A stretch of DNA of 64,000 nt from Pycnococcus provasolii (taxonomy: Eukaryota > Chlorophyta > Pseudoscourfieldiophyceae > Pseudoscourfieldiales > Pycnococcaceae). This document shows, in pieces, positions 1 through 64,000 of the stretch (the stretch's first letter is position 1; every line of letters begins with the position of its first letter). The stretch lies in contig OW568871.1 in the NCBI GenBank assembly GCA_938743325.2, forward strand, positions 1 through 64,000. The letters run 5' to 3'. The notes under the pieces were generated by a model. It saw nothing but the letters and a program-made list of their open reading frames with translations, did not search any database and had not been told where the DNA came from. The translations under genes and the position numbers were made by a program.

Positions 1-1
1 G

Positions 2-1795
2 GCACTGAAAGCAGTGTCAGCCACGTCCGAGGGTGCAACGGCAGGAACGCTGCTTGCTCTGCGCCCAGTGCAGCAGTGCATGGTCGCCGCACCCGCCGAA
101 TCTCTCGGCGAACTCCTGAGCGCGCTATCACGCCGCCGCCTTGTGGTGCGTGGACTGACAACCTGCGATTCGCCTCCACGTGACTTGCGTGGAATCCCCG
201 TGCGTGACGGCCCGCGCGGCGCGACAGTCTTTGCCGTCATTGAGGGCGAAGGATCTCGTGCCATTGCGGCTGCCCTGTGCGAGTCTCCGCCCGAAGCGCT
301 CGCGGGCATGGCTTGGTCGAATCTCGATACAAAGGGGTGGATGCTTTCGCGACCATCTGTGACGGAAAGTTCACGCCTCGCAACGCTGGTTGCACCCGCA
401 CCCACGACGTCAATGGCGGATGTGCCCACCTTGGGTGTGATTTTCGTTCCTCTGGAAGATGCCGGCAATGCTGCTGAGGCAATCGCCGCAGTTCGCAACA
501 ATGGCCTCGAGGTGATCAGCGCACGCTGTGCCAGCTCTCTGAGCGACGAACAGTCAAGGAAGCTGCTTAGTTCTGGTACATCGTCCATGCGATCTATGGG
601 CTCGACAAAGCGCGATTCGATGCGACGTGCGATGATGGAGTCGCCAGTACTCAGCATTTTGTGCCTTGGTGCGGATGCACCAACGCGTCTTGCTGACATT
701 GCCGATGGCGTGCATGCCGATGCGTCCGTACTACATGCTGTCGCGGCGCGCGATCCGGTGGCAGCGCGCTCGCTTGCCATGAGCGTGTTCCCCTTTGCGA
801 GCATTCCCGGCGGAGAATCCTCATTCTGTCGTCTCCTGAATGGACCGGACGCCGAAGATGTTGCCCTTGCTTTCGCCACGCACGACGTGATGTCGCGAGG
901 TGATCTGGAGCGTCTTCTACGCGTTGCGTCGCGCGGCGGTTTCACGCTTAGCGGCGTAGGCCTTGGGCATGGCTGGAGGCACGACGAGAATTCGACCCAC
1001 GCTGGCTTCGTCGTTGGCTTGCGCCGTCCGAATGCGCGCGCACAGCTGACAATGCTCGCGAAACGTGCGATGGATGAGTCTGTGCTGTCTCGTGTGCATC
1101 TTGCGCCGCAATCGTCGGAGGATGATATGCCTGTTGAGCTTGCACACTTGCTTGCGCATGATGCGCCGGCTCCTATCGATGTGTGTCCCGGTGGCGGCAA
1201 GCTGTGGCAGACAACATGTGCAGTGGTGGGTCCGCTCGAGGCGTCTTCGGGTAGCGTCGGTGATGACGAGGAGCCTGAGGTTGGATGTGCGGAGCTCGCG
1301 GAGGTGCTGGGTCTGCTGCGCTCGCACGGCTTCAAGCTTGCGGGTGCGCGATGGCTAGCCCCTGGCGATGTGCGTCTAACTCGCTATGCGCGCATCGAGC
1401 ATCTCGGCGTTGATCGTTGCGCGTCACTCGAGCAGCGCGGTGCGTTGGTCCTTGCCGCATCGCGCGACAATGCCATCTCCCGTCTCCGCATGGAGCTAAG
1501 CGGGAGTGCTAAGCACCTCTCTCGATTCGTGCACTCGCCAGGCAGCGTATCATCTGCGCACGACGCTCTCGCCGCGCTGGATCTGGAAGCGTCGTCGCTC
1601 GCACCTGCGCCGGCTGCACAGGCGACTGCCCCTCTAGGTGTTGACGACCGTGCATCTTCCGCCGCGCCCGCGCCCGCCTCGCCGCCGCCGCCGCTGCCGC
1701 ATCCTTCTCTTGTTGAAGAAGACGACTTGTTGAAGTCGCACGAGGTTGAGCTGTCCTTGGATTTATCTGACATTTCGCTCGACGACATGGACTGA
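2..1795 (+). CDS. Unknown protein with degenerate NDK-like regions, 5' end missing
   Basis: The frame is open from the first full codon and there is no ATG near the edge, so the true start lies left of the window. At least 593 residues are visible. Two stretches, about residues 140-280 and 405-520, have a pattern reminiscent of nucleoside diphosphate kinase folds: a beta-strand opening, then a helix ending in 'NNGLEVISAR' or 'RSHGFKLAGARW', then a hydrophobic strand ('SPVLSILCLG', 'GALVLAAS'). I see no NDK catalytic His motif (NxxHGSD), so any such domain is probably inactive. The C-terminus is Ala/Pro-rich and ends in an acidic tail (SLDLSDISLDDMD). The family is uncertain, and the NDK-like reading rests on pattern only. 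Confidence 0.6.
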   Translation, partial: ALKAVSATSEGATAGTLLALRPVQQCMVAAPAESLGELLSALSRRRLVVRGLTTCDSPPRDLRGIPVRDGPRGATVFAVIEGEGSRAIAAALCESPPEALAGMAWSNLDTKGWMLSRPSVTESSRLATLVAPAPTTSMADVPTLGVIFVPLEDAGNAAEAIAAVRNNGLEVISARCASSLSDEQSRKLLSSGTSSMRSMGSTKRDSMRRAMMESPVLSILCLGADAPTRLADIADGVHADASVLHAVAARDPVAARSLAMSVFPFASIPGGESSFCRLLNGPDAEDVALAFATHDVMSRGDLERLLRVASRGGFTLSGVGLGHGWRHDENSTHAGFVVGLRRPNARAQLTMLAKRAMDESVLSRVHLAPQSSEDDMPVELAHLLAHDAPAPIDVCPGGGKLWQTTCAVVGPLEASSGSVGDDEEPEVGCAELAEVLGLLRSHGFKLAGARWLAPGDVRLTRYARIEHLGVDRCASLEQRGALVLAASRDNAISRLRMELSGSAKHLSRFVHSPGSVSSAHDALAALDLEASSLAPAPAAQATAPLGVDDRASSAAPAPASPPPPLPHPSLVEEDDLLKSHEVELSLDLSDISLDDMD

Positions 1796-2025
1796 CTGAC
1801 CACACCATCCCATTGCATCTTCTTACATACCTTATTTAAGCTTAAGGTACAGTAGCTGTGTAACGAATAGAATAATATTATTTGGAACATAAGTTTTGTT
1901 TTGTGAAATTGTTTTGTGATTGTTGGGCATTTTTCTCCTCCCCCTTTTCCAACCCCCCGTTTTCCAACCCCTCGTTTTCTGACCCCCCCTTGGGATCATT
2001 CCGCCTCGCGATTTTCGTCGTCAAT

Positions 2026-4560
2026 ATGGCGGCGGGCTTGCAAGCGCCGCTGCGGCGGCCGGGCTTGCACGGCCTGCCTCGCGCCGGCCGGCGGCCTGGA
2101 GGTGCGTTTTGGCCGCGCGTGCGCCTGCTGGTGGAGGTGCTGGCGCTGCTGGCGCTTTGCCTGTACGCGTGGTCGGTGCTGCAGCTCGTTCGGTCGCCGT
2201 CGTCGTCGTTGTCTGCGGCGACGGGCCGTCGAGGTCGTCACTCGCCGTCTCGGACGCGGAAGGAGGCTGTATCGCCGGAGGGTGAGCTCGCTGCGCCAAC
2301 GAAGCCCCCGCCGCGTCCGCGTAAGAAGGAGGTGGCGGCACGTCGCCGCGCGCCGTCGGGAGGGTCTCGGGAGCAGTGCACGTGGGTCCCCACACCCCCT
2401 TTCGTGCGTTTCAGCGGCACGTCAGCGCGTGGGTACGATCGCGACGTCATCGTGCGAACAAAGCCGGGAGCGCACAGCGCGGTGGCTTCTGTGGATCGAA
2501 GGTGGATCACGCGAGGCGTGACCAAGTATTCGCACATGGTAACGCTCGCGGTGGACGGATCGGACGACGCGGGGCGCACGGTGTACGCGGCGTGGCAGGC
2601 GAGCGACAAGCACGAGGGAGCAAGCGATCAGCACATACGTCTGGCGCGCAGTCGCGATGGCGGCGTGAAGTGGAGTCGCAGCTGGATCGTCGCCACGGGT
2701 GAGGAGTACCCCATCTGGGGTCCTGTGCTGCACTCGGACGGCCCCAAGCTGTGGCTCTTCTACTCCGCCTCGACGCACAACTGCACCGTGCCAAACCGCG
2801 ACGACTGGCGCAGCCCGGGTGGAGATATCATGGCGATTACGAGCGAGGATGGCGCTAAGACGTGGAGTGTTCCGAGAACGCTGTTGCGCGCTCGCGAGGT
2901 GAACGAAGACGCGCGGCCCAGAGGCCACGCGCCCGCGCCTCTCGTGACGGCAAATTCCATCGCCGCAACGGAGTCAAACGGCGGCGACAGCACATGGTTG
3001 CTCCCTTTCTGGAGCGAAAGTCGGCGGCAGTGTGGCGGCGGCAACGGAGATCCGATGGATGAGGCGCACGCGCTCATAAGCCGAGATCGCGGCGAAACTT
3101 GGCGCATGAGCGGTGAGGGCGTCGCGGCGCCGCTCACGTCCAACGCAACGTGGCTCATCGAGAACACGATTGCACCGCTACAGGGTGGCGCACGGCTGGC
3201 GCAGCTCTTTCGCACGAAGGCTGGCTTTATCTACGCAAGCTGGAGTCGAGACGACGGCGATTCGTGGAGCGAAGCTGAGGCGCTCGGTGAGCTGCCGAAT
3301 CCAGACAGCAAGGTGCACGCACTTCGGCTCCCCGGCGCAAGCAGCGACGTGGTCGTGGCGTACAATCACAACAGCGTCGCTGGGCGACGCACGCCACTTT
3401 ACCTCGCTCGTGGAAGTGGTGCTAGGCACGGGCACTGGCAAACGCCCGTGGCTGTTCTCGAGGATGATCGCTACACTGACTTCAGCTATCCCACTAGCGT
3501 CGCACGGCTGTACGAGATGGCAAGCGCCTCCAGCGGCGATTCGCGTGCCGCAAGTCTTCCCGGCCTCGTGGAGGTGTTGACGGCGTACACTGTTGCACCA
3601 TCCGATGGCCATGTGCCGACGTCGTACCGCGGCTTGCGTGTCGCGAGCACGGTGCTCGGCGCGCCTCTCATTCGTGCAATCAGGGGCAAAGTCGCGGTGC
3701 GCAATGGATTACTTCGCATCCCGCTTGGCACTGGCGCGTGCGCGAGCCTCGCCAGCCCAGGAGTTCCCATCGCGGCGCCAGGTGCGCGTGCCAAAGCTTT
3801 CCAAATTCGAATCAGCGTGCGCGCGGGCATGACGCGGCAGTTTTTGGAAGCCTGCGCGGACGCCGAGCCTCGTGGGGAGCTGCGCCTACTCGAACTTCGT
3901 GGACTGCAGCGTGTCGACGAAGGCGCGGACGTGAGCACCGATGGTGCTGGAGCGGCGGCGGCGAATACCAGCGCAGCTGCGGAGGATCGTATGCAGAGCC
4001 TCGCCGCGGTCTCCATGGTGTGCGTGCGTGGTGGAGCCCAGGAGATTGCGGCACTCGAGGAGGCTGCATCCAAGTCGGAAGACAGTGCGGAACCAGCGTG
4101 GGAGGATCCGCCACCAGCATCCCCGAAGATCATTACCGGCGACATCAACCTATCCTTGCACCTGCGTGGCGTCGACGGTCGTCGTTTGGACGATACGGGC
4201 ACGCCAATGCGAATAACTGCGATGATGGAGCCGGATCAGGAGCACGTCCTCGCGGTCTCGGTGTACCCTCTTCCAGAGCCTGGTCGCTTCACGTGGACGC
4301 TGCACAAGGATTCGCGTTTTGTCGGGCGCGCCTCTTGGAACGGCAATGCGGTCTCCGAAGCTCGGCTCGGATGCGCTCGCGGACCAGGCGGACTATCAAA
4401 GCTCAACCTGGGTGAAAGTGCAATCGAAGTTCGAGAGCTCGAGGTGTCTGAGATTGTGCGTTACAATGCCGCACGATGTGCATCGCTGGCAGAGCAGTTG
4501 GACGACGTGGAGCCGCTTCTGGAGTCGTCGTCGACGGCAGGGAGACCCACTCCCGTGTAA
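2026..4560 (+). CDS. Membrane-anchored sialidase-like (BNR/Asp-box) protein
   Basis: I chose the ATG at 2026 (MAAGLQAP). The frame is open further upstream to 1882, but that part is low-complexity and C-rich like a leader. After a short basic N-terminus there is one hydrophobic segment (LLVEVLALLALCLYAWSVL), giving a type II or signal-anchor topology in the secretory pathway. The domain that follows has four Asp-box motifs (SRDGGVKW, SEDGAKTW, SRDRGETW, SRDDGDSW) typical of six-bladed sialidase/neuraminidase-like propellers. I see no clear FRIP motif, so true exo-sialidase activity is not shown. The last 300 residues look like a separate beta-sandwich-like region. Known relatives are BNR_2-type sialidase-like proteins of plants and bacteria. 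A GT29-type gene lies 49 kb downstream. Confidence 0.8.
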   Translation: MAAGLQAPLRRPGLHGLPRAGRRPGGAFWPRVRLLVEVLALLALCLYAWSVLQLVRSPSSSLSAATGRRGRHSPSRTRKEAVSPEGELAAPTKPPPRPRKKEVAARRRAPSGGSREQCTWVPTPPFVRFSGTSARGYDRDVIVRTKPGAHSAVASVDRRWITRGVTKYSHMVTLAVDGSDDAGRTVYAAWQASDKHEGASDQHIRLARSRDGGVKWSRSWIVATGEEYPIWGPVLHSDGPKLWLFYSASTHNCTVPNRDDWRSPGGDIMAITSEDGAKTWSVPRTLLRAREVNEDARPRGHAPAPLVTANSIAATESNGGDSTWLLPFWSESRRQCGGGNGDPMDEAHALISRDRGETWRMSGEGVAAPLTSNATWLIENTIAPLQGGARLAQLFRTKAGFIYASWSRDDGDSWSEAEALGELPNPDSKVHALRLPGASSDVVVAYNHNSVAGRRTPLYLARGSGARHGHWQTPVAVLEDDRYTDFSYPTSVARLYEMASASSGDSRAASLPGLVEVLTAYTVAPSDGHVPTSYRGLRVASTVLGAPLIRAIRGKVAVRNGLLRIPLGTGACASLASPGVPIAAPGARAKAFQIRISVRAGMTRQFLEACADAEPRGELRLLELRGLQRVDEGADVSTDGAGAAAANTSAAAEDRMQSLAAVSMVCVRGGAQEIAALEEAASKSEDSAEPAWEDPPPASPKIITGDINLSLHLRGVDGRRLDDTGTPMRITAMMEPDQEHVLAVSVYPLPEPGRFTWTLHKDSRFVGRASWNGNAVSEARLGCARGPGGLSKLNLGESAIEVRELEVSEIVRYNAARCASLAEQLDDVEPLLESSSTAGRPTPV

Positions 4561-5074
4561 ACATAAAATTTGTAATAAGAAATTCTGGCACGACCGGGAT
4601 CCTCAAGGTCCCAATAGGACCTCCTTTCTGACATGAGCTAAATGGTGAATGGTTCCTGTTAACACACTTTGAATACAACACCAACCCTTACAACCCGAAT
4701 CGTCCATTTTACAACCCTTCCACCCACCGCAAGTCGAAAAAAATTGTCTGAAAATGACGGGCAGGACATGCGCATCATTTTGCAAGCTTCACTTTTTTTT
4801 TCCGTTATAAAAATAATGACGTTTTGGGTTGACCAATAGTGAAGTAACACATAAAAATGGCGCCGACTTAAAAAGTTATGTGCCGGAGCGGGATCCCACA
4901 GGGACTTTTTTTTTCTCGATCTATTTTCTTGACCTATTATTTTCTCGGAAAATTTCAAATACGGTTCCGAGGACCAATCAAATCTTACCTTACCCTTATT
5001 ACCTTACGACCAAATGGTGTGAACGGACAACCTTTGGACAAAGTAAAGTACGTTCAATTACGGAATGAGCGATC
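4561..5074. other. Convergent 3' intergenic region
   Basis: This 514-bp AT-rich gap lies between two converging genes. It holds no ORF I would support. One perfect inverted repeat, AGGTCC-CAATA-GGACCT, spans 4606-4622 just after the upstream stop and may form an RNA hairpin. A 12-mer GGATCCCACAGG at 4891-4902 also occurs in the satellite at the right end of the window. Confidence 0.6.
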
Positions 5075-6232
5075 TTAGAGTTCCTTGATGGCATTCGCGT
5101 GCTCCTCGGCGAGCGCTTTGGATGGATTGAACCACTCGCCCTCCTTTCGTGTGATGAATCGTGCTCGGCTGATGAACAGTTTATCCTCCTCTGGATCGAA
5201 CGTGCCCCAATCCGACGCCAGGCTGGGACTGCGCGCGATAAGCTCCGTGGGTGGCGTGTCCACCCCCAGCGCGACGATGGTGCTTCCACTTCCGCTCATA
5301 AAGCTCGTGCATCCACCATCCGCCTCTGCCAGCCGCTCTTTGAGTTCCCGTAGTCGTGGGAGCACCTCGAACGCGGGCGCCTCGAGGTCGTTGACAGTCA
5401 AGTCAACGGTCGCCTGCGCGCCCACGTCCGCAATCTGGCTCATGAGTGCCTTTGGATCTGCGTCGCTGAGGTTGTTCAAGTCGAGTGCCTTGAAGATGCG
5501 TCCTGTGCTGAGCTCGATCGGAGGCTTGACGAGCAGCAGGCTGTCGTCGTCGGTAAACGGCGACTCGACGTCGTCAACAAACTCGCCACGTCCCGTCACG
5601 TAGCTCGCCCCCTTTCCAAAGTACACAGGGCAGTCGCTTCCAATGTCTGCGCTCCATGTTTGCAGGTCGCTTTCACTCGCTGGGTTTCCCGCAAGCACGT
5701 TCGCCGCGAATAACGCCGTCGCTGCGTTGCCACTTCCTCCACCGAGTCCTGCACCTGCCGGCACACGCTTTCGGAGGGTGCAGTGGTACGAAGGTCGTTC
5801 CGCCGCAGGTATGTCCGCAAGTGCGCGTTCCCTGAACATGGCGAGAGCCTTCAGCACAAGGTTCGACGAGTCGACGGGCACGTTCGTCATGTTGCACTTG
5901 AGCGTATCTTTTTGCCCCGGTGGTCCCAGGTCGACGACGAGCTCGTCCCCGCAGTCGATGACGTGGAATAGTGACGCGAGTTCGTGGAATCCGTCCTCTC
6001 GTCGTCGTATGATGCGCAGGAACACGTTAATTTTCGACGGCGAGAAGAGCGTCAGACTGGACGATGCTGCTGCTCCTGTGTCAGGTGACGAGATTGACGA
6101 GTTTGCTGCTGACATGATCACACTGCTGTGAGCTCGAGCACGACAAGAAGCACGTGCATGAGCACGAGAAGCACGAGGATGAGCCCGAGAAGAAGCACGA
6201 GATTGATGAGGTGCACTGTGAGACTTGATCAT
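5075..6232 (-). CDS. ispE: 4-diphosphocytidyl-2-C-methyl-D-erythritol kinase, plastid
   Basis: This enzyme phosphorylates CDP-methylerythritol with ATP in the plastid MEP pathway to isoprenoids. It is a GHMP kinase. The N-terminal motif SPSKINVFLRIIRRREDGFH carries the active-site Lys. The ATP-binding glycine loop is VPAGAGLGGGSGNAAT, and SDCPVYF carries the catalytic Asp. I chose the start at 6232 (MIKSHSAPHQ), which gives a 45-residue leader rich in Ser, Arg, Ala and His that fits a chloroplast transit peptide. A shorter start exists at 6115 (MSAANSS). Total length is 385 residues, about right for IspE plus a leader. A CA microsatellite lies directly upstream. Confidence 0.92.
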   Translation of the reverse strand: MIKSHSAPHQSRASSRAHPRASRAHARASCRARAHSSVIMSAANSSISSPDTGAAASSSLTLFSPSKINVFLRIIRRREDGFHELASLFHVIDCGDELVVDLGPPGQKDTLKCNMTNVPVDSSNLVLKALAMFRERALADIPAAERPSYHCTLRKRVPAGAGLGGGSGNAATALFAANVLAGNPASESDLQTWSADIGSDCPVYFGKGASYVTGRGEFVDDVESPFTDDDSLLLVKPPIELSTGRIFKALDLNNLSDADPKALMSQIADVGAQATVDLTVNDLEAPAFEVLPRLRELKERLAEADGGCTSFMSGSGSTIVALGVDTPPTELIARSPSLASDWGTFDPEEDKLFISRARFITRKEGEWFNPSKALAEEHANAIKEL

Positions 6233-6275
6233 TATGCGTATGTATGCTAAGTGAAGTATGTACGAGTACGAGCGA

Positions 6276-6309
<34 letters not shown>

Positions 6310-6622
6310 CAACTGGTTTCTTTGATATAATATCAATAGCAAGCGACTGACTGGTTTTGCAATTTCCGCGACGTGAAAAACTAAAATCGTAAAATAAAAT
6401 CCAAAAATCACAGGGAAAAAAAGATACTCCGGATAAGAGAGAAAAATAAATTTTAATCTGGAAACTTTTGGGGTTTTAAGTAGTCGGGGTTTATGTAAGT
6501 CGGGGTTTGAATTAGTCGGGGTTTGAATTAGTCGGGGTTTTAAGTCGGGGGATCCTCCTGCAGTCCTGCTGAATGAGATGGGTTTTTTTGGACTACGGAT
6601 CTTCTCACTTCATTCTCAGTTC
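6233..6622. other. Divergent promoter region with CA microsatellite
   Basis: This AT-rich gap separates ispE and the PqqB-like gene, which are transcribed away from each other. A (CA)n tract covers about 6278-6307. The right part holds a tandem array of the recurring GTCGGGGTTT element, listed separately. No ORF or RNA gene is seen. Confidence 0.6.
6483..6550 (+). promoter_or_regulatory. Tandem array of the GTCGGGGTTT promoter-like element
   Basis: GTCGGGG starts at 6483, 6499, 6515, 6531 and 6544. The first four copies are spaced exactly 16 bp and read GTCGGGGTTT. The fifth is followed by GGATCC. A weaker copy, TTTGGGGTTTT, lies at about 6468. The array ends about 70 bp before the ATG of the PqqB-like gene. 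The same core occurs singly or in inverted pairs before many other genes here, so a promoter or 5'-UTR role is inferred. Confidence 0.6.
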
Positions 6623-7462
6623 ATGGCGGTTGTGACGTTGCTTGGAGTTGCCCAAGACGGTGGGCGCCCGCAGCCCGGATGTACGAGGTCATGCTGCGAA
6701 AATCTTACGGAGCAAGATTACAGGTGCCCGGTTTCTCTGGCTGTTCAAACCATGAATGGAACAACACTCCTCGTCGAAGCGACGAGAGATCTCGGACGAC
6801 AATTGCGCATGATTGACAACCCAAGCATCGACCATCTCTTCATCACACATGCCCATCTTGGACACGTGGATGGACTCGGATTGTTCGGCCGGGAAACAAT
6901 GTCAGCAAGACACATCCAGCTTCATTGCAGTCCATCGATGCGAGCATTGATTGAAACTACACCAGCTTGGAATCAATTGCTGCAACAAAACGTGTTTGAG
7001 TTCAGTGAATTTCCACGCGTTGAAATCGACGATGTCGTCGTTGAATTTATCCAAGTTCCACATCGTGCAGAACTCTCCGATATGCATGCTACAATCATTA
7101 GAGGATCGGAGAAGTCGCTGCTATTCTTACCCGATCATGATTCTTGGGTTGAAACACTTGAAAGTCACGGCTGTGAATCCATCCGGGCGTTTCTTCAGAA
7201 ATTTTCAATCGATGTTGCGCTTCTAGATGGAACCTTTTGGTCAGGAGGAGAACTCCAAGGCAGGGACATGAGCGTTGTCCCACATCCAACGGTCGAAGAA
7301 TCTCTGAAGCGGTTGGGAACGCGACGTGCTGAAGATCCTGAACTTCACTTCATTCACCTCAATCATACAAATCCGCTCTACGACCTGAATTCGGAAGCCT
7401 ACAACCAAGTAAAGCAATCAGGTTGGTCGATCGGATACGAAACACAACAGTTCAAGATCTGA
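6623..7462 (+). CDS. PqqB-like metallo-beta-lactamase-fold protein
   Basis: A 279-residue protein resembling PqqB and related metallo-hydrolases. It opens with LLGVAQDGGRPQPGC followed by a CC pair, as in the PqqB N-terminus. The metal-site region is THAHLGHVDGL, where the usual Asp of HxHxDH is Gly. Near the C-terminus FIHLNHTNPLYD resembles the PqqB signature around NNTNP. The start at 6623 (MAVVTLLG) fits the conserved beginning; an upstream in-frame ATG at 6578 adds only a poorly conserved leader. No other pqq gene is nearby, so PQQ synthesis itself is not supported. Base composition is clearly lower in GC (about 45% in lines I counted, against 60-67% in neighbours), which suggests a different origin, possibly bacterial transfer. 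Confidence 0.8.
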   Translation: MAVVTLLGVAQDGGRPQPGCTRSCCENLTEQDYRCPVSLAVQTMNGTTLLVEATRDLGRQLRMIDNPSIDHLFITHAHLGHVDGLGLFGRETMSARHIQLHCSPSMRALIETTPAWNQLLQQNVFEFSEFPRVEIDDVVVEFIQVPHRAELSDMHATIIRGSEKSLLFLPDHDSWVETLESHGCESIRAFLQKFSIDVALLDGTFWSGGELQGRDMSVVPHPTVEESLKRLGTRRAEDPELHFIHLNHTNPLYDLNSEAYNQVKQSGWSIGYETQQFKI

Positions 7463-7577
7463 TTTCTGCAAGAAATCTTTTGTTAAAGAAGGAAAGATTC
7501 ATCAAGAAAGGGTCGATTTTCATTTCAAATGGAAGGAGATTCGAGACAAAACTGAACGCCCCCTCCCCTTCTCACCT

Positions 7578-8912
7578 CTACGCCGTCAACGCGTTGTCAC
7601 CGGAGGCAAACGAGCCAATCAACGACGCGTTGTAGTCCTTCACCTGCTGACGAAGCTGGTGGTACTGCTCGAGGATCTTCGATGCCTCAGCCTCGTGAGA
7701 AGCCTGCAATTCGCGGATCATCGATGTCGTCTTGCGAACGTGCGCCTCGTACTCCTCCAGCTTCGACGCCGACATGCCGACGTCGCTCTCCACGCTCGCG
7801 AGATCCGCCTTCGCCTCGTTCAGCGCGCTTGCGGCACTCTCCTTCTTCAAGTTGCCCTGCTTCCCCAGCCGAGTCAGACGCTCGCTCAACGCGCTCTCTT
7901 GCCTCTTCATGTGATTCGCCGCCGCCGTCAGCTTGAACACCTCCTCCTCGTTCTCCCCAAGCTTCGCCTGAACCGCCTTGACACTGTGTGAAACCTCCTT
8001 GTGCTTCCCAATCTCGCTCTCCGCCTCCTCCATGAGCTTGACGCACTTTCCAATCTCGCGGCTCGCCTTTGCGTACAGGTCGCCCTTGTGGTTCAGGTTG
8101 CGCAGCGTCTTGTCAAGTTCGCCCACAGACGTCCTCTCACGTTCGATGGCGTTCTCGAGGTCGGATATTTCGCGCGTGAGCTTGTCTGGGCTTGTCACGA
8201 CGCTGTCCTGTAGGAACGCCTTGCGTGCCTCGTGTCGGCTGAGTTCGTCCTTCGCGACGTTGGTTTTGTCCGCAAGCGCTGCAATGGAGTTGCGCGTCGT
8301 TTCGTTCGCCGCCTCGAGTGTCTCTCTGTTCTTCTGCGCGTCGGCGACTTGCGTTCGCAGGTTCTCAGCCGCCTCGAGGACTTCTGCGGTTTGCGACGCC
8401 TCCGCCTGGTGGCTGGCACGTATGCGTGCGATTTCCGCGCGCAGCTCAGCCGCCTTTGCGTCGAGCGCGGCTTTTTTCTCGAGCGTTGCTTCCGCCTCTT
8501 CCTGCAGTTCGACGTACGTCGCGAGTTTCTCTTCGCGAAACTTGGCGAAGTTGATGATTGCGCTGAGGTTGCGTCGCAGGCGCGTGTAGTCCGGCTTGTA
8601 GATATCCTTGAGTGAGAAGTCGGAGACACCTGACGCTTCGAGTAGTTTCACGAGGTTTCGCACGAACGCGAGGTTCGCGAGTGACTCTTCGTGTAGTTCT
8701 GGAAAGTCTCCTAGAGATGCAATGGCGTTAAAAGCTGGCGTTTGCATTTCTTCACGCGACACGCCACATAACAGGACGGTAATGGATTCGTACATGGGTC
8801 GTGCAATTTCGTATCCCGGTTTCGTGAGTTCGACTTCCGAGAGCGGCACGTCGAGTTCACTCAGGCATGCCAGTATCTCCGCATTCGTCAGGATGGGAAA
8901 CGAGTACGACAT
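7578..8912 (-). CDS. NUF2: Kinetochore protein NUF2
   Basis: Subunit of the Ndc80 complex, which links kinetochores to spindle microtubules. The N-terminus (MSYSFPILTNAEILACLSEL) is the start of the NUF2 calponin-homology domain, which continues to about residue 135 with DIYKPDYTRLRRNLSAIINF, a highly conserved NUF2 stretch. The rest, to residue 444, is a long coiled coil rich in Glu, Lys, Ala and Leu, where NUF2 pairs with NDC80. The length matches the family (about 440-460). The gene lies tail-to-tail with the PqqB-like gene, with 115 bp between the stops. Confidence 0.93.
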   Translation of the reverse strand: MSYSFPILTNAEILACLSELDVPLSEVELTKPGYEIARPMYESITVLLCGVSREEMQTPAFNAIASLGDFPELHEESLANLAFVRNLVKLLEASGVSDFSLKDIYKPDYTRLRRNLSAIINFAKFREEKLATYVELQEEAEATLEKKAALDAKAAELRAEIARIRASHQAEASQTAEVLEAAENLRTQVADAQKNRETLEAANETTRNSIAALADKTNVAKDELSRHEARKAFLQDSVVTSPDKLTREISDLENAIERERTSVGELDKTLRNLNHKGDLYAKASREIGKCVKLMEEAESEIGKHKEVSHSVKAVQAKLGENEEEVFKLTAAANHMKRQESALSERLTRLGKQGNLKKESAASALNEAKADLASVESDVGMSASKLEEYEAHVRKTTSMIRELQASHEAEASKILEQYHQLRQQVKDYNASLIGSFASGDNALTA

Positions 8913-9196
8913 GTCTACTAACTATAGAGGCAGAGTGAGGCAGAGTGCTGCAGAGACACACACAAGCAGGCAGACCAGCCGAGAGGGGGAAATGACAACG
9001 ACAAATGGCACGCGAATGGGAGGGAGGGAAAAACGCGCCCTCGGACCCTGGGAACTAACTCCAAGGGTTTGAAAATTCCCACCCCCTGTACAGGTTTCAT
9101 CATGGATCCCCAACCTGCCAACCTGCCAACTGGAACTGCCCCGGGGGAGAAACAGAAAAATAAAAATGTCAACAACGGAGGGGTGTCATCATCAGG
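8913..9196. other. NUF2 upstream region
   Basis: Upstream sequence of NUF2 (minus strand) running up to the telomere-repeat tract. It is GA-rich on the plus strand. No gene or clear element is seen. Confidence 0.5.
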
Positions 9197-9410
9197 CTAA
9201 CCCTAACCCTAACCCTAACCCTAACCCTAACCCTAACCCTAACCCTAACCCTAACCCTAACCCTAACCCTAACCCTAACCCTAACCCTAACCCTAACCCT
9301 AACCCTAACCCTAACCCTAACCCTAACCCTAACCCTAACCCTAACCCTAACCCTAACCCTAACCCTAACCCTAACCCTAACCCTAACCCTAACCCTAACC
9401 CTAACCCTAG
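9197..9410. repeat. Interstitial telomere-type (CCCTAA)n tract, about 35 copies
   Basis: Perfect CCCTAA repeats run for about 210 bp in the C-rich orientation, as at the left end of a chromosome. The complementary repeat is TTAGGG. The tract begins 285 bp upstream of NUF2, so it is internal to the chromosome here. Translations of it (Asn-Pro or Val-Arg repeats) are meaningless. Confidence 0.97.
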
Positions 9411-9482
9411 ACGTAACCCTAGACGTAACCCTAGACGTAACCCTAGACGTAACCCTAGACGTAACCCTAGACGTAACCCTAT
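9408..9482. repeat. Degenerate telomere-derived 12-bp repeat, six copies
   Basis: Directly after the perfect tract the sequence changes to AGACGTAACCCT repeated six times. It reads like telomere repeats alternating with a diverged hexamer, as in the subtelomere-proximal edge of a telomere. The change from perfect to variant repeat fits a former chromosome end whose inner side lies to the right. Confidence 0.9.
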
Positions 9483-9507
9483 TCGCCAGCCTGGTGCTTA
9501 GCCGCAC

Positions 9508-10221
9508 GTGGTGAAAAAAAAAATTCTCGCCTGCGGCGTGCGGCCGACCGTCGGCCAGCGTCGTCGCGTGCGCGCGGCTAAGGCTCAAGATGAACCGCCT
9601 TTGCCGTGCTCCGCTCCTTCTTGTCCGACGGTAAAGTATGACGAGAGTCATAACTCATACTTGGATCTAGGATCCATTATTGGATCACTGGATATGTTGG
9701 AGTTTATGGTTTGGGGGTTAGTAGTCGTCAGGACTACTAACTCTACTGGATATTATATAGAAAATGGAATCTCTAAGAGATCTTGTTGTGAAGGAGTCGA
9801 CGTCACCTGTCGACACCTGCCGATTCATCAGTTTGGAACCATACCGACAACATTCGGACAACATGAATCAGCACGCAAATCATTCAAAGAGTCCAAACGC
9901 CGTCATGAAGAACTGCTGAAAGCACAGGCAAAACACTTCCACCACCGACAAATTGAAGAAGACCTGCGTCAAGCTGCAGCCGTGAAACAAACTCAACGAC
10001 TCGAAGCAGAAATGCTACAAATGGAAACTGATCGCGAACAAACTAAGAAAGCTGCTAAAGAAGAACTCAAATGGCTGAACTCGCGCCAGAAAGAAATGCA
10101 TTCGCGCCTCATCGAAATGGAAAAAGCCATTGACAAATCCTCCACCATACTCACACAGATGAGTCAGGCAGCCACTCAACGATCCAGCAGGAGAAGTGGA
10201 GAACTAAAAAGATACCACTAA
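9508..10221 (+). CDS. Unidentified coiled-coil ORF in telomere-bounded insert
   Basis: A 237-codon frame with a mixed first half and a convincing coiled-coil second half, about residues 115-225, rich in Glu, Gln, Lys and Arg (for example QRLEAEMLQMETDREQTKKA). Base composition of the second half is AT-richer than host genes. I do not recognise the family. It could be a fragment of a subtelomeric gene or mobile element carried with the telomeric DNA. A perfect hairpin lies inside it at 9717-9741. Whether it is expressed, and where it starts, is unclear. Confidence 0.35.
   Translation: MVKKKILACGVRPTVGQRRRVRAAKAQDEPPLPCSAPSCPTVKYDESHNSYLDLGSIIGSLDMLEFMVWGLVVVRTTNSTGYYIENGISKRSCCEGVDVTCRHLPIHQFGTIPTTFGQHESARKSFKESKRRHEELLKAQAKHFHHRQIEEDLRQAAAVKQTQRLEAEMLQMETDREQTKKAAKEELKWLNSRQKEMHSRLIEMEKAIDKSSTILTQMSQAATQRSSRRSGELKRYH
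9717..9741. repeat. Perfect 10-bp inverted repeat
   Basis: GTTAGTAGTC and GACTACTAAC flank a 5-base loop GTCAG, so a stable hairpin is possible. It lies inside the telomere-bounded insert. Function unknown. Confidence 0.8.
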
Positions 10222-10570
10222 CTCTATCCGTATTCCGGGTAAGTTATATATTCGTCAAAGTAAAATATCGTCTTTTACTTTTAACTTCAATATCGTATGA
10301 TTTATAATCTCGCTATTAAATTTTTACTTTAACTCTCATAAACAACGTTATAATATCGTCAGATAGATAAACGCATTATTATTTGTGCGCGCGGCGCTGC
10401 ATGATATTAGATATTGGCCTTATTCATTGGGCTCGCGCGGAAATAAATACGACGGCGGTCATCCGCGCGCAAAGCCCCGACGACCAGTGAGCTCAGACGA
10501 TTATCCCGTTATTCTTCGGACAATTGATGAAGTACCTCGTAGGCTCGTACTTCTTCAAGCGAGCAAGTCG
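10222..10570. other. AT-rich non-coding part of the telomere-bounded insert
   Basis: This stretch is strongly AT-rich (runs of TTTTACTTTAA type), unlike host intergenic DNA, then turns GC-richer after about 10385. I see no supported gene. It ends at the short TTAGGG remnants. Confidence 0.5.
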
Positions 10571-10611
10571 ATTATTAGGATTAGGGTTAGCAGCTAGGGT
10601 TGCTAACCTTA
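10571..10611. repeat. Short TTAGGG-like remnants
   Basis: The stretch reads ATTAGGATTAGGGTTAGC, then CTAGGGTTG. These are telomere-like units in the G-rich orientation, opposite to the CCCTAA tract at 9197-9410. Together the two bracket about 1.1 kb of foreign-looking DNA with outward-facing telomere repeats. Confidence 0.7.
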
Positions 10612-10691
10612 GGTCAGCGGGGGGAAGCTTTTAACCGATCAACCACCACCACCTCTTCTTATTTCCAGCCAACCATCCAGAGCCAATAACA

Positions 10692-11591
10692 ATGTCGCCA
10701 AGCGGCGGCGACAACGACGGCGGTGCTGCCAGTCTGACCGAAGACAACGCTTCGGCGCTACTGATTGCGGACACGCTTCGTGCAATCGCAACACCGCCAA
10801 CCGCTTGGAACGTCGACCCTCTCTTCGTTGAACCCGCGGCGTGTGCTCGACGCGTCGCCGCTGCTCTCAAGTATGCGTTCGTCCCACCCGCGGATGACAA
10901 GCCCATGCCGCCGCGTCCTGCCGAGATGGACGAGTGGTTGATGATGACGGTAAACGGAACGCTCGCAGGCTTGACGTACGGCGCGCTGAGTCAGTACCTT
11001 GACGAGAAGCAGGCGGACGCGTACCTGAGCAGACAGAATGTGAGTCGAGGCGTTGCCATCGCCGCCAGAGATATGGCGGAGGCAAATAGCCGCAAGCTCG
11101 TGCGGCTGTACTCGCGTGCAATCTCAGGCGGGCTTTCGATTGGTGGGTTCTGCGCCGCCTTCTTTGGTCTCGAGTACGCGCTTGCAATTGCACGTGGGCG
11201 TTGCAACGATCCTGTGAACACCACGCTCGGCGGTGCACTCACGTGTGCCGGCATGTCTTCGTACCTCGGCGTGCTTGGGGGCGGCGCTTTCGCACGCGGA
11301 GGCGCAGCTCTTGCAGGCGCCGCGACTGGCGCGGTGGTCGGTTGGCCAGTTGGTCACATACGCAACGTGTCACACGAGTGGATGGCGTCGCAGCAGATGG
11401 CTGTGCGGGCGGTCGAAGAGGCGTCTCACGAGGAGCGACCAGCGAGTCGGCTTATGGCATCGCTAGAGGCGCAGGTGAAAGACGCTGACGAGATGGTTGC
11501 ATACATGCAAGCGGAGAAGGCGCGTCAGGAGAAGTCGTGGCGACGTTATTTATCCTGGACCTGGTGGACGTCGTCTTCGTCGTCATCATAG
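10692..11591 (+). CDS. Tim17/Tim22/Tim23/PMP24-family membrane protein
   Basis: A 299-residue protein. The central part, about residues 135-235, has Gly/Ala-rich hydrophobic segments (SRAISGGLSIGGFCAAFFGL; GGALTCAGMSSYLGVLGGG; GGAALAGAATGAVVGWPVG) in the spacing of the Tim17/22/23 fold, which works in inner-membrane protein import or, in TIMMDC1-type members, in complex I assembly. A soluble N-terminal half and a charged C-terminal tail ending in a Trp/Ser run surround it. Which subfamily it belongs to cannot be settled here. It lies tail-to-tail with the Psb27-like gene, with a microsatellite between them. Confidence 0.75.
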   Translation: MSPSGGDNDGGAASLTEDNASALLIADTLRAIATPPTAWNVDPLFVEPAACARRVAAALKYAFVPPADDKPMPPRPAEMDEWLMMTVNGTLAGLTYGALSQYLDEKQADAYLSRQNVSRGVAIAARDMAEANSRKLVRLYSRAISGGLSIGGFCAAFFGLEYALAIARGRCNDPVNTTLGGALTCAGMSSYLGVLGGGAFARGGAALAGAATGAVVGWPVGHIRNVSHEWMASQQMAVRAVEEASHEERPASRLMASLEAQVKDADEMVAYMQAEKARQEKSWRRYLSWTWWTSSSSSS

Positions 11592-11640
11592 GGCGACACG
11601 TAATATAGATCAAATTCCATTCTTTTTTTCTCAAATTATT

Positions 11641-11648
11641 TAACACAC

Positions 11649-11682
<34 letters not shown>

Positions 11683-11702
11683 CGACCGACCGACCGACCG
11701 AC
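11641..11702. repeat. (CA)n followed by (CCGA)n microsatellite
   Basis: About 40 bp of CA repeats run into five CCGA units in the gap between two convergent genes. Confidence 0.95.
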
Positions 11703-11715
11703 CTACCGATAACAC

Positions 11716-12297
11716 TCACTCTCCCATCTCAAGTGCATTCGCACCCTTGGCCAACCGCTTGATTAGCGCACTCCTGTTAAATATTGTGTGCTCCGGGTCG
11801 TACGCAACACCCTTCGACCTGTCCGATATGAACTGCACGGAGAGCTTTGCCTGCACGTTGAACACGTCGCTGTAGCTCTCCAGGTGCTTGCCGTGGTTGA
11901 ACTTATACCTTCCAAGCCACCGTTCGGAGTCCTGCTCAAAGGTTGCCTGCGCCTCGGGAGAGACGTCGTCTCCGCTCAGCAGCGCGTTCGCCTGGCTAAT
12001 GAGCTTACGCGTGTCGGCTTCGTATTCCTCGATCGTAGGCTTAACCGTGGTGCTAAAGCCCAGAAACGTTTTCACCTCCTTGGGATCCTCCTCCGCAAAC
12101 GCGAACGGAGCCGACACCAAGCCCGTTGTCAACGCGACGATCGGCGTGGATACGATTGCGACCCGCCTCGTCGATCGCACGGGCGTTGCGCGCGTGCAGC
12201 TTGCACGACTCTGCGCGTGCTGGTTCGCTTGAGCGCGTGTGTTTGCACTTGCACGTGCACGAGTGGTTGTGGTTGTGGTTGTGGTTGACGCCATCAT
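11716..12297 (-). CDS. Psb27-like thylakoid lumen protein
   Basis: A 193-residue preprotein. The first 60 residues are Ser/Thr/Arg/Ala-rich, like a chloroplast transit peptide. Next comes a twin-arginine signal (STRRVAIVSTPIVALTTGL) ending in AFA before EEDP, which fits Tat export to the thylakoid lumen. The mature part of about 115 residues matches the Psb27 pattern: YEADTRKLI, a helix, then SERWLGRYKFNHGKHLESYS and a final helix ending in LEMGE. Psb27 binds CP43 and assists photosystem II assembly and repair. Assignment to Psb27 rests on motif order, so an LPA19-like paralogue is possible. Confidence 0.6.
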   Translation of the reverse strand: MMASTTTTTTTTRARASANTRAQANQHAQSRASCTRATPVRSTRRVAIVSTPIVALTTGLVSAPFAFAEEDPKEVKTFLGFSTTVKPTIEEYEADTRKLISQANALLSGDDVSPEAQATFEQDSERWLGRYKFNHGKHLESYSDVFNVQAKLSVQFISDRSKGVAYDPEHTIFNRSALIKRLAKGANALEMGE

Positions 12298-12668
12298 GAC
12301 GTGCGTGAGAGTGATGAGACTGTGCTTGTCTTGCGTGCGAGGGAGGCGACTGAAGCCACTTGCAGGGCAGGGCGCCTGGGGGGGATTAGGAAGGGTCTAT
12401 CCACTCAATCAATTCGACAGATAGGAGCCCAAATGGCAGGGCACACCAAAGGCAGCTGCAAAACCCTATTCGGCTATACTATTTCGAACGCATACATGAC
12501 GTCACAAACCTCACTGACTCAAGCACTCTCACGCATTTCCGTTTCCTCAGAAGGTGTCGTCGCGCCTCCCCGCACCTCTCTCTGTGGAAGTTATTTGAGT
12601 GGTCTCGCCGCCGGCACCGTCACCAGCAAACAACAAACTTCACTTCACTTCAAACACTTGCCCAAAAC
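12298..12668. other. Divergent promoter region of Psb27-like and SecA genes
   Basis: A 371-bp gap between genes transcribed away from each other. A TGACGTCA palindrome (CRE-like) lies at about 12498-12505. A G-rich run occurs near 12380. No gene is seen. Confidence 0.45.
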
Positions 12669-15600
12669 ATGATGGCGCTGTCCGTCCGGCAAAGCGCACG
12701 GCAGCAGTCCTCCTCCTCCTCCTCTCGTGCTTCCACGAACACAAGGTATCGCAGAGCACTGCAGTCGTCGAGAAGGTCGCGGCATGGTGTGCGTGCAACC
12801 ACCGACGCGCGGATGGCTACGGAGCAGGCTGATCGTCCCGGCGACGCCAATGACGACGCCAATAATTCGCAGGCGGCGCCGAAAACTCCGAACCTGCTGG
12901 GCATGGCCCGCAACACAGTTAAAAAGGCGTCCGCGCCCCTCTCCAAGGTGCTTGATGGAAACGAGAGGCTCATTGCGAGGCACAGGAGAACGGTGAAGGC
13001 GATCAACGCGCTCGAGGAGGAGTACGCAAGCCTATCCGTGGAAGCGCTACTTCGCAAGACGTCGGAGTTCCGAGCGCGCCTCAGCGAGAACGAGGACACG
13101 CTTGACAGCCTGCTTCCCGAGGCGTTCGCGTCGCTGAGGGAAAGCGTGAAGCGCGTGCTTGGGCTACGGCTGTACGACGTTCAGCTCATCGGAGGCATGG
13201 TGCTCCACAGCGGCGCGGTGGCGGAGATGAAAACTGGCGAGGGCAAGACGCTCGTTGCACAGCTTGCAGCGTACCTGAACGCCATCCCACGAACCGGTGT
13301 GCACGTAGTTACGGTGAATGACTATCTGGCGAGCCGCGACGCTGACTTGGCTCGCCGCGTCATGGCTCCGCTCGGAATCACCGTCGGCTGCGTCGTGTCG
13401 AGCCTCGAGCCGTACAGCCCAGAGCGCGCTGCGGCGTACTCGTGTGACGTGACGTACGCAACGAACACCGAGCTTGGGTTCGACCTGCTGCGCGACAACA
13501 TCGCGCGTGCGCCGAGCGAGATCATGGTACGACGTCCACTATCCTACAGCATTGTGGATGAGGTGGACAGCGTTCTCGTGGACGAGGGACGAAATCCGCT
13601 CATCCTGAGCAACGAATCCGACTCGAACGTGTACCGTTTCCCCGTTGCGATCGAGGTAGCGCGGAATCTCTGGCGCGACGTGCACTATCGTGCTGAGAAG
13701 AAGCGCCGCAGTGTCGAGCTGACGGATACGGGCATGGACGAGGCTGCTCGATTGCTGCAGGAGCAGGGTCACGACGTGGGCAGTGATGTGTGGGATGGAA
13801 CCAACCCGTGGGGGCCGTACATAGTCTGCGCGCTGAGTGCCCTCGAGAACTACGAGCGTGATGCGGAGTACATTCTTCGCAACGACGAGGTTGTTATTGT
13901 CGACGACTTCACCGGCCGCATCATGCCTGGCAGGCGCTGGCAAGATGGACTTCACCAGGCTGTGGAAGCGAAGGAGGGTGTTGCGGTGCAGAACGAAAGC
14001 TCGACAATTGCCACCGTGACGTACCAGATGCTCTTCGCGTCGTATCCCAAGCTTTCTGGAATGACCGGAACGGCCAAGACGGAATCAAGTGAGATGTGGA
14101 CAACGTACGGCCTCGAGGTGGTAACGGTGCCGCCGAATCGCCCGAGCCAGCGCGTCGACTACCCGCTTCAGCTGTACATGAGAGCAGAATCGAAGTGGCG
14201 TGCAGTTCTCAAGGAGGTTGCCTTTTGGCACGTCTACCACAAGCGTCCCGTGCTTGTCGGAACGACAACTGTGGAGAATTCAGAGCGGATCAGCGCGATG
14301 CTTGCCGCGTACGATATCCCGCACTCCCTTCTGAATGCCAGGCCACAATTTGCCGCACAGGAGGCGGCGGTGGTTGCACAGGCGGGTCGCGTGGGTGCCG
14401 TCACCATCTCAACGAATATGGCTGGGCGAGGCACGGACATCGTACTAGGCGGAAATGCCGTCGCACTTGCAACAGAGACATTCCTTCAGTTCCTGCTTTC
14501 GGCGCTTTCCATCGATGGCGGTGAAGGGGCAACGCTAGCGAGCGACGACGGCGGCGACGGCGACGACGACGACGGCCAGATCTACGACTACAGCCAGCTT
14601 GCAATGTCTGCAAGCTTAACGGTTGCGGAGATTGAAGATTTGAACCCCAGCGTCGTTGGGCTGATGCAGATTGCTGGATTAGCTGCGCGCACGGAATGCG
14701 CGGAGAGACGTGTGACGCGTGGTGCCGCTCGCCGTGTTGTCGAAAGCTTGATGGATGTCGTCGGCGATGGCAGCACGGCGGATACTCGCGAAGCGTTTGG
14801 CAGGGTAGCCGCATCCGTGGGGCTGACCGAGTCGTTCGGCCAGCCGAAGCTGGAGGCGGCTGCGAAAGAGCTGCTGGATGTCGCACGTCAAATTTGTGCG
14901 AGGGAGCAGGAACAGGTTATTTTCACGGGTGGACTGCACATCATCGGAACTGAGCTTCACGAGAGTCGTCGCATCGACAATCAGCTTCGAGGTCGCTCTG
15001 GTCGGCAGGGTGACCCTGGCAGCACCGTATTCCTGTGCTCGCTGGAAGATGCGATCATGCAGCATTCTCCACCGGGAGCGCTCTCCACGTTCATCGAGGG
15101 CATTGGTCAAGGTGACGAAGATACGCCGCTCATTGGTTTTGCTTTCACCAACTACCTGGAAACGGTGCAGAAGTCGGCCGAGAACTTCTATGCATACATG
15201 CGTCGCACGACGCTGGAGGTTGACGAGGTGCAAGAGCTGCACCGAAGCCGAATCAACCGCCTCCGAGCACGTCTGCTGATGTGCTCACCTCGACTTCGCC
15301 GGCAGGCTATCTTGCTGTACCTGCGAAGACTTGGTCGAGACCTCGTTCTCACGTACGCGGACGGCAATACTCCACCTAAGCGATGGGACGTGCAGGGTAT
15401 GCTGTACACGCTGCAGGAGGAGACTGGTGGCGGCATGATTCCGGTTCTCGCTGGTGTGACGGAGGAGACGCTGCGCGCGTCGATTGCGAGCGGAGATGCA
15501 TGCGCATCTGCCGAGGTTCTTGGTGCATCGTGGTGGAGCGACGGCCGCGAGAATTCGGAATCGTCGGCGTCGCATGTGATGCGAGAACGCAGCACCGTAA

Positions 15601-16205
15601 CGTGCCGTCCAGGCGACGGGCCTATTCGTCGCTACGCGTCAGCGGCTGCTCTGCATGCTCACATTTTGGCCGCGACGGCACCATCAACGCCCGTAAGAAC
15701 AGCTGCTGGATCGGCAGCTGTTGCCGGCGTATCTTCGAGCCTTACGCCACTTTCGATGAGCGGCGTGAACCACCGTGACGCGCTCGCCCGTTGGCTCGAG
15801 ATGAGCGGTGAGTCGGCATGGCGACGCGTCGAAGGCCGATGGGCACGTGACGTTGAGCGCCTCTCTTCAGTCGTGGGTGATGCGCTGTGCAAGGCGTACC
15901 TTGATCGCCTCGGCGTGCTCGTTAAGGATGCGGTTATGGGTGGTCTGCCCACGTCAGTCGCGTGGGATGAGCTCGAATTTCGCGAACGTCTGCTCCTGCT
16001 AGCAACGCTCGACGAAAACTGGCAGGCATACCTGAGAACTGAGTCTCAGCTGAGGAGTGCAAGTTACCTCCAGGCGGTGGGGCAGCGTGATCCGCAGGAG
16101 GTGTACCGAATCGAGTGCTACCGTCTCTTCGAGCGTACGCTCGACGAATCGTGCAAAGGTGCGGCGACGGAGGCACTGAGACTTGTCGCCGCAGATCGTT
16201 TGTAG
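12669..16205 (+). CDS. SECA2: Plastid preprotein translocase ATPase SecA (SECA2-type)
   Basis: SecA is the ATPase motor of Sec translocons. The start MMALSVRQSARQQ gives a Ser/Arg-rich transit peptide of about 60 residues. Walker A is MKTGEGKTLVAQ (about residue 190) and the DEAD-type Walker B is VDEVDSVLVDEGRNPL. Further SecA signatures are MAGRGTDIVLGGNA and RRIDNQLRGRSGRQGDPGS. Beyond the motor the sequence VDEVQELHRSRINRLRARLL resembles SECA2 rather than thylakoid SECA1, so I infer the inner-envelope Sec2 system. At 1178 residues it is longer than plant SecA (about 1020-1060). Extra length includes an acidic insert (DDGGDGDDDDGQ, near residue 630) before the second ATPase half. No zinc-binding tail is seen. 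Confidence 0.9.
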   Translation: MMALSVRQSARQQSSSSSSRASTNTRYRRALQSSRRSRHGVRATTDARMATEQADRPGDANDDANNSQAAPKTPNLLGMARNTVKKASAPLSKVLDGNERLIARHRRTVKAINALEEEYASLSVEALLRKTSEFRARLSENEDTLDSLLPEAFASLRESVKRVLGLRLYDVQLIGGMVLHSGAVAEMKTGEGKTLVAQLAAYLNAIPRTGVHVVTVNDYLASRDADLARRVMAPLGITVGCVVSSLEPYSPERAAAYSCDVTYATNTELGFDLLRDNIARAPSEIMVRRPLSYSIVDEVDSVLVDEGRNPLILSNESDSNVYRFPVAIEVARNLWRDVHYRAEKKRRSVELTDTGMDEAARLLQEQGHDVGSDVWDGTNPWGPYIVCALSALENYERDAEYILRNDEVVIVDDFTGRIMPGRRWQDGLHQAVEAKEGVAVQNESSTIATVTYQMLFASYPKLSGMTGTAKTESSEMWTTYGLEVVTVPPNRPSQRVDYPLQLYMRAESKWRAVLKEVAFWHVYHKRPVLVGTTTVENSERISAMLAAYDIPHSLLNARPQFAAQEAAVVAQAGRVGAVTISTNMAGRGTDIVLGGNAVALATETFLQFLLSALSIDGGEGATLASDDGGDGDDDDGQIYDYSQLAMSASLTVAEIEDLNPSVVGLMQIAGLAARTECAERRVTRGAARRVVESLMDVVGDGSTADTREAFGRVAASVGLTESFGQPKLEAAAKELLDVARQICAREQEQVIFTGGLHIIGTELHESRRIDNQLRGRSGRQGDPGSTVFLCSLEDAIMQHSPPGALSTFIEGIGQGDEDTPLIGFAFTNYLETVQKSAENFYAYMRRTTLEVDEVQELHRSRINRLRARLLMCSPRLRRQAILLYLRRLGRDLVLTYADGNTPPKRWDVQGMLYTLQEETGGGMIPVLAGVTEETLRASIASGDACASAEVLGASWWSDGRENSESSASHVMRERSTVTCRPGDGPIRRYASAAALHAHILAATAPSTPVRTAAGSAAVAGVSSSLTPLSMSGVNHRDALARWLEMSGESAWRRVEGRWARDVERLSSVVGDALCKAYLDRLGVLVKDAVMGGLPTSVAWDELEFRERLLLLATLDENWQAYLRTESQLRSASYLQAVGQRDPQEVYRIECYRLFERTLDESCKGAATEALRLVAADRL

Positions 16206-16406
16206 CTCATGTTTTTTGTAAGTTGTGTGTATAAATATATATATTTTACCTTCATTGCCTAAAAAGAAAAATTGTGCCTAAAGAATTATTACTGCTACGA
16301 TAGTTAGTTATTTATAAAGAAAACTGCAACTGCAACTGGTAGTCGGTTCAAGCATCTGCATATGCCAACCTCCACAGTCCTTTGCGCACGCACGGCACGC
16401 ACGCAT

Positions 16407-18014
16407 TTAGAGCACGGATGCGCCGTACTCCTCGACGATTGCCTTCCATTCGCAGACACCTGGCGCAAAGTCGGGGAGATAGCTCGTCTCCGCCGCCTTG
16501 GTCATCACGTCGAGCTTAGGAGTCTTAACTTTAGCACCAGACTGGAGAAGCTTCATCTGAACCTCGCAGCATCGCTCGAAGTAGTACGCAAGAACCCACG
16601 CCGCGGCAACGGTGGGACCAAAGCAGCAGAATCCGTGGTTGTGCATGAGCAGAGTGTTGCATCCGGGAACGGACTTCACAGCCGCTTCAAGTAGCGGCTG
16701 CTCATTCGCGTCGTCGCTAACGCCATCCCACTCATACGTTGCCACGCGTCCATGGAAGTATGCTCCATCCTGCGTGTACGGCACGAACCCCATCTCGAGA
16801 CACGACACTGCGGTGGCGTAAGGCGTGTGCAGATGGATGATTGCGCCAATATCCGGTCTTGCGGCGTACACCGCGGCGTGGATAATGTCCGCTGTGATGT
16901 TGTTGCTGCTGATCACAAGATCGGATGCACGCACCTGGCCCCACAGCAAGTTTCCAGGCGTGATGAGGCATCCGTCACCGAATCGAGCGCTTACGTGGTT
17001 CCACACGAGCATATCCCACCCAAGTGCGGCGGTGGCACGGTGTGCCACGGCGAGGTCGCGTCGAAGCTCCGCCTCCAGCGCGGCGTCCTTGGCACTGCCA
17101 CCCGCGCCGAACGCCTCCTCTAGAAGTGGCAGCAGATCGTGCACGAGCGCGGCACGCACCTGCTCCGTGTTTGTCGCGTAGTGTGGCAGGATGTGGCATC
17201 GTGGGCAGGACCACAATGCGTGTCCTTCCGGAAGTGGTTCGGGAAACGTCGTGTCGAGGATGGCGTACTTGATTTCCCCCGCATTCAGCGCGTCGGTGAG
17301 CGCGTCGGTGTCGATCACCTTACCTCGCGCAAGATTGAGAATTCCCGACGACGGCCTCATCGCCTTGATCACGTCAGCGCTGATGAGGTGTTCCGTCTCT
17401 GGTGTCAACGGGCAGAGAAGCACGAGGATGTCGCACTTCTTGGCGAGTTCCACGATCGACGGCTCGTGCTGAATTCCGAGGCGCTTCTCGACATCCTCCG
17501 TTCGTCGTCGACGCGCGTTGTACAGGACCGTGCACTTTGGCGCAACAGCCTTAATCTTTGTAATCATCGACGTCGCAATCGCGCCGAGTCCAACGATGCC
17601 CACGGTGGCTGTATTAAGGTCCGTTCCCTTTGTATTCCAAGACAGATTCCATCCCGACGACGGGAAGGGAACACCCACCTGATTCATGGCGTCACGAAGT
17701 CCCAGGATGGTAAACGCGACACCATAGTCAGCGACGTGCTCGGTGATCGTGTCGACGCCATTTCTTCTCACTTCGATGCCACGTGCCTCGGCAGCCTTCA
17801 CGTCCACGTGGTCGGTACCTGAGCTCATCGTCACGATGAGCTTAAGTGTCGACGGCAGCTTGCTGATGACATCCGCGGGCAGCTTGTCTGCGACGGTGAT
17901 GAGCAACGCGTGCGTGTCGTCGGGAAGTGTGCTCACGTCAGTGCCGTGCACAAATGAGTTGATGGACAGATATTTCGCACTTGACCTGTGTGTGTTTTTT
18001 GTGGGCCAAAACAT
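16407..18014 (-). CDS. Fused D-2-hydroxyacid dehydrogenase / class II aldolase
   Basis: One 535-residue frame joins two enzymes. Residues about 1-300 are a D-isomer-specific 2-hydroxyacid dehydrogenase of glyoxylate/hydroxypyruvate reductase type: NAD loop VGIVGLGAIATSM, catalytic Arg in LNLARGKVIDTDAL, Glu in FPEPLPEGHALW, His in ILPHYATNTEQVR. Residues about 315-535 are a class II aldolase/adducin domain: NHVSARFGDGCLITPGNLLW, zinc ligands in IIHLHTPYAT, and MHNHGFCCFG. The key residues of both halves are present, so both may be active, perhaps on linked C2-C4 hydroxy/keto acids; that is inference. There is no obvious targeting peptide. The gene lies tail-to-tail with SecA. Confidence 0.88.
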   Translation of the reverse strand: MFWPTKNTHRSSAKYLSINSFVHGTDVSTLPDDTHALLITVADKLPADVISKLPSTLKLIVTMSSGTDHVDVKAAEARGIEVRRNGVDTITEHVADYGVAFTILGLRDAMNQVGVPFPSSGWNLSWNTKGTDLNTATVGIVGLGAIATSMITKIKAVAPKCTVLYNARRRRTEDVEKRLGIQHEPSIVELAKKCDILVLLCPLTPETEHLISADVIKAMRPSSGILNLARGKVIDTDALTDALNAGEIKYAILDTTFPEPLPEGHALWSCPRCHILPHYATNTEQVRAALVHDLLPLLEEAFGAGGSAKDAALEAELRRDLAVAHRATAALGWDMLVWNHVSARFGDGCLITPGNLLWGQVRASDLVISSNNITADIIHAAVYAARPDIGAIIHLHTPYATAVSCLEMGFVPYTQDGAYFHGRVATYEWDGVSDDANEQPLLEAAVKSVPGCNTLLMHNHGFCCFGPTVAAAWVLAYYFERCCEVQMKLLQSGAKVKTPKLDVMTKAAETSYLPDFAPGVCEWKAIVEEYGASVL

Positions 18015-18268
18015 AATTTGTTGTTGATATTAATACTTTTGCCTTCTTTTTTGTATGCTATATCGTCATCATCATCAGAGAGATTTTTTTTTTGTTGAAA
18101 GGGAGGGGCGGGCACCAATATCACACCCACCCACCACACCTTCCCTCAAAGTATCCACATGATGTATATATACTATTTATTTCGTATCATCATCATATCA
18201 TCATCATATTTATATATGCTATTCATTTTTTTTTGTTTTTGTTTGTTTTTATTTTCTCACACACAAAC

Positions 18269-18319
<51 letters not shown>

Positions 18320-18383
18320 AGGAAAAAGAAAAAAGAATCAAAGTTGTGCAAGGAAGGCGGAAGCAATTGTGGGTTGTCAACAC
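18015..18383. other. AT-rich gap with (AC)n microsatellite
   Basis: Between two minus-strand genes. It contains T-rich and ATC-rich low-complexity DNA and a CA/AC tract at about 18260-18318. No gene is seen. The first part is the upstream region of the fusion gene. Confidence 0.6.
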
Positions 18384-19358
18384 TTACGGAACAGACACCG
18401 GCGGCTCAGACGTCGCGGCGACGTTGACAGGCTTGCGTGCGTGAATGACGCCCCACTGGAACACACCGCGGTCCACCTGGCCCACACGGCGTGCGAGGTT
18501 GTCTCGGTACGTAGTCAGCAGCTTGACGTCCACCTTGAGTTCTTCTGGCGGAGTGCTCTCGAGAATCTTCTCCACCTTTTTCAACATGAGCGCAAATGAC
18601 GTCTTGATGTCCTGTGTGAGGTTGACAAACGTGACGTCCGACCATCCCGCCTCCTTCATGACGGAAACGTTCTGCTCGGGGCTCAGCCAGTCGTTCACCA
18701 TGTTCGTCTGCGCGAACGTAGCGAGCTCCTCCTGCGACACGCCAGGTCCGGTGCCGCACATGAGATCGCACCACGCGAACGCACCTCCGGGCTTGACGAC
18801 GCGAAGCGCCTCCTGGTACGTCGTGAGCTTGGAGAAGGCGTGAACAAAGGCATCCTGCGAAAAGGCGACGTCGAAGCTGTTGTCTTCGTACGGGCACTTC
18901 TCGTACGTTCCAGTGGAGACGGAAACACGCCCGTCGAGACCCATCTCGGTGACGAGCTTCGCGTTCGTGGCGTTCTGCTCGGGGCACAGGTTCAGGCAGC
19001 TCGCGGCGACCCCCTCGTTGTCCTTGCAGATGCGCCGTGCCGCGGCACCCGTTCCACTTCCCAGGTCGACGTACGACAGCGGCGTCTTGCTGCCAACCAT
19101 CTCCCACACGAGCTTGAACATGTAGTCCGTCATCTGGTCCGACGCCTTTCCGTACGCTCCCGGTTCGTCGAGGTCGATGTTGTCCCACTTGCCGAAGTGG
19201 ATGTTATCCGTTCCGTCTCCCATCACCTCCGCGTAGAACTCGAGTTTCTCCTTGGTGTCGTACTGCTGCAGCACGCCGGACTCGTGGCTCTCCCTGTCAT
19301 CGTGCTTCTTGTAGACTTCGGTTTTGTATCCGTCAGCGGGCGCGGGTGCGGTGGCCAT
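18384..19358 (-). CDS. Sarcosine/dimethylglycine N-methyltransferase-like enzyme
   Basis: A 324-residue class I SAM-dependent methyltransferase. The SAM loop is YVDLGSGTGAAARRI, followed by CLNLCPEQNATNAK, very like the region after motif I in glycine-betaine-forming methyltransferases. The acidic motif II/III region is SFDVAFSQDAFVHAF and motif post-III is LRVVKPGGAFAWCDLM. The end (FQWGVIHARKP) also fits that family. Such enzymes methylate sarcosine and dimethylglycine to betaine, a compatible solute; phosphoethanolamine-type methyltransferases are the main alternative. No separate glycine methyltransferase gene is in the window. No transit peptide is clear. Confidence 0.72.
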   Translation of the reverse strand: MATAPAPADGYKTEVYKKHDDRESHESGVLQQYDTKEKLEFYAEVMGDGTDNIHFGKWDNIDLDEPGAYGKASDQMTDYMFKLVWEMVGSKTPLSYVDLGSGTGAAARRICKDNEGVAASCLNLCPEQNATNAKLVTEMGLDGRVSVSTGTYEKCPYEDNSFDVAFSQDAFVHAFSKLTTYQEALRVVKPGGAFAWCDLMCGTGPGVSQEELATFAQTNMVNDWLSPEQNVSVMKEAGWSDVTFVNLTQDIKTSFALMLKKVEKILESTPPEELKVDVKLLTTYRDNLARRVGQVDRGVFQWGVIHARKPVNVAATSEPPVSVP

Positions 19359-20062
19359 TCCTCCTGGTATTGCTTGAGTTGTGATGGGATCGGGGCAGCG
19401 TTAGATGCGAAGGGGAGGGGGTGCCCTGTGCTGTGTTGTGATTGGGATAGCAGGATAGAGAGAAGGAGTTGAAGAAAGAAAAGGAGCCTGGGGCTTTTTC
19501 CACCTCTCCTTCTTCCTCCCATCCGCCCAGAAAGGGCAACGACTTTCCGGGGCATCAGATTCGGGGTTTGGGAAGTGACGCCTGAGGTCGTGAAGCGTCG
19601 CCCAGATGCACGGGGACGGCGACGACGAGGAGGACGCGTCTGGGCGTATTCCAGTGTCCCCCGGATGCGGGTGTTCGCGCTTTGAAGGGTCGGCGGAAAT
19701 CCAAGCAGGCCGAGAGCAGAAAGAGAGAAGATCTGCCGCTGCTCGTGGGAAAACGCGTGAGGCATTTCCCCCGACGCCCCTGCACCACTCAACCTCCTCC
19801 CCTCCCCTTTTCCCCTTTCCCTTTCCTCCACCTTCCCCTTCGACATCCATCCATCCCACGCCACCCTACGCATAACTCGCACAACTCACTGAACTAGTTC
19901 CTCTCTCTTCTCGTCGTCCGCTGGTGTGCATAAGCAGCGTTCTCTCTCTGTGAACACGGAGGGCAAGCCAGAGAACCGGCACGCGGGCTTGGTATACCGC
20001 GCTGATCACACGTACAAGAAGACTGGACTTTTCACAACACAAATACACTTATATTCACAACC
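19359..20062. other. Divergent promoter region, methyltransferase and BCAT
   Basis: A 704-bp gap, among the longest here. It contains TTCGGGGTTT at 19560-19569, about 200 bp before the methyltransferase start, and C/T-rich runs around 19790-19850. Long frames crossing it are low-complexity and not supported as genes. Confidence 0.5.
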
Positions 20063-21271
20063 ATGGCAACCCAAACGCGAGAGCAGGCACAAACAAACGT
20101 GGATCGCGACACGCTCGGGGCCGGTGCGAATTTGCACGTCGCCGCGGGAGTCGTCAGCAGCTCTCTGAAGCGAACTCTACGCGCACCGCCGCCGTCGAGG
20201 GACATCAAGGCACTCCTCGCAAAACCGTGGGGTCAGGTTTTCGCCCCCTCGATGTGCCACTACGAGACCACCGAGAGGTACGATGCGCCGGTCGGTGACG
20301 ACGAAGACGCACTCGAGGAAGGCGCGGCGGTGTGGGCAACAGCCACGGGAGGTGTCATGGCATATGGGCCGCTTCAGGTGAGCCCCGCTGCCGGCGTGCT
20401 GAACTACGGACAGGGACTGTTTGAGGGCATGAAGGCTTACCGTACACCTGACGGGCGTATCGCCATCTTCCGGCCCGAGGAAAACGCCAAACGTGCACAG
20501 GAGGGCTGCCGTCGCCTGTGCATGCCGCCCCCTCCCGTCAAATTCTTCGTCGACGCGGTGAAGAGGTGTGTCGCGGCTAACGCATCGCACGTTCCGCCGC
20601 ACGGCATGGGAACGTTGTACCTTCGCCCGATGGTGCTTGGCACGGGTGCGCAGCTCGGACTGTTTCCCGCACCCACGTACAGTCTCGTCATCTACGCGAG
20701 CCCCGTTGGAAGCTACTTCCGTGGCAAGCAGGCAGACCCCATCGACCTGCACGTTGAGACCCGGTTTCACCGCGCGTGCAGCGGCGGAAGCGGAGGTGTC
20801 AAGGCGATTGGCAACTACGCACCGACGCTGCTTCCCCAAAAGAAGGCAAAGAAGGAGGCGGGCAAGGACAACTGCCTCTACCTGGACTCGGTGGAAAACC
20901 GCTACATCGAGGAGGTGGGAACTTGCAACATCTTCGTCGTCGCGAAGGATGGCACCGTTCGAACGCCCAGCCTGACGGGAACCATCTTGTCGGGTATCAC
21001 GCGCATGTCGATTATCCAGATCCTGCGTGACATGGGACGGACCGTCGTCGAGGAGAGGGTGAGCATCGACCAGCTGACTGACGGCGAGGAGGCGTTCGTG
21101 ACTGGGACTGCCGTTGGCGTTTGCCCGATCGGTTCTGTGACATTTAACGGAGTGCAACATTCGTTCACTGGCGATCGGGCGCTCACATTGGCAGTGACGG
21201 AGGAGTTGTCTGGCGTTCAAACTGGCTCGATCGAGGACCGTCGCGGATGGATTGAGGCGATCGAGTTCTAA
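20063..21271 (+). CDS. BCAT: Branched-chain amino acid aminotransferase
   Basis: A fold type IV PLP enzyme that transfers amino groups between Leu/Ile/Val and 2-oxoglutarate. The start lies in ACCATGG, a strong context. Motifs are NYGQGLFEGMKAYR near the N-terminal domain, TLYLRPMVLGTG, the PLP Lys region GGVKAIGNYAPTLLPQ, and YIEEVGTCNIFVV with the conserved Glu. Length is 402 residues with about 60 extra N-terminal residues (basic, Ala/Ser-rich) that may target plastid or mitochondrion. The strand facing it is a long shadow frame. Confidence 0.95.
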   Translation: MATQTREQAQTNVDRDTLGAGANLHVAAGVVSSSLKRTLRAPPPSRDIKALLAKPWGQVFAPSMCHYETTERYDAPVGDDEDALEEGAAVWATATGGVMAYGPLQVSPAAGVLNYGQGLFEGMKAYRTPDGRIAIFRPEENAKRAQEGCRRLCMPPPPVKFFVDAVKRCVAANASHVPPHGMGTLYLRPMVLGTGAQLGLFPAPTYSLVIYASPVGSYFRGKQADPIDLHVETRFHRACSGGSGGVKAIGNYAPTLLPQKKAKKEAGKDNCLYLDSVENRYIEEVGTCNIFVVAKDGTVRTPSLTGTILSGITRMSIIQILRDMGRTVVEERVSIDQLTDGEEAFVTGTAVGVCPIGSVTFNGVQHSFTGDRALTLAVTEELSGVQTGSIEDRRGWIEAIEF

Positions 21272-21449
21272 AAATGTACGCGGCACGAACTAAGGGATTA
21301 AGGATTTTTGATTCCAGGTGTCGCGGCTCTAACGACTACCAAATATAGGTTTTATGGATAGATTCTTTAAGGTATTTTTTTTCGCTTGAGTAAAGAATAA
21401 GAAAAAAAAATACATCTCGAAAACGAATATCTCTTGTCAGTTCTTTTAC

Positions 21450-22499
21450 TTACTTACAAAGTGGCTCGTGCGCGATGAGGTGGTCAAGCGCCGCACACAC
21501 AGCAGCCACCTGCGCTGCGTTGCACTGCTCGGGCGTGGCACTGGGGGAATCTGGGTACACCTCGGTGGTGGTTGCGTACGAGGCATTCGTCACGCCGGCG
21601 CACAGGCCAAGCTGGTTTGGCGGTGGAATGCCAATGACACCTTCCTGGATCACCTCCTCGCCGATAATCTTGCCGTTGGCATCAGGCGGTGCGATGTGCG
21701 TCACGGTGCGCACGCCGTCGATGATCGCCTTCACCCACGCCGTCTGCGGGTTACTGTTGTCAGCGACAAGGTAGAAGCCATCGGGGATGAGGTCAGGCTC
21801 GCTTTCCACGCCGTCGCGGGCAGCCTTAGCAGGTCGAAACTCCGACTCGTCCGTGTCAGTAGTCTCGTGCAGGTCTATGTGACAGAGCCATCGCGCGACA
21901 CCAAGCGACTTGAGCACCGCAATGACTGCGGTCGACTCCTCTGTTGCCGGCTCAGGATTAAAAGACCTTCCAGGCACGACTTCGCCGTTCGGGTTGAAGC
22001 TTCGATTGGGGTCAACGGCACTTGCATTCCAACGCTGGATCGTCTCGTAGCCCCACGGCGATACGCAAGGAAGCACGACGATGTTGAACTTGCTGGCATA
22101 CTGCTCAGCCTTCGTGGCTAAAAATGCAATAGCGCCCTGCACGCCACTCGTCTCGTAGCCGTGAACACCTCCCGTCACAAGGACGCAAGGTTTGTCGTCA
22201 CTCCACGTTGCGAGCGTGCGCACCGCAAACATCTCGTAAGACCCGTGCGACAGAGAGCCGTACCTTGTGACGTCGAACTTCGACTTGAGCGGCTCAAGCT
22301 TCGCCACCACCTCGTCGGCGTAGCTGCGCTGGATTTCACGCGTGTTCCTCCAGTGGAGTTTTTCGGCATCTGTCCACGCCGCGCCAGGAGTTCCTATGGG
22401 ATATCGCACCCCCGCCGCCATCGCACGCACGCGTTGATACGATCGTGTCGACGAATAGAGACGCACAGGAGAGGTGGTGGTGGTGCACGCCGTGCGCAT
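21450..22499 (-). CDS. M14-family zinc carboxypeptidase-like protein
   Basis: Metallopeptidase of the M14/succinylglutamate-desuccinylase-like fold. Zinc ligands fit VTGGVHGYETSG (HxxE) and HIDLHETTDTDESEF; substrate binding fits DPNRSFNP; the catalytic Glu fits ATTTEVYPDS. The start at 22499 gives MRTACTTTTSPVRLYSSTRS, a Ser/Thr/Arg leader that fits a mitochondrial or plastid presequence. A shorter start at 22421 (MAAGVRYP) begins at the conserved part. The substrate is unknown. A TTCGGGGTTT element lies about 90 bp upstream (22586-22595). Confidence 0.82.
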   Translation of the reverse strand: MRTACTTTTSPVRLYSSTRSYQRVRAMAAGVRYPIGTPGAAWTDAEKLHWRNTREIQRSYADEVVAKLEPLKSKFDVTRYGSLSHGSYEMFAVRTLATWSDDKPCVLVTGGVHGYETSGVQGAIAFLATKAEQYASKFNIVVLPCVSPWGYETIQRWNASAVDPNRSFNPNGEVVPGRSFNPEPATEESTAVIAVLKSLGVARWLCHIDLHETTDTDESEFRPAKAARDGVESEPDLIPDGFYLVADNSNPQTAWVKAIIDGVRTVTHIAPPDANGKIIGEEVIQEGVIGIPPPNQLGLCAGVTNASYATTTEVYPDSPSATPEQCNAAQVAAVCAALDHLIAHEPLCK

Positions 22500-22636
22500 G
22501 TACTGTACCTTGTGGGGACAAGAATGGCGGGAGGGTTGCCCCCTCTGGTTGCCCCTTTTTCCGACCCAGCCGCCACGGTTCGTTTTTCGGGGTTTGTAAA
22601 TGTGCATGTGTTCATATGACGCTTTCTGTTGGGTGT

Positions 22637-23692
22637 TTACACGGTTGGATCCCCCTTCACCGCGCAGAACATGATGTACTGCTGGTCTCTTGTGCACCGG
22701 AAGTCCTTCAATCCCGCACGCGCGCAGACGTCACGAAGCTCGCGTTCCGTCCAGAACTTGTACTCACCGCGACCTCCCCATAGCTGGTCACCCGCGAGCT
22801 GTTCAATCGGCGCCACGGCGGAATCGTCCCCCAAAAATTGGCCGAGACGGCTCAGCGGCGTCAGAAAGGTGGAACCTACGAACATTCCGCCTGGCTTGAG
22901 AGTTCTTGCCACCTCGGCAACGCAGAGCTCAGGCTGTGGCCAGCAGTGGATCGCGGCACCGGCGTGAATTGCGGCAAAGCAAGCACTGCGGAACGGAAGC
23001 CTTCGCGCATCCGCGCGCACGAGCTTCACACCGCTCGTGCTTTCAGCTCTCATCCGTTCAGCCGTTTCACTGAGCATCGCCTCCGAGAAGTCCGCCGCGA
23101 CGACGGGAGACCACTTGCCCGACGAAGCGAAGCGGCGCGTGAAGAGCCCACTGCCACAAGACAGGTCGAGGAAAGGTCCGCTCGGTGTCGTCTCGAGAAA
23201 TTCGCTTGCCATGGCATACTCTCGATCGGCGCCAGGAAATCCAGCCCAGCTAAAGCTCTGCCTCCACCCGCGTTCGTACGCGAACGAAACCTGAGGCCTT
23301 TCGAACGTCGTCGTCCCAAGAATCCTCTGTTCGGCGTACGTTCCACGTCCCTGCTCGGCGCCGCCGTCGACGGATGCGTTCGACTCGAGCACCATTTCCG
23401 CAAACGTGCCCTTGTCTGGATAGCTGAGCGCGCACGGGGTGCACGTCCACGCCTTGTTCTTGCCTACACCACGCTGCACTGGCTGGAAGCACACGGGACA
23501 CGCGAGGAGGTCGTTGAGAGGGTCTGAGGCGGGAACCTGCTGCTGCGGCGTGCTGTTTCCGACGCTGGCCGTCGCGGACGTGCGCACGAAACCTCGAGCA
23601 CGTGCACGCGTGCTTATGAATCGAGCGTAGTTGTGCGTGGCTGGTCGTGCTTGCCGCGATGGCGTGCTCGCTTGTAACATCGCGCACGACAT
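22637..23692 (-). CDS. Plastid SAM-dependent methyltransferase (At1g78140/At2g41040 type)
   Basis: A 351-residue protein from MSCAMLQAS, with a basic Ser/Arg/Thr leader of about 50 residues. A small Cys module follows (LLACPVCFQPVQRG ... WTCTPCALSYPDKG), likely a zinc site. The methyltransferase domain has motif I FLDLSCGSGLFTRRFA, then VVAADFSEAML and VARTLKPGGMFVGSTF. This order (Cys module plus UbiE-like domain) is that of plant chloroplast/plastoglobule methyltransferases of unknown substrate. It is 137 bp upstream of the M14 gene on the same strand. ATCGGGGTTT lies at 23804-23813, about 110 bp upstream. Confidence 0.85.
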   Translation of the reverse strand: MSCAMLQASTPSRQARPATHNYARFISTRARARGFVRTSATASVGNSTPQQQVPASDPLNDLLACPVCFQPVQRGVGKNKAWTCTPCALSYPDKGTFAEMVLESNASVDGGAEQGRGTYAEQRILGTTTFERPQVSFAYERGWRQSFSWAGFPGADREYAMASEFLETTPSGPFLDLSCGSGLFTRRFASSGKWSPVVAADFSEAMLSETAERMRAESTSGVKLVRADARRLPFRSACFAAIHAGAAIHCWPQPELCVAEVARTLKPGGMFVGSTFLTPLSRLGQFLGDDSAVAPIEQLAGDQLWGGRGEYKFWTERELRDVCARAGLKDFRCTRDQQYIMFCAVKGDPTV

Positions 23693-24122
23693 GGGAAAGA
23701 GGAGTTGGAGGGAGAAGGAGTGGCTCACAGGGAAGGGAGGGCCAGCCTGGGAAGGGGCGCGAGGCAGGTGCTCGAAGCATCGCATTCTGCATTCATAATA
23801 ATAATCGGGGTTTCAAAACCGGAAGAAGCTTTGAGTCGTTTCCATAAAAGCCCGAAATCCGTCCGTCCCTCTTTGATTCTTTCCATCCCTCTGCGAATGA
23901 TGGGATGGTTTCGCGCTCTCTTTTGCCTCTCCCCCTCCTTCAGTCCTTCCCCCCCTCCCGGTCCAGGTCCTCCTCCTCCCCCTCCCTCAGGCCGCGCCAT
24001 TTTAGTTCACAGCTCACAGCTCCTGACTCCTCACGCTCGCGGGGCTGGCAGCGCACTTCAGGAGGCCGTCACACACGCTCCACGCGCACTGCAGTAGTCA
24101 ACTCGCCGCTGGGGCGACCATC
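23693..24122. other. Divergent promoter region, methyltransferase and Fused-like kinase
   Basis: A 430-bp gap with one ATCGGGGTTT element (23804-23813) and a C/T-rich tract (about 23930-23990) before the kinase gene. No gene is seen. Confidence 0.5.
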
Positions 24123-27100
24123 ATGGAGCACTACCACGTAACGGCGCTCGTCGGCGAGGGCTCGTTCGGAAAGGTGTACAAGGCGAGGCGCAAGTTCTCG
24201 GGGCAGACGTGCGCCATGAAGTTCATACTCAAACACGGAAAGTCAGAAAAGGACATACGCAACCTCAGGCAGGAGATTGAAATACTAAGGAGCCTCAGAC
24301 ACGAGAACATCATTCAGATGCTTGACACATTCGAGACGAAGAACGAGTTCTGCGTCGTCACGGAGTTCGCGAGAGGGGAGCTCTTCGAGGTGCTCGAGGA
24401 CGACAAGCGCATGCCCGAGGACGAAGTGCGCTCCATCGCGAAGCAGCTCGTGCGCGCGCTGCACTACCTCCACAGCAACCGCATCATTCACCGAGACATG
24501 AAGCCGCAGAACATTCTCATTGGAGCGCAAGGGCAGGTCAAGCTCTGCGACTTTGGATTTGCTCGAGCCATGAGCCAGAACACAATGGTGCTCACCAGCA
24601 TCAAAGGAACGCCTCTCTACATGGCCCCAGAACTCGTGCAGGAGCAGCCGTACAACCACACCGTCGACCTGTGGAGCCTCGGCGTCATCCTCTACGAGCT
24701 ATTCGTGGGGCAGCCGCCGTTCTACACGAACAGCATCTACACGCTCATACAACACATCGTGAGAGATCCTGTGCGATATCCGGATGCCATATCCAAGGAG
24801 TTCAAGTCGTTCCTCAAGGGACTGCTCAACAAAAGACCGTCCGATCGACTGGGCTGGCCAAAGCTTCTCGAGCACCCATTCGTGCGGGAGACTGCCGAGG
24901 AGAGACGTGCAAGAGAGGCGGCGGCGGCGGCGGCGGCAGCAGCGATGGAAGCGAACATATCGTGGCGCGGGGAAGGAGGGGCTGTGGCTGGTGCAGCGGC
25001 GGCGCTCCATGCCCAGCACAACAAGCCATCTCGGGGAGGAGCAGGCGCTGAAATGGCAAAGGAAGCAGCCGCGGTGTCATCGTCACCCACGGCGACGGTA
25101 GCATCTCACGTGCCAGCGGCGGCAAAGGCGTCCGCAGCACCTGGCACGCCGTCTGATCGAAATGCCACACAGGCGCTGGAGAAAGCTGCGACGCGCGATC
25201 GCGAACGTGGAGTTCGACGGCCAGTTGGTGCTGCTGCGCCACCACAGCCTCAGGATGCAGATCGACAGCGTCCTAGCTCCGTGGGCGCGGCGGCGGCTGC
25301 AGCAGTCGCCGCGCAGCAAAACCAGCATCCGAGGCAGGCGACGGCACCAAGCTACGCTGCTCGGACAAATGTTCAGCAGCACCAGGAGGAGCAACAACCT
25401 ACCGACGGTAGCGAAGCGAACACTCGCACAAACAATGAAATCCGCGACGCTGAGGATGGCGATCGTGTCACGCAACTGAACAATCTCGCCGACGCCGCAG
25501 CGGCGAGAAATCATGCAACTTGGTCAATGGCAGCCGCACTGCGAATCCTGCAGGAGGTACTTGCGGATGCCGTCGCGGCGCCTGACTTGACAAATGCCGC
25601 GCTGCGCGCTAGTCTCGCCCTTTTCTCTCAGGGTGCACCACCCGCGTCAGCCGCGGCTCAAGCGGAGGAGGTGGCGCGCGCTCTATGTGTCGCCGCAGGC
25701 CGGAGCTGTCGCGCGGGGGGAACAGCCGCCACGTCAACCATTGCCGAGGCACTGCGTGCCGTGGAAGCGGGTGCGGCGCCGCGTGAGACGGCGGGGGGAC
25801 AGCAGACGGCGGCACACTTACGCGATTGGCGTCGCGATGTGTGCCGTATAGAGTGCTTTCAGGCTCTGTGCGCAATGTGTGCTCTGCCGGGCGCATGGCG
25901 CACAGCAGCCTTGAGTCTCAGCGGCGTTTCTGTGGCGCTTCGTTCAACGTACCACCGTGTAGCACTGCAGCAGCTTGCGCACATCCGCGCTGGGAATTCT
26001 GCGAGCGGATTCAGCGAGTCACTTAACGAGCATAGCGACGAGTACAGCGCCGTCAGCGACGCTTCTGGACTTCTTGCAGTTGCGAGCAAGTGCGACCTCG
26101 TGCCATACGCCGCAACAGGATTCGCCTCTGCGGTGGATGCCACAAAGTCGGCGCCAAATGCAGCCACAAGCCCGGCACGCCTCTGCGTTGACGCTTCCGT
26201 GGATGCATTGGCAAGACTCGTGCATCCCGCGCACGGCGGTGCGCTGCTTGGCGCGGAAGCGTGCGGAGCTCCCGAGGCTGCACTTCTTCACCTGCGCGAG
26301 CGATTTCCGCTCGCGGCGGCGTGCACCGCAGATTCTTCGGAGACTTCCGCAGGAAGCGTTAGCAGGCAGATTGCAAAGCTGGGTGTGCTAGACGCAGCCG
26401 CTTCATCGGCTGCACTGCAGCTTGCGGATCACCTTGTTAAGGCTGGCGAGGGTGTTGCCATGCGCCACTTCGCAGCGAGCGTCGCGACGGCGTACGGCGA
26501 CGGCGATCTTGATCGCCTTGCAAGCCTTCTGCGAATCCTGCTACAGTGCGCTCGCGTGTCAAATGCGTTCTGCGCGGCGGCGATCGCCGCTGGCACCGCG
26601 GACGCACTTGCCGCAATGGTTTCCGCCGCTGCTGCATCCGCGGGGGCGGACGATTCGCCAGCAGCCGCGGCAACTGATGCCACGGAGACTGACGCCGTGC
26701 TGGTGACCGTGCTTCTCACTCTCACGGCGCTCTTCCGAGGGTCGCCGGCTCGCGACGCCGCCTCTGTCGGCATGCGCGAGACGGTTGCCGCGCAAGCCGC
26801 GAGGCTCGTGCTACGAATTCAAGACCACACGGCAGCTTTGGCTGCCGCGGGATGTGCGTCCGCGGCGCTTCGCCTGCCAGCTCCCACAGCGGGTGGTGAT
26901 GTGAGCGTACCCTCCCCTCGACCGCCAGCTGAACTTCTGTCGCCAGCAAGCCTGGCGCGCATCAACACACTGTTTGCTCAGGTGCCCACAGCCGCGTCGT
27001 CACGTGCTCTCTACGTGGCCGAGGGCTTGCTGCCAACCGAAGGTGCGCGAGATGGCGCCGTGCCTCTTTGCGAGTGTCTTGTTGGAATCGCCGTCGCAGC

Positions 27101-28511
27101 ATCTGCAAATCCCGGAGCAAGCCCTCGAGGCGCGGCGGCGGCAGCTGCTGTAGCAGCACAGTTGCAACCGCAGATTCTGATGACAGCCGCGCGAGGCGCG
27201 CAGATCAGCCCTCGTAGCGTGCTTCGACTTGTGAGCGTGATGCGAACGCAGAGCTTTTTGCAGCAGCGCATGATTGCGGATGGATCGCTATCCCCCGAGC
27301 ACCATCTGCTGCTTCGCGATGGGTTGCTCTCGTCAACCGTCGCACTGCTCGACGACCGGCATCTGGCGCATCTGCTGCAGTGGCCAAGCCGATGGGCAGG
27401 TGGCAGGGCTGGCGCGCAGCGCCTCTTCGCCGAGGTGGCGGCTCTGCTGCATGCTCCGCTTGGTGGCTCCGCGGGTCAGGTTGTGCCGCCTAGCCCGCCG
27501 GCGCCGCCGGCGGTGCAGAAGGCGCTGCACGAGGTGTACCACCACCACGGCGTGGTGCTGCGCATCATCCATATGCTCGAATATCTTGACCCTGGCGAGA
27601 TGGCGGCGCCGCTAACGCTGTGCAGTCGGCTCGTCCTCGCGCACTCGTCATTTGCGGTACAATTCCTAAAGAGTGGTGCGCTCACCGCTCGCACGTGCTC
27701 AAAGCTGCTGCGCTCGAACAATCCGCCCAACTGCCTGGTAGACGTCCTGTTGTGCATCAGCCAGCTGGCTCGCATACGCAAGGAGCACTACGAAACAATC
27801 CACGCCGCAGGGTTGTATCCTCAGCTCAAGACGCTTCTAACGTTCCCTTCGGACGCCGCCGTGAGAGCACGAGCGTGCAACCTTGTCGGCAACCTGTGCC
27901 GCCACAGCGACTTTTTCTACGAGCCGCTTCGGGCGTCGGGGATCGTGGATGCGCTCGTCGCGCGTTGCTCTGACGTCGACAAGGCGACGCGCAAGTTTGC
28001 CTGCTTCGCGATTGGCAACGCCGGCTTCCACAGCAACGCGCTGTACCCAAATCTCGCGTCTGCAATCTCTGCACTCGTGGCGATCCTTCGCGGTGGACCG
28101 AGTACGCCGGGTGATACGGTGGAGGAGGAAAAAACGCGCGCGAACGCCGCTGGTGCCATTGGCAACCTTGTGCGAAATGGTGCGAGCCTATGCGGAGAGC
28201 TCGTCGCACAGGGCGCCATCGACGCGCTTGTGGAGACGGTGCAAGCGGCAGTGAGCGAGAACGCCGCGCCGATACGGAATGGTGGCGGTGCGCCTTCAGA
28301 TGAAGCAGAAGCCAGCCAAAGCCCGCTCAAAATTGCACTGTTCAGCCTGGGGAACATGTGTGCTCATGCCGAGTGCCGCGAGTGCCTGCTTCGCCCCGAG
28401 GCGCACTTTCTCGAGACTCTGGATGCGCTGCTGACATGCGCAGCCTCGGACAGTACGGTTGCGAAATACGTCGCGCGTATTCACAACAAGCTGGGGCTCG
28501 CCTCATCATAG
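24123..28511 (+). CDS. FUSED/TIO/STK36-type Ser/Thr kinase with ARM repeats
   Basis: Residues 1-257 are a complete protein kinase domain: glycine loop [12 protein letters not shown], Lys33 in [36 protein letters not shown] and a closing HPFVRET. This domain closely matches the Fused family (plant TIO, animal STK36). An Ala/Gln-rich, poorly conserved stretch follows (about 258-480). The remaining 1000 residues are helical and end in ARM/HEAT-like repeats ([45 protein letters not shown]). Plant TIO acts in phragmoplast expansion and cytokinesis; animal Fused acts in Hedgehog signalling and motile cilia. At 1462 residues it is close to TIO. The ATG follows the context ACCATC. Confidence 0.9.
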
Positions 28512-28633
28512 AATATTGTAATGATATGAAAGTAACAATAAAAGGAACAACCTCAAAATTATCATTTGCTTGGACCTCCCGAGGTTTGTCAAACACAAAG
28601 AGTCCTGTATGGATATTACACACGCACTAAACT

Positions 28634-30319
28634 TTACGAAGGCGAAGGTGCCATGGTGCCAGCTTGCGTTTGGGTGGTTTTGCAAATGCCGGCATCGCAG
28701 AGCGTTTGCAAGGCACTTGCAACATCTTCTGCACTCGCATCTGGTTCCGCGGCTTTCACCGCATCGCGCAATGTCAGCGGATTCTGAGGCGTGGCGACAA
28801 GCGCCATCTCAAGCGCGGGTGCGACCTCGACATTAAATTGCAGGCAACCGTGCTGAGCACCGGCGTCGTCGTCGTGCTCCATGTGCAGCAGACGTTGATT
28901 TTCGAACGGATGGTAGACCATCGCAAAATCATCCTCAAGTGCCAGTCTCGCGCATCCCCCAAACGACACGTAGATTCCAGCGGCTTTGCGCACTGGCACG
29001 CATTGCTCCGCGGCATCAGGTGGCGGCAGACGCTGCGCTTGGAATCGCGCGGCAAAGGCATCCGCCGCGGCATCAACGGGAAGGTGGCTCAGCACCGTGG
29101 CACAAAGGCTGCGCATTTGATCCATGAGCTCCTCGCGTCGGTTGTCGACTGGATCCTGCTCGTCGGGCGCCGCGCCGTCCACCTCGGAATGCACGATTCC
29201 CAGATGGTTCATGGCATCGCTTGGAACATTGCGGCGCAGTTCGGGTTCTTCCTCAGCCGCCATGGCGAGCGCCCCGTCGAGCGCAATGTGCAAGAAGTCT
29301 GCCCACGTCGTGCGATGCCCAGTCGATACGGTGATGTGAAGGCTATGCTCGCCGCTCGAACTCGTCGCCTCGTGAATGGTTCCGCGCGGAAGGTAGAGCA
29401 GGTCGCCTGGCTGCAGGTTCACGTCTTGAGGCGTTGGAAGTTCCTGCGGCTTGAAATCTCGGCTGCTTACGCGTGGCCAAAGCTCTTGAGCTCCCGCTTG
29501 AGGTGGGTAAATGCGCCACGCCTTCGTTCCCTCGAGCTGAAGCACGAAGACGTCGACGTCGTCCGAATGCGGTGCGAAGCCCTGCGATCCCGCCGGTGTC
29601 AGGTACGCGTTGCAACCAACGGCGCAGTTCCAGTGCCGTTCAAGCACGTGCAGTAGCAGGTGTAGGCTGTCGCTCCACCGCTGCGGGTGAAGGACGCGTA
29701 GACTGCACCCCTGCTCCTTGAAGTTGCGCCACACCTCCGCCGCGTCGGCGGTTGTGCCGGCTGCGCCGTTCACATTCACCTTCCTTCCCTTCGCTGCGTC
29801 GAAGCGCACCACGTCAACGTTTTGCCGGTACTTAAACTTGCCCTCCTTGAGCCATCTTCTTAGCTCTGCGATGGTAAGGAGTCCGTCCAAATACCCAGCC
29901 TCGCCGCGCTTCACATGCAAAGGCATGAACTCGTAGTACGACGCGGCAAATTCGTCAAGTGAGACCGGCGCAACGAGCCAGCGCATGAGACGCGCTGGCG
30001 TGTCTCGCTTCGCGCAGCGCTTCGCGAGAGCTGGACCTGCCCCCGCCTCCGCCATCAGAACGTCCGTCTGCGAAGCGTCAACCACGTCCACCAACGCGTC
30101 GTCTTCGCCGTCAACGAGCTGCTCCGCCGCCGCCGCCGCTGCCGCTGGCGGTTGACTCGGCGAAGCGGCAGTGGTGGCTGCAAGTGCGGCGGCGGCGCTG
30201 GTTCCTCCGCCCTTCTCCTTCTTCTCGTGGCGCTTTCGCTTCGCTCCCTGGCGGCCCATGCTTGGTTGTGACAGCTGCGGCGGCGGCGAAGGAGAAAAGA
30301 GAAAAAGGGGATCGTTCAT
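28634..30319 (-). CDS. JmjC ribosomal oxygenase, NO66/RIOX1-type
   Basis: 2-oxoglutarate/Fe(II) oxygenase that in animals hydroxylates a histidine of ribosomal protein uL2. The N-terminus is very basic (MGRQGAKRKRHEKKEKGGG), a nuclear or nucleolar signal, followed by Ala-rich linkers. The JmjC core has the iron ligands His251, Asp253 (APHSDDVDVFVLQLEG) and His316 (PRGTIHEATSS). LEGTKAWRIYPP follows the HxD motif as in NO66/MINA. The C-terminal part resembles the dimerisation and winged-helix region. The first ATG at 30319 is used; MGRQ at 30259 is an equally good start. Confidence 0.9.
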   Translation of the reverse strand: MNDPLFLFSPSPPPQLSQPSMGRQGAKRKRHEKKEKGGGTSAAAALAATTAASPSQPPAAAAAAAEQLVDGEDDALVDVVDASQTDVLMAEAGAGPALAKRCAKRDTPARLMRWLVAPVSLDEFAASYYEFMPLHVKRGEAGYLDGLLTIAELRRWLKEGKFKYRQNVDVVRFDAAKGRKVNVNGAAGTTADAAEVWRNFKEQGCSLRVLHPQRWSDSLHLLLHVLERHWNCAVGCNAYLTPAGSQGFAPHSDDVDVFVLQLEGTKAWRIYPPQAGAQELWPRVSSRDFKPQELPTPQDVNLQPGDLLYLPRGTIHEATSSSGEHSLHITVSTGHRTTWADFLHIALDGALAMAAEEEPELRRNVPSDAMNHLGIVHSEVDGAAPDEQDPVDNRREELMDQMRSLCATVLSHLPVDAAADAFAARFQAQRLPPPDAAEQCVPVRKAAGIYVSFGGCARLALEDDFAMVYHPFENQRLLHMEHDDDAGAQHGCLQFNVEVAPALEMALVATPQNPLTLRDAVKAAEPDASAEDVASALQTLCDAGICKTTQTQAGTMAPSPS

Positions 30320-30459
30320 GTTAAAAAAAGGTTTAGGGGATGGAAATGGAAAAAACGCGACTCCGGGGATCCTGGTCGTGACACCTCAAGCCTGAAATCA
30401 AGCCTCGTCTTAGCTATGGCCCGTGTAAGTACTGTTACAAAATTTGAGACGTTTTGCTT

Positions 30460-32814
30460 TTAAAGCGCTTGCGCGTCAAACAGCGGCTCGCCAAGCAGGC
30501 AGGCGGACGCACCCGGAGGACAAGGCGCGCACGGCATCGCTGAGGACGGCACGTAAACCTGGCCCTCCGGACATGCGCATGCGGAACGCGATGCTTGTGC
30601 GACGACGACGTCGGCAAAGTACGCCGTGCCAGCCTTGCCGCGCAGCATGCAGTACACCTCCAAGCTCGATATGGGCTTGGTAGGACGGTCGAGGTACGCT
30701 GTGCGCAGCTGCCAGCCGCCGTCCGTGGTGTCGAAGGGAAGGTTGTAGCCCCACTCGTGCGTTCCGTCGACGAACGTCACGTCCACGTACAAGCTCCAGG
30801 ATGCGTCGGGCGACCCTCCAACGCGCATACCCTTGCTCCATGCGCGCAGCAGTACCGGTTCAGCGACATGCTGTGCGAGGGTGACATGCTGACTTGCTCC
30901 TGCGGAGCCTGCATCGCTGTCCGAGTGGAGCATGATAACGCTGCCGGTCGCGGGTGCGCCAGGGCGAGGGACGTTGTCCGGTGGTGGCGACACAGCGAAG
31001 CCCGAATCGCCGAATGGCTTCCAGCCCCGGTTCCCCTCTCGAAAGTGCGCGTTCTGCAAGAGATTCACGCCATCCGGAGACGGAAGGCTCCCGCGAAGGC
31101 AGGGTGCACGCGCGGTCGCGCGGAGCAGCGCCACCATCGCTCCCTCGCGGCGTTCCCTAGCCAGCTGACCGGCGCCCGACGAGGCCAGCTTCGCGAGCTT
31201 ACCTGCGAGTGTGTTTCCCCGAATGTTTCCCTCCTCCTTGGCATTACCCCAGTAACTTGGCACGGCTTGTGCCGGCAGGCTACCGGGACGTGCATGCGCA
31301 CCCGACACCTCGAGGCGGTGCTTGAGCGACTGCAACGCGTCGTGGTAGCATCCAGCCATCGCGCGGTCGACAAGCTCGAGAGCCTGCGACACAGCGCCAA
31401 GCTTCTCCGCACTCAGGGCGGCGCGATACAGCGCCTGCCACTCAGCGTACGGGTCGTCACGCCCACGTCTTGCAGCAAGGCTGGCGTCGAGCGTGATCGC
31501 AGCCTGCAGGTCCTTCAGCGCGTCGGCGTGCCTCTCCAGGCGCTGCAGTCGTAGTGCTCTCCAGAGATGTGGCTTGGGCAAGCCGGGGTACAGCTCCATC
31601 TTCTCCTCGAGGCGGCGCAGCGTCTCGTCGTCCATCGCGGCAATCACGTCGTGGTCACGCAGCAGCTGATCGGGCTCGTACAGGCTCGCGTGGTTCGTAC
31701 GCACCATGGCTTTCGTCAGCTCCAGGTAAGACGCAAACATTTTCTTGCGCATGCTCGTTCCCGCGTGGTGTCGATACCAGAAGGTGAGGCTTGGTACGTA
31801 TCGAACGAGCGGGTTGTGCACGGCGGCGTGCAGCCAGTAGTTCCAGTCCTCGAGACCCCACGGGATGGACGGGTCGTAGCCGCCAACGCGCTCCATCAGC
31901 GCGCGGCGCTGCAGCACGCTCGCGTGAAACTTGTTCCAGTGCGCGACGCCGGTGATGGACCAACCTTCGGGAAAGCACCAATCGTTCGACACCGCGTCAA
32001 AGTTGCGCATGCAGCCTGGCACAATGTCGACCATGGCACGCGGCGGCGCATCCGCACTTGTGGGAGGTGCGGCCGCCTGCGCCGCAAGCGTGGCCGCAGC
32101 TTGCAGGTACCGAGCGTCGAGCAGGTCATCGCTGTCGAGCATGCAGAGCCAGTCACCGCGCGCGTAGCGCATGCCAACGTTGCGTGCATCAGCGAGTCCT
32201 CCGTTGCGTTTTCTTACCGCCATAAGGCGGTAGGACGCGTCGTGGCGCATCAGGAGCTGGAGCGTGACCTCCCACGTCGTGTCGGTAGATCCGTCGTTCA
32301 CGATGATAACCTCCCATCGATCGTACGCCTGGCCGAAGATACTCTTCATCGTTTCCTCCAGGAATTTGCCCTGGTTGTACGCTGCCACGACGATGCTAAA
32401 GAAGATTCCGCCATCGGGGCCGTGAGACGCGAACGCCGGAGGCCGCCGCTCAAAGGCGCCGGTTGCGCGCACCTCGAGCGGCTCGCCGGTGGTTGGATAG
32501 CTGATCGCCACGCCGACCATCGGCGGCGGCACGGCGGCCGCCTCGCTGGACAACACTGCAGATGACGAGGCTGCGGCCACGGCAGCTGCCGTGTGCGGTG
32601 CGGCGGCTGCGGCCGGGTTCACGGCCGCAGGCACCGCCACCGGCGTTGCGGCTGCAAGCCACGCGTACAGCTGGCAGAGAAGGAGAATCTGAAGCGCGGC
32701 GAGAGCCACCACCCACAGAGGCACACGACTGCGAAGCAAGGATGAAATGGCGTTGCCACCGCCACCCTTCGCGCCCTTGCCGCGCCTCGCGGACACCACC
32801 TGTGTCGGCAGCAT
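30460..32814 (-). CDS. Type II membrane family 2 glycosyltransferase, multi-domain
   Basis: A 784-residue protein with a short basic cytosolic tail and one membrane anchor (VPLWVVALAALQILLLCQLY). The GT2 (GT-A) domain at about 135-370 has FSIVVAAYNQGKFLEET, VIIVNDGSTDTTWEV and the metal-binding LCMLDSDDLLDARY. Next come helical TPR-like repeats (about 410-500), then a jelly-roll-like region (about 590-740). A Cys-rich end follows (CACPEGQVYV ... PCAPCPPGASAC), like extracellular CPxG modules. This architecture suggests a Golgi lumen enzyme that builds surface glycans; the substrate is unknown. A strong inverted repeat with GGGGTTT arms lies about 85-120 bp upstream (32898-32936). Confidence 0.85.
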   Translation of the reverse strand: MLPTQVVSARRGKGAKGGGGNAISSLLRSRVPLWVVALAALQILLLCQLYAWLAAATPVAVPAAVNPAAAAAPHTAAAVAAASSSAVLSSEAAAVPPPMVGVAISYPTTGEPLEVRATGAFERRPPAFASHGPDGGIFFSIVVAAYNQGKFLEETMKSIFGQAYDRWEVIIVNDGSTDTTWEVTLQLLMRHDASYRLMAVRKRNGGLADARNVGMRYARGDWLCMLDSDDLLDARYLQAAATLAAQAAAPPTSADAPPRAMVDIVPGCMRNFDAVSNDWCFPEGWSITGVAHWNKFHASVLQRRALMERVGGYDPSIPWGLEDWNYWLHAAVHNPLVRYVPSLTFWYRHHAGTSMRKKMFASYLELTKAMVRTNHASLYEPDQLLRDHDVIAAMDDETLRRLEEKMELYPGLPKPHLWRALRLQRLERHADALKDLQAAITLDASLAARRGRDDPYAEWQALYRAALSAEKLGAVSQALELVDRAMAGCYHDALQSLKHRLEVSGAHARPGSLPAQAVPSYWGNAKEEGNIRGNTLAGKLAKLASSGAGQLARERREGAMVALLRATARAPCLRGSLPSPDGVNLLQNAHFREGNRGWKPFGDSGFAVSPPPDNVPRPGAPATGSVIMLHSDSDAGSAGASQHVTLAQHVAEPVLLRAWSKGMRVGGSPDASWSLYVDVTFVDGTHEWGYNLPFDTTDGGWQLRTAYLDRPTKPISSLEVYCMLRGKAGTAYFADVVVAQASRSACACPEGQVYVPSSAMPCAPCPPGASACLLGEPLFDAQAL

Positions 32815-32897
32815 GCCCGCCGGCGTCGCGGGGCGGGTGCGATCTGACGCCTCGGCCGAGGAGAAAGAGTCGTGGGGCGGGGAAAAACAAGACCGGT

Positions 32898-32936
32898 GGG
32901 AAACCCCAACTGACTGAAGATTTTTGGGGTTTTCCC
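32898..32936. promoter_or_regulatory. Inverted repeat with AAACCCC/GGGGTTT arms
   Basis: GGGAAACCCCAA (32898-32909) and TTGGGGTTTTCCC (32924-32936) form 12-bp arms with one unpaired base. It lies between the GT2 start and the end of the PSMG3-like gene, both on the minus strand. It belongs to the same class of element as TTCGGGGTTT upstream of other genes. It could also act as the terminator hairpin of the PSMG3-like gene. Confidence 0.6.
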
Positions 32937-32938
32937 TA

Positions 32939-33470
32939 CTAGGGACTGCGCGTTACAGCGTAATGCGCCAAGTGCGCGAGCGCATCGGCGACAGCCTTGG
33001 CTTCCACGGCGCCCGCTTGCTTCGTCAAGCTGACGCACGCGACCACAGGCCGCTCGTCGCCGGCACGCTGCAGCCGCTCACTCACCACTCGCGTAATCGC
33101 ACCTGACACGAGGTCGTCGCGTCGTCCCAGTAGAGTCGATACGGCGGTGTTACGCGCACCGTCGAACGGCGACATGCTGGCACTGTTTTCAGTTGTGTGC
33201 AAGTAGCGAAGTGGAATGTGGAAGTGAGCGTAAGGAACAAGGTGGCGGGAAGGTTGGTCAAGTGCGTGAAGGGACTGTTCGCCCGTCACACGCAGCTCTC
33301 ACTCACCTCGCCTGCGTTATGGTTCCCAGTTTGCCCGTCTGCGATGCGAGAGCCAGAACGCGGTCTGCGAAGAGTGACACGAGCAGCTCCGTGTCTGTGT
33401 TGTGTATTGTGCACGACGACCGACACGTCGTGGGCAGCAGCAACGGCGTAGACGTCGTCGCGGTCTCCAT
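32939..33470 (-). CDS. Proteasome assembly chaperone 3-like, two exons
   Basis: Exon 1 is 33470-33307 (start METATTS) and exon 2 is 33182-32939. The intron at 33306-33183 (124 nt) has a GTGAGT donor and an ACAG acceptor and joins in phase as QASASMSPFDG. An acceptor 6 nt later also keeps frame. The joined 135-residue protein follows the pattern of PSMG3 (PAC3, 122 residues in human): TCRSSCTIHNTDTELLVSLF, then ASQTGKLGTI, then VSTLLGRRDDLVSGAI and RPVVACVSL. PSMG3 pairs with PSMG4 to help assemble the proteasome alpha ring. The identification is by pattern and spacing; sequence identity is low. Confidence 0.68.
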
Positions 33471-33476
33471 GCTCTG

Positions 33477-33515
33477 TGTGCGTGTGTGTGTGTGTGTGTT
33501 TGTGTGTGTAATTGT
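33477..33515. repeat. (GT)n microsatellite
   Basis: Imperfect GT repeats directly upstream of the PSMG3-like start codon (minus strand). Confidence 0.9.
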
Positions 33516-33564
33516 GCGTGGGTGTGTGTTCGACACACAGGAGGCGAGATTCGAGAAATCAGTT

Positions 33565-33574
33565 TTCGGGGTTT
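33565..33574 (+). promoter_or_regulatory. TTCGGGGTTT element, MUG-like gene
   Basis: Exact copy of the recurring element, 37 bp before the chosen ATG and about 95 bp upstream of the divergent PSMG3-like start. Confidence 0.55.
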
Positions 33575-33610
33575 GACCTGGCCCACTTCCACGTTCGCGT
33601 CGTCGACGTC

Positions 33611-34420
33611 ATGCCGGCGCCGGCGCTCAACCCGTTCGACGCGTTTCGGCTCACGTCGGCAGCAGCCACCGCTACGACGCCCTCCAAGGTGCCGCGCCGG
33701 CTCACGTCGGCAGCAGCCACCGCTGCGACGCCCTCCAAGCGAAGAAAGATTGCGCCAGCCGCAGCGAGGAAGGAGTGTGCCACCAACGCAGCAGCAGCCG
33801 ATGAGGCACCTCGTCAGCCTGCTGGTCTACCTGAGATGCTTCCAGCTCACCCACTTAGGCTCGTTATTGTAGGGCACAATCCAAGCGAGCGAGCTTGGAT
33901 GGACGGACACTACTATGCGAACCCTTCCAACCATATGTGGAAAATTCTCGAGGAAACCAATCTTGCACCCAAGAACCTCATAAGCGGCGCTCAAGACGAC
34001 TACAAGATGCCTGCTCTTTGTGGGGTTGGGTTTACCGACGTTGGCACAGGTGTTCCCGGAACGCAGAGTAGCAAATTCTCGGACGCTGACTTGAGAAGGT
34101 GGACTCTCGACGCCGAGAGTGGATTTTATGCACGACTACGTCGTCACGTATCCCTTGCTGGAGGGACGCCGCCACGAGTTCTCGCCTTTGCCGGGAAGCG
34201 GCAGTACACCGTTCTTTTTTCGAAGAAGAAGCAGGTTGACGTCGGCCCGCAGTCTCACGCAAGCCTTCCACCAGATTGGCCTCTCGACGAATCGACGAGC
34301 GTTTGGGTCATGCCTTCGACGAGCGGCGCTTCGGCACTGACCAGGGAGCAGAGATATGGGCCTTGGCACGAGTTGGCATCTCACGTGCTCGCCATCGACT
34401 GGGAACAGCGCGCCTTGTAG
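33611..34420 (+). CDS. G/T-U mismatch-specific DNA glycosylase (MUG/TDG-like)
   Basis: Base-excision repair enzyme that removes uracil or thymine from mismatches. The catalytic region is LVIVGHNPSERAWMDGHYYA, where the Asn of the GxNPG-type motif is kept. The second motif is VWVMPSTSGASAL, in the place of the family's NPSG motif. MWKILEETNLAPKNLI and GVGFTDVGTGVPG also fit. The start at 33611 (MPAPALNPFDAF) is 37 bp after a TTCGGGGTTT element (33565-33574). The N-terminal tail is basic and holds a 17-residue (51-bp) tandem duplication (RLTSAAATATTPSKVPR and RLTSAAATAATPSKRRK), probably a DNA-binding or nuclear tail. Confidence 0.88.
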   Translation: MPAPALNPFDAFRLTSAAATATTPSKVPRRLTSAAATAATPSKRRKIAPAAARKECATNAAAADEAPRQPAGLPEMLPAHPLRLVIVGHNPSERAWMDGHYYANPSNHMWKILEETNLAPKNLISGAQDDYKMPALCGVGFTDVGTGVPGTQSSKFSDADLRRWTLDAESGFYARLRRHVSLAGGTPPRVLAFAGKRQYTVLFSKKKQVDVGPQSHASLPPDWPLDESTSVWVMPSTSGASALTREQRYGPWHELASHVLAIDWEQRAL

Positions 34421-34479
34421 CTTTACTGTGTAGGTGAACGATATACCAATTTAGATACAAAACGTACAAAACCCGGTAG

Positions 34480-35025
34480 CTAGGGCGAGGGCGACATGTC
34501 GGGCTCCACGTCAGACTCCTCGAGCGCCTGGATGAGTTCCGGTTCAACGCTCTGCCGGTCGACGAGCTGCACACCGCCTCGCGCGAGCATAGCGAGCAAT
34601 TTGCTGCGCTCCTTACCCGCACTTCCCTTGGTCTTACACAGCGTCGATATGCACGAAGTGTCGCGGCACACGTACACCGACCTCCCCTCCAACTTGCGTG
34701 GCAGTCGCGGCCGCCGTGCTCCGTCTGTGCTTTCGTCAACGTCCGCGTGTCTCGCGACATGATGCACGTCAACAACGGCGCGGAACTTGCGCTTCGCCTG
34801 AGCATCGCCGTCGCGCTGCTCGACATCAACAGGAACGCGCACGACGCGAAGCAGCTCGCTCTGCGGTCGCAGGCGTCGGCACGACGCGCACGCCCGCAGG
34901 TGCATTTCGCGCACCTGCGCCTTTGTGTACCCACTCCTATCTTTAGGCTTGCGCGCGCTGCCGCCCATGGCCAAGGCGCGCGAGGCACGTGCCTTTGCCG
35001 GCGCGACACACGAAGGTGACGCCAT
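34480..35025 (-). CDS. YlxR (DUF448) domain nucleic-acid-binding protein
   Basis: A 181-residue protein (an alternative start MGGSARKPKDR lies at 34968). The YlxR fold is shown by LRACASCRRLRPQSELLRVV at the front and by KLEGRSVYVCRDTSCISTL at the back, matching the bacterial pattern R-x-C-x-x-C-R ... GRGAYVC. A non-conserved stretch rich in Asp and Arg lies between them. YlxR is a small RNA-binding protein encoded in the bacterial nusA-infB operon, so a plastid or mitochondrial role is likely, although no clear leader is seen. The gene shares a divergent promoter with the next gene. Confidence 0.78.
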   Translation of the reverse strand: MASPSCVAPAKARASRALAMGGSARKPKDRSGYTKAQVREMHLRACASCRRLRPQSELLRVVRVPVDVEQRDGDAQAKRKFRAVVDVHHVARHADVDESTDGARRPRLPRKLEGRSVYVCRDTSCISTLCKTKGSAGKERSKLLAMLARGGVQLVDRQSVEPELIQALEESDVEPDMSPSP

Positions 35026-35101
35026 TCGTGCTCTCCTGGACGACCGTCGCAGGGGAGGAATGGGAGGAAGGACTGATGGATTGGGGGCGCGTTCGTGAGT
35101 G

Positions 35102-35130
35102 GTCGGGGTTCTCTAAAACTCAAACCCCGA
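35102..35130. promoter_or_regulatory. Inverted pair of the CGGGGTT element, divergent promoter
   Basis: GTCGGGGTT (35102-35110) and AAACCCCGA (35122-35130) face each other across 11 bases between the divergent YlxR and basic-protein genes, 77 and 58 bp from the two start codons. Confidence 0.6.
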
Positions 35131-35187
35131 ATAATCGGCGCGCCGCCCTCCGCCTTCTTTCCCCCTCGGCTCAGACGCGACACGCAC

Positions 35188-36498
35188 ATGGCGACACGCG
35201 CTCGCCCAGCGCACATGGTGACGCTGCTGGGCGCTCTCGTACGGGCTTCTGGCGTGCCGTGCGTTGCGAGATGTGCGAGCGCTAGCGGCCTCGCCGCCGT
35301 GCCGTCATGTTCTTGGCAGAGCGAGTGGCGGTGTTTGCACAGCTCGACTGCGGCGGCACAAGGAGGCCAAAGGAGGCAGAAGATCAAAAGAATGCGCACG
35401 GCGTACAACTTCTGGCAAAGTGACGAGCACAAGCCGCGAGACGACAAGTCAGGTGACGTCGTGCCTTGGCGCGATCTCTCGGCGAGCCTTAAGAAGAGGT
35501 ACACTCAGCGCGTGGAACAGTCAAAGAGCTCGGCAGAAACGCTCCAAACGATCCTTAACACAATCAGTCTGCTGGATGCGACCCGCGGGACCTTGGCAAC
35601 CAAGGTGGCGAGCGAAGGCACGAACGGTAAGCGAAACAGGCAACAGACAGCACGAACGTCAGCGAAAGCTGCAAGAGCCGTTGACGGCGAAAGAGAGAAA
35701 CGTGCAAAGAATAAGGATGTCCCAACGGAAGACGGCAAACGGTCGTCGTCGTCGAAAAGACGTTCGAGTCGAGAACGCAGCAGACGAGAAAAGAGAGAGC
35801 GCGGAGAGCGCGACGGTGATCGGAAAGACGACAGGAGGTCTTCCCGCCGTCAGGACAATATAGGCAAAAAGTCGAGGGTTGCAAGAAACGCCGTCTCTAT
35901 GCAAGGCTTTCCCACGCCGCACGAGTGCACCATGCGTGGTGGCGCGGGTGCGCTCAGGTTTTGGTGGACTCGGCAGTGGGGCACAACAGGCGATAGCGGT
36001 GCTGTGCCGGTGGTATCGGCAAGTGTGCACGGCAATGACGTGACGGGTGTTTCGGCATCGTCGTTTGACGCCGAGGAAGCCGTGGCTAAATGGCTGAAGC
36101 TGTGGCGTTCAACGGTCGCTCTTGCGTTCGACGGTTACACTGACTATGGCCTTGCGACGCAGGCACGCGCCGATCCTACGCCGCAATTTTCCAGTGCAAG
36201 TGCGGCACACGTTGCTGCCGAGTACGATCAGCTCGCGCAAGAAGAGCGACAGGAGAAGCACCACGTGAAAAATGCGGACGAAGACGAAGACGACAGCAAA
36301 GGCGATAAAATGTTCGATGGCGCAGTTGTCAGTGGCGATGAACTCCCGGACGTCGCGAGTTTGCAGCGTGTGCTTCGCAGGCAAGAACTTCGACGAGCTC
36401 TCGCCATAAATCGCGAACGTCTCGTTGAGCTGCAGGCTGAGCTTGAGGTGAGGCGCGCAATTGGACGCGACGTGTGCACCACCGACGACGGGAAATGA
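35188..36498 (+). CDS. Unknown basic, probably organelle-targeted protein
   Basis: A 436-residue protein from MATRARPAHMV; a second start at 35215 (MVTLLGALVRASGV) would also give a mitochondrial-like leader. Residues about 60-110 (RTAYNFWQSDE ... PWRDLSASLKKRYTQRVEQ) faintly resemble an HMG box (AYN near the front, Trp and KxxY later), but helix 2 is hard to see. A very basic Ser/Arg/Glu/Lys low-complexity region follows (RSSRERSRREKRERGE). The C-terminal third is acidic to mixed with a helical end (LRRQELRRALAINRERLVEL). I do not recognise the family. The start is supported by the inverted promoter-like pair just upstream. Confidence 0.6.
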   Translation: MATRARPAHMVTLLGALVRASGVPCVARCASASGLAAVPSCSWQSEWRCLHSSTAAAQGGQRRQKIKRMRTAYNFWQSDEHKPRDDKSGDVVPWRDLSASLKKRYTQRVEQSKSSAETLQTILNTISLLDATRGTLATKVASEGTNGKRNRQQTARTSAKAARAVDGEREKRAKNKDVPTEDGKRSSSSKRRSSRERSRREKRERGERDGDRKDDRRSSRRQDNIGKKSRVARNAVSMQGFPTPHECTMRGGAGALRFWWTRQWGTTGDSGAVPVVSASVHGNDVTGVSASSFDAEEAVAKWLKLWRSTVALAFDGYTDYGLATQARADPTPQFSSASAAHVAAEYDQLAQEERQEKHHVKNADEDEDDSKGDKMFDGAVVSGDELPDVASLQRVLRRQELRRALAINRERLVELQAELEVRRAIGRDVCTTDDGK

Positions 36499-36838
36499 AC
36501 TTCATTGTTTGTCTGTATAGTACGTACCAAAAATAACATCTTGAAATATTGTGACATATCTTGTGAAGAAGTGATTTTTTTTTTATCCCTTCCTATCACA
36601 CTCACTCGTGCATTGCTTGCTCTCCGTTGTGTGCGTGACGGTGATCGACGACGGCGTCGTAGCACGCGGTGGTGTTACAACACCCCTTCACTGCAAGCGC
36701 GCGGATGCAGCCCTAAACCCCAACTCCAACTGGCCCTTTCTCGAATCCAACCCTAAACTTTACGTTAACCCCTAACTGGTACGTCCGCCGCCGCCCGCCT
36801 CAACCTGTGAACCACTTTCCACTCGTTTGGTGTGGGCC
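36499..36838. other. Intergenic region upstream of SNRNP27
   Basis: A 340-bp gap. The right part carries AAACCCCAACT (about 36717) and AACCCCTAACT (about 36768), variants of the recurring element, within 120 bp of the SNRNP27 start. No gene is seen. Confidence 0.5.
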
Positions 36839-37417
36839 ATGGCGCGTTCGCGTTCGCGCTCGCCAGTTCGTCGCGAGCGGTACCGGGGTGGTGGCACGCA
36901 GCACGGCGGTGGCGAACGGCGAAGGTCACGCTCGCGCTCGCCCACGGGTCGTGGGCGTGGAGGCGGGGCTGGACCGGTGCTTGACGAATTTGGGCGGGCG
37001 TTGCCCGCCGGTGGACGCGTGGAGCGGCGCAAGCCGGAGCGCATCGAACGCGACGAACGCGACGAGCCTGATGCGAAGCGGGCTAGACAGTGCGATGCTG
37101 AGAAGGCGGCGCCGGTGCCGCACGCCGAAAAGGTTCCGGCCGATGGTGGCACGGCGGCGGCGGCGGGTGGCGACGGCCAGCACAACGCTGCGACGCCCAT
37201 GATGGCAGAGGAAGACGAGGAGACGCTCATGGCACGCATGATGGGGTTTGGCTCCTTCAGCTCCACGCAGGGCGTGCAAGTCAACGACGCCACTGCCAAC
37301 GCAAGTGGCGTGAGGTTGATGACGAAGCGCTCTGCACGGCAGTACATGAACCGTCGCGGCGGATTCAACCGACCTCTACCGGCAGAGCGTACGGGCGAAC
37401 GCGTACGACGAGACTAG
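36839..37417 (+). CDS. SNRNP27: U4/U6.U5 tri-snRNP 27 kDa protein
   Basis: Spliceosome component of the tri-snRNP. The start is in CCATGG. The N-terminus is an RS-type basic tail (MARSRSRSPVRRERYRGG). The diagnostic C-terminus is MMGFGSFSSTQGVQVND followed by KRSARQYMNRRGGFNRPL, nearly the family signature. The middle is low-complexity. At 192 residues it is close to human SNRNP27 (155) with a longer linker. Its presence fits a genome that still splices introns, of which two are seen here. Confidence 0.93.
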   Translation: MARSRSRSPVRRERYRGGGTQHGGGERRRSRSRSPTGRGRGGGAGPVLDEFGRALPAGGRVERRKPERIERDERDEPDAKRARQCDAEKAAPVPHAEKVPADGGTAAAAGGDGQHNAATPMMAEEDEETLMARMMGFGSFSSTQGVQVNDATANASGVRLMTKRSARQYMNRRGGFNRPLPAERTGERVRRD

Positions 37418-37828
37418 GAGAGAGATTGAGATGGATTAGAAAAAAAATCCTTTTGATTTTGATATGTAACATTGAACACAGACGTTTTTACAGCGGATTC
37501 GGCAGCGCGCGAACGACCCCTAACTAAGGGCGCCTACGCAGTACGCACTCGTCGATGGCGGATGCTTCTTCCATCCAGGAGACCAGGAGGCGAATGGAAA
37601 GAAGGGACCCCCCCTTGAACGCAACAATTGTCGAGGCCGAGGCCTTGCTTGTTAAACACCTTCGAACTACCCTTTGTTCTCCCTTCCTTCTCTTCGCGCC
37701 GCCGGGTTCGGTTTCGGTTTGGTGTTTTGGTTTGCGTTTGGTGTCACCTCCCCTGTTCTCCCAACAGGGTTTTGCCGCCCTCGCCCTCCCTCTCCCTCAC
37801 CCTCTTCCATTTTCCGCCCCTGCTCGCC
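37418..37828. other. Intergenic region and 5' leader of RAN
   Basis: A 411-bp gap between two plus-strand genes. It contains ACCCCTAACT at about 37515. The open frame that continues upstream of the RAN ATG is C/T-rich leader, not protein. Confidence 0.5.
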
Positions 37829-38503
37829 ATGGCGCTCCCAGGTCAAGTCACACCCGACGGCGTGCCCAGCTTCAAGCTCATCGTCGTCGGCGACGGAGGA
37901 ACCGGAAAAACAACCTTCCTCAAGCGACACGTCAGCGGAGAGTTCGAGAAGAAGTACGAACCCACCGTCGGCGTGGAGGTGCGCCCGCTCGACTTTCACA
38001 CCAACAAGGGAAAACTGCGCTTCTACTGCTGGGACACAGCCGGACAGGAGCGGTTCGGAGGACTGCGCGACGGGTACTACATACACGGACACTGCGCAAT
38101 CATCATGTTCGACGTCACGTCGCGTTCCACGTACAAGAACGTAAACGTATGGCACCGTGACCTCTGCCGAGTCTGCGAGAACATTCCCATTGTGCTCTGC
38201 GGCAACAAGGTTGACGTCAAGAGCAGGGTGGTGAAGGCGAAGCATGTCGTCTTCCACCGCAAGAAAAATCTCCAGTACTACGAGATCTCAGCCAAGTCCA
38301 ACTACAACTTCGAGAAGCCGTTCCTCTACCTCGCGCGCAAGCTCGTCGGCGACCCGAACCTGCACTTCGTCGAGGCACCCGCGCTGCAGCCGCCGGAGGT
38401 GCAGGTGGACATGGCACAGCAAAAGCAGTACGAGGCGGAGCTCGCGCAGGCGGCGGCTATGCCACTGCCGGATGGCGACGGCGACGAGGATCTTCTCGAT
38501 TAA
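37829..38503 (+). CDS. RAN: GTP-binding nuclear protein Ran
   Basis: Small GTPase that drives nuclear import and export. All G motifs are present: [14 protein letters not shown] (P-loop), [14 protein letters not shown] (switch I), [28 protein letters not shown], and [20 protein letters not shown]. The acidic end [10 protein letters not shown] matches the Ran DEDDDL tail. Length is 224 residues, near the family's 216. The start is CCATGG at 37829. Confidence 0.97.
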
Positions 38504-38702
38504 GGCAAAAAGTATAGATGATTTGATTTGAAAAAAATAGAAGCCATAATAGAAGGACGTGTAAGAAGTCTTCAACACAGCCACGTAACAAAAAAGAAAA
38601 ACAAACCTCCTCTCCTAAACACTGCTTGGTTTCCTTATTGATTTTCACCTCCATCCCCAACAAACTACACCATCAACGACCACCACCACCACCTCTGCCC
38701 TA

Positions 38703-39665
38703 TCACGACGACGTGCGTCCAAACAGCTGAGCAATCGGACGAGTTAGACGGCACAGAAATCCACACCTTTCCGCATCCTCTGCTTCGACGGCACCCTCGT
38801 CGAGCGGCGGGCCACACAGCGTCAAACTCCAGCTTTCGATGCAGGCGTCAAACTCCTCGTTGCCCGCGAGCTCCCTCATCTGCAGAGCCCAAACGCCTCG
38901 ACTTCCACCGAGTCCTGCGTGAATCGACGTCGCGCCACCCTCGTTCACAGCCAAACTTTCAAGCGTCTGCTCGGGTCCGAACACGCCGCCACCCGCAAGT
39001 GCCGCTACGCGACCCGTCTGGGGAGTGAACACGAGACCGTAGCCATCGTCCTCCATGTCGTCAGCGATGCCGCGCACCTCATCTGCATCGTCCGTGAAGA
39101 GCACGTCGTTGAAGGTCTGCCCCTGGTTTCCGCCGCGTCGAGCCGCAAGCACCGCCTCGCGGTACGCGCCGATGGAACGCTTACTCTTCGCCCCGAGCAC
39201 AATTTCAAAGCGACCAGGGCGGTGCGCGGTGATGTTGACCCGAACGCGAACTTTCTTGACGTCAATGGTTTCTTGCACAAGCACCTCCGAACGAACAGTG
39301 TGCTGGAGAAGCGACAGCTCGTTGCTGCTGATGGTTCCTGGCGCCATGGGCGAGTCGAGTGTCGCATATTCATAACTTGTTGCTGGCGTGGCTGTGTAGG
39401 TGTAGCAACGGTCAAATGCGTTCGTCCCTCCCGTGATGGTTGCGATGCTACTCTCGCGCCTGTTGTGCACTGTTGGTTGCACGCCAGCATGCAAAGGCAT
39501 TGGTGTTGTTTGTGACTCCAGCGCCAACTGGATATCGGCGGGAACAGCATCAGCTGCGAGGTTGCTGTGCCCGCGCAACTGCGTGAGTTGTGTTGGTTGC
39601 GCGGAGACTCCTCCCGCGACTAGCAGGAGAGCCGTCGCGACGCCATAGGTGGTTGGAGCCATCAT
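38703..39665 (-). CDS. Secreted P-domain (P/Homo B-like) protein
   Basis: A 320-residue protein with a signal peptide (MMAPTTYGVATALLLVAGGVSAQ). The C-terminal half resembles the jelly-roll P domain that follows the protease domain in kexin/furin-type proprotein convertases: VRVRVNITAHRPGRFEIVLG in the middle and SRGVWALQMREL ... IESWSLTLCG at the end. No subtilisin catalytic domain is present, so this is a stand-alone P-like domain, probably extracellular. Function unknown. Confidence 0.7.
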   Translation of the reverse strand: MMAPTTYGVATALLLVAGGVSAQPTQLTQLRGHSNLAADAVPADIQLALESQTTPMPLHAGVQPTVHNRRESSIATITGGTNAFDRCYTYTATPATSYEYATLDSPMAPGTISSNELSLLQHTVRSEVLVQETIDVKKVRVRVNITAHRPGRFEIVLGAKSKRSIGAYREAVLAARRGGNQGQTFNDVLFTDDADEVRGIADDMEDDGYGLVFTPQTGRVAALAGGGVFGPEQTLESLAVNEGGATSIHAGLGGSRGVWALQMRELAGNEEFDACIESWSLTLCGPPLDEGAVEAEDAERCGFLCRLTRPIAQLFGRTSS

Positions 39666-39993
39666 ACCTCAGTGCTATCTATGAATGTGCGTGCGTTGGG
39701 GGTGGGATGACTCGCAGAGCTCACGTGAGTGCGCACGAGGATCGACATGGTGAGGAAGGATCGGGTGGGTTGTTGGTTCGTGCGTGCGGGACATGTTCTG
39801 TTTGCGGATCGACCGAGGGCCAAAATGGGGAGGGGGAAATTGGTCGGGAAATTTTCATCGGGAAAATGGTTTGGGGGTTGGTTTTGGGTTGACACCATTT
39901 TTGGGTTCCAAAAGTCGGGGCCATGACGCGGTTCGTTAGTCACCATGCCCGCCCAGCCCGCGCGCGGCGGTGCGACAACGTGCAGCAGTAAAA
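39666..39993. other. Intergenic region upstream of the P-domain gene
   Basis: A 328-bp gap between two minus-strand genes. It has G/T-rich runs on the plus strand (GGTTTGGGGGTTGG near 39870) and GTCGGGGCC at about 39914. No gene is seen. Confidence 0.45.
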
Positions 39994-41323
39994 TCACGAA
40001 CGCTGGCTGGCGGTGCGGTGTGCAGCAATAAGACTCAGCCATACCACCATCTCCGCCGTCTGGTCCATCTCGCGCATCGCCTCCATGCGACGATCCTCGA
40101 GCTCCACGTCGCCCCTTGGAGTTGGACCCGACGCGAGCTCTTCGGTGGTTGGCCCGAAGAAGGACCCATCGCAGTTCTGGCTCGCGAGGATGTTGTTCAG
40201 CACGCGTGAAGCTAACTCGTCATCGCCAACGAGCACAGCGGCATATGCCACCTTCCCAATGCCCGTTGGCTCGGATGCGGCTCCGGCTGCGCGGCTGAGA
40301 AATTGAACAAGACGGCAAGCCGCTTGGTGGAAGTAATCGTGGAGCGACTCGTCGCCAGAAGATGGGCTACCGCTTTCCGCATTAGCAGAAGATGGCGACG
40401 GCGACGTTGGCAAACTTGCGTCCGGTTTTACTGGCGAAGATGCCGCGGCGAGCAGCTCCAGCGTGATTGCGGGGAAGGCCACCATGAAGTAGAGCTGCGA
40501 TTCTTTGTCGTTGCGTTGAGTAGCACTCACGCTGTAAAAGAGCGAGGATGCACACGTGGGGTCAGCCTCGCAATGGTGAGGCTCAAGCCACTGCAGCGAA
40601 GCGGCATCCCAACGCAAAGGAAGCACGTTCGCATTCTCGCCGTACTCGTTACTCCATCGATTCACAGCGCGCACAAGTGCCGTGCCTGCACGACGCGCGT
40701 CGAGCACACGTCCGAAATTCACCAGATGATTCCATACTTGAAGGGCGGTGCTGAACAAATCGCACTCGACGCCATTTGGGTTCCGCACGAGTCCGCTGCC
40801 ATCACCTGCTTGCCAAGGAGAAAGGAGCCTGTCGCACAGCGCTGCATCCTCCGTCAGACCTAGTTTTGCCGCGGCGTAGCTCGCCCACATCCACCTGAGT
40901 GGCGGTGGGTGGTGGTGGCGACGGACGGTTCACGTTTTTATCATATGTATGTTGTTAGTGTCCACATCATCAAGTCATCAACAAACTACCGACCCATCTA
41001 TGAGAAGTAGGTATGTATCGTAGTACGTACGGATAGTGTGGGTACGCGAATCGGTACGCGGGGTTATCACTGTGCACACCTCCGTCTGGCAAATGCGGTC
41101 GAAGCAGCTCTGCGAACACCGCGCGTCCTTCTTCGACGCATCCCATGCTCTCGTACGCCGCCGGCAGTTTGAAGACGTACGCAATGTCGTGTTTCGCGGG
41201 TGGCCAGACGGGAGGTTGTGTTGCGCTACGCAGGAACGCCAGTGCTTTATCCGCAGATGCGAGCAGCTGAGAAGGTGACGGCGACGACGGCGCAGCAGCA
41301 CGATCAGCGTCGGATGACGCCAT
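39994..41323 (-). CDS. Predicted alpha/alpha-toroid protein, two exons
   Basis: Exon 1 is 41323-41031 (start MASSDADRAA) and exon 2 is 40894-39994. The intron at 41030-40895 (136 nt) has a GTACGT donor and a TCAG acceptor and joins in phase, giving YPHYP then WMWASYAAAKLG. The 397-residue product has repeated helical hairpins with aromatic/Gly turns (QPPVWPPAKHDIAYVFKLPA; GGVHSDNPAYRFAYPHYP; VWNHLVNFGRVLDARRAG; ILASQNCDGSFFG), like alpha/alpha-barrel proteins of the six-hairpin or terpenoid-cyclase-like type. I do not recognise a specific family or catalytic residues. AAACCCCGAA/TTCGGGG lie in inverted arrangement 140-165 bp upstream. Confidence 0.65.
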
Positions 41324-41811
41324 GGTGACTGCGAGATCCCTGTGTGACACCGATGAGTCACGTCGAAGGAAGGGCAGGAGGGTCCGGAGGGGGAGGGGGA
41401 ACAGTCCCATCAGACTTACTTTTTGGTAAAGGTTTCCCGTTCCACGTGGGACAGCTAATAAACCCCGAACTCTTTTTCATAATTCGGGGATGTGCAAAAT
41501 CTTATCCCTCTTCGTTGGGACTTCTGACCCGTCAGCACATTCCATTCCCTCTCATTCCCACTCGTGGAGTTCGAATGCACGTCGCCTCCAAGCACGCCTT
41601 CTCCGCGCGGGTAGCCACTCGCCACGCACCACTGGCAACACGCAACGTACGTCAACCGCGCAAAGGACTCGTCTCTCTGGCCAAACTTCAACTTCGTTCA
41701 CTCACAACCTCGTCGCCTCTCCCTCCCATAAACGAATGAAAACAAACTACTTCCAACGAACGCTCGTCTTGGTTATTTCCTACTTAGGCGGCTCGCCGCT
41801 CAGTCAAGGCG
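41324..41811. other. Divergent promoter region of toroid gene and selenoprotein W
   Basis: A 488-bp gap. It holds the inverted pair AAACCCCGAA (41460-41469) and TTCGGGGA (41483-41490). The rest is non-repetitive. No gene is seen apart from short shadow frames. Confidence 0.5.
41460..41490. promoter_or_regulatory. Inverted pair AAACCCCGAA / TTCGGGGA
   Basis: Two copies of the recurring element in opposite orientation with a T-rich 13-base spacer, in the divergent promoter between the toroid gene and the selenoprotein W gene. Confidence 0.6.
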
Positions 41812-42177
41812 ATGGCGGGAATTCCTCTGCACATCGAGTACTGCGAAAAGTGAAACTACATGCCCCGGGTGAAGATGCTCATCATGAAGGCTGACGCGGC
41901 TTTCCCGGGGAAGTTTGACTGGACGTACAACGTTCGCGAGGTGCTCGAACGAACCGTGCCGGAGGGAAAAGGATGGTACCTCGAAAATCAGGCTGAAAAA
42001 CCCATCGAGGGAGGTGAGAGTGCTCTGTGGCGCAAGGGCGCTTTCGAAGTGCTCCGCCTCGACACCGACGAGCTGCTTTACTCGAAGATGAGTGCGGGCG
42101 AGCACCTCGTCGACGGCAAGGGCGGACCTGAGGGAAAACTCGGCACGTTCGTCGAGAACGTGCTCGGTAAGCAGTGA
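41812..42177 (+). CDS. SELW: Selenoprotein W with in-frame UGA (Sec14)
   Basis: The ATG at 41812 begins MAGIPLHIEYCEK; the next codon, 41851-41853, is TGA, followed by NYMPRVKMLIM. This gives CxxU (CEKU) after a beta-strand, the redox motif of the Rdx/SelW thioredoxin-like family. The rest (FPGKFDWTYNVREVLERTVP ... KGAFEVLRLDTDELLYSK) fits the SelW fold; total 121 residues. A conventional reading would wrongly start at the Met codon at 41860 and lose the active site. The frame ends on another TGA (42175-42177), so UGA is read two ways in one message. A SECIS fold follows 65 nt after the stop. SelW is thought to act as a small thiol redox protein. Confidence 0.9.
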
Positions 42178-42241
42178 AAGCGGCGGAAGCTAGCTAGACT
42201 GTTTCGGCGTGAACGCTTGGTTAAAAACCGCATCCGTCGCA

Positions 42242-42312
42242 GCGACCACGTGAATTGGAGTGCAGCAAATCCCAAAGTCAAAAGGGACTTTCGCTCCGAC
42301 GATTTGAGTCGC
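42242..42312 (+). ncRNA. SECIS element (form 2) in the SelW 3' UTR
   Basis: The parts are in order. Helix I is GCGAC (42242-42246) with GTCGC (42308-42312). The non-Watson-Crick quartet is GTGA (42250-42253) opposite CGAT (42300-42303). Helix II is TTGGAGTG (42255-42262) with CGCTCCGA (42292-42299), eight pairs with two G-T wobbles. Unpaired AAA lies at 42267-42269, 13 nt after GTGA. The apical mini-stem is TCCC (42270-42273) with GGGA (42284-42287). This is the eukaryotic form 2 layout needed to decode UGA as selenocysteine. Confidence 0.85.
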
Positions 42313-42489
42313 GCATCGTGAGAAGGTTCAAGCGCGTTGATTTCAGGTGCCAAGAATAGTAACGACGATGGTCGTCTTGCAGTTAGAATTTGGCTACCGT
42401 GGTTGTTTGTTGTGTCGTGAAGCCGGTGGTGGCGTCAGCCTTTGCAGCCACGAGAGAGCCGTGCGAAGGTTGAGCTTATTAACGTAGAA

Positions 42490-42927
42490 TTACATGAGCT
42501 TAACATATCCGGTGCCTTTGCACTCTTTGCAGAAGATGATGCCTGCACCTCTGCACTGCGGGCACTCGCAAGGCGACCTCTGCACGCCAACAAACGCGTC
42601 GACGGACAAGCCCGGTTTCTCCGGGTCCTTTACTTGTCCTTCGACGCGCCCTGTGCCGAGGCACATTGTGCACTGCAACCCTCCCGTTCCTCCGCACGCC
42701 GCGCACGGCTCCGGTTCCCCCTTGAGTCCGTTGAGCAGTGCGGGCGCGATGACCGCGACGCCCGCTCCGATCACGAGAGCCGTTTGCACACCGAACGGGT
42801 CAGCATCCGCCCGCGTCGTGACTGCGCGCCCCCTGAGCTTCTGCTTTCTTGCAACGATATTTCGTGCATTTCCCTTCGGACGCAAGATACTACGCGCCCC
42901 CGATGACATGGTACGTGCCGTCATCAT
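42490..42927 (-). CDS. LQY1/BSD2-like DnaJ zinc-finger plastid protein
   Basis: A 145-residue protein. The start at 42927 (MMTARTMSSGARSILRPKG) gives a Ser/Arg/Lys transit peptide of about 40 residues. One hydrophobic helix follows (VQTALVIGAGVAVIAPALL). Four CxxCxGxG zinc motifs come next: CAACGGTG, CTMCLGTG, CPQCRGAG, CKECKGTG. A membrane helix plus this DnaJ-type zinc finger without a J domain is the plan of LQY1, a thylakoid thiol-disulfide isomerase in photosystem II repair. BSD2-type Rubisco chaperones are the alternative but lack the membrane helix. AAAACCCCGA lies about 175 bp upstream (43101-43110). Confidence 0.82.
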   Translation of the reverse strand: MMTARTMSSGARSILRPKGNARNIVARKQKLRGRAVTTRADADPFGVQTALVIGAGVAVIAPALLNGLKGEPEPCAACGGTGGLQCTMCLGTGRVEGQVKDPEKPGLSVDAFVGVQRSPCECPQCRGAGIIFCKECKGTGYVKLM

Positions 42928-43354
42928 AGCAGGGTACTGTACCGGTACTGGCCAGCAGACGCGTACCTGTACAAGCACGAGACCAAAGCACGAGACACTC
43001 CAGGCGAGTGGTGAGATACTCAGATACGCCGAGGTGGGAGACTCCCTTGGAGAGTTGGAGAGGTGGAGGGAGCACAGCCGCACAAAAACAAGCGGAGGAG
43101 AAAACCCCGAAAGAAAAAGAAACGAATACGACATGCTCTCGAACCCCTAACTAACTATGAGTACAACCCATTTGGAACCGGTATCCCCTCTGCATGCCTG
43201 CTCCGATGAAAGGAACTCGTGGGAAACAAACCTGTAACTTTATCCTTCCAGCCCCGAGCCCCTTCCCCTTCCCCTTCCCCTCCCTGCCCTTTTCCCTGCC
43301 CTTCCTTCCCTCGCCGCCACCGCCTGCCTCGCCCCTCTCCGGCGTCAACGACAC
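42928..43354. other. Divergent promoter region, LQY1-like and TOC34-like genes
   Basis: A 427-bp gap. It contains AAAACCCCGA (43101-43110), AACCCCTAACT (about 43144) and a C/T-rich tract (43255-43320) before the TOC34-like start. No gene is seen. Confidence 0.5.
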
Positions 43355-44842
43355 ATGACCACCATGGCGCCACCAGCACCCGCCGCAGAACTGCCCTCGA
43401 AGGCGGACGCGCAGCAGCAGCAGCAGCAGGCGGACGACGACGACGACTTCGAGGAGGAGGAGGACGAAATACTTGCCGAGGAGGACGACGACGAAATCGA
43501 CGAAGAGGAGGAGGACGACGACGAAGACGACTTGGAGGACGACTTGGAGGACGACGACGACGAAGGCGACGTCCAGCCTGCAGACGTGCGACCGTGGACA
43601 TCCCTGAAGTCCATGCCGGTCGCAACGCAGACGGCACTCGTTGGCACGCTCAAAAGGCTGCAGGCGCAAAAAAGGACAGAACTCACCGCGCTCATCGTCG
43701 GAAAGAACGGAGTGGGAAAGAGCTCCGTCGTTAACACCATCTTTGGGGACCGAATCGTCAACACACCAGTATCAACCATTGAGCCGGACGCGACCAGGCA
43801 GTACAGCCGGGTAGCTTCGGACTTCACGCTGTCCATCATCAACTCCCCTGGACTTCTGCAAGGCGACGGAGTGAGCGACCGAGCAATGACGGAAATCTCA
43901 AAATGTGCAAACGGAAAGCCCATCGACGTCGTGCTGTACGTCGAGAGGCTCGACACGTATCGCACGGACGACAACGACCGCGCGGTGCTCTGCGCGCTCA
44001 ACGAGACTTTTGGACCGTCGGTGTGGGCACGAACGCTGTGCGTATTGACACACGGCGCGGCGAGCAGCCTGCCGATTAGCGACGGCAGCGAAGGCGCCGC
44101 GAATGGGAACGGAAGCGCCGCCGCAGATGGCGCGGCGTACGCGAGGTACGTATCGTCCAAGGTAGCACAGGTGGAGGCGTGCCTGCGCAAGGCGACGGGA
44201 AACGCGTCCGCAAGCTTCGCAACCAGCGCCGTCGTCGAGTGCAGTGCGCGCTGCCGCAAAAATGCAAACAACGAGGGCGTTCTGCCAGACGGAACGGCGT
44301 TCCTGCCGCGCATCGTCGACTTGATGGCGGACGTTGCCCTCAAGGGGAAGGGGCCGATGGTGCACGCGCACGGTGCGCGGCGTCGGGGTAAAAAGGGAAA
44401 GCTGTGGCAAAAGCTTCTGATCCCCTTCATCTGCTACGGACAGTACTGGCTCTTCAAGCTCTACTCGAAGCACCTCTTCGAGGCTGACTCGTGCAAGGGT
44501 GACAGATATACGCTGTTCAGCTCGACTGATCAGGAGAAGAAGTCTTCCGAACGCGATGATAAGGAAGCACGCGAGCGTGTCAGCGCACGTGCGAGGGAGG
44601 ACGATGAACGGGCGAGGAGGGCATTGGAGGCTAAGTCATCTGACTCGGCATCTGCGCCGTCGGCAAATGCGATGGAGGCGTTGGCAGCGAAGAAGAAGAA
44701 AGCCTTGGAGGAAAGCGCGAACAACGCGTCGACTTCTTCGCCACCCCCGTCCACGCCGGCGCCTGAGCAGCCAGCAGCAACGTCGACGACTTTGGCATCG
44801 GCACCAGTCGCTACGTCACCGCCTACTGCCGCCGCGAAGTGA
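43355..44842 (+). CDS. TOC34: TOC34-like chloroplast import GTPase with acidic N-terminus
   Basis: Outer-envelope receptor GTPase of the TOC preprotein translocon. Residues about 20-75 are a strongly acidic run of Asp and Glu, unlike land-plant Toc34 and more like the A domain of Toc159. The GTPase domain has P-loop LIVGKNGVGKSSVVNTIFG, a G3 NSPGL (Asp replaced by Asn), IDVVLYVERLDTYR and G4-like LCVLTHG. A C-terminal membrane anchor (LLIPFICYGQYWLFKLY) is followed by a long Ala/Ser/Glu-rich tail. At 495 residues it is longer than typical Toc34 (about 310). There is no Toc159 M domain. Confidence 0.88.
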   Translation: MTTMAPPAPAAELPSKADAQQQQQQADDDDDFEEEEDEILAEEDDDEIDEEEEDDDEDDLEDDLEDDDDEGDVQPADVRPWTSLKSMPVATQTALVGTLKRLQAQKRTELTALIVGKNGVGKSSVVNTIFGDRIVNTPVSTIEPDATRQYSRVASDFTLSIINSPGLLQGDGVSDRAMTEISKCANGKPIDVVLYVERLDTYRTDDNDRAVLCALNETFGPSVWARTLCVLTHGAASSLPISDGSEGAANGNGSAAADGAAYARYVSSKVAQVEACLRKATGNASASFATSAVVECSARCRKNANNEGVLPDGTAFLPRIVDLMADVALKGKGPMVHAHGARRRGKKGKLWQKLLIPFICYGQYWLFKLYSKHLFEADSCKGDRYTLFSSTDQEKKSSERDDKEARERVSARAREDDERARRALEAKSSDSASAPSANAMEALAAKKKKALEESANNASTSSPPPSTPAPEQPAATSTTLASAPVATSPPTAAAK

Positions 44843-45154
44843 ATTTTGAGGTGAGACACCACACACAAAAAAAACAAACAAAAACAATAACAGCTTGATA
44901 TGGGAGTGAATAGAGAGAGACGGGGCGAGAGAAAGTGCGTGCGTGCGTGCGTGAAAAGATAAAAGACAAAGAGAGAGGGGAAGGGAAAGAATACCATCTT
45001 GTTGTTTTCCTTTTTCTTCTTATGGTTTGAACAACGCTTGCTGCCAAACAGTATATTTGCATTCTGTAATATGAAACCACGTGGCGATGTTCAAACCAAC
45101 ACAATCTGACACTTTAAGGTTACACTTTTCTTTCAAATGATAAGGCTGACACGT
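44843..45154. other. Convergent 3' intergenic region
   Basis: A 312-bp AT-rich gap between two convergent genes. It has A-rich and GA-rich runs. No gene is seen. Confidence 0.5.
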
Positions 45155-45166
45155 CTACGCCTCAAA

Positions 45167-45197
<31 letters not shown>

Positions 45198-45814
45198 GCC
45201 TCAGCCTTGACTTTCTTTTTTGCTGCGCCTTTTTTCGGCGGTGGTGGAGGAGGAGGCCCGCCTTTTCCTCCACCCGCCTCTTTCTTCACCTTCTTTGCAG
45301 GTGGCGCACGTCCCTTGGCTGGGCTTGTGGGTGCTTTCGCAGCCACCTTGTCCTTGTTGAGCTTCGCGAAAGCCTTCTTCTGCTCCGCCTCTGAAGCGAG
45401 TAGGCCGTGTTCCATGCACCATCGCAGCGCCATGACGCTGTTCGGCACCTGTGCGAGGCAGCTTACGTAGAACTTGCGCGAGCTGTCCGTTTCGTCGGGC
45501 GCGTCTTTCTTCTGCCCCGTTAGGTCGAAGGTTTTCCTCGGCGCCTTTGTCGGCGTGGATGGCGCTTCAGGCGCCTTGCGCTTCGTGCCAGCCGTTTTGG
45601 CGGGCGGCGCCTTCTTCGCCGCCCCTTTCTTCGCGGGCGCCTTCTTCGCGGGCGCGCCTTTCTTCGCCGGCGGTGACTTCGCCTTGGCTTTCGCCTTCGC
45701 CTTCGCCTTCGCCGCCCCCCCTGGAGGCGGGGGTGGCGGCGCACCTACCTTGGAAGCGCCGCCGCGCTTGGCGAGCGGGACGTCGTCGTCGGAGTCGCTA
45801 TCCGCCATTGCCAT
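45155..45814 (-). CDS. Lys/Ala/Pro-rich nuclear protein with a small conserved domain
   Basis: A 219-residue protein from MAMADSDSDDD. Much of it is AKKAPAKKG-type sequence resembling linker-histone tails, which suggests DNA binding. In the middle (about residues 105-150) is a compact non-repetitive segment, SSRKFYVSCLAQVPNSVMAL then RWCMEHGLLASEAEQKKAFA, that looks like a real small domain. The C-terminus has a polyproline patch and an Asp run (DDDDDDDDDDFEA). No globular H1 domain is present. The family is not identified. An 18-G homopolymer lies just upstream of the start. Confidence 0.7.
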
Positions 45815-45847
45815 TTCGGGAACGATGGAGGAACAAGAGGGGGGCAC

Positions 45848-45865
45848 GGGGGGGGGGGGGGGGGG
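45848..45865. repeat. Poly-G tract, 18 bases
   Basis: Uninterrupted G run in the 5' region of the Lys/Ala-rich gene (C run on its sense strand). Its exact length may be uncertain in the assembly. Confidence 0.9.
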
Positions 45866-45915
45866 AGAGAACTTGAACGAAACTTCTTGGGTAGTTCGCG
45901 GCGGCGCCACATGGT

Positions 45916-45965
45916 AACCCCTAACTCAACTCCATAATTCCGGGGAATGATCCAAACCCCGAAAA
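45916..45965. promoter_or_regulatory. Divergent promoter elements AACCCCTAACT and AAACCCCGAAAA
   Basis: AACCCCTAACT lies at 45916-45926 and AAACCCCGAAAA at 45954-45965, with TTCCGGGGAA between them at about 45938-45947. The set lies between the Lys/Ala-rich gene (start 45814, minus) and nicastrin (start 46094, plus). Confidence 0.55.
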
Positions 45966-46093
45966 CAACTCATAAAAACGGCTGTTGTTTGGTCTCGTTT
46001 GCGCCTGGCGTTTTCTCCGAACAACAACGAACTCACCTGCCCCCACCTGCTCAGTGCTCAGTGGGAAGGAGTATATACTTGTCGTTCGCCAAG

Positions 46094-48253
46094 ATGGCCA
46101 TGGCATTGATGGCCTCTCGTTCTCACTTTTCCTGCGTTCTACGTCTTGCTCTCTTGGTAGTAGTAGCAGCAGCACTATTATTAGCAGAATCTGCAGAAGC
46201 CGACATACACCTCACCGCCAAACTCACATCCATCAAACAGTTCACCGCGGAAATGTACGTCGAGGCGGACGCAGCGTCGGCGTGCGTTCTGCTGCTCAAC
46301 GCAACAGCCAGAGTCGGATGCGCGCCCACGACGGAGGCGAACAACAAAGGACCGACGAAAACGCTCGCGGCGCCTCTTGTCATGCTCGAAAACAATACGC
46401 TCGCTCTGCCCAAACACTTAAGACGCAGGAAAAATGCCGTCTTGGTGCAGCCCGAGCGTTTAAACGCTTTTCTTGAAGCACTCGCTAACACCGACGCGTC
46501 GCACATAGGTGCCGTCCTAACGACGCAACCGTCCACGGCATACTCTTCGGACGTGGCGACGTCGCCAGAATCCAAGACACCTGACGCAAGCATGGCGATC
46601 AACAGTCAAAGCAGAGCGCACGTGTGGAACCCGGCGGGAACGAACATTAACGCACAACGCTACGAGTTTCCTGTGCTCAGCATGGACACGAAAACGTACC
46701 AGCGACTCGTCGAACGTGCATTGCGAAACGCACGCGTGAACCACGACGAGTCTAACCAAGCCCTGTTCGTCGTCGAAACAAACGGCGCCATGAGCGCGAG
46801 CGGAGACGAAACGAGCGAGGAGTGCTTGAAGCGAGGGTCGTGCCTACCCCTTGGCGGGTACTCCGCCATCTCCGTCTGGCCGCCACTTGGCAACAACAAG
46901 AACGCAACCGCAGCCACACAAAGGCTCGTCGTTGTGCTCGCGCCGCTCGACTCGCGTGCGCTATTTCGCGACGAAGCGAACGGTGCAGTGAGCACGGGCG
47001 GGCCTCTCGTCGCGCTGCTCGCAGCCGCTCGAATGGTCGCGGCGGAAAATGCAACCGCAACAGGCAACACTCGCGTTGTATTTGCCGCACTTGCCGGCGA
47101 ACCGTTTGGTGGGTTGGGCAGCCGCGCACTCGCGCGCGCTCTCGCGAAAGGAGGCGCTCTGAGAAATGCGACGACGGTGAATGAAAGCGACCCTCTTGAG
47201 ATCGTGGCGCTCGAGATTGGGCAGGTGGGCACGCCAGGTGTCAACGCGCAGCTCGTCGCGCGCTCCGCACCGGTGCAGGACGGAACAGAGGAGGCGCGCG
47301 ATGCCCTCGTTGCTTCCGGCTCCGTTCCAAGTACTGAAGCACCAGGCATGCTTCCTCCTGGAAGCCTCACGTCGCTCATCACTGGCATGGAACTGCAGGG
47401 AACGCCGCTTGCAAGCGGTGCCGTGCTTTCCGAATTCGATGGAGCGTTTGTCACGAGACGGTTCCGGAGCCGCACCGACACTGCGGCGGCATTCAACGCC
47501 ACGCGAGCCGCGATGGCGGCGAGCGCGATTGCGCGAGCCATCGTTGAGCTTGGCGCGCCGGGCATTCCCGAATCTGCATCGTTAGGCGTTGACGCCGCGA
47601 TGCCGATCGTGAGCGACCTTGCCGACTGCCTTGCGCTGAGTCCAAGGTCGCGTGGTCTGCGATGCGCAGCGGCAAGTGAGCTGATGACAGCGAGCGCCGC
47701 GGTGCCCGGCTGGTACGTCGGCGTGATGGCAAGGCCTCCGAGCGCATCCAGTTGGGTGAGATGGGAGCGAGAAGTGCGCAACGGCGGTCGCGACGTGCCA
47801 ATGTTTGCGTGGTCGTACCTCGCGAATGCGACGAAGAGTGCGACGTGGCCAGGTGGCGACGATGCGCCCGCGTCGTGCGTCTTCGGTGCATCGAACATGA
47901 GCGAGACGTGCCACAATGCCACGCAGCCATTCACGCCCGGCGCGTGCCTCGGATATCAGGCAAACTTCACGCGGCGGCGCGGCACGTGCGTGCATGCATC
48001 GGCGGTGCTGCTTCCCAGTATTCCTGCAGCAACAGTGGCGCGCGCCGATGGGCGTGGCTGGACCTTCGACGCCAAGGGACTCGCGGGCGGTGCACCGGCG
48101 TGGACAGAGAGCTACTGGGAAACCGACACATTTCACACGCGAACCTTCCTCAAAGATCCAGACCATCTCGCAACCACGCTGCTTGTGACTGGCACCCTCG
48201 CGACGGTCATGGTGTACGCCATTGGCAAGTTTCTTGGCGCTCGCGTGTTCTAG
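46094..48253 (+). CDS. NCSTN: Nicastrin, gamma-secretase subunit
   Basis: Type I membrane glycoprotein and substrate gatekeeper of gamma-secretase. The start at 46094 gives a signal peptide (LRLALLVVVAAALLLAESAEA). The Cys-rich signature ECLKRGSCLPLGGYSAISVW is diagnostic. The peptidase-like ectodomain has VVVLAPLDSRALFRDEANGA and FAALAGEPFGGLGSRALARA; the Glu of the human GETFDYIGS motif is kept but DYIGS reads GGLGS. There are many NxS/T sites. A single transmembrane helix near the end (TLLVTGTLATVMVYAIGKFL) closes the 719-residue protein, close to the usual 700. Confidence 0.92.
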   Translation: MAMALMASRSHFSCVLRLALLVVVAAALLLAESAEADIHLTAKLTSIKQFTAEMYVEADAASACVLLLNATARVGCAPTTEANNKGPTKTLAAPLVMLENNTLALPKHLRRRKNAVLVQPERLNAFLEALANTDASHIGAVLTTQPSTAYSSDVATSPESKTPDASMAINSQSRAHVWNPAGTNINAQRYEFPVLSMDTKTYQRLVERALRNARVNHDESNQALFVVETNGAMSASGDETSEECLKRGSCLPLGGYSAISVWPPLGNNKNATAATQRLVVVLAPLDSRALFRDEANGAVSTGGPLVALLAAARMVAAENATATGNTRVVFAALAGEPFGGLGSRALARALAKGGALRNATTVNESDPLEIVALEIGQVGTPGVNAQLVARSAPVQDGTEEARDALVASGSVPSTEAPGMLPPGSLTSLITGMELQGTPLASGAVLSEFDGAFVTRRFRSRTDTAAAFNATRAAMAASAIARAIVELGAPGIPESASLGVDAAMPIVSDLADCLALSPRSRGLRCAAASELMTASAAVPGWYVGVMARPPSASSWVRWEREVRNGGRDVPMFAWSYLANATKSATWPGGDDAPASCVFGASNMSETCHNATQPFTPGACLGYQANFTRRRGTCVHASAVLLPSIPAATVARADGRGWTFDAKGLAGGAPAWTESYWETDTFHTRTFLKDPDHLATTLLVTGTLATVMVYAIGKFLGARVF

Positions 48254-48591
48254 AAAAAAAACGTGTGTAGTACTTCATTCGAGATATAAATAGAATAATC
48301 TCCAACAATCCTTCCTCCTATTCTTTCTCCTATGTGACTGGAACGGAATTGTTTTCGGGGTTAGATTAGATTAGGGGTTTCGCGCAAGTGGTTTTTTTTG
48401 TCGCGGGCCTGCTGCGGCCTGCTTCGTAGGATTCGCGCCCTCCCTCCCTCCCCTCCACCTGGTGCCCTATAAATTTCCGCACGCGCGCGCGACTCTCATG
48501 CGACAGACAGACGGCAGCTACCACAAATAGTACCACTGTAACTGTAAACGACGACGACGCTGCTGCTGCTCCTATCCCAACGCACCCAACG
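48254..48591. other. Intergenic region upstream of HUS1
   Basis: A 338-bp gap between two plus-strand genes. It contains TTCGGGGTTA (48354-48363) and TTAGGGGTTTCG (48371-48382), about 210-240 bp before HUS1. No gene is seen. Confidence 0.55.
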
Positions 48592-49875
48592 ATGCGTTTC
48601 CACGCGTCGTTCCAGCCTGACGTGCTCACCGCGCTCAGCCGACTGTTCCTACCCGCCCTGGAGAGATTCGGAAAAACCGCGAAGATTCTATTGACGCCCA
48701 CGCACTGGCACGTCATACTCGACACCGACGACACCACGGGGCCGTGGGCCGTGCTCTCGCTAGCCGCCAACGCAGTCTTCTCAACATACACGCTGGAGGC
48801 GCGGCACAAGTCGTCCATCGGGCTATCCGTCGACCTCGCGATGCTCACGCGCACGCTCAAGATGATTGGCGCGAATCCCATGGGCGCGCCGAACTCAATC
48901 ACAGTCAGGCTCGCGAAGAGGCCCAGGCCAGGCGCGGAGAACGCGACAATGGACGGCATGCCCTCGATGAACCCACCGACGCAGCAGCTTCATCCGTGCC
49001 TCGTGCTCACTGCCGACGCAGACTTTGGTGGAACGATGACGCAGGAGTTGCCCGTCAGCCAGCCCATGGGCGCTGAGCTCGTAGACAGCCTGCTCCGCGT
49101 CGCGGGAGCCGAGGGAAGTGCGCCCGTCGCCTTGCCCCGCGGCGTGCCCTCGGGGCCGCCGCACCTGCAGTGTCCCTTCTACGTGCGCCTCGCGCCGTAT
49201 GCAGCCGCAGCACGACTGCACGGAACGTGCGACCGCATGAAGAACCTGAACAATGCAGCCACCGTCGCGGTGTGCGACGACGGGAGTGTGCACGTGCAGG
49301 TGCGCGGGCACTCGTGCCACGTCGGCGTGGCGCTTGACGGATTTGGCGTCGTGAATGTCGAGACGCGTCCACCAGATGCTGGCGTCGCGCCGTCCACCTC
49401 TGCCGCAAGCACGGCAACTGGCGCGGCGGGCGCACTGGGCGTGCTATGCAGCCCCGCGGCACCGGCGCAAGCGCTCGTCAATGCCGTCAATGCGCGAAGC
49501 GCTGCACTTGTTGCTGCATCTGGTGGCGCGACGTCGTCCAGCTCTGGTGCAGCGACGTGCGGCCCGCACGCGCTCGTCGCGCGCATCAAGCTCAAAGATC
49601 TCATGCACTCGCTTTCCTTCGCCACGCAAACGCAGGCGGCAGAGCTGTGGCTGGGAGTGGACGGCGTTTGCGTCGACGATCCGCACGCTGGGATCGTCGC
49701 GCCTGATGGCGTCACGTACGCATCTTATTTGCACGCCGTATTCAAGTACTACTCGGACCAGGAGGAAATGGGTGTGGACGGCGCGGCGCTCGACGACCCG
49801 ACGATGTGGGACAACAGTGTCGGCGTCTACACGAAACTTCCACGCTATGCTGACGGCGGCGACGAGTGCGGCTAA
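48592..49875 (+). CDS. HUS1: Checkpoint clamp protein HUS1
   Basis: Subunit of the 9-1-1 (RAD9-RAD1-HUS1) DNA-damage clamp. The N-terminus MRFHASFQPDVLTALSRLF and FGKTAKILLTPTHWHVIL match HUS1 closely. GLSVDLAMLTRTLKMIGANP is the conserved PCNA-like helix/strand segment. The end (ASYLHAVFKYYSDQEEM) also fits. At 427 residues it is longer than animal HUS1 (about 280); the extra is in Ala/Ser/Thr-rich loops around residues 125-195 and 265-330. Confidence 0.9.
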   Translation: MRFHASFQPDVLTALSRLFLPALERFGKTAKILLTPTHWHVILDTDDTTGPWAVLSLAANAVFSTYTLEARHKSSIGLSVDLAMLTRTLKMIGANPMGAPNSITVRLAKRPRPGAENATMDGMPSMNPPTQQLHPCLVLTADADFGGTMTQELPVSQPMGAELVDSLLRVAGAEGSAPVALPRGVPSGPPHLQCPFYVRLAPYAAAARLHGTCDRMKNLNNAATVAVCDDGSVHVQVRGHSCHVGVALDGFGVVNVETRPPDAGVAPSTSAASTATGAAGALGVLCSPAAPAQALVNAVNARSAALVAASGGATSSSSGAATCGPHALVARIKLKDLMHSLSFATQTQAAELWLGVDGVCVDDPHAGIVAPDGVTYASYLHAVFKYYSDQEEMGVDGAALDDPTMWDNSVGVYTKLPRYADGGDECG

Positions 49876-49971
49876 GGTGTGTGCATGTGCATGTGTACTT
49901 GTTGTGAAGAAATGAATATATTTTTGATCTGTAAGATTTTTCAGCTTTATTATACTTATGATTACAAACAT

Positions 49972-50985
49972 TTACGGTGGTGGCGGTGGAGGTGGTGGTG
50001 GAGGTGGAGGTGGCGGTGGAGGTGCAGGCGGAGGTGGCGGTGGAGGTGTAGGCGGAGGAGGTGGAGGTGGTGGAGACGTCCGGTAACCTCCCTGCGCGCC
50101 CTTCTCGACCGTGGCGCCGACCTTTCCTTGATGCGTTTGAGCCGCTTTGTCGTAGCCATACGGGCTCTGTAAGAATGGGTCAATCCACGCTCCGCAAGGT
50201 GGCCGGCACTTCGTCGGCGTGAATCTGCGCCGAACACGCAACGGCTCATTCGCGCCTCGTTCCGGCGTCTCGCCCGCGCCGAAGCACTCCACCACGAGCT
50301 CCCCCGTGGACCCGTCGACGTCTGACGCGCACGGGCGATCTATGCAAGCAGCGTCGCAGTCGCGCGGTCGACTGAGCAGATCGTAAGGTACGACACGTTT
50401 CTCGACACCCGTGGTGGCGAAGCTCAGTTCGAGGTGTTTCGGTCCGACGTTGTGGTAGTACGCGATCCTCACGTCGTGTATACCCCTTGCAAGGAACCGC
50501 GTCGCTGACGCCGGGCTCGTCGCCGTCGTCGCTTGCACCATCGGTGCTCCGTCAATCATCACCTCCGCCCACGGCTCCGCGACGAGCGTGAACGTGAACG
50601 CGCCAGGCGTGAATTCGGACAGGTCTAGTTGCGCCGATAGTCGCATGGCGAACCGCCGTCCGTACTCCCTGCCGTCAAACTGCGCGTATCCGAGTTGAGG
50701 TCGATACGCGTACACTTTGAGAGGCTCCCAGATCTCCGCGTCGTCTGTGACGCGTGGGAAACCGATTTGCGTGTGAAGGAATGCCACCTCCGGCCGTCTC
50801 CTCGCGACGTCCGGAGGTTCGTGCAAGTCGTGTATGAACTTGTAGAAGAGCACCGTGACCCCCTTGCCGGTCGGAAGCGCGGCCGAGGAGGTTTCATCAC
50901 CAAGTGAGTCATCAAGCTCCTGGGCCTGTGCAGACACACGTACACATGATAGTAGTAATGCGCAGCAGAGACGCCACGCGGACAT
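49972..50985 (-). CDS. Secreted PA14-domain protein with C-terminal polyproline
   Basis: A 337-residue protein with a signal peptide (MSAWRLCCALLLSCVRVSAQ). The body resembles a PA14 beta-barrel: VTVLFYKFIHDLHEPPDV, FAMRLSAQLDLSEFTPGAFT, PWAEVMIDGAPMVQ and GIHDVRIAYYHNVGPKHLEL. PA14 domains usually bind carbohydrate. Cys pairs follow (CDAACIDRPC; KCRPPCGAW). The last 45 residues are almost all proline and run to the stop, like the shafts of algal hydroxyproline-rich wall glycoproteins. A cell-wall or surface role is inferred. Confidence 0.8.
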   Translation of the reverse strand: MSAWRLCCALLLSCVRVSAQAQELDDSLGDETSSAALPTGKGVTVLFYKFIHDLHEPPDVARRRPEVAFLHTQIGFPRVTDDAEIWEPLKVYAYRPQLGYAQFDGREYGRRFAMRLSAQLDLSEFTPGAFTFTLVAEPWAEVMIDGAPMVQATTATSPASATRFLARGIHDVRIAYYHNVGPKHLELSFATTGVEKRVVPYDLLSRPRDCDAACIDRPCASDVDGSTGELVVECFGAGETPERGANEPLRVRRRFTPTKCRPPCGAWIDPFLQSPYGYDKAAQTHQGKVGATVEKGAQGGYRTSPPPPPPPPTPPPPPPPAPPPPPPPPPPPPPPPP

Positions 50986-51408
50986 GAGCAGCACACGGAA
51001 GGGAAAGGCGTGAAAGGAGAGGAGAGAGGTCAAACGAAACAAAACCCAAACAGAAACAGGGAGGCCGAAGGAGAAGGCGGAGGAGCGGTGCAAGCATGGA
51101 TCCCAAGCATGAGACAACGCATGACGAGCTGTGCTGCTTGCCTGATTGTGCTCATCCACCACCACCTCCGAGGCTCGCCGGCCGCACCCCACCCCATTTA
51201 CCCGGCCACCCCTCTCATCCACCTCTCATCCGCCATTCCTCGCTCAAAGGCTTTATCCGCTTTCACCTCGACATTAGGCCAGTCGCGATCTACTTACCGT
51301 CGTAGCAGAATAATACCTTACATAGTACTTAAGGGACCATCAGGATGATGGACACGCATATGGCCTTAATATATCCATAGTATCCAGATAGACTTCCTGC
51401 TCTATATC
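50986..51408. other. Divergent promoter region, PA14 and GT29 genes
   Basis: A 423-bp gap. The part near the GT29 start is AT-rich with short repeated TATCC/ATATCTTGCATCC-like phrases. No copy of the TTCGGGGTTT element was found here. No gene is seen. Confidence 0.45.
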
Positions 51409-53700
51409 TTGCATCCTGCTCTGTATCTCATGACCGGCACAGCTCCTGCCGTCGGCGCATCGACGCACAAGGCGACTTCCCTCGCGGTGGATATCGACGT
51501 TGCCCACGGCGACGACATTCAGAGTCAGAATACCAACCTTGCGGCGGCCAGCGGCGCGTCGGTGGAGGACGTGTCACGGCACAACCACGAGACGCGCGAA
51601 CGAAAGGGGGAGGATAACGACAGCAGCGACGTCTGGCGCCTGCTTCTATCCGACGCGGAAAGACTTGCCGTGTACCTCTCGCCCATCACGCACGCAATTG
51701 GACTGCTCTTCATCGGCGTCGCTGCGCCCATATACACGCTAGGCGAACGAATCGCGAGTGCCCTGTGGAGGTGGTTCCTCACCACGCCCGTTGCCAAGCA
51801 CCTCTCGCGCCGCGACCTCGACCCAACGTTCCCCGCGTTCGTCGCGCTCATCTTCGTCATCGCCGTATGCCGAACATCTTTCACCGTCACACCCACTTTC
51901 GGAACGCCAGCACGCACGCGCCCGACGTCCGTGAGCATCGACGAAACGTGGGACGCTAGCCTTGCGTGGCAAGCTCCGGCTGCGCCGCCCGTGCTCAAGC
52001 CGGGGAGCATCGTGCTGCGTACCTTCCACGATATCTACCAGGAGGACCGCATGATGAACGAGGAGAAAAAGAAGGCGCGAAAGCGGCGCAAGGAGGAAAA
52101 AGTTGCCGCTGGGAAAGCTAGCACTCGCAACGTGACGGAGGACGCCGCGCGCGCGGCGCACATCGCGGCGAAAGCTGCGAGGCACAAGGCGCGCAGGGCA
52201 TTACGTGAAATGCCGTGGTGGCGACGTATGCTGTGCAACATCGTCAGGCTGGGATGCCCCATTTCGGCGAACGAGGCTGCGGCACACGAGCGCAATATTG
52301 CCGTCAGCAAGTACATGGCGAACCAGCCGCCATCTCCCAGCGAGATTACACTCAAGGATATCGGCACAAAGGACATCAAGCGGATGCGCACGCCTCTGGG
52401 TGGCGGCATGCTCGACAAAGCGACGAGCGTGTTCATGAATCAGGCGTATCTAGCTCAAAGACTCAATCGCACCACCGCACGTGCGAGTTCGAGGAACTCG
52501 GGCGCGGAGAATGCCGCACGTCTTGCCAGCAGTGGCTGCGTGCCGCTGACGGACATTCGGCACCGATTTGACACGTGCGCGGTGGTGGGCAACTCGGGCG
52601 TGCTGCTGAAGACCATGCAGTCTGGTATTCTCAAGAGAGAGAAGCCCGCTGGTGATTTCATTGACGCGCACGAGGCTGTCTTTCGGTTCAACGAGGCACC
52701 CACGCGTGGCTACGAGGTCCACGTAGGCCAGCGCACCACCTTCACGCTGCTCAGCCGACCGACTAGCGTGATGCGTCAGCGCAGCCGCCTCGCGCTTGCC
52801 GGCGTGGCGGATGCCAATTCAACGTACGTGCTCTTAAGTCGCGACACGACACGGAAACTTGACGTGGGCGTCTGCAGGCAGTTGCGCAGAACGAATTTCG
52901 AGCGCGAGCTGCTCATTCCATCTCCCGAGCTCGTCGCTGCGAGCGACGAGCTGTATCGCCATGTGCAGAATACGATCGTCCCACATTCTGATATTAGCGT
53001 AGGTGGGAATAACAAATTGATTCTCCCGAGCAACTGCCGTACAGCCGACTGCCGAGCTCGCATGCGCACGCTACTGGAGCCAACATTTGGCTCGATTGGC
53101 GTTTACTTGTCGCTCACGATGTGCAGAAAGGTGAACCTGTTTGGCTTTGGTCTTGCGGGTGACGCGTCGTCCACGAGCAAGTACTACCACATCGCGAATG
53201 GTGAGAACGACATCCCCTCGTATCTGCTCAGCAAGCAGGATCGTAGCTCTGACACGACGTCTCTTAAGATCCAAGGTCGGTTTTTCAAGGCGATCAGTTT
53301 CGCCCAGAAAGTTGGCCTGTGCTCACCTGTAATTCCTCGCAGCGAAGGATCGACGGCGCTCGGGATAAATTGCGGCTACGTTCGTTCGAAATTTACAGCA
53401 GAGAAGGCGTTGGAATCCGATGCACGCGTTTGGTGTGAATGGCAAGACGGACAGCCGTTGAGCGTTCCCGCAACCACCTCAGCCTCGAGTACAGATGGCG
53501 AGGTGAATATGGGAGAGATGGATGGCATGGACAATGACGACTCAGATGCGCTAGCAGATGCAGAAGCCCAGGCTAACGGCGGATCAGCTGATGCGGAGGA
53601 TGCGGATGGCGGTCAGCAAGAGGAGGAGGCAGAGGACGAAGCAGAGGAGGAGGAGGAGGAGGACGAGGAGGAGGAGGCAGAAGGATCGGATTCGTCATGA
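51409..53700 (+). CDS. GT29-family sialyltransferase-like protein
   Basis: A 763-residue membrane protein with hydrophobic segments near residues 85-115 and 135-155. The catalytic part has the sialyl motifs of family GT29. Motif L begins at Cys390 (CAVVGNSGVLLKTM) and continues through IDAHEAVFRFNEAPTRGYEV and HVGQRTTF. Motif S is at about 558 (PTFGSIGVYLSLTMCRKVNL then FGFG). Motif VS is His594-x4-Glu599 (HIANGE). Animal members move sialic acid from CMP-Neu5Ac; plant homologues are thought to use other donors such as CMP-Kdo, so the donor is open. The C-terminus is a long Glu/Asp tail. It probably resides in the Golgi. Confidence 0.88.
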   Translation: MHPALYLMTGTAPAVGASTHKATSLAVDIDVAHGDDIQSQNTNLAAASGASVEDVSRHNHETRERKGEDNDSSDVWRLLLSDAERLAVYLSPITHAIGLLFIGVAAPIYTLGERIASALWRWFLTTPVAKHLSRRDLDPTFPAFVALIFVIAVCRTSFTVTPTFGTPARTRPTSVSIDETWDASLAWQAPAAPPVLKPGSIVLRTFHDIYQEDRMMNEEKKKARKRRKEEKVAAGKASTRNVTEDAARAAHIAAKAARHKARRALREMPWWRRMLCNIVRLGCPISANEAAAHERNIAVSKYMANQPPSPSEITLKDIGTKDIKRMRTPLGGGMLDKATSVFMNQAYLAQRLNRTTARASSRNSGAENAARLASSGCVPLTDIRHRFDTCAVVGNSGVLLKTMQSGILKREKPAGDFIDAHEAVFRFNEAPTRGYEVHVGQRTTFTLLSRPTSVMRQRSRLALAGVADANSTYVLLSRDTTRKLDVGVCRQLRRTNFERELLIPSPELVAASDELYRHVQNTIVPHSDISVGGNNKLILPSNCRTADCRARMRTLLEPTFGSIGVYLSLTMCRKVNLFGFGLAGDASSTSKYYHIANGENDIPSYLLSKQDRSSDTTSLKIQGRFFKAISFAQKVGLCSPVIPRSEGSTALGINCGYVRSKFTAEKALESDARVWCEWQDGQPLSVPATTSASSTDGEVNMGEMDGMDNDDSDALADAEAQANGGSADAEDADGGQQEEEAEDEAEEEEEEDEEEEAEGSDSS

Positions 53701-53730
53701 TTTGTATCTATAGAATTACTATTACTCGTG

Positions 53731-53943
53731 TCATTCATCTTCGTCAGCCGCGCGCTTCAATGCATCCACGACATTGTCAAAGTCCTTCTCATCACCGTGA
53801 ATGGGGGTTGGTTGGAACTCCGCCCTCTCAATCTCATGTCTAAATCTCTCTCCCCCTTTTCCTTTTTTCCGCCCCCTCCCCTCCCCATTCCCCGCCGCCG
53901 GCGCCGCTGGCTCCACGCATCTGGATGCGGAGCGGCGCGGCAA
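53731..53943 (-). CDS. Possible small protein gene, uncertain
   Basis: A 70-codon minus-strand frame whose second half (RHEIERAEFQPTPIHGDEKD then FDNVVDALKRAADEDE) has the look of real protein, with an amphipathic helix and an acidic end. It would lie between the end of the GT29 gene and the start of cardiolipin synthase. The first half is low-complexity and the frame overlaps the 5' part of the cardiolipin synthase frame on the other strand. No family is recognised and the true start is unclear. Confidence 0.3.
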   Translation of the reverse strand: MPRRSASRCVEPAAPAAGNGEGRGRKKGKGGERFRHEIERAEFQPTPIHGDEKDFDNVVDALKRAADEDE

Positions 53944-54863
53944 CCACGCTCATGCGTGCTTCTTCCCCTATACACATACATATATCCTCTGTCATTGGTG
54001 CGGAAACCTACTGCTACTGCTCAGGTCAACGGAGATGGGGCAGCAGGAGTAGTAGTAGTAGTAGTACGCACAGAAGAAGAGAAGAAGGAGGAACGGCGCC
54101 ACTGTCGCCGACGTCTCAAGCATCGACGCCGACGCACTCGCCGTCGTTGTCGACGACGTTTGCAAGGGGTGCAACGTACGGTGATAAAGGGGGATGGTCA
54201 CTGGGATCGTCGCTCGTATTCACGGTGCCTAACGCCATCTCGCTCACGAGACTCGTCACCGCTCCCGGGGTGGCGTATCTGGTGGCGTGCGGCACACCGC
54301 ACATCGCGCTCGCGGCTCTCGCGACGTCAGCCTTCAGTGATGTGCTCGACGGCGCGGTCGCAAAGGCGTACCCGTCACAGAAAAGCACGTTGGGAAGTTA
54401 CTTGGACCCACTCGCGGACAAGGCTCTCGTCATCGCCACAGGTGCGGCACTCGCCGCTTCGGGCACGGGCTTTGCTGCGGTCGACGCGGCATTCGCGTCG
54501 TTCGCCGCGCGTGACGTTGTCATGGTTGCCGGCGGGTTCTACGTGAGAGCAAGCACTCTCAACTGGAAGTGGAGTGGTGCCACGGAATTCTTTCGACTCT
54601 CCGAGCCGCCTCAGGTTGCGCTGGGGAAATTCTCGCCTGCGGCGGATGCCGTCGAGCCGCTAGCGGTTGCCAAGGCAAACACCGCGCTGCAGCTCGTTGC
54701 GTACGCCGCAGCTCTTGCGACGCGTGCCGACCCCGACGTCGTGGGAACGCTCGCGACGTGCATGGCCGACGACTCGCTTGGAGTGCTCGTCGCGACAGCG
54801 TCGATGACAACGTTGGCATCGACTGCAGGATATGCGATGCGCTTTTCGCGCGTATTTTTGTAG
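53925..54863 (+). CDS. CLS: Cardiolipin synthase (CDP-alcohol phosphatidyltransferase)
   Basis: Makes cardiolipin from CDP-diacylglycerol and phosphatidylglycerol in mitochondria. The CDP-alcohol signature D-x2-DG-x2-A-R/K-x9-G-x3-D-x3-D is at residues 139-165: Asp139, Asp142-Gly143, Ala146-Lys147 (Arg in most members), Gly157, Asp161, Asp165 (LGSYLDPLADKA). FTVPNAISLTRLVTAPGVAY is the typical first helix. Several hydrophobic helices follow. The first 80 residues are Ser/Thr/Arg-rich and fit a targeting peptide. An inner start at 53952 (MRASSPIH) is possible. Confidence 0.88.
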   Translation: MRSGAATTLMRASSPIHIHISSVIGAETYCYCSGQRRWGSRSSSSSSTHRRREEGGTAPLSPTSQASTPTHSPSLSTTFARGATYGDKGGWSLGSSLVFTVPNAISLTRLVTAPGVAYLVACGTPHIALAALATSAFSDVLDGAVAKAYPSQKSTLGSYLDPLADKALVIATGAALAASGTGFAAVDAAFASFAARDVVMVAGGFYVRASTLNWKWSGATEFFRLSEPPQVALGKFSPAADAVEPLAVAKANTALQLVAYAAALATRADPDVVGTLATCMADDSLGVLVATASMTTLASTAGYAMRFSRVFL

Positions 54864-55309
54864 CAAAATTATATTTATATGTGTGTTTGTATGTATTCAC
54901 GCACGCATGCTCTGCCTGCCCCTTCGGAAGTTCGCGCGTTGTTTTACCTTTTTCCAAGCTACCTAACCTTACAGTACTACCGTTCAACCGAGGTTACAAA
55001 GTGGTTTCAGGAGGCTGCCACCAGGCTAGGCCACAGGCTGGCTGACACGAGGCTCGTCCATTTTCTCTTTCGGAACAGGCTGGCACGAGTTCGGGGATAC
55101 ATATCCCGAAGGAGGGATGTGATGAAGATATTTTCGGCAAAAAAAGCAAAAAGCATGGAAAAGGACTTCCAAGGGGGAAGGACTTCTGCTAGGGTTGTTT
55201 GACTGAACTGTTCTGTTCCTGTTTGAACCACCTACCTGTTCCTCTGCAGTCTGTGTTTCTTCCCTTGTCAAAACTCCCTTTGTTGTCCAAGCAAACAAGT
55301 GGTGCAAAC
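54864..55309. other. Intergenic region upstream of phosphoglucan water dikinase
   Basis: A 446-bp gap between two plus-strand genes. TTCGGGGATA and TATCCCGAA face each other at 55090-55110, forming a near-palindrome about 200 bp before the ATG. No gene is seen. Confidence 0.5.
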
Positions 55310-58300
55310 ATGCCCGCCGCCAGCATGCCTTCCCTTGCTTCGCGGGGGGCACGCGTTGCGCTCTTCGGTCGACGTGTTCACGTGTTACGTTGGCGTCCCA
55401 AACGCACACATGTCACTCGAAGCGTGTCGACGCGATCTGTGCTCAACGCCGCGGCTACCGTGGTGCAATTCACGACGCGAACGAACGGAGACTGCCGCGT
55501 CGTGGGAGACTGCCCCGAACTAGGAAACTGGGATGTCAACAGCGCCTTGAAGCTCAACAACGGGGTCGCGGAAGTCACGCTGCCCGCCGGCAAAAAAGTT
55601 GAGTTCAAGTTCGTCGTCGACGGAAGCTGGGAGGGGGGCGACAACAGAGTCATCAACGTTGCCCCCTCCACGCCCATCGCGACGCTCGTCATACCGCAAG
55701 CGAAGGCCGACGCCACGCCCGTTGACGAGGAAGTCATGGCCGTGCGCGCGTACATACTGTGGGAACACGCGGGCATGCCTGACGGTGGAGACTTTGGAAC
55801 TGCCGCTGAGGCTGAAATTCGAGGAGCGATGGCGTTGGGATACGACGGAAAGACGCTCTTGCACCACTTCACCACGGGCGACCCTCTGCCGCCGCCCTCG
55901 GGGGCGCCGGCAACGCCGCCACCGCCGCCGCCACCACCTCCTCCTCAGCAGCAGCAGCAGCAGCAATTTCAGGCGCAAGCGCCGCCGCCGCCGCCGCCAC
56001 CACCACCACCACCACCTCCGCCGCAGCAGCAGCAGCATCAGCCTCAGCAGCAACGTTCCGGGGAATTCCCCGCGTTTGCCTCCACCGACGATGGCTCGGG
56101 TGCTCGCCAGTGGCAAGGTCGCGACGTGAACTTCATGCGAAGCAACGAGCACTCGCGCGATCGGTCCGGCAGGTGGGACGGCTCAGTCTGCGGGAACCAC
56201 TTCGAGTCGAAGCTGGTATCTGGCGACGAGTCGTCCGGCTCTTGGCGCGAGAAGCTTGACGTCGTCTGCCAAGTGCTTTGCGAGGGTGGCACCGCCTCGA
56301 ACGGGGAGGCGCTTGCGGCTTGTGCCGTGTACCTCGAGTGGGTATCCACGGGTGCAGTCCAGTGCGTCGAGGGTGGAGGGCACTACCGCCCCAACAGGCA
56401 CGCCGAGCTGTCGCGTGAAATCTTCCGTGCGCTCGAACGTAATGCCCATGCGCTCGACGACGGCGCGTCGCTTGCTGCAAGGCGGGTGCATCCGTGGCTG
56501 CCTGCGTTCACAGCGGAATTCACGCAGAGTGTGCCGCTGACAAGAATCCGCGACATTGCACACCGCAGCGACATTCCTCACGATCTCAAGCAGGAGATCA
56601 AGCACACAATCCAGAACAAGCTGCACCGCAACGCGGGACCCGAGGATCTCGTCGCGACTGAGAAGATGCTCGAGCGCATCCTGAACGAGAATGCGAATCA
56701 GCGTGACGGATCGCACGGACCTTACCCGCAAGCATTTGTCGACGAATTCAAGACCTTCTATGCCGAGCTCAAGGACTTTTTCAACGCCGGTGGCGTTGAG
56801 GAGAGCCTCGCAAACGTGTGCTCGGAGCACGGGGACCTGTCGCAGTATGCAGACCCGTTCCTCGGCGCCAAAAGGGCGATCGATAGCAACGACGCGCCGA
56901 TCGATGCCGTGCTGAATGTCCTCGAGCCGCTCGCGAACCTTCGCGGTGAGCTTGTCGGGCGCATCGGATCCTTCAACATCGACGACGACGGCGCGGCGGC
57001 GAGCGCGCAGAAGATGCGGCTACTCGAGCTGGGCCTCGAGACGTACGCCTTTGTTGTTGCGAGCCGCGCGCTCGGGATGCTGGGAGTGGGAGAGGGCGAC
57101 GCCGACGTCAACCCGTCAGCCGCACCCGCGTTGTTGCGCATCTCCGCAAGCCTCATCAATCACGTCTCCATGGCGGGATACCGGCGCGACGAGTGCGCTA
57201 TCCTGAGCCGCGAGCTTGAAGGCCTTGCCTCTGCGGGGCAGGTGGATATGCTTGCCGCCGTTGGCGCTTCTCAGAGATGCCGCCGTGTGCTCAACGCATT
57301 CACGGAGGACAGCGGTGCGGTGTTTGGAGGCGCCTCCGATCGCCTCGGCCGTGCGCTCGGCATCCCCGACAACACGTACAAGGTGTTCCACGAGGCGTCG
57401 ATTCGAGCGCACGTGGCATTCCCAGCCAGCCGTGCGGTGTCGGCCCTCCTCAAGATTGCGCGCACGGCCCCAAGCAATGGTGATGGCGGACAGGGCGGCG
57501 GCGACGCTGCGCCTCTCTTCTCGCCATTCGACGTGCTCGTCAGCGGAAACGCCGAGGGAAAGCTTCTCGTGGTGCCCGAGCTAACCCCCGAGGTTCTCAG
57601 GCCGTACTACAACGCCGACGGCACGCCGTATGTGCTCCTTGTGGCACGCGCGTCAGGCGACGAGGAGGTGGCGAGCTCGTACCGCGAAGGGAGCACGGGA
57701 GCGGACGGGATGGACCTGCGCATCCAGGGTGTGGTGCTCCAGCAGGAGCTTCCGCATCTGAGCCACCTTGGCGTGCGCGCACGCCAGGAGCGTGTGGTAT
57801 TTGCCACGTGCACGGACGACTCCGAGATTGCGAAGCTGAAGGAACTCGATGGCTCGTACGTGTCTTTCGTTGCCACTCCGGACGGCGTTGACATCAATGT
57901 CACCTCGGAGCCGGCACCCGCGGCGCGCGCCCCAGCTGCGCCAGCCCCAGCTGCGCCAGCCCCAATTCCCGCAGCCTCGCCTGATACGGCATATGGGCGT
58001 TTCGTGTCGGATCCGTCGTCGCCTTTTGCCGGGGCAGCTGGGGGTGCATCCGGCGCGGCCAAGGCAGACTTGACGAAAGCTGGAACCGTGGTGCCGCTAG
58101 TGGACGCGGTTGGCGCGACTTGCGGACAGAAGTCGGCAAACTGTGCCCAAATGCTCGCCACGGCGGCTGCTTCGAATGGCTTGTTCGATGCTCCGGGCGG
58201 ATGTGCACTGCCATACGGCACTATGCAAGTCTCGCTGGAAGCGGCGGGGAAACTCGCCGAGTTTGAGCAGAAGCTGTCGAATCTCGAGGGAATCGCAGAC

Positions 58301-59074
58301 GCGCTGTCTCCAGAATTCCAGGCTGCGTGCGAGGACCTGCGCGCCTTCGTGGAGGCTGTGGAACCCCCGGCAAGCCTTGTCGAAGCCGTCGCCAAGGCAA
58401 TGCCCGTGTCTGGCGCCGCCATCTGCCGAAGCAGTGCCAACGTGGAGGACCTCGAAGGCATGAGTGCCGCTGGATTGTACGACTCGCTTGCCTGCGACGG
58501 CACCCCGGCGGGACTCGCGACGGCGATCCGCGGAGTCTGGGCAAGTCTTTACACGCATCGTGCATGCGTGAGCCGCTGGCGTGCGGGAGTTGGGCAGAGC
58601 ACCTCGCACATGGCTATTCTTGTGCAGCCGTTGCTGAATCCGGCGTACTCGTTCGTCCTTCACACGAGCTCGCCGCTCGTTGCGGGGGATGACCGATGCG
58701 TGCACATGGAGCTGGCTGTGGGACTGGGGGAGACGCTCGCGAGCGGCGCCGAGGGAACGCCGTACCGCATAGAGGTGGACAAGGCGGATCCGGAGAGGGG
58801 CGTGAAGACGCTGGCGCTGAGTTCGTTGTCGTACGCGCTTCGTCCTGGCAGTGTGCCTGGAAAGTACGATCGCGTCGCGGTTGACTACTCGAATGAGCCC
58901 CTCACGAAGAGCTCGGAGCAGCGAAATGCTCTTGGCGCTCACTTGTGCCGGGTGGGAGTGGCTGTTGAGAACGCGGTGGCAGGTGGGCCGCAGGATATTG
59001 AAGGCTGCTTTGTGATGGATGGGCAAGGGAACGGAACGGTGTACGTTGTGCAGACGCGCCCGTTCACAATGTGA
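55310..59074 (+). CDS. PWD: Phosphoglucan, water dikinase, plastid
   Basis: Starch-phosphorylating enzyme that adds phosphate to pre-phosphorylated glucan so it can be degraded. The order is a basic Arg/Ser transit peptide (MPAASMPSLASRGARVALFG), a CBM20 starch-binding domain (VVGDCPELGNWDVNSALKLN), a DUF2934-like helix (VRAYILWEHAGMPDGG), and a Pro/Gln low-complexity linker. The GWD/PWD core follows (RDIAHRSDIPHDLKQEIKHT), then the phosphohistidine domain with catalytic His819 (LPHLSHLGVRARQERVVFAT), and a C-terminal ATP-grasp domain (ICRSSANVEDLEGMSAAGLY). At 1254 residues it is in the PWD range (about 1200). CBM20 separates it from GWD1. Confidence 0.93.
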   Translation: MPAASMPSLASRGARVALFGRRVHVLRWRPKRTHVTRSVSTRSVLNAAATVVQFTTRTNGDCRVVGDCPELGNWDVNSALKLNNGVAEVTLPAGKKVEFKFVVDGSWEGGDNRVINVAPSTPIATLVIPQAKADATPVDEEVMAVRAYILWEHAGMPDGGDFGTAAEAEIRGAMALGYDGKTLLHHFTTGDPLPPPSGAPATPPPPPPPPPPQQQQQQQFQAQAPPPPPPPPPPPPPPQQQQHQPQQQRSGEFPAFASTDDGSGARQWQGRDVNFMRSNEHSRDRSGRWDGSVCGNHFESKLVSGDESSGSWREKLDVVCQVLCEGGTASNGEALAACAVYLEWVSTGAVQCVEGGGHYRPNRHAELSREIFRALERNAHALDDGASLAARRVHPWLPAFTAEFTQSVPLTRIRDIAHRSDIPHDLKQEIKHTIQNKLHRNAGPEDLVATEKMLERILNENANQRDGSHGPYPQAFVDEFKTFYAELKDFFNAGGVEESLANVCSEHGDLSQYADPFLGAKRAIDSNDAPIDAVLNVLEPLANLRGELVGRIGSFNIDDDGAAASAQKMRLLELGLETYAFVVASRALGMLGVGEGDADVNPSAAPALLRISASLINHVSMAGYRRDECAILSRELEGLASAGQVDMLAAVGASQRCRRVLNAFTEDSGAVFGGASDRLGRALGIPDNTYKVFHEASIRAHVAFPASRAVSALLKIARTAPSNGDGGQGGGDAAPLFSPFDVLVSGNAEGKLLVVPELTPEVLRPYYNADGTPYVLLVARASGDEEVASSYREGSTGADGMDLRIQGVVLQQELPHLSHLGVRARQERVVFATCTDDSEIAKLKELDGSYVSFVATPDGVDINVTSEPAPAARAPAAPAPAAPAPIPAASPDTAYGRFVSDPSSPFAGAAGGASGAAKADLTKAGTVVPLVDAVGATCGQKSANCAQMLATAAASNGLFDAPGGCALPYGTMQVSLEAAGKLAEFEQKLSNLEGIADALSPEFQAACEDLRAFVEAVEPPASLVEAVAKAMPVSGAAICRSSANVEDLEGMSAAGLYDSLACDGTPAGLATAIRGVWASLYTHRACVSRWRAGVGQSTSHMAILVQPLLNPAYSFVLHTSSPLVAGDDRCVHMELAVGLGETLASGAEGTPYRIEVDKADPERGVKTLALSSLSYALRPGSVPGKYDRVAVDYSNEPLTKSSEQRNALGAHLCRVGVAVENAVAGGPQDIEGCFVMDGQGNGTVYVVQTRPFTM

Positions 59075-59176
59075 TGTGATCATTGCCGTGTTTGTGGCGC
59101 CGAGTGGGAAATCAAATAAACTAAGAATACTCATTCAGTAATGGAATTAGGTTTACTTCTTATTTTATATTAGATA

Positions 59177-60820
59177 TTATAGCACATCGTTGTCAAAATT
59201 CAGACCTTGCAATCCAGACCTGCGCATCGTCTCGTCCATCTTTGCTTCAAGCAGCTGAATCTCCTCGAGGCCCATTTGGTCGTCCAAAACGACAACATCG
59301 CGCCTGTTGACTCCAGAATTTGACAGAGATGCCGCGTGGATCGCGGCGCCGAGTGCCACAGCCTCGTCTGGATCCACGCGGGCCTTGGCAAAGATGGCGT
59401 CATTAGGATCGCCGAGTGTTCCAGGTTTTCCACCCGTGCAAAATCCAGCAACGGCAGAACGCACGATGGGCATGGAAGTCGCCCCTCCCACAAGAATCAC
59501 ACCGTCGAGCATCCGTGGCGTGAATGGATCGCCTTCTGTCGTCTCTGCGTCCTCGAAAGCCTCCAACAATACCTTGATGCATCGTGCAATCAGCGGTGCA
59601 CATGCAGCCTGCATTTGCTCGCGCGTCAGCAGAACTTTGCAGTCGCCGTCCGTGTGATTCAACGTCTCCAGGATCACGGTTGTTTCATGTTCAGTGGACA
59701 GCGACACCTTCGCTTCCTCCGCCGCCTTCACAAGCAATGCCATCGAAGTCGCATCGCCACGAATAGCCGCAGCGGTGCTCTCTCCGTGCGTCGCAGAAAT
59801 TTCGCCAAGCAGCACGCTCGCAATACGCTGGTCAAAATCGTCGCCGCCCAGCTGCGAGTCGCCAGCGGTGCTCAGCACCTCGAAGACACCGTCGCCGCAT
59901 GCGAGCAGCGAAACGTCGCACGTGCCGCCACCTAGATCGAACACACACAGCAGGAGGTCGTCCTCCTTCGCGGCGAGCTCAGATGGCGCACTTGCCCATC
60001 CCAGCGTATTTCTCACCTCATCCCACCAGGCTGACGTCTCGTCTTCACCCCCCGGTCTTCGCCCATAGCCGTACGCCACAGCCGCCGCTGTCGGCTCGTC
60101 CACGATGCGCAGAAGGTCAATTCCCGCGAGCTTGCACGCCTCGCGTGTAGCCTCACGCTGCCTTGCGTCGAAGTATGCGGGCACGGCAATGACCGCTTGT
60201 TCGACGTCGCATCCCGCCTGTTTTGAGACGTCTCTCTTGAGGACTGCAAGTATTTCTGCCGACACTTCCTCGCATTTCAAGTCGCGACCGAGCGCAGGGC
60301 ACGCCACCGTGCAATTTATGTGCCCAAGTTTATCGTCCAAGCTTCCGTTGAGTTGAAATGGCACGAGCTCATGCACCTTCTCGGCGTCGCCTGAGCACAT
60401 GCCCCCGTGAATGACGTCAAGCATGGACCGTCCAAGGAACCTCTTTATGGATCGGAACGTATTCCGCGTGTCGGAGTTTGCGCGTTCTTGGGCATCTCTA
60501 CCCACAAGCACACTCACCTCCTCTTGGTTGTCTTCCCGTAAGTACGACACGACGCTCGGCGTCGTGGTGCGGCCGTGCGCGTTCGGCGCACACAGGATGC
60601 GCATAGCCCCCGAGTCCGTCGTGACGAGTGCCGCGGCGGAGTTGGTGGTTCCGAGGTCAACACCAAACGACATGGACGGCGGTGACGGCGACGACGACGA
60701 CGACGAGGCTGCGAGGGGCCGCTTCTTCTGACGTGGCGGGCGCGAGCACGGTCGGCAGACTCGCGGGACCACAGACATCGCGGGGGACCTTGCCACGGTG
60801 ATGGGGGAGGGCGCCGCCAT
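59177..60820 (-). CDS. Hsp70-like protein consisting of the ATPase domain only
   Basis: A 547-residue protein. The N-terminal 50 residues are Ser/Pro/Arg-rich, fitting a plastid transit peptide. The Hsp70/DnaK nucleotide-binding domain is complete: FGVDLGTTNSAAALV, VIAVPAYFDARQREATREAC, RIVDEPTAAAVAYGYG, CVFDLGGGTCDVSLLA and GVILVGGATSMPIVRSAV. It stops about 50 residues after the domain; the usual substrate-binding domain and lid are absent, and the interdomain linker DLLLLDV is not seen (VNRRDVVVLDDQ instead). It may act as a regulator or ATPase partner rather than a chaperone. It is the convergent neighbour of PWD, 102 bp apart. Confidence 0.88.
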   Translation of the reverse strand: MAAPSPITVARSPAMSVVPRVCRPCSRPPRQKKRPLAASSSSSSPSPPSMSFGVDLGTTNSAAALVTTDSGAMRILCAPNAHGRTTTPSVVSYLREDNQEEVSVLVGRDAQERANSDTRNTFRSIKRFLGRSMLDVIHGGMCSGDAEKVHELVPFQLNGSLDDKLGHINCTVACPALGRDLKCEEVSAEILAVLKRDVSKQAGCDVEQAVIAVPAYFDARQREATREACKLAGIDLLRIVDEPTAAAVAYGYGRRPGGEDETSAWWDEVRNTLGWASAPSELAAKEDDLLLCVFDLGGGTCDVSLLACGDGVFEVLSTAGDSQLGGDDFDQRIASVLLGEISATHGESTAAAIRGDATSMALLVKAAEEAKVSLSTEHETTVILETLNHTDGDCKVLLTREQMQAACAPLIARCIKVLLEAFEDAETTEGDPFTPRMLDGVILVGGATSMPIVRSAVAGFCTGGKPGTLGDPNDAIFAKARVDPDEAVALGAAIHAASLSNSGVNRRDVVVLDDQMGLEEIQLLEAKMDETMRRSGLQGLNFDNDVL

Positions 60821-60864
60821 TGAAACAACAGGCAGGCAACAGGAAGATTGCTTTCCCTGGGAAC

Positions 60865-60880
60865 CCTAACCCTAACCCTT
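60865..60880. repeat. Short CCCTAA remnant
   Basis: Two to three CCCTAA units (CCCTAACCCTAACCCT) lie 45 bp upstream of the Hsp70-like start codon (minus strand). They may be chance or a telo-box-like promoter element. Confidence 0.6.
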
Positions 60881-60962
60881 TCCCTGGGTTGTTGAAAATA
60901 ATAATTGACAGATTTTTTAGGTTTCGTTGTGTTTGTTCGAGGGTCAAACCCCCAGAAAGGAA

Positions 60963-60972
60963 ATCGGGGTTT
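60963..60972 (+). promoter_or_regulatory. ATCGGGGTTT element, divergent promoter
   Basis: One copy of the recurring element between the Hsp70-like gene (minus) and the Asp-rich repeat-protein gene (plus), 90 bp before the latter's ATG. Confidence 0.55.
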
Positions 60973-61061
60973 CCTCTTTACGTCTCGGAAATAATATCAA
61001 CAACGAAAGATACTTTGACTCTCTCGCTTCCGATCATTTGTGCTCTTCTTGAATAATAACA

Positions 61062-62303
61062 ATGGCGTATCTCCTCAACGTCGCGCGCATGATACTAAAG
61101 GCACTTCGGGATCTTTTCGTCGGCAACGACGACGACGACAACAACAACAACAACAACGGCGGCGGCGACGGCAACAACAACAACGGCGGTGATGATGATC
61201 ATGATGGCTACCACGGCGGCGGCGGCGGCAACGACGACGACGACGATGATGATGATTTGCCGGGTGATTTGGTCGACGACGACGACGACGACGAGGAAGA
61301 TGATGATCCGTATCACGAAGTGCGCGTTCGGTACCGCGAAGCTAAAAGTGCGCACTCTCGCGCGGCGCGACGCGGCAACGGTATCCCGCTCGCCGTCCGC
61401 TCGGAGCTCAACGCCGCGCGCCGAGCGTATCGCGCGATATCCGACGTGCGTGACGCGAACGCGCGTAACCGAGAGCGTGCCCGAGAGCGGTTGGCGGACC
61501 CGGACGTGCGTGACGCGGAGAACGCGCGTCGTCGAGAGCAATACGCGGACGTGGACCCGGACGTGCGTGACGCGAGGAACGCGAGTCGTCGAGAGCGGAT
61601 GGCGGACCCGGACGTGCGTGAAGCGAGGAACGCGCGTGACCGAGAGCGGGCCGCGGCCGAACGAGCAAGGCTACTTCCTATAAATCGAGCGGCGTATGAG
61701 GCGGCGATCGTCGAGCTCGGTGGTGTGGTGATGAGCGACGAGGACGTCACGCGTGATGTCACGACGATCGCGAGTGCTTACGAGGAAATCATCACCAACG
61801 GCTACTCTTACATTGGCGTCGCCGGTCATCCGGAGGAGCCGGATAGGACTAGGTGGACGTTGGAGGCGGATGGCACGTGGACGCCGACGTACGAGGGACA
61901 CCGTTTCTTGACGCAACGCGCGACGGCGAGGATGCGTGGAGGGACGATGGAGACGACGAGCAACCGCCCGGTCCTCCAATTTCGCGTACCTCATTCGGAA
62001 TCACGCCGTACGCCGTCGAGGATCTTCACGCTCCCGTACGCGAGGGATGTGCTTGGCTTGAAGACCGTTGTGGTGGGACGCTTTGGCGTGGATCGGCGTG
62101 GCGCCGAGAGGGTGGAGGCGTCGCTTCAACGTCGTTTCATGTCTAGGTCGCTCGGACCTCGTCTTTATCGTGGAATCACGCCGGAGTCGAATTTGATCCC
62201 GGAAGGTGAGTACTTTGTGGAGAATGTTGTCTTCATCACGTATCTCGACAAAACCATCGTCGACGAGAAGATCGCGAACGGCGAGATCGTAGTTGTTCCT
62301 TGA
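61062..62303 (+). CDS. Unknown protein with Asp-rich head and Arg-rich repeats
   Basis: A 413-residue protein. After a short hydrophobic start (MAYLLNVARMILKALRDLFV) come Asp, Asn and Gly runs (about residues 22-85). A basic four-unit helical repeat follows at about 126-205, with a core like ADPDVRDARNASRRERMADP. The last 200 residues are non-repetitive and globular-looking (GYSYIGVAGHPEEPDRTRW; FGVDRRGAERVEASLQRRFM; IPEGEYFVENVVFITYLD). Arg/Asp repeats of this style occur in some viral and phage proteins, but I cannot place the family. It lies next to a satellite array and may be fast-evolving or lineage-specific. Confidence 0.6.
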   Translation: MAYLLNVARMILKALRDLFVGNDDDDNNNNNNGGGDGNNNNGGDDDHDGYHGGGGGNDDDDDDDDLPGDLVDDDDDDEEDDDPYHEVRVRYREAKSAHSRAARRGNGIPLAVRSELNAARRAYRAISDVRDANARNRERARERLADPDVRDAENARRREQYADVDPDVRDARNASRRERMADPDVREARNARDRERAAAERARLLPINRAAYEAAIVELGGVVMSDEDVTRDVTTIASAYEEIITNGYSYIGVAGHPEEPDRTRWTLEADGTWTPTYEGHRFLTQRATARMRGGTMETTSNRPVLQFRVPHSESRRTPSRIFTLPYARDVLGLKTVVVGRFGVDRRGAERVEASLQRRFMSRSLGPRLYRGITPESNLIPEGEYFVENVVFITYLDKTIVDEKIANGEIVVVP

Positions 62304-62397
62304 TTGACTAGCTTTGAAGTTTGAAGTTGTAATAATCCAAAGCTTGCATGTTGAATTGTTTTTGGGTAAAAATAAAAAAGCAAGTTGTGTTACTCAC

Positions 62398-64000
62398 CCT
62401 CATGCTTGTGAAACATTACCGGCTGACTAAGTCTGCCGACTTGTGACGTCCATATTGGATCCCACAGGTCTTCACAGGTGCTTGGGCCACTCCGTTACGA
62501 GCCGGGTGCACCAAAGAACGTCCATTTTGGACCCGTAGATAATCCGTGACGACAAATTACGTCTCAAGACCTCAAACTGACATCTTGCTTGTGAAACATT
62601 ACCGGCTGACTAAGTCTGCCGACTTGTGACGTCCATATTGGATCCCACAGGTCTTCACAGGTGCTTGGGCCACTCCGTTACGAGCCGGGTGCACCAAAGA
62701 ACGTCCATTTTGGACCCGTAGATAATCCGTGACGACAAATTACGTCTCAAGACCTCAAACTGACATCTTGCTTGTGAAACATTACCGGCTGACTAAGTCT
62801 GCCGACTTGTGACGTCCATATTGGATCCCACAGGTCTTCACAGGTGCTTGGGCCACTCCGTTACGAGCCGGGTGCACCAAAGAACGTCCATTTTGGACCC
62901 GTAGATAATCCGTGACGACAAATTACGTCTCAAGACCTCAAACTGACATCTTGCTTGTGAAACATTACCGGCTGACTAAGTCTGCCGACTTGTGACGTCC
63001 ATATTGGATCCCACAGGTCTTCACAGGTGCTTGGGCCACTCCGTTACGAGCCGGGTGCACCAAAGAACGTCCATTTTGGACCCGTAGATAATCCGTGACG
63101 ACAAATTACGTCTCAAGACCTCAAACTGACATCTTGCTTGTGAAACATTACCGGCTGACTAAGTCTGCCGACTTGTGACGTCCATATTGGATCCCACAGG
63201 TCTTCACAGGTGCTTGGGCCACTCCGTTACGAGCCGGGTGCACCAAAGAACGTCCATTTTGGACCCGTAGATAATCCGTGACGACAAATTACGTCTCAAG
63301 ACCTCAAACTGACATCTTGCTTGTGAAACATTACCGGCTGACTAAGTCTGCCGACTTGTGACGTCCATATTGGATCCCACAGGTCTTCACAGGTGCTTGG
63401 GCCACTCCGTTACGAGCCGGGTGCACCAAAGAACGTCCATTTTGGACCCGTAGATAATCCGTGACGACAAATTACGTCTCAAGACCTCAAACTGACATCT
63501 TGCTTGTGAAACATTACCGGCTGACTAAGTCTGCCGACTTGTGACGTCCATATTGGATCCCACAGGTCTTCACAGGTGCTTGGGCCACTCCGTTACGAGC
63601 CGGGTGCACCAAAGAACGTCCATTTTGGACCCGTAGATAATCCGTGACGACAAATTACGTCTCAAGACCTCAAACTGACATCTTGCTTGTGAAACATTAC
63701 CGGCTGACTAAGTCTGCCGACTTGTGACGTCCATATTGGATCCCACAGGTCTTCACAGGTGCTTGGGCCACTCCGTTACGAGCCGGGTGCACCAAAGAAC
63801 GTCCATTTTGGACCCGTAGATAATCCGTGACGACGAATTACGTCTCAAGACCTCAAACTGACATCTTGCTTGTGAAACATTACCGGCTGACTAAGTCTGC
63901 CGACTTGTGACGTCCATATTGGATCCCACAGGTCTTCACAGGTGCTTGGGCCACTCCGTTACGAGCCGGGTGCACCAAAGAACGTCCATTTTGGACCCGT
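62398..64000. repeat. 183-bp tandem satellite, at least 8.7 copies
   Basis: GCTTGTGAAACATTACCGG recurs at 62404, 62587, 62770, 62953 and so on, a period of exactly 183 bp, and continues past the right edge. The copies are almost identical; the only change I noticed is A to G in the eighth unit (GACGAATTACG at about 63834). Each unit has one GGATCC and a perfect GTCCA-TTT-TGGAC inverted repeat. No ORF of interest is present. High homogeneity points to recent amplification or conversion, as in centromeric or subtelomeric satellites. Confidence 0.97.

Follow-up and report, generated by a model that had tools for sequence, protein, structure and literature searches.

The window, a stretch of 64,000 nucleotides of DNA from the green alga Pycnococcus provasolii, carries ORFs of mixed function, and a short G-rich word recurs in the gaps before many of them. 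It occurs as TTCGGGGTTT and as a sister form, TTAGGGGTT(T) (Table 1). A TTAGGG array at 9201..9404 is a related sequence, separate from the element itself. An earlier note on this DNA had described a recurring element upstream of unrelated genes, a description that holds: TCGGGGTTT has 13 exact matches in the window, four of them in the array at 6484-6540, versus 0.34 expected, and none of 100 shuffles gets to 13. For AACCCCTAACT, three exact matches (36767, 43142 and 45916) compare with 0.02 expected. Seventeen of the 19 coordinates given at that time show the element or its sister form, whereas 41483 and 55090 carry TTCGGGGAT and not GGGGTTT. Shortened copies are among them: the third T after GGGGTT is missing at 35102 and 48354, 37515 corresponds to ACCCCTAACT and 48371 to TTAGGGGTTT.

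Table 1. Copies of the element and related telomeric sequence in the window.
Position	Strand	Sequence	Context
6470..6542	+	array, four TCGGGGTTT at 16-bp spacing (6484, 6500, 6516, 6532), preceded by TTTTGGGGTTTT	5' gap of (-) GHMP-kinase ORF 5075-6232
9201..9404	-	interstitial array, 34 exact TTAGGG units (telomere repeat)	divergent gap
19560..19569	+	TTCGGGGTTT	divergent gap, methyltransferase (-) / aminotransferase IV (+)
22586..22595	+	TTCGGGGTTT	17 bp inside first ATG of (-) ORF 21450-22607, whose next in-frame ATG lies 108 bp in
23805..23813	+	TCGGGGTTT	divergent gap, methyltransferase (-) / protein kinase (+)
33565..33574	+	TTCGGGGTTT	42 bp before ORF 33611-34420 (UDG)
35103..35110	+	TCGGGGTT	arm of the only opposed pair in the window
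35122..35131	-	TTCGGGGTTT	other arm of the pair with 35103; 162-bp divergent gap
36767..36777	-	sister form AGTTAGGGGTT	before SNRNP27 ORF (+); telobox AACCCTAA 18 bp away at 36749
37517..37525	-	sister form AGTTAGGGG	before Ras-family ORF (+)
41460..41469	-	TTCGGGGTTT	divergent gap 41411-41859
43102..43111	-	TTCGGGGTTT	28 bp inside first ATG of (-) ORF 42490-43134, divergent to AIG1-type GTPase ORF
43142..43152	-	sister form AGTTAGGGGTT	same strand as the 43102 copy
45916..45926	-	sister form AGTTAGGGGTT	divergent gap before nicastrin ORF (+)
45954..45963	-	TTCGGGGTTT	upstream of likely nicastrin start (in-frame ATG, offset 147)
48354..48362	+	TTCGGGGTT	before Hus1 ORF (+)
48371..48380	+	TTAGGGGTTT	17 bp from the 48354 copy, strand shared
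60963..60972	+	ATCGGGGTTT	divergent gap, HSP70 (-) / unknown (+); telobox AACCCTAA in the same gap at 60862

The enrichment extends to the whole genome (32.3 Mb). TTCGGGGTTT occurs 987 times compared with 27 occurrences of the reversed word, so that the counts do not equal those of the control. The corresponding numbers are 1223 and 127 for TCGGGGTTT, 248 and 9 for the sister form AGTTAGGGGTT and 671 and 61 for TTAGGGGTTT. These ratios are flattered for CG-bearing words because the CpG is lost upon reversal, as illustrated by TTCGGGGAT with 389 and 45. An order-2 Markov model within 5' gaps is the better control, and here 17 copies of TCGGGGTT were counted versus 0.63 expected. TCGGGGTT is also the most widespread 8-mer of the sampled 5' gaps (11 of 30), whereas 8-mers not overlapping it reach at most 7 of 30. 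The window is richer than the genome average, with 7 copies of TTCGGGGTTT against 1.95 expected.

Placement relative to genes was determined in 124 kb of sampled DNA using ORF-based gene models. Although 83.6% of this DNA is coding, all 26 sites are located either in gaps with a gene start or at most 28 bp from the first ATG of an ORF. Sites were found in 15 of 30 5' gaps, but in none of 18 convergent gaps (Fisher P = 0.0002); an even spread, which would have refuted the earlier note, was not seen in the 124 kb. In the window alone, 13 of 23 5' gaps and 0 of 12 convergent gaps have a site (P = 0.0009), the 5' gaps having been extended 30 bp into the ORF and the convergent gaps not. No site was detected in the 5' gaps of loci L031 (n = 3) and L019 (n = 1); loci L029 and L030 were not selected blindly. 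Intergenic sites lie 12-309 bp from the nearest start downstream, so that the previously proposed distance of 40-250 bp is roughly right; three sites in the window (22590, 43106 and 45958) are situated 11-28 bp inside the first ATG of an ORF. One of these ORFs encodes the 768-aa nicastrin. Its metagenomic homologue P0121 comprises 719 aa, which agrees with a start at the in-frame ATG located 147 bp downstream of the first, and with this start, site 45958 would be upstream of the ORF. As noted earlier, both orientations occur: 6 versus 10 clusters relative to the nearest downstream gene. This is as for a duplex binding site, and a fixed orientation to the gene was rejected.

No function shared by the flanking genes was seen. 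Those with a Pfam match have mixed functions (outside the window, 9 of 20 flanking ORFs have a match), the 35 ORFs of the window are mixed as well, and one function common to all was rejected. Likewise, RNA genes behind the clusters were rejected: at the gathering score, neither 17 loci nor the window gave an Rfam match. No tRNA was found in 20 loci or in the window.

The core of the element is sharp and reads TT[C>A]GGGGTT(T). With any of the four G altered, 0 or 1 copy is found in 5' gaps versus 10 for TTCGGGGTT, and in the genome, G is present in 987 of 1191 TTCGNGGTTT. Copies cluster head to tail: among the 100 places listed first for each form, 26 of 27 pairs of neighbours at most 60 bp apart point in the same direction. 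Another tally yielded 46 of 47 pairs, but it covers loci partly picked for clusters, and therefore the 26/27 tally is the one to trust. The spacers within clusters are partly similar, and some arrays (L004, L039) are composed of 7-bp telomere-like units. At its first 100 listed places, TTCGGGGTTT itself forms 10 neighbour pairs within 60 bp, and most of these places are without a second exact copy in that range. Same-strand clustering may be due to tandem duplication alone. Mixed-form neighbours within 150 bp number 12 compared with about 10 predicted from shared promoter space, a value estimated roughly with a factor of 1.15 derived from random shifts; with this small difference, co-occurrence of the forms was rejected as proof of one reader.

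The telomeres of this alga consist of TTAGGG, with arrays at 16 of 18 readable contig starts; in these 16, the first 800 bases contain 16-37 copies of TTAGGGT. Over the same length, TTCGGGG is represented by one copy in each of two of the 18 contig starts and TTAGGGG by one copy in a single one. Consequently, telomere ends were rejected as the source of TTCGGGG. One contig start, L027, has a TTCGGG run with one TTCGGGG inside. Enrichment also holds for TTAGGGTTT, the exact telomeric form (1613 in the genome versus 358 reversed). Apart from the 9201 array, TTAGGGTT has four sites in the 124 kb, all in 5' gaps, and telobox neighbours within 60 bp share the strand in 9 of 9 cases (64 places, contig 1).

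Three Myb-telobox genes are present in the genome, each with VDLKDKWRN, which we take to be the recognition helix of plant TRB1. Two of the three display 67-68% identity to the TRB1 Myb domain, apparently in an N-terminal position; 261-401 bases of each gene were examined, which cover the Myb domain only. By this comparison, the TRB type of single-Myb telobox protein is represented in the genome. A standard TRB1 recognition helix would predict TTAGGGTT as target rather than GGGG sites, so that the dominant form may have a different protein as its reader. These genes, the enrichment of TTAGGGTTT and the head-to-tail clusters are observations beyond those of the earlier note.

Taken together, TTCGGGGTTT and its sister form are probably protein landing sites that help to turn on many unrelated genes. 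We consider them, with a probability of roughly 60%, candidate double-stranded binding sites for a promoter factor of the telobox or general-regulatory-factor kind, and the dominant form is best read as a telobox-like site shifted from GGG to GGGG. From these sequence patterns we infer that GGGGTT in the gap before genes would be bound by a sequence-specific protein, the most plausible candidate being a Myb-telobox protein or its replacement. The bound factor would hold the gap open and might help to bring the transcription machinery to one of the neighbouring genes or to both. More tentatively, this may be the telobox promoter system of this green-algal line, whose main site would have moved from TTAGGGTTT to TTCGGGGTTT with TTAGGGGTT in between. 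Gene control would then be partly freed from the telomere sequence, with a duplicated TRB-type protein or a successor as reader of polar head-to-tail clusters.

The main competitor, possible though unlikely, is an ordinary transcription-factor site, e.g. for a zinc-finger protein reading a T-flanked GGGG, whose likeness to the telobox would be due to chance. It agrees with a base preference for one sharp site, with a dominant form that does not match TTAGGG and is rare at contig starts where TTAGGGT abounds, and with telobox proteins that retain the standard recognition helix. However, the forms grade from TTCGGGG over TTAGGGG to TTAGGG, promoter restriction and same-strand clustering are common to all of them, some arrays have 7-bp telomere-like units, and the TTCGGG run at L027 includes TTCGGGG. 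Improbable is a mutational by-product, in which telomerase or slippage adds or multiplies functionless G-rich telomere-like units at breaks in open promoters. A spreading model of this type was proposed for telo-boxes (Gaspin et al., 2010, PMC3022908, in the part available), and the head-to-tail pairs, the partly similar spacers and the 7-bp tandem runs would fit. Yet, a TTAGGG telomerase would not write the commonest form, which is scarce at contig starts and mostly lacks a second exact copy nearby, and the base preference is strict. The lack of sites in convergent gaps also speaks against it, though a promoter-tied route predicts the same.

The earlier note had favoured a general core-promoter element or a replication or insulator element, roles that are not supported. 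All sites lie in front of genes, as expected for a core-promoter element with fixed place and orientation or for an element of the 5' untranslated RNA, but such an element is very improbable given the wide range of distances to the ATG, the mixed orientation, the frequent presence of several copies and the half of 5' gaps (15 of 30) without a site. For a replication origin or a general insulator, intergenic location and nothing further can be cited; absence from all 18 convergent gaps speaks against a general insulator, and this reading is the most remote of all.

If the preferred reading of a telobox-like or general-regulatory-factor site is true, a prasinophyte-type alga gains a named, testable promoter word. 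This bears on the question why telomere-like words recur in plant and yeast promoters. In this alga, the main word differs from the telomere repeat, but the telomeric form is still present, as are the telobox proteins, and so it can be asked whether protein or telomere ties the two. The origin of TRB proteins is concerned as well: a passage of PMC10167121 places the first TRB in Klebsormidiophyceae, whereas according to an excerpt of PMC4700174 the Smh/TRB branch is present already in unicellular algae.

Literature searches with the letters of the element found six long words nowhere and, for six shorter words, three papers whose titles and abstract openings concern unrelated subjects. Wider searches yielded nothing on the word among the matches listed, and the available part of PMC2850359 does not contain the word 'motif'. 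Among known systems, the plant telo-box (AAACCCTA; PMC3022908, in excerpt) is, like the element, a short telomere-like word 5' of many genes; according to the same excerpt, telo-boxes are found in 5' regions and act together with other elements. The element shares the preference for the 5' flank. As the earlier note had recognized, it resembles the telo-box without being identical to it. Its main form has GGGG, and C for A; the plant word equals the telomere unit, whereas neither TTCGGGGTTT nor TTAGGGGTT is identical to the local TTAGGG and TTAGGGTTT alone comes close. Furthermore, telo-boxes have been noted at translation-related genes, in contrast to the mixed flanking genes observed here. 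TRB and TRF-like Myb-telobox proteins (PMC10167121, PMC4700174, both in part) are matched by the three genes with the VDLKDKWRN Myb domain, and TRBs are described in a section of PMC10167121 as binding gene promoters and a single telo-box. In yeast, Tbf1 and Rap1 are telomere-type DNA-binding proteins that act at many promoters and take part in nucleosome exclusion there (PMC6410037, in excerpt). The sequence of the element differs from their sites, but nucleosome exclusion, by analogy, would explain its placing, and like the sites of general regulatory factors it is found at many unrelated promoters independently of orientation.

The G-rich, telomere-like word with TTCGGGG as main form and TTAGGGG as sister form is strongly overrepresented in Pycnococcus provasolii. 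In the window, 13 copies of TCGGGGTTT were found, compared to 0.34 expected in shuffled sequence. Genome-wide, TTCGGGGTTT occurs 987 times (27 for the reversed word), AGTTAGGGGTT 248 times (9), TTAGGGGTTT 671 times (61) and TTCGGGGAT 389 times (45); the reversed-word control lacks CpG and is hence lenient. The recurring element claimed by the earlier note is real, except that two of its 19 coordinates are TTCGGGGAT. Element density in the window exceeds the genome average (7 vs 1.95).

Placement was determined in 124 kb comprising the window and the sampled loci L019 and L029-L033, L029 and L030 not being picked blind. Among 26 sites, 22 are intergenic and all fall in gaps with a gene start, 14 of them in divergent and eight in tandem gaps; the other four lie inside ORFs at most 28 bp from the first ATG. 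This roughly bears out the proposed nearness to gene starts. The true start of these four genes may be located further in. For nicastrin, a metagenomic homologue has 719 aa compared to 768 aa, a length that fits an in-frame ATG 147 bp in. Sites were present in 11/17 divergent, 4/13 tandem and 0/18 convergent gaps (Fisher P = 0.0002), the convergent gaps of the sample spanning 6.2 kb. In the window alone, with 5' gaps (those holding at least one gene start) extended 30 bp into the ORF, 13/23 of these and 0/12 convergent gaps carry a site (P = 0.0009). L019 and L031-L033 contain no site; L032 and L033 are single open frames without a gap. TCGGGGTT is the most widespread 8-mer in 5' gaps (11 of 30; non-overlapping words reach 7 at most). 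It occurs there 17 times vs 0.63 expected from an order-2 Markov model, and in coding DNA four times vs 1.27, always at ORF edges.

Almost no single-base variants of TTCGGGGTT occur in 5' gaps, apart from changes at three positions: C can be replaced by A, also by G or T; the first base can be G (from one array, see table) or A; and the T that directly follows the G run is twice A and once G. Genome-wide, TTCGNGGTTT is found 1191 times, with G in 987. The total for TTNGGGGTTT is 2770 (C form 987, A form 671), and among the matches listed, many G and T forms lie in tandem runs. The exact telobox TTAGGGTTT is enriched, too (1613 vs 358), and outside the interstitial array all four copies of TTAGGGTT in the 124 kb are in 5' gaps.

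Coordinates of features in the window and at other loci
Feature	Location	Strand	Remark
Array giving first-base G variants	window 6484		
34 exact CCCTAA units, interstitial	window 9201-9404		in gap 8913-10691; continues into 12-bp derivative CCCTAGACGTAA
Opposed element pair	window 35103/35122		the window's exception to the same-strand rule
D-2-hydroxyacid dehydrogenase fused to class II aldolase domain	window ORF 16407-18014		
12 equal-scoring chlorophyll-binding matches	contig 31, about 133-143 kb and 360-366 kb		two groups of six; one gene read is Lhcp-like
Open frames with Ig-like or filamin repeats	L032:1-10000; L033:1-10000	minus	one each, open at both ends, >3,300 codons; read as giant genes, intron-free within the stretch seen

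The genome comprises 32.3 Mb in 46 contigs; contig 11 begins with the window. Codon-model scoring of ORFs, read without introns, yielded 35 models covering 78% of the window, among them plastid-type SecA, a CBM20/PPDK dikinase, an AIG1-type GTPase, nicastrin and SNRNP27. In all three protein searches, near-identical metagenomic proteins were the closest matches. Together with 51 chlorophyll-binding matches and the similarity of one Lhcp, the gene contents place the organism among prasinophyte-type green algae, as judged from sequence. This Lhcp is 61% identical to the 'prasinophyte specific' protein of Micromonas commoda. Of its single-domain matches to solved structures, the best is 7yca from Ostreococcus (275 bits); a higher score goes to a multi-domain chain of 9vfj. 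TTAGGG arrays were found within the first 800 bases of 16 of the 18 readable contig starts, e.g. L011, L013, L015 and L022, and ten of the 18 begin inside such an array. The telomeres of this alga thus read TTAGGG, with several TTTAGGG units mixed in at L015 and L022. TTCGGGG is rare at contig ends. The first 800 bases of L027 contain a run of about nine TTCGGG units with one TTCGGGG, beside TTAGGG units, which may connect the C-for-A form with chromosome ends.

A genome search with the Myb domain of Arabidopsis TRB1 yielded matches at 68%, 67% and 50% identity and two weak ones. The top three belong to Myb_DNA-binding (Pfam) and share the recognition helix VDLKDKWRN. The base-reading residues of this helix in human TRF1/TRF2 are Lys, Asp and Arg (PMC3935891). 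All three are retained in our reading of the alignment. Therefore, the genome appears to possess a telobox system, whose predicted proteins should read TTAGGGTT. For the GGGG forms, telobox proteins and another factor are both candidate readers; conservation of the helix argues against a simple specificity change within it. L051 and L052 (contigs 37 and 9) carry closely similar TRB-type genes, apparently the product of a recent duplication.

We observed directly the sequence and position of the element, its base preference and its polarity. By analogy with telo-boxes and Tbf1/Rap1, we infer protein binding, nucleosome clearing and activation: a broadly acting telobox/general-regulatory promoter factor would bind the duplex element in the 5' gap, clear nucleosomes, keep the gap open, often for two divergent genes, and activate the flanking gene or genes. 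We assign this reading a probability of about 0.6. That the element serves an unrelated factor is a less probable, tentative alternative.

Neighbours at most 60 bp apart, taken from the first 100 places listed for each form, lie on the same strand in 10/10 (TTCGGGGTTT) and 16/17 cases (AGTTAGGGGTT), compared to 28/47 when their distance is 60 bp to 20 kb (binomial P = 4e-7 vs 0.24). The same holds for 9/9 telobox neighbours on contig 1 and 7/8 mixed-form neighbours within 60 bp (2.3 Mb). Plain 7-bp tandem clusters are formed by TTCGGGG in L004 and TTAGGGG in L039; in others, the distance between copies is 11-48 bp and the spacers are partly alike. Polarity is most simply explained by local duplication; a polar factor that binds cooperatively is another possibility. 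We consider it improbable that the element is only a by-product of repair or slippage with no function. In 6/16 clusters, the G strand coincides with the strand of the nearest downstream gene. A fixed core-promoter element is very unlikely. An origin or insulator is hardly credible.

Neither the open literature, searched for the element's letters, nor wider searches, among the matches listed, contained anything relevant on this word, subscription papers being mostly outside their scope. Hence, the GGGG-shifted box coexisting with a true telobox appears to be a new variant. It is of the same kind as the known short telomere-like promoter boxes. Unlike the local TTAGGG telomere unit, it is shifted to GGGG.
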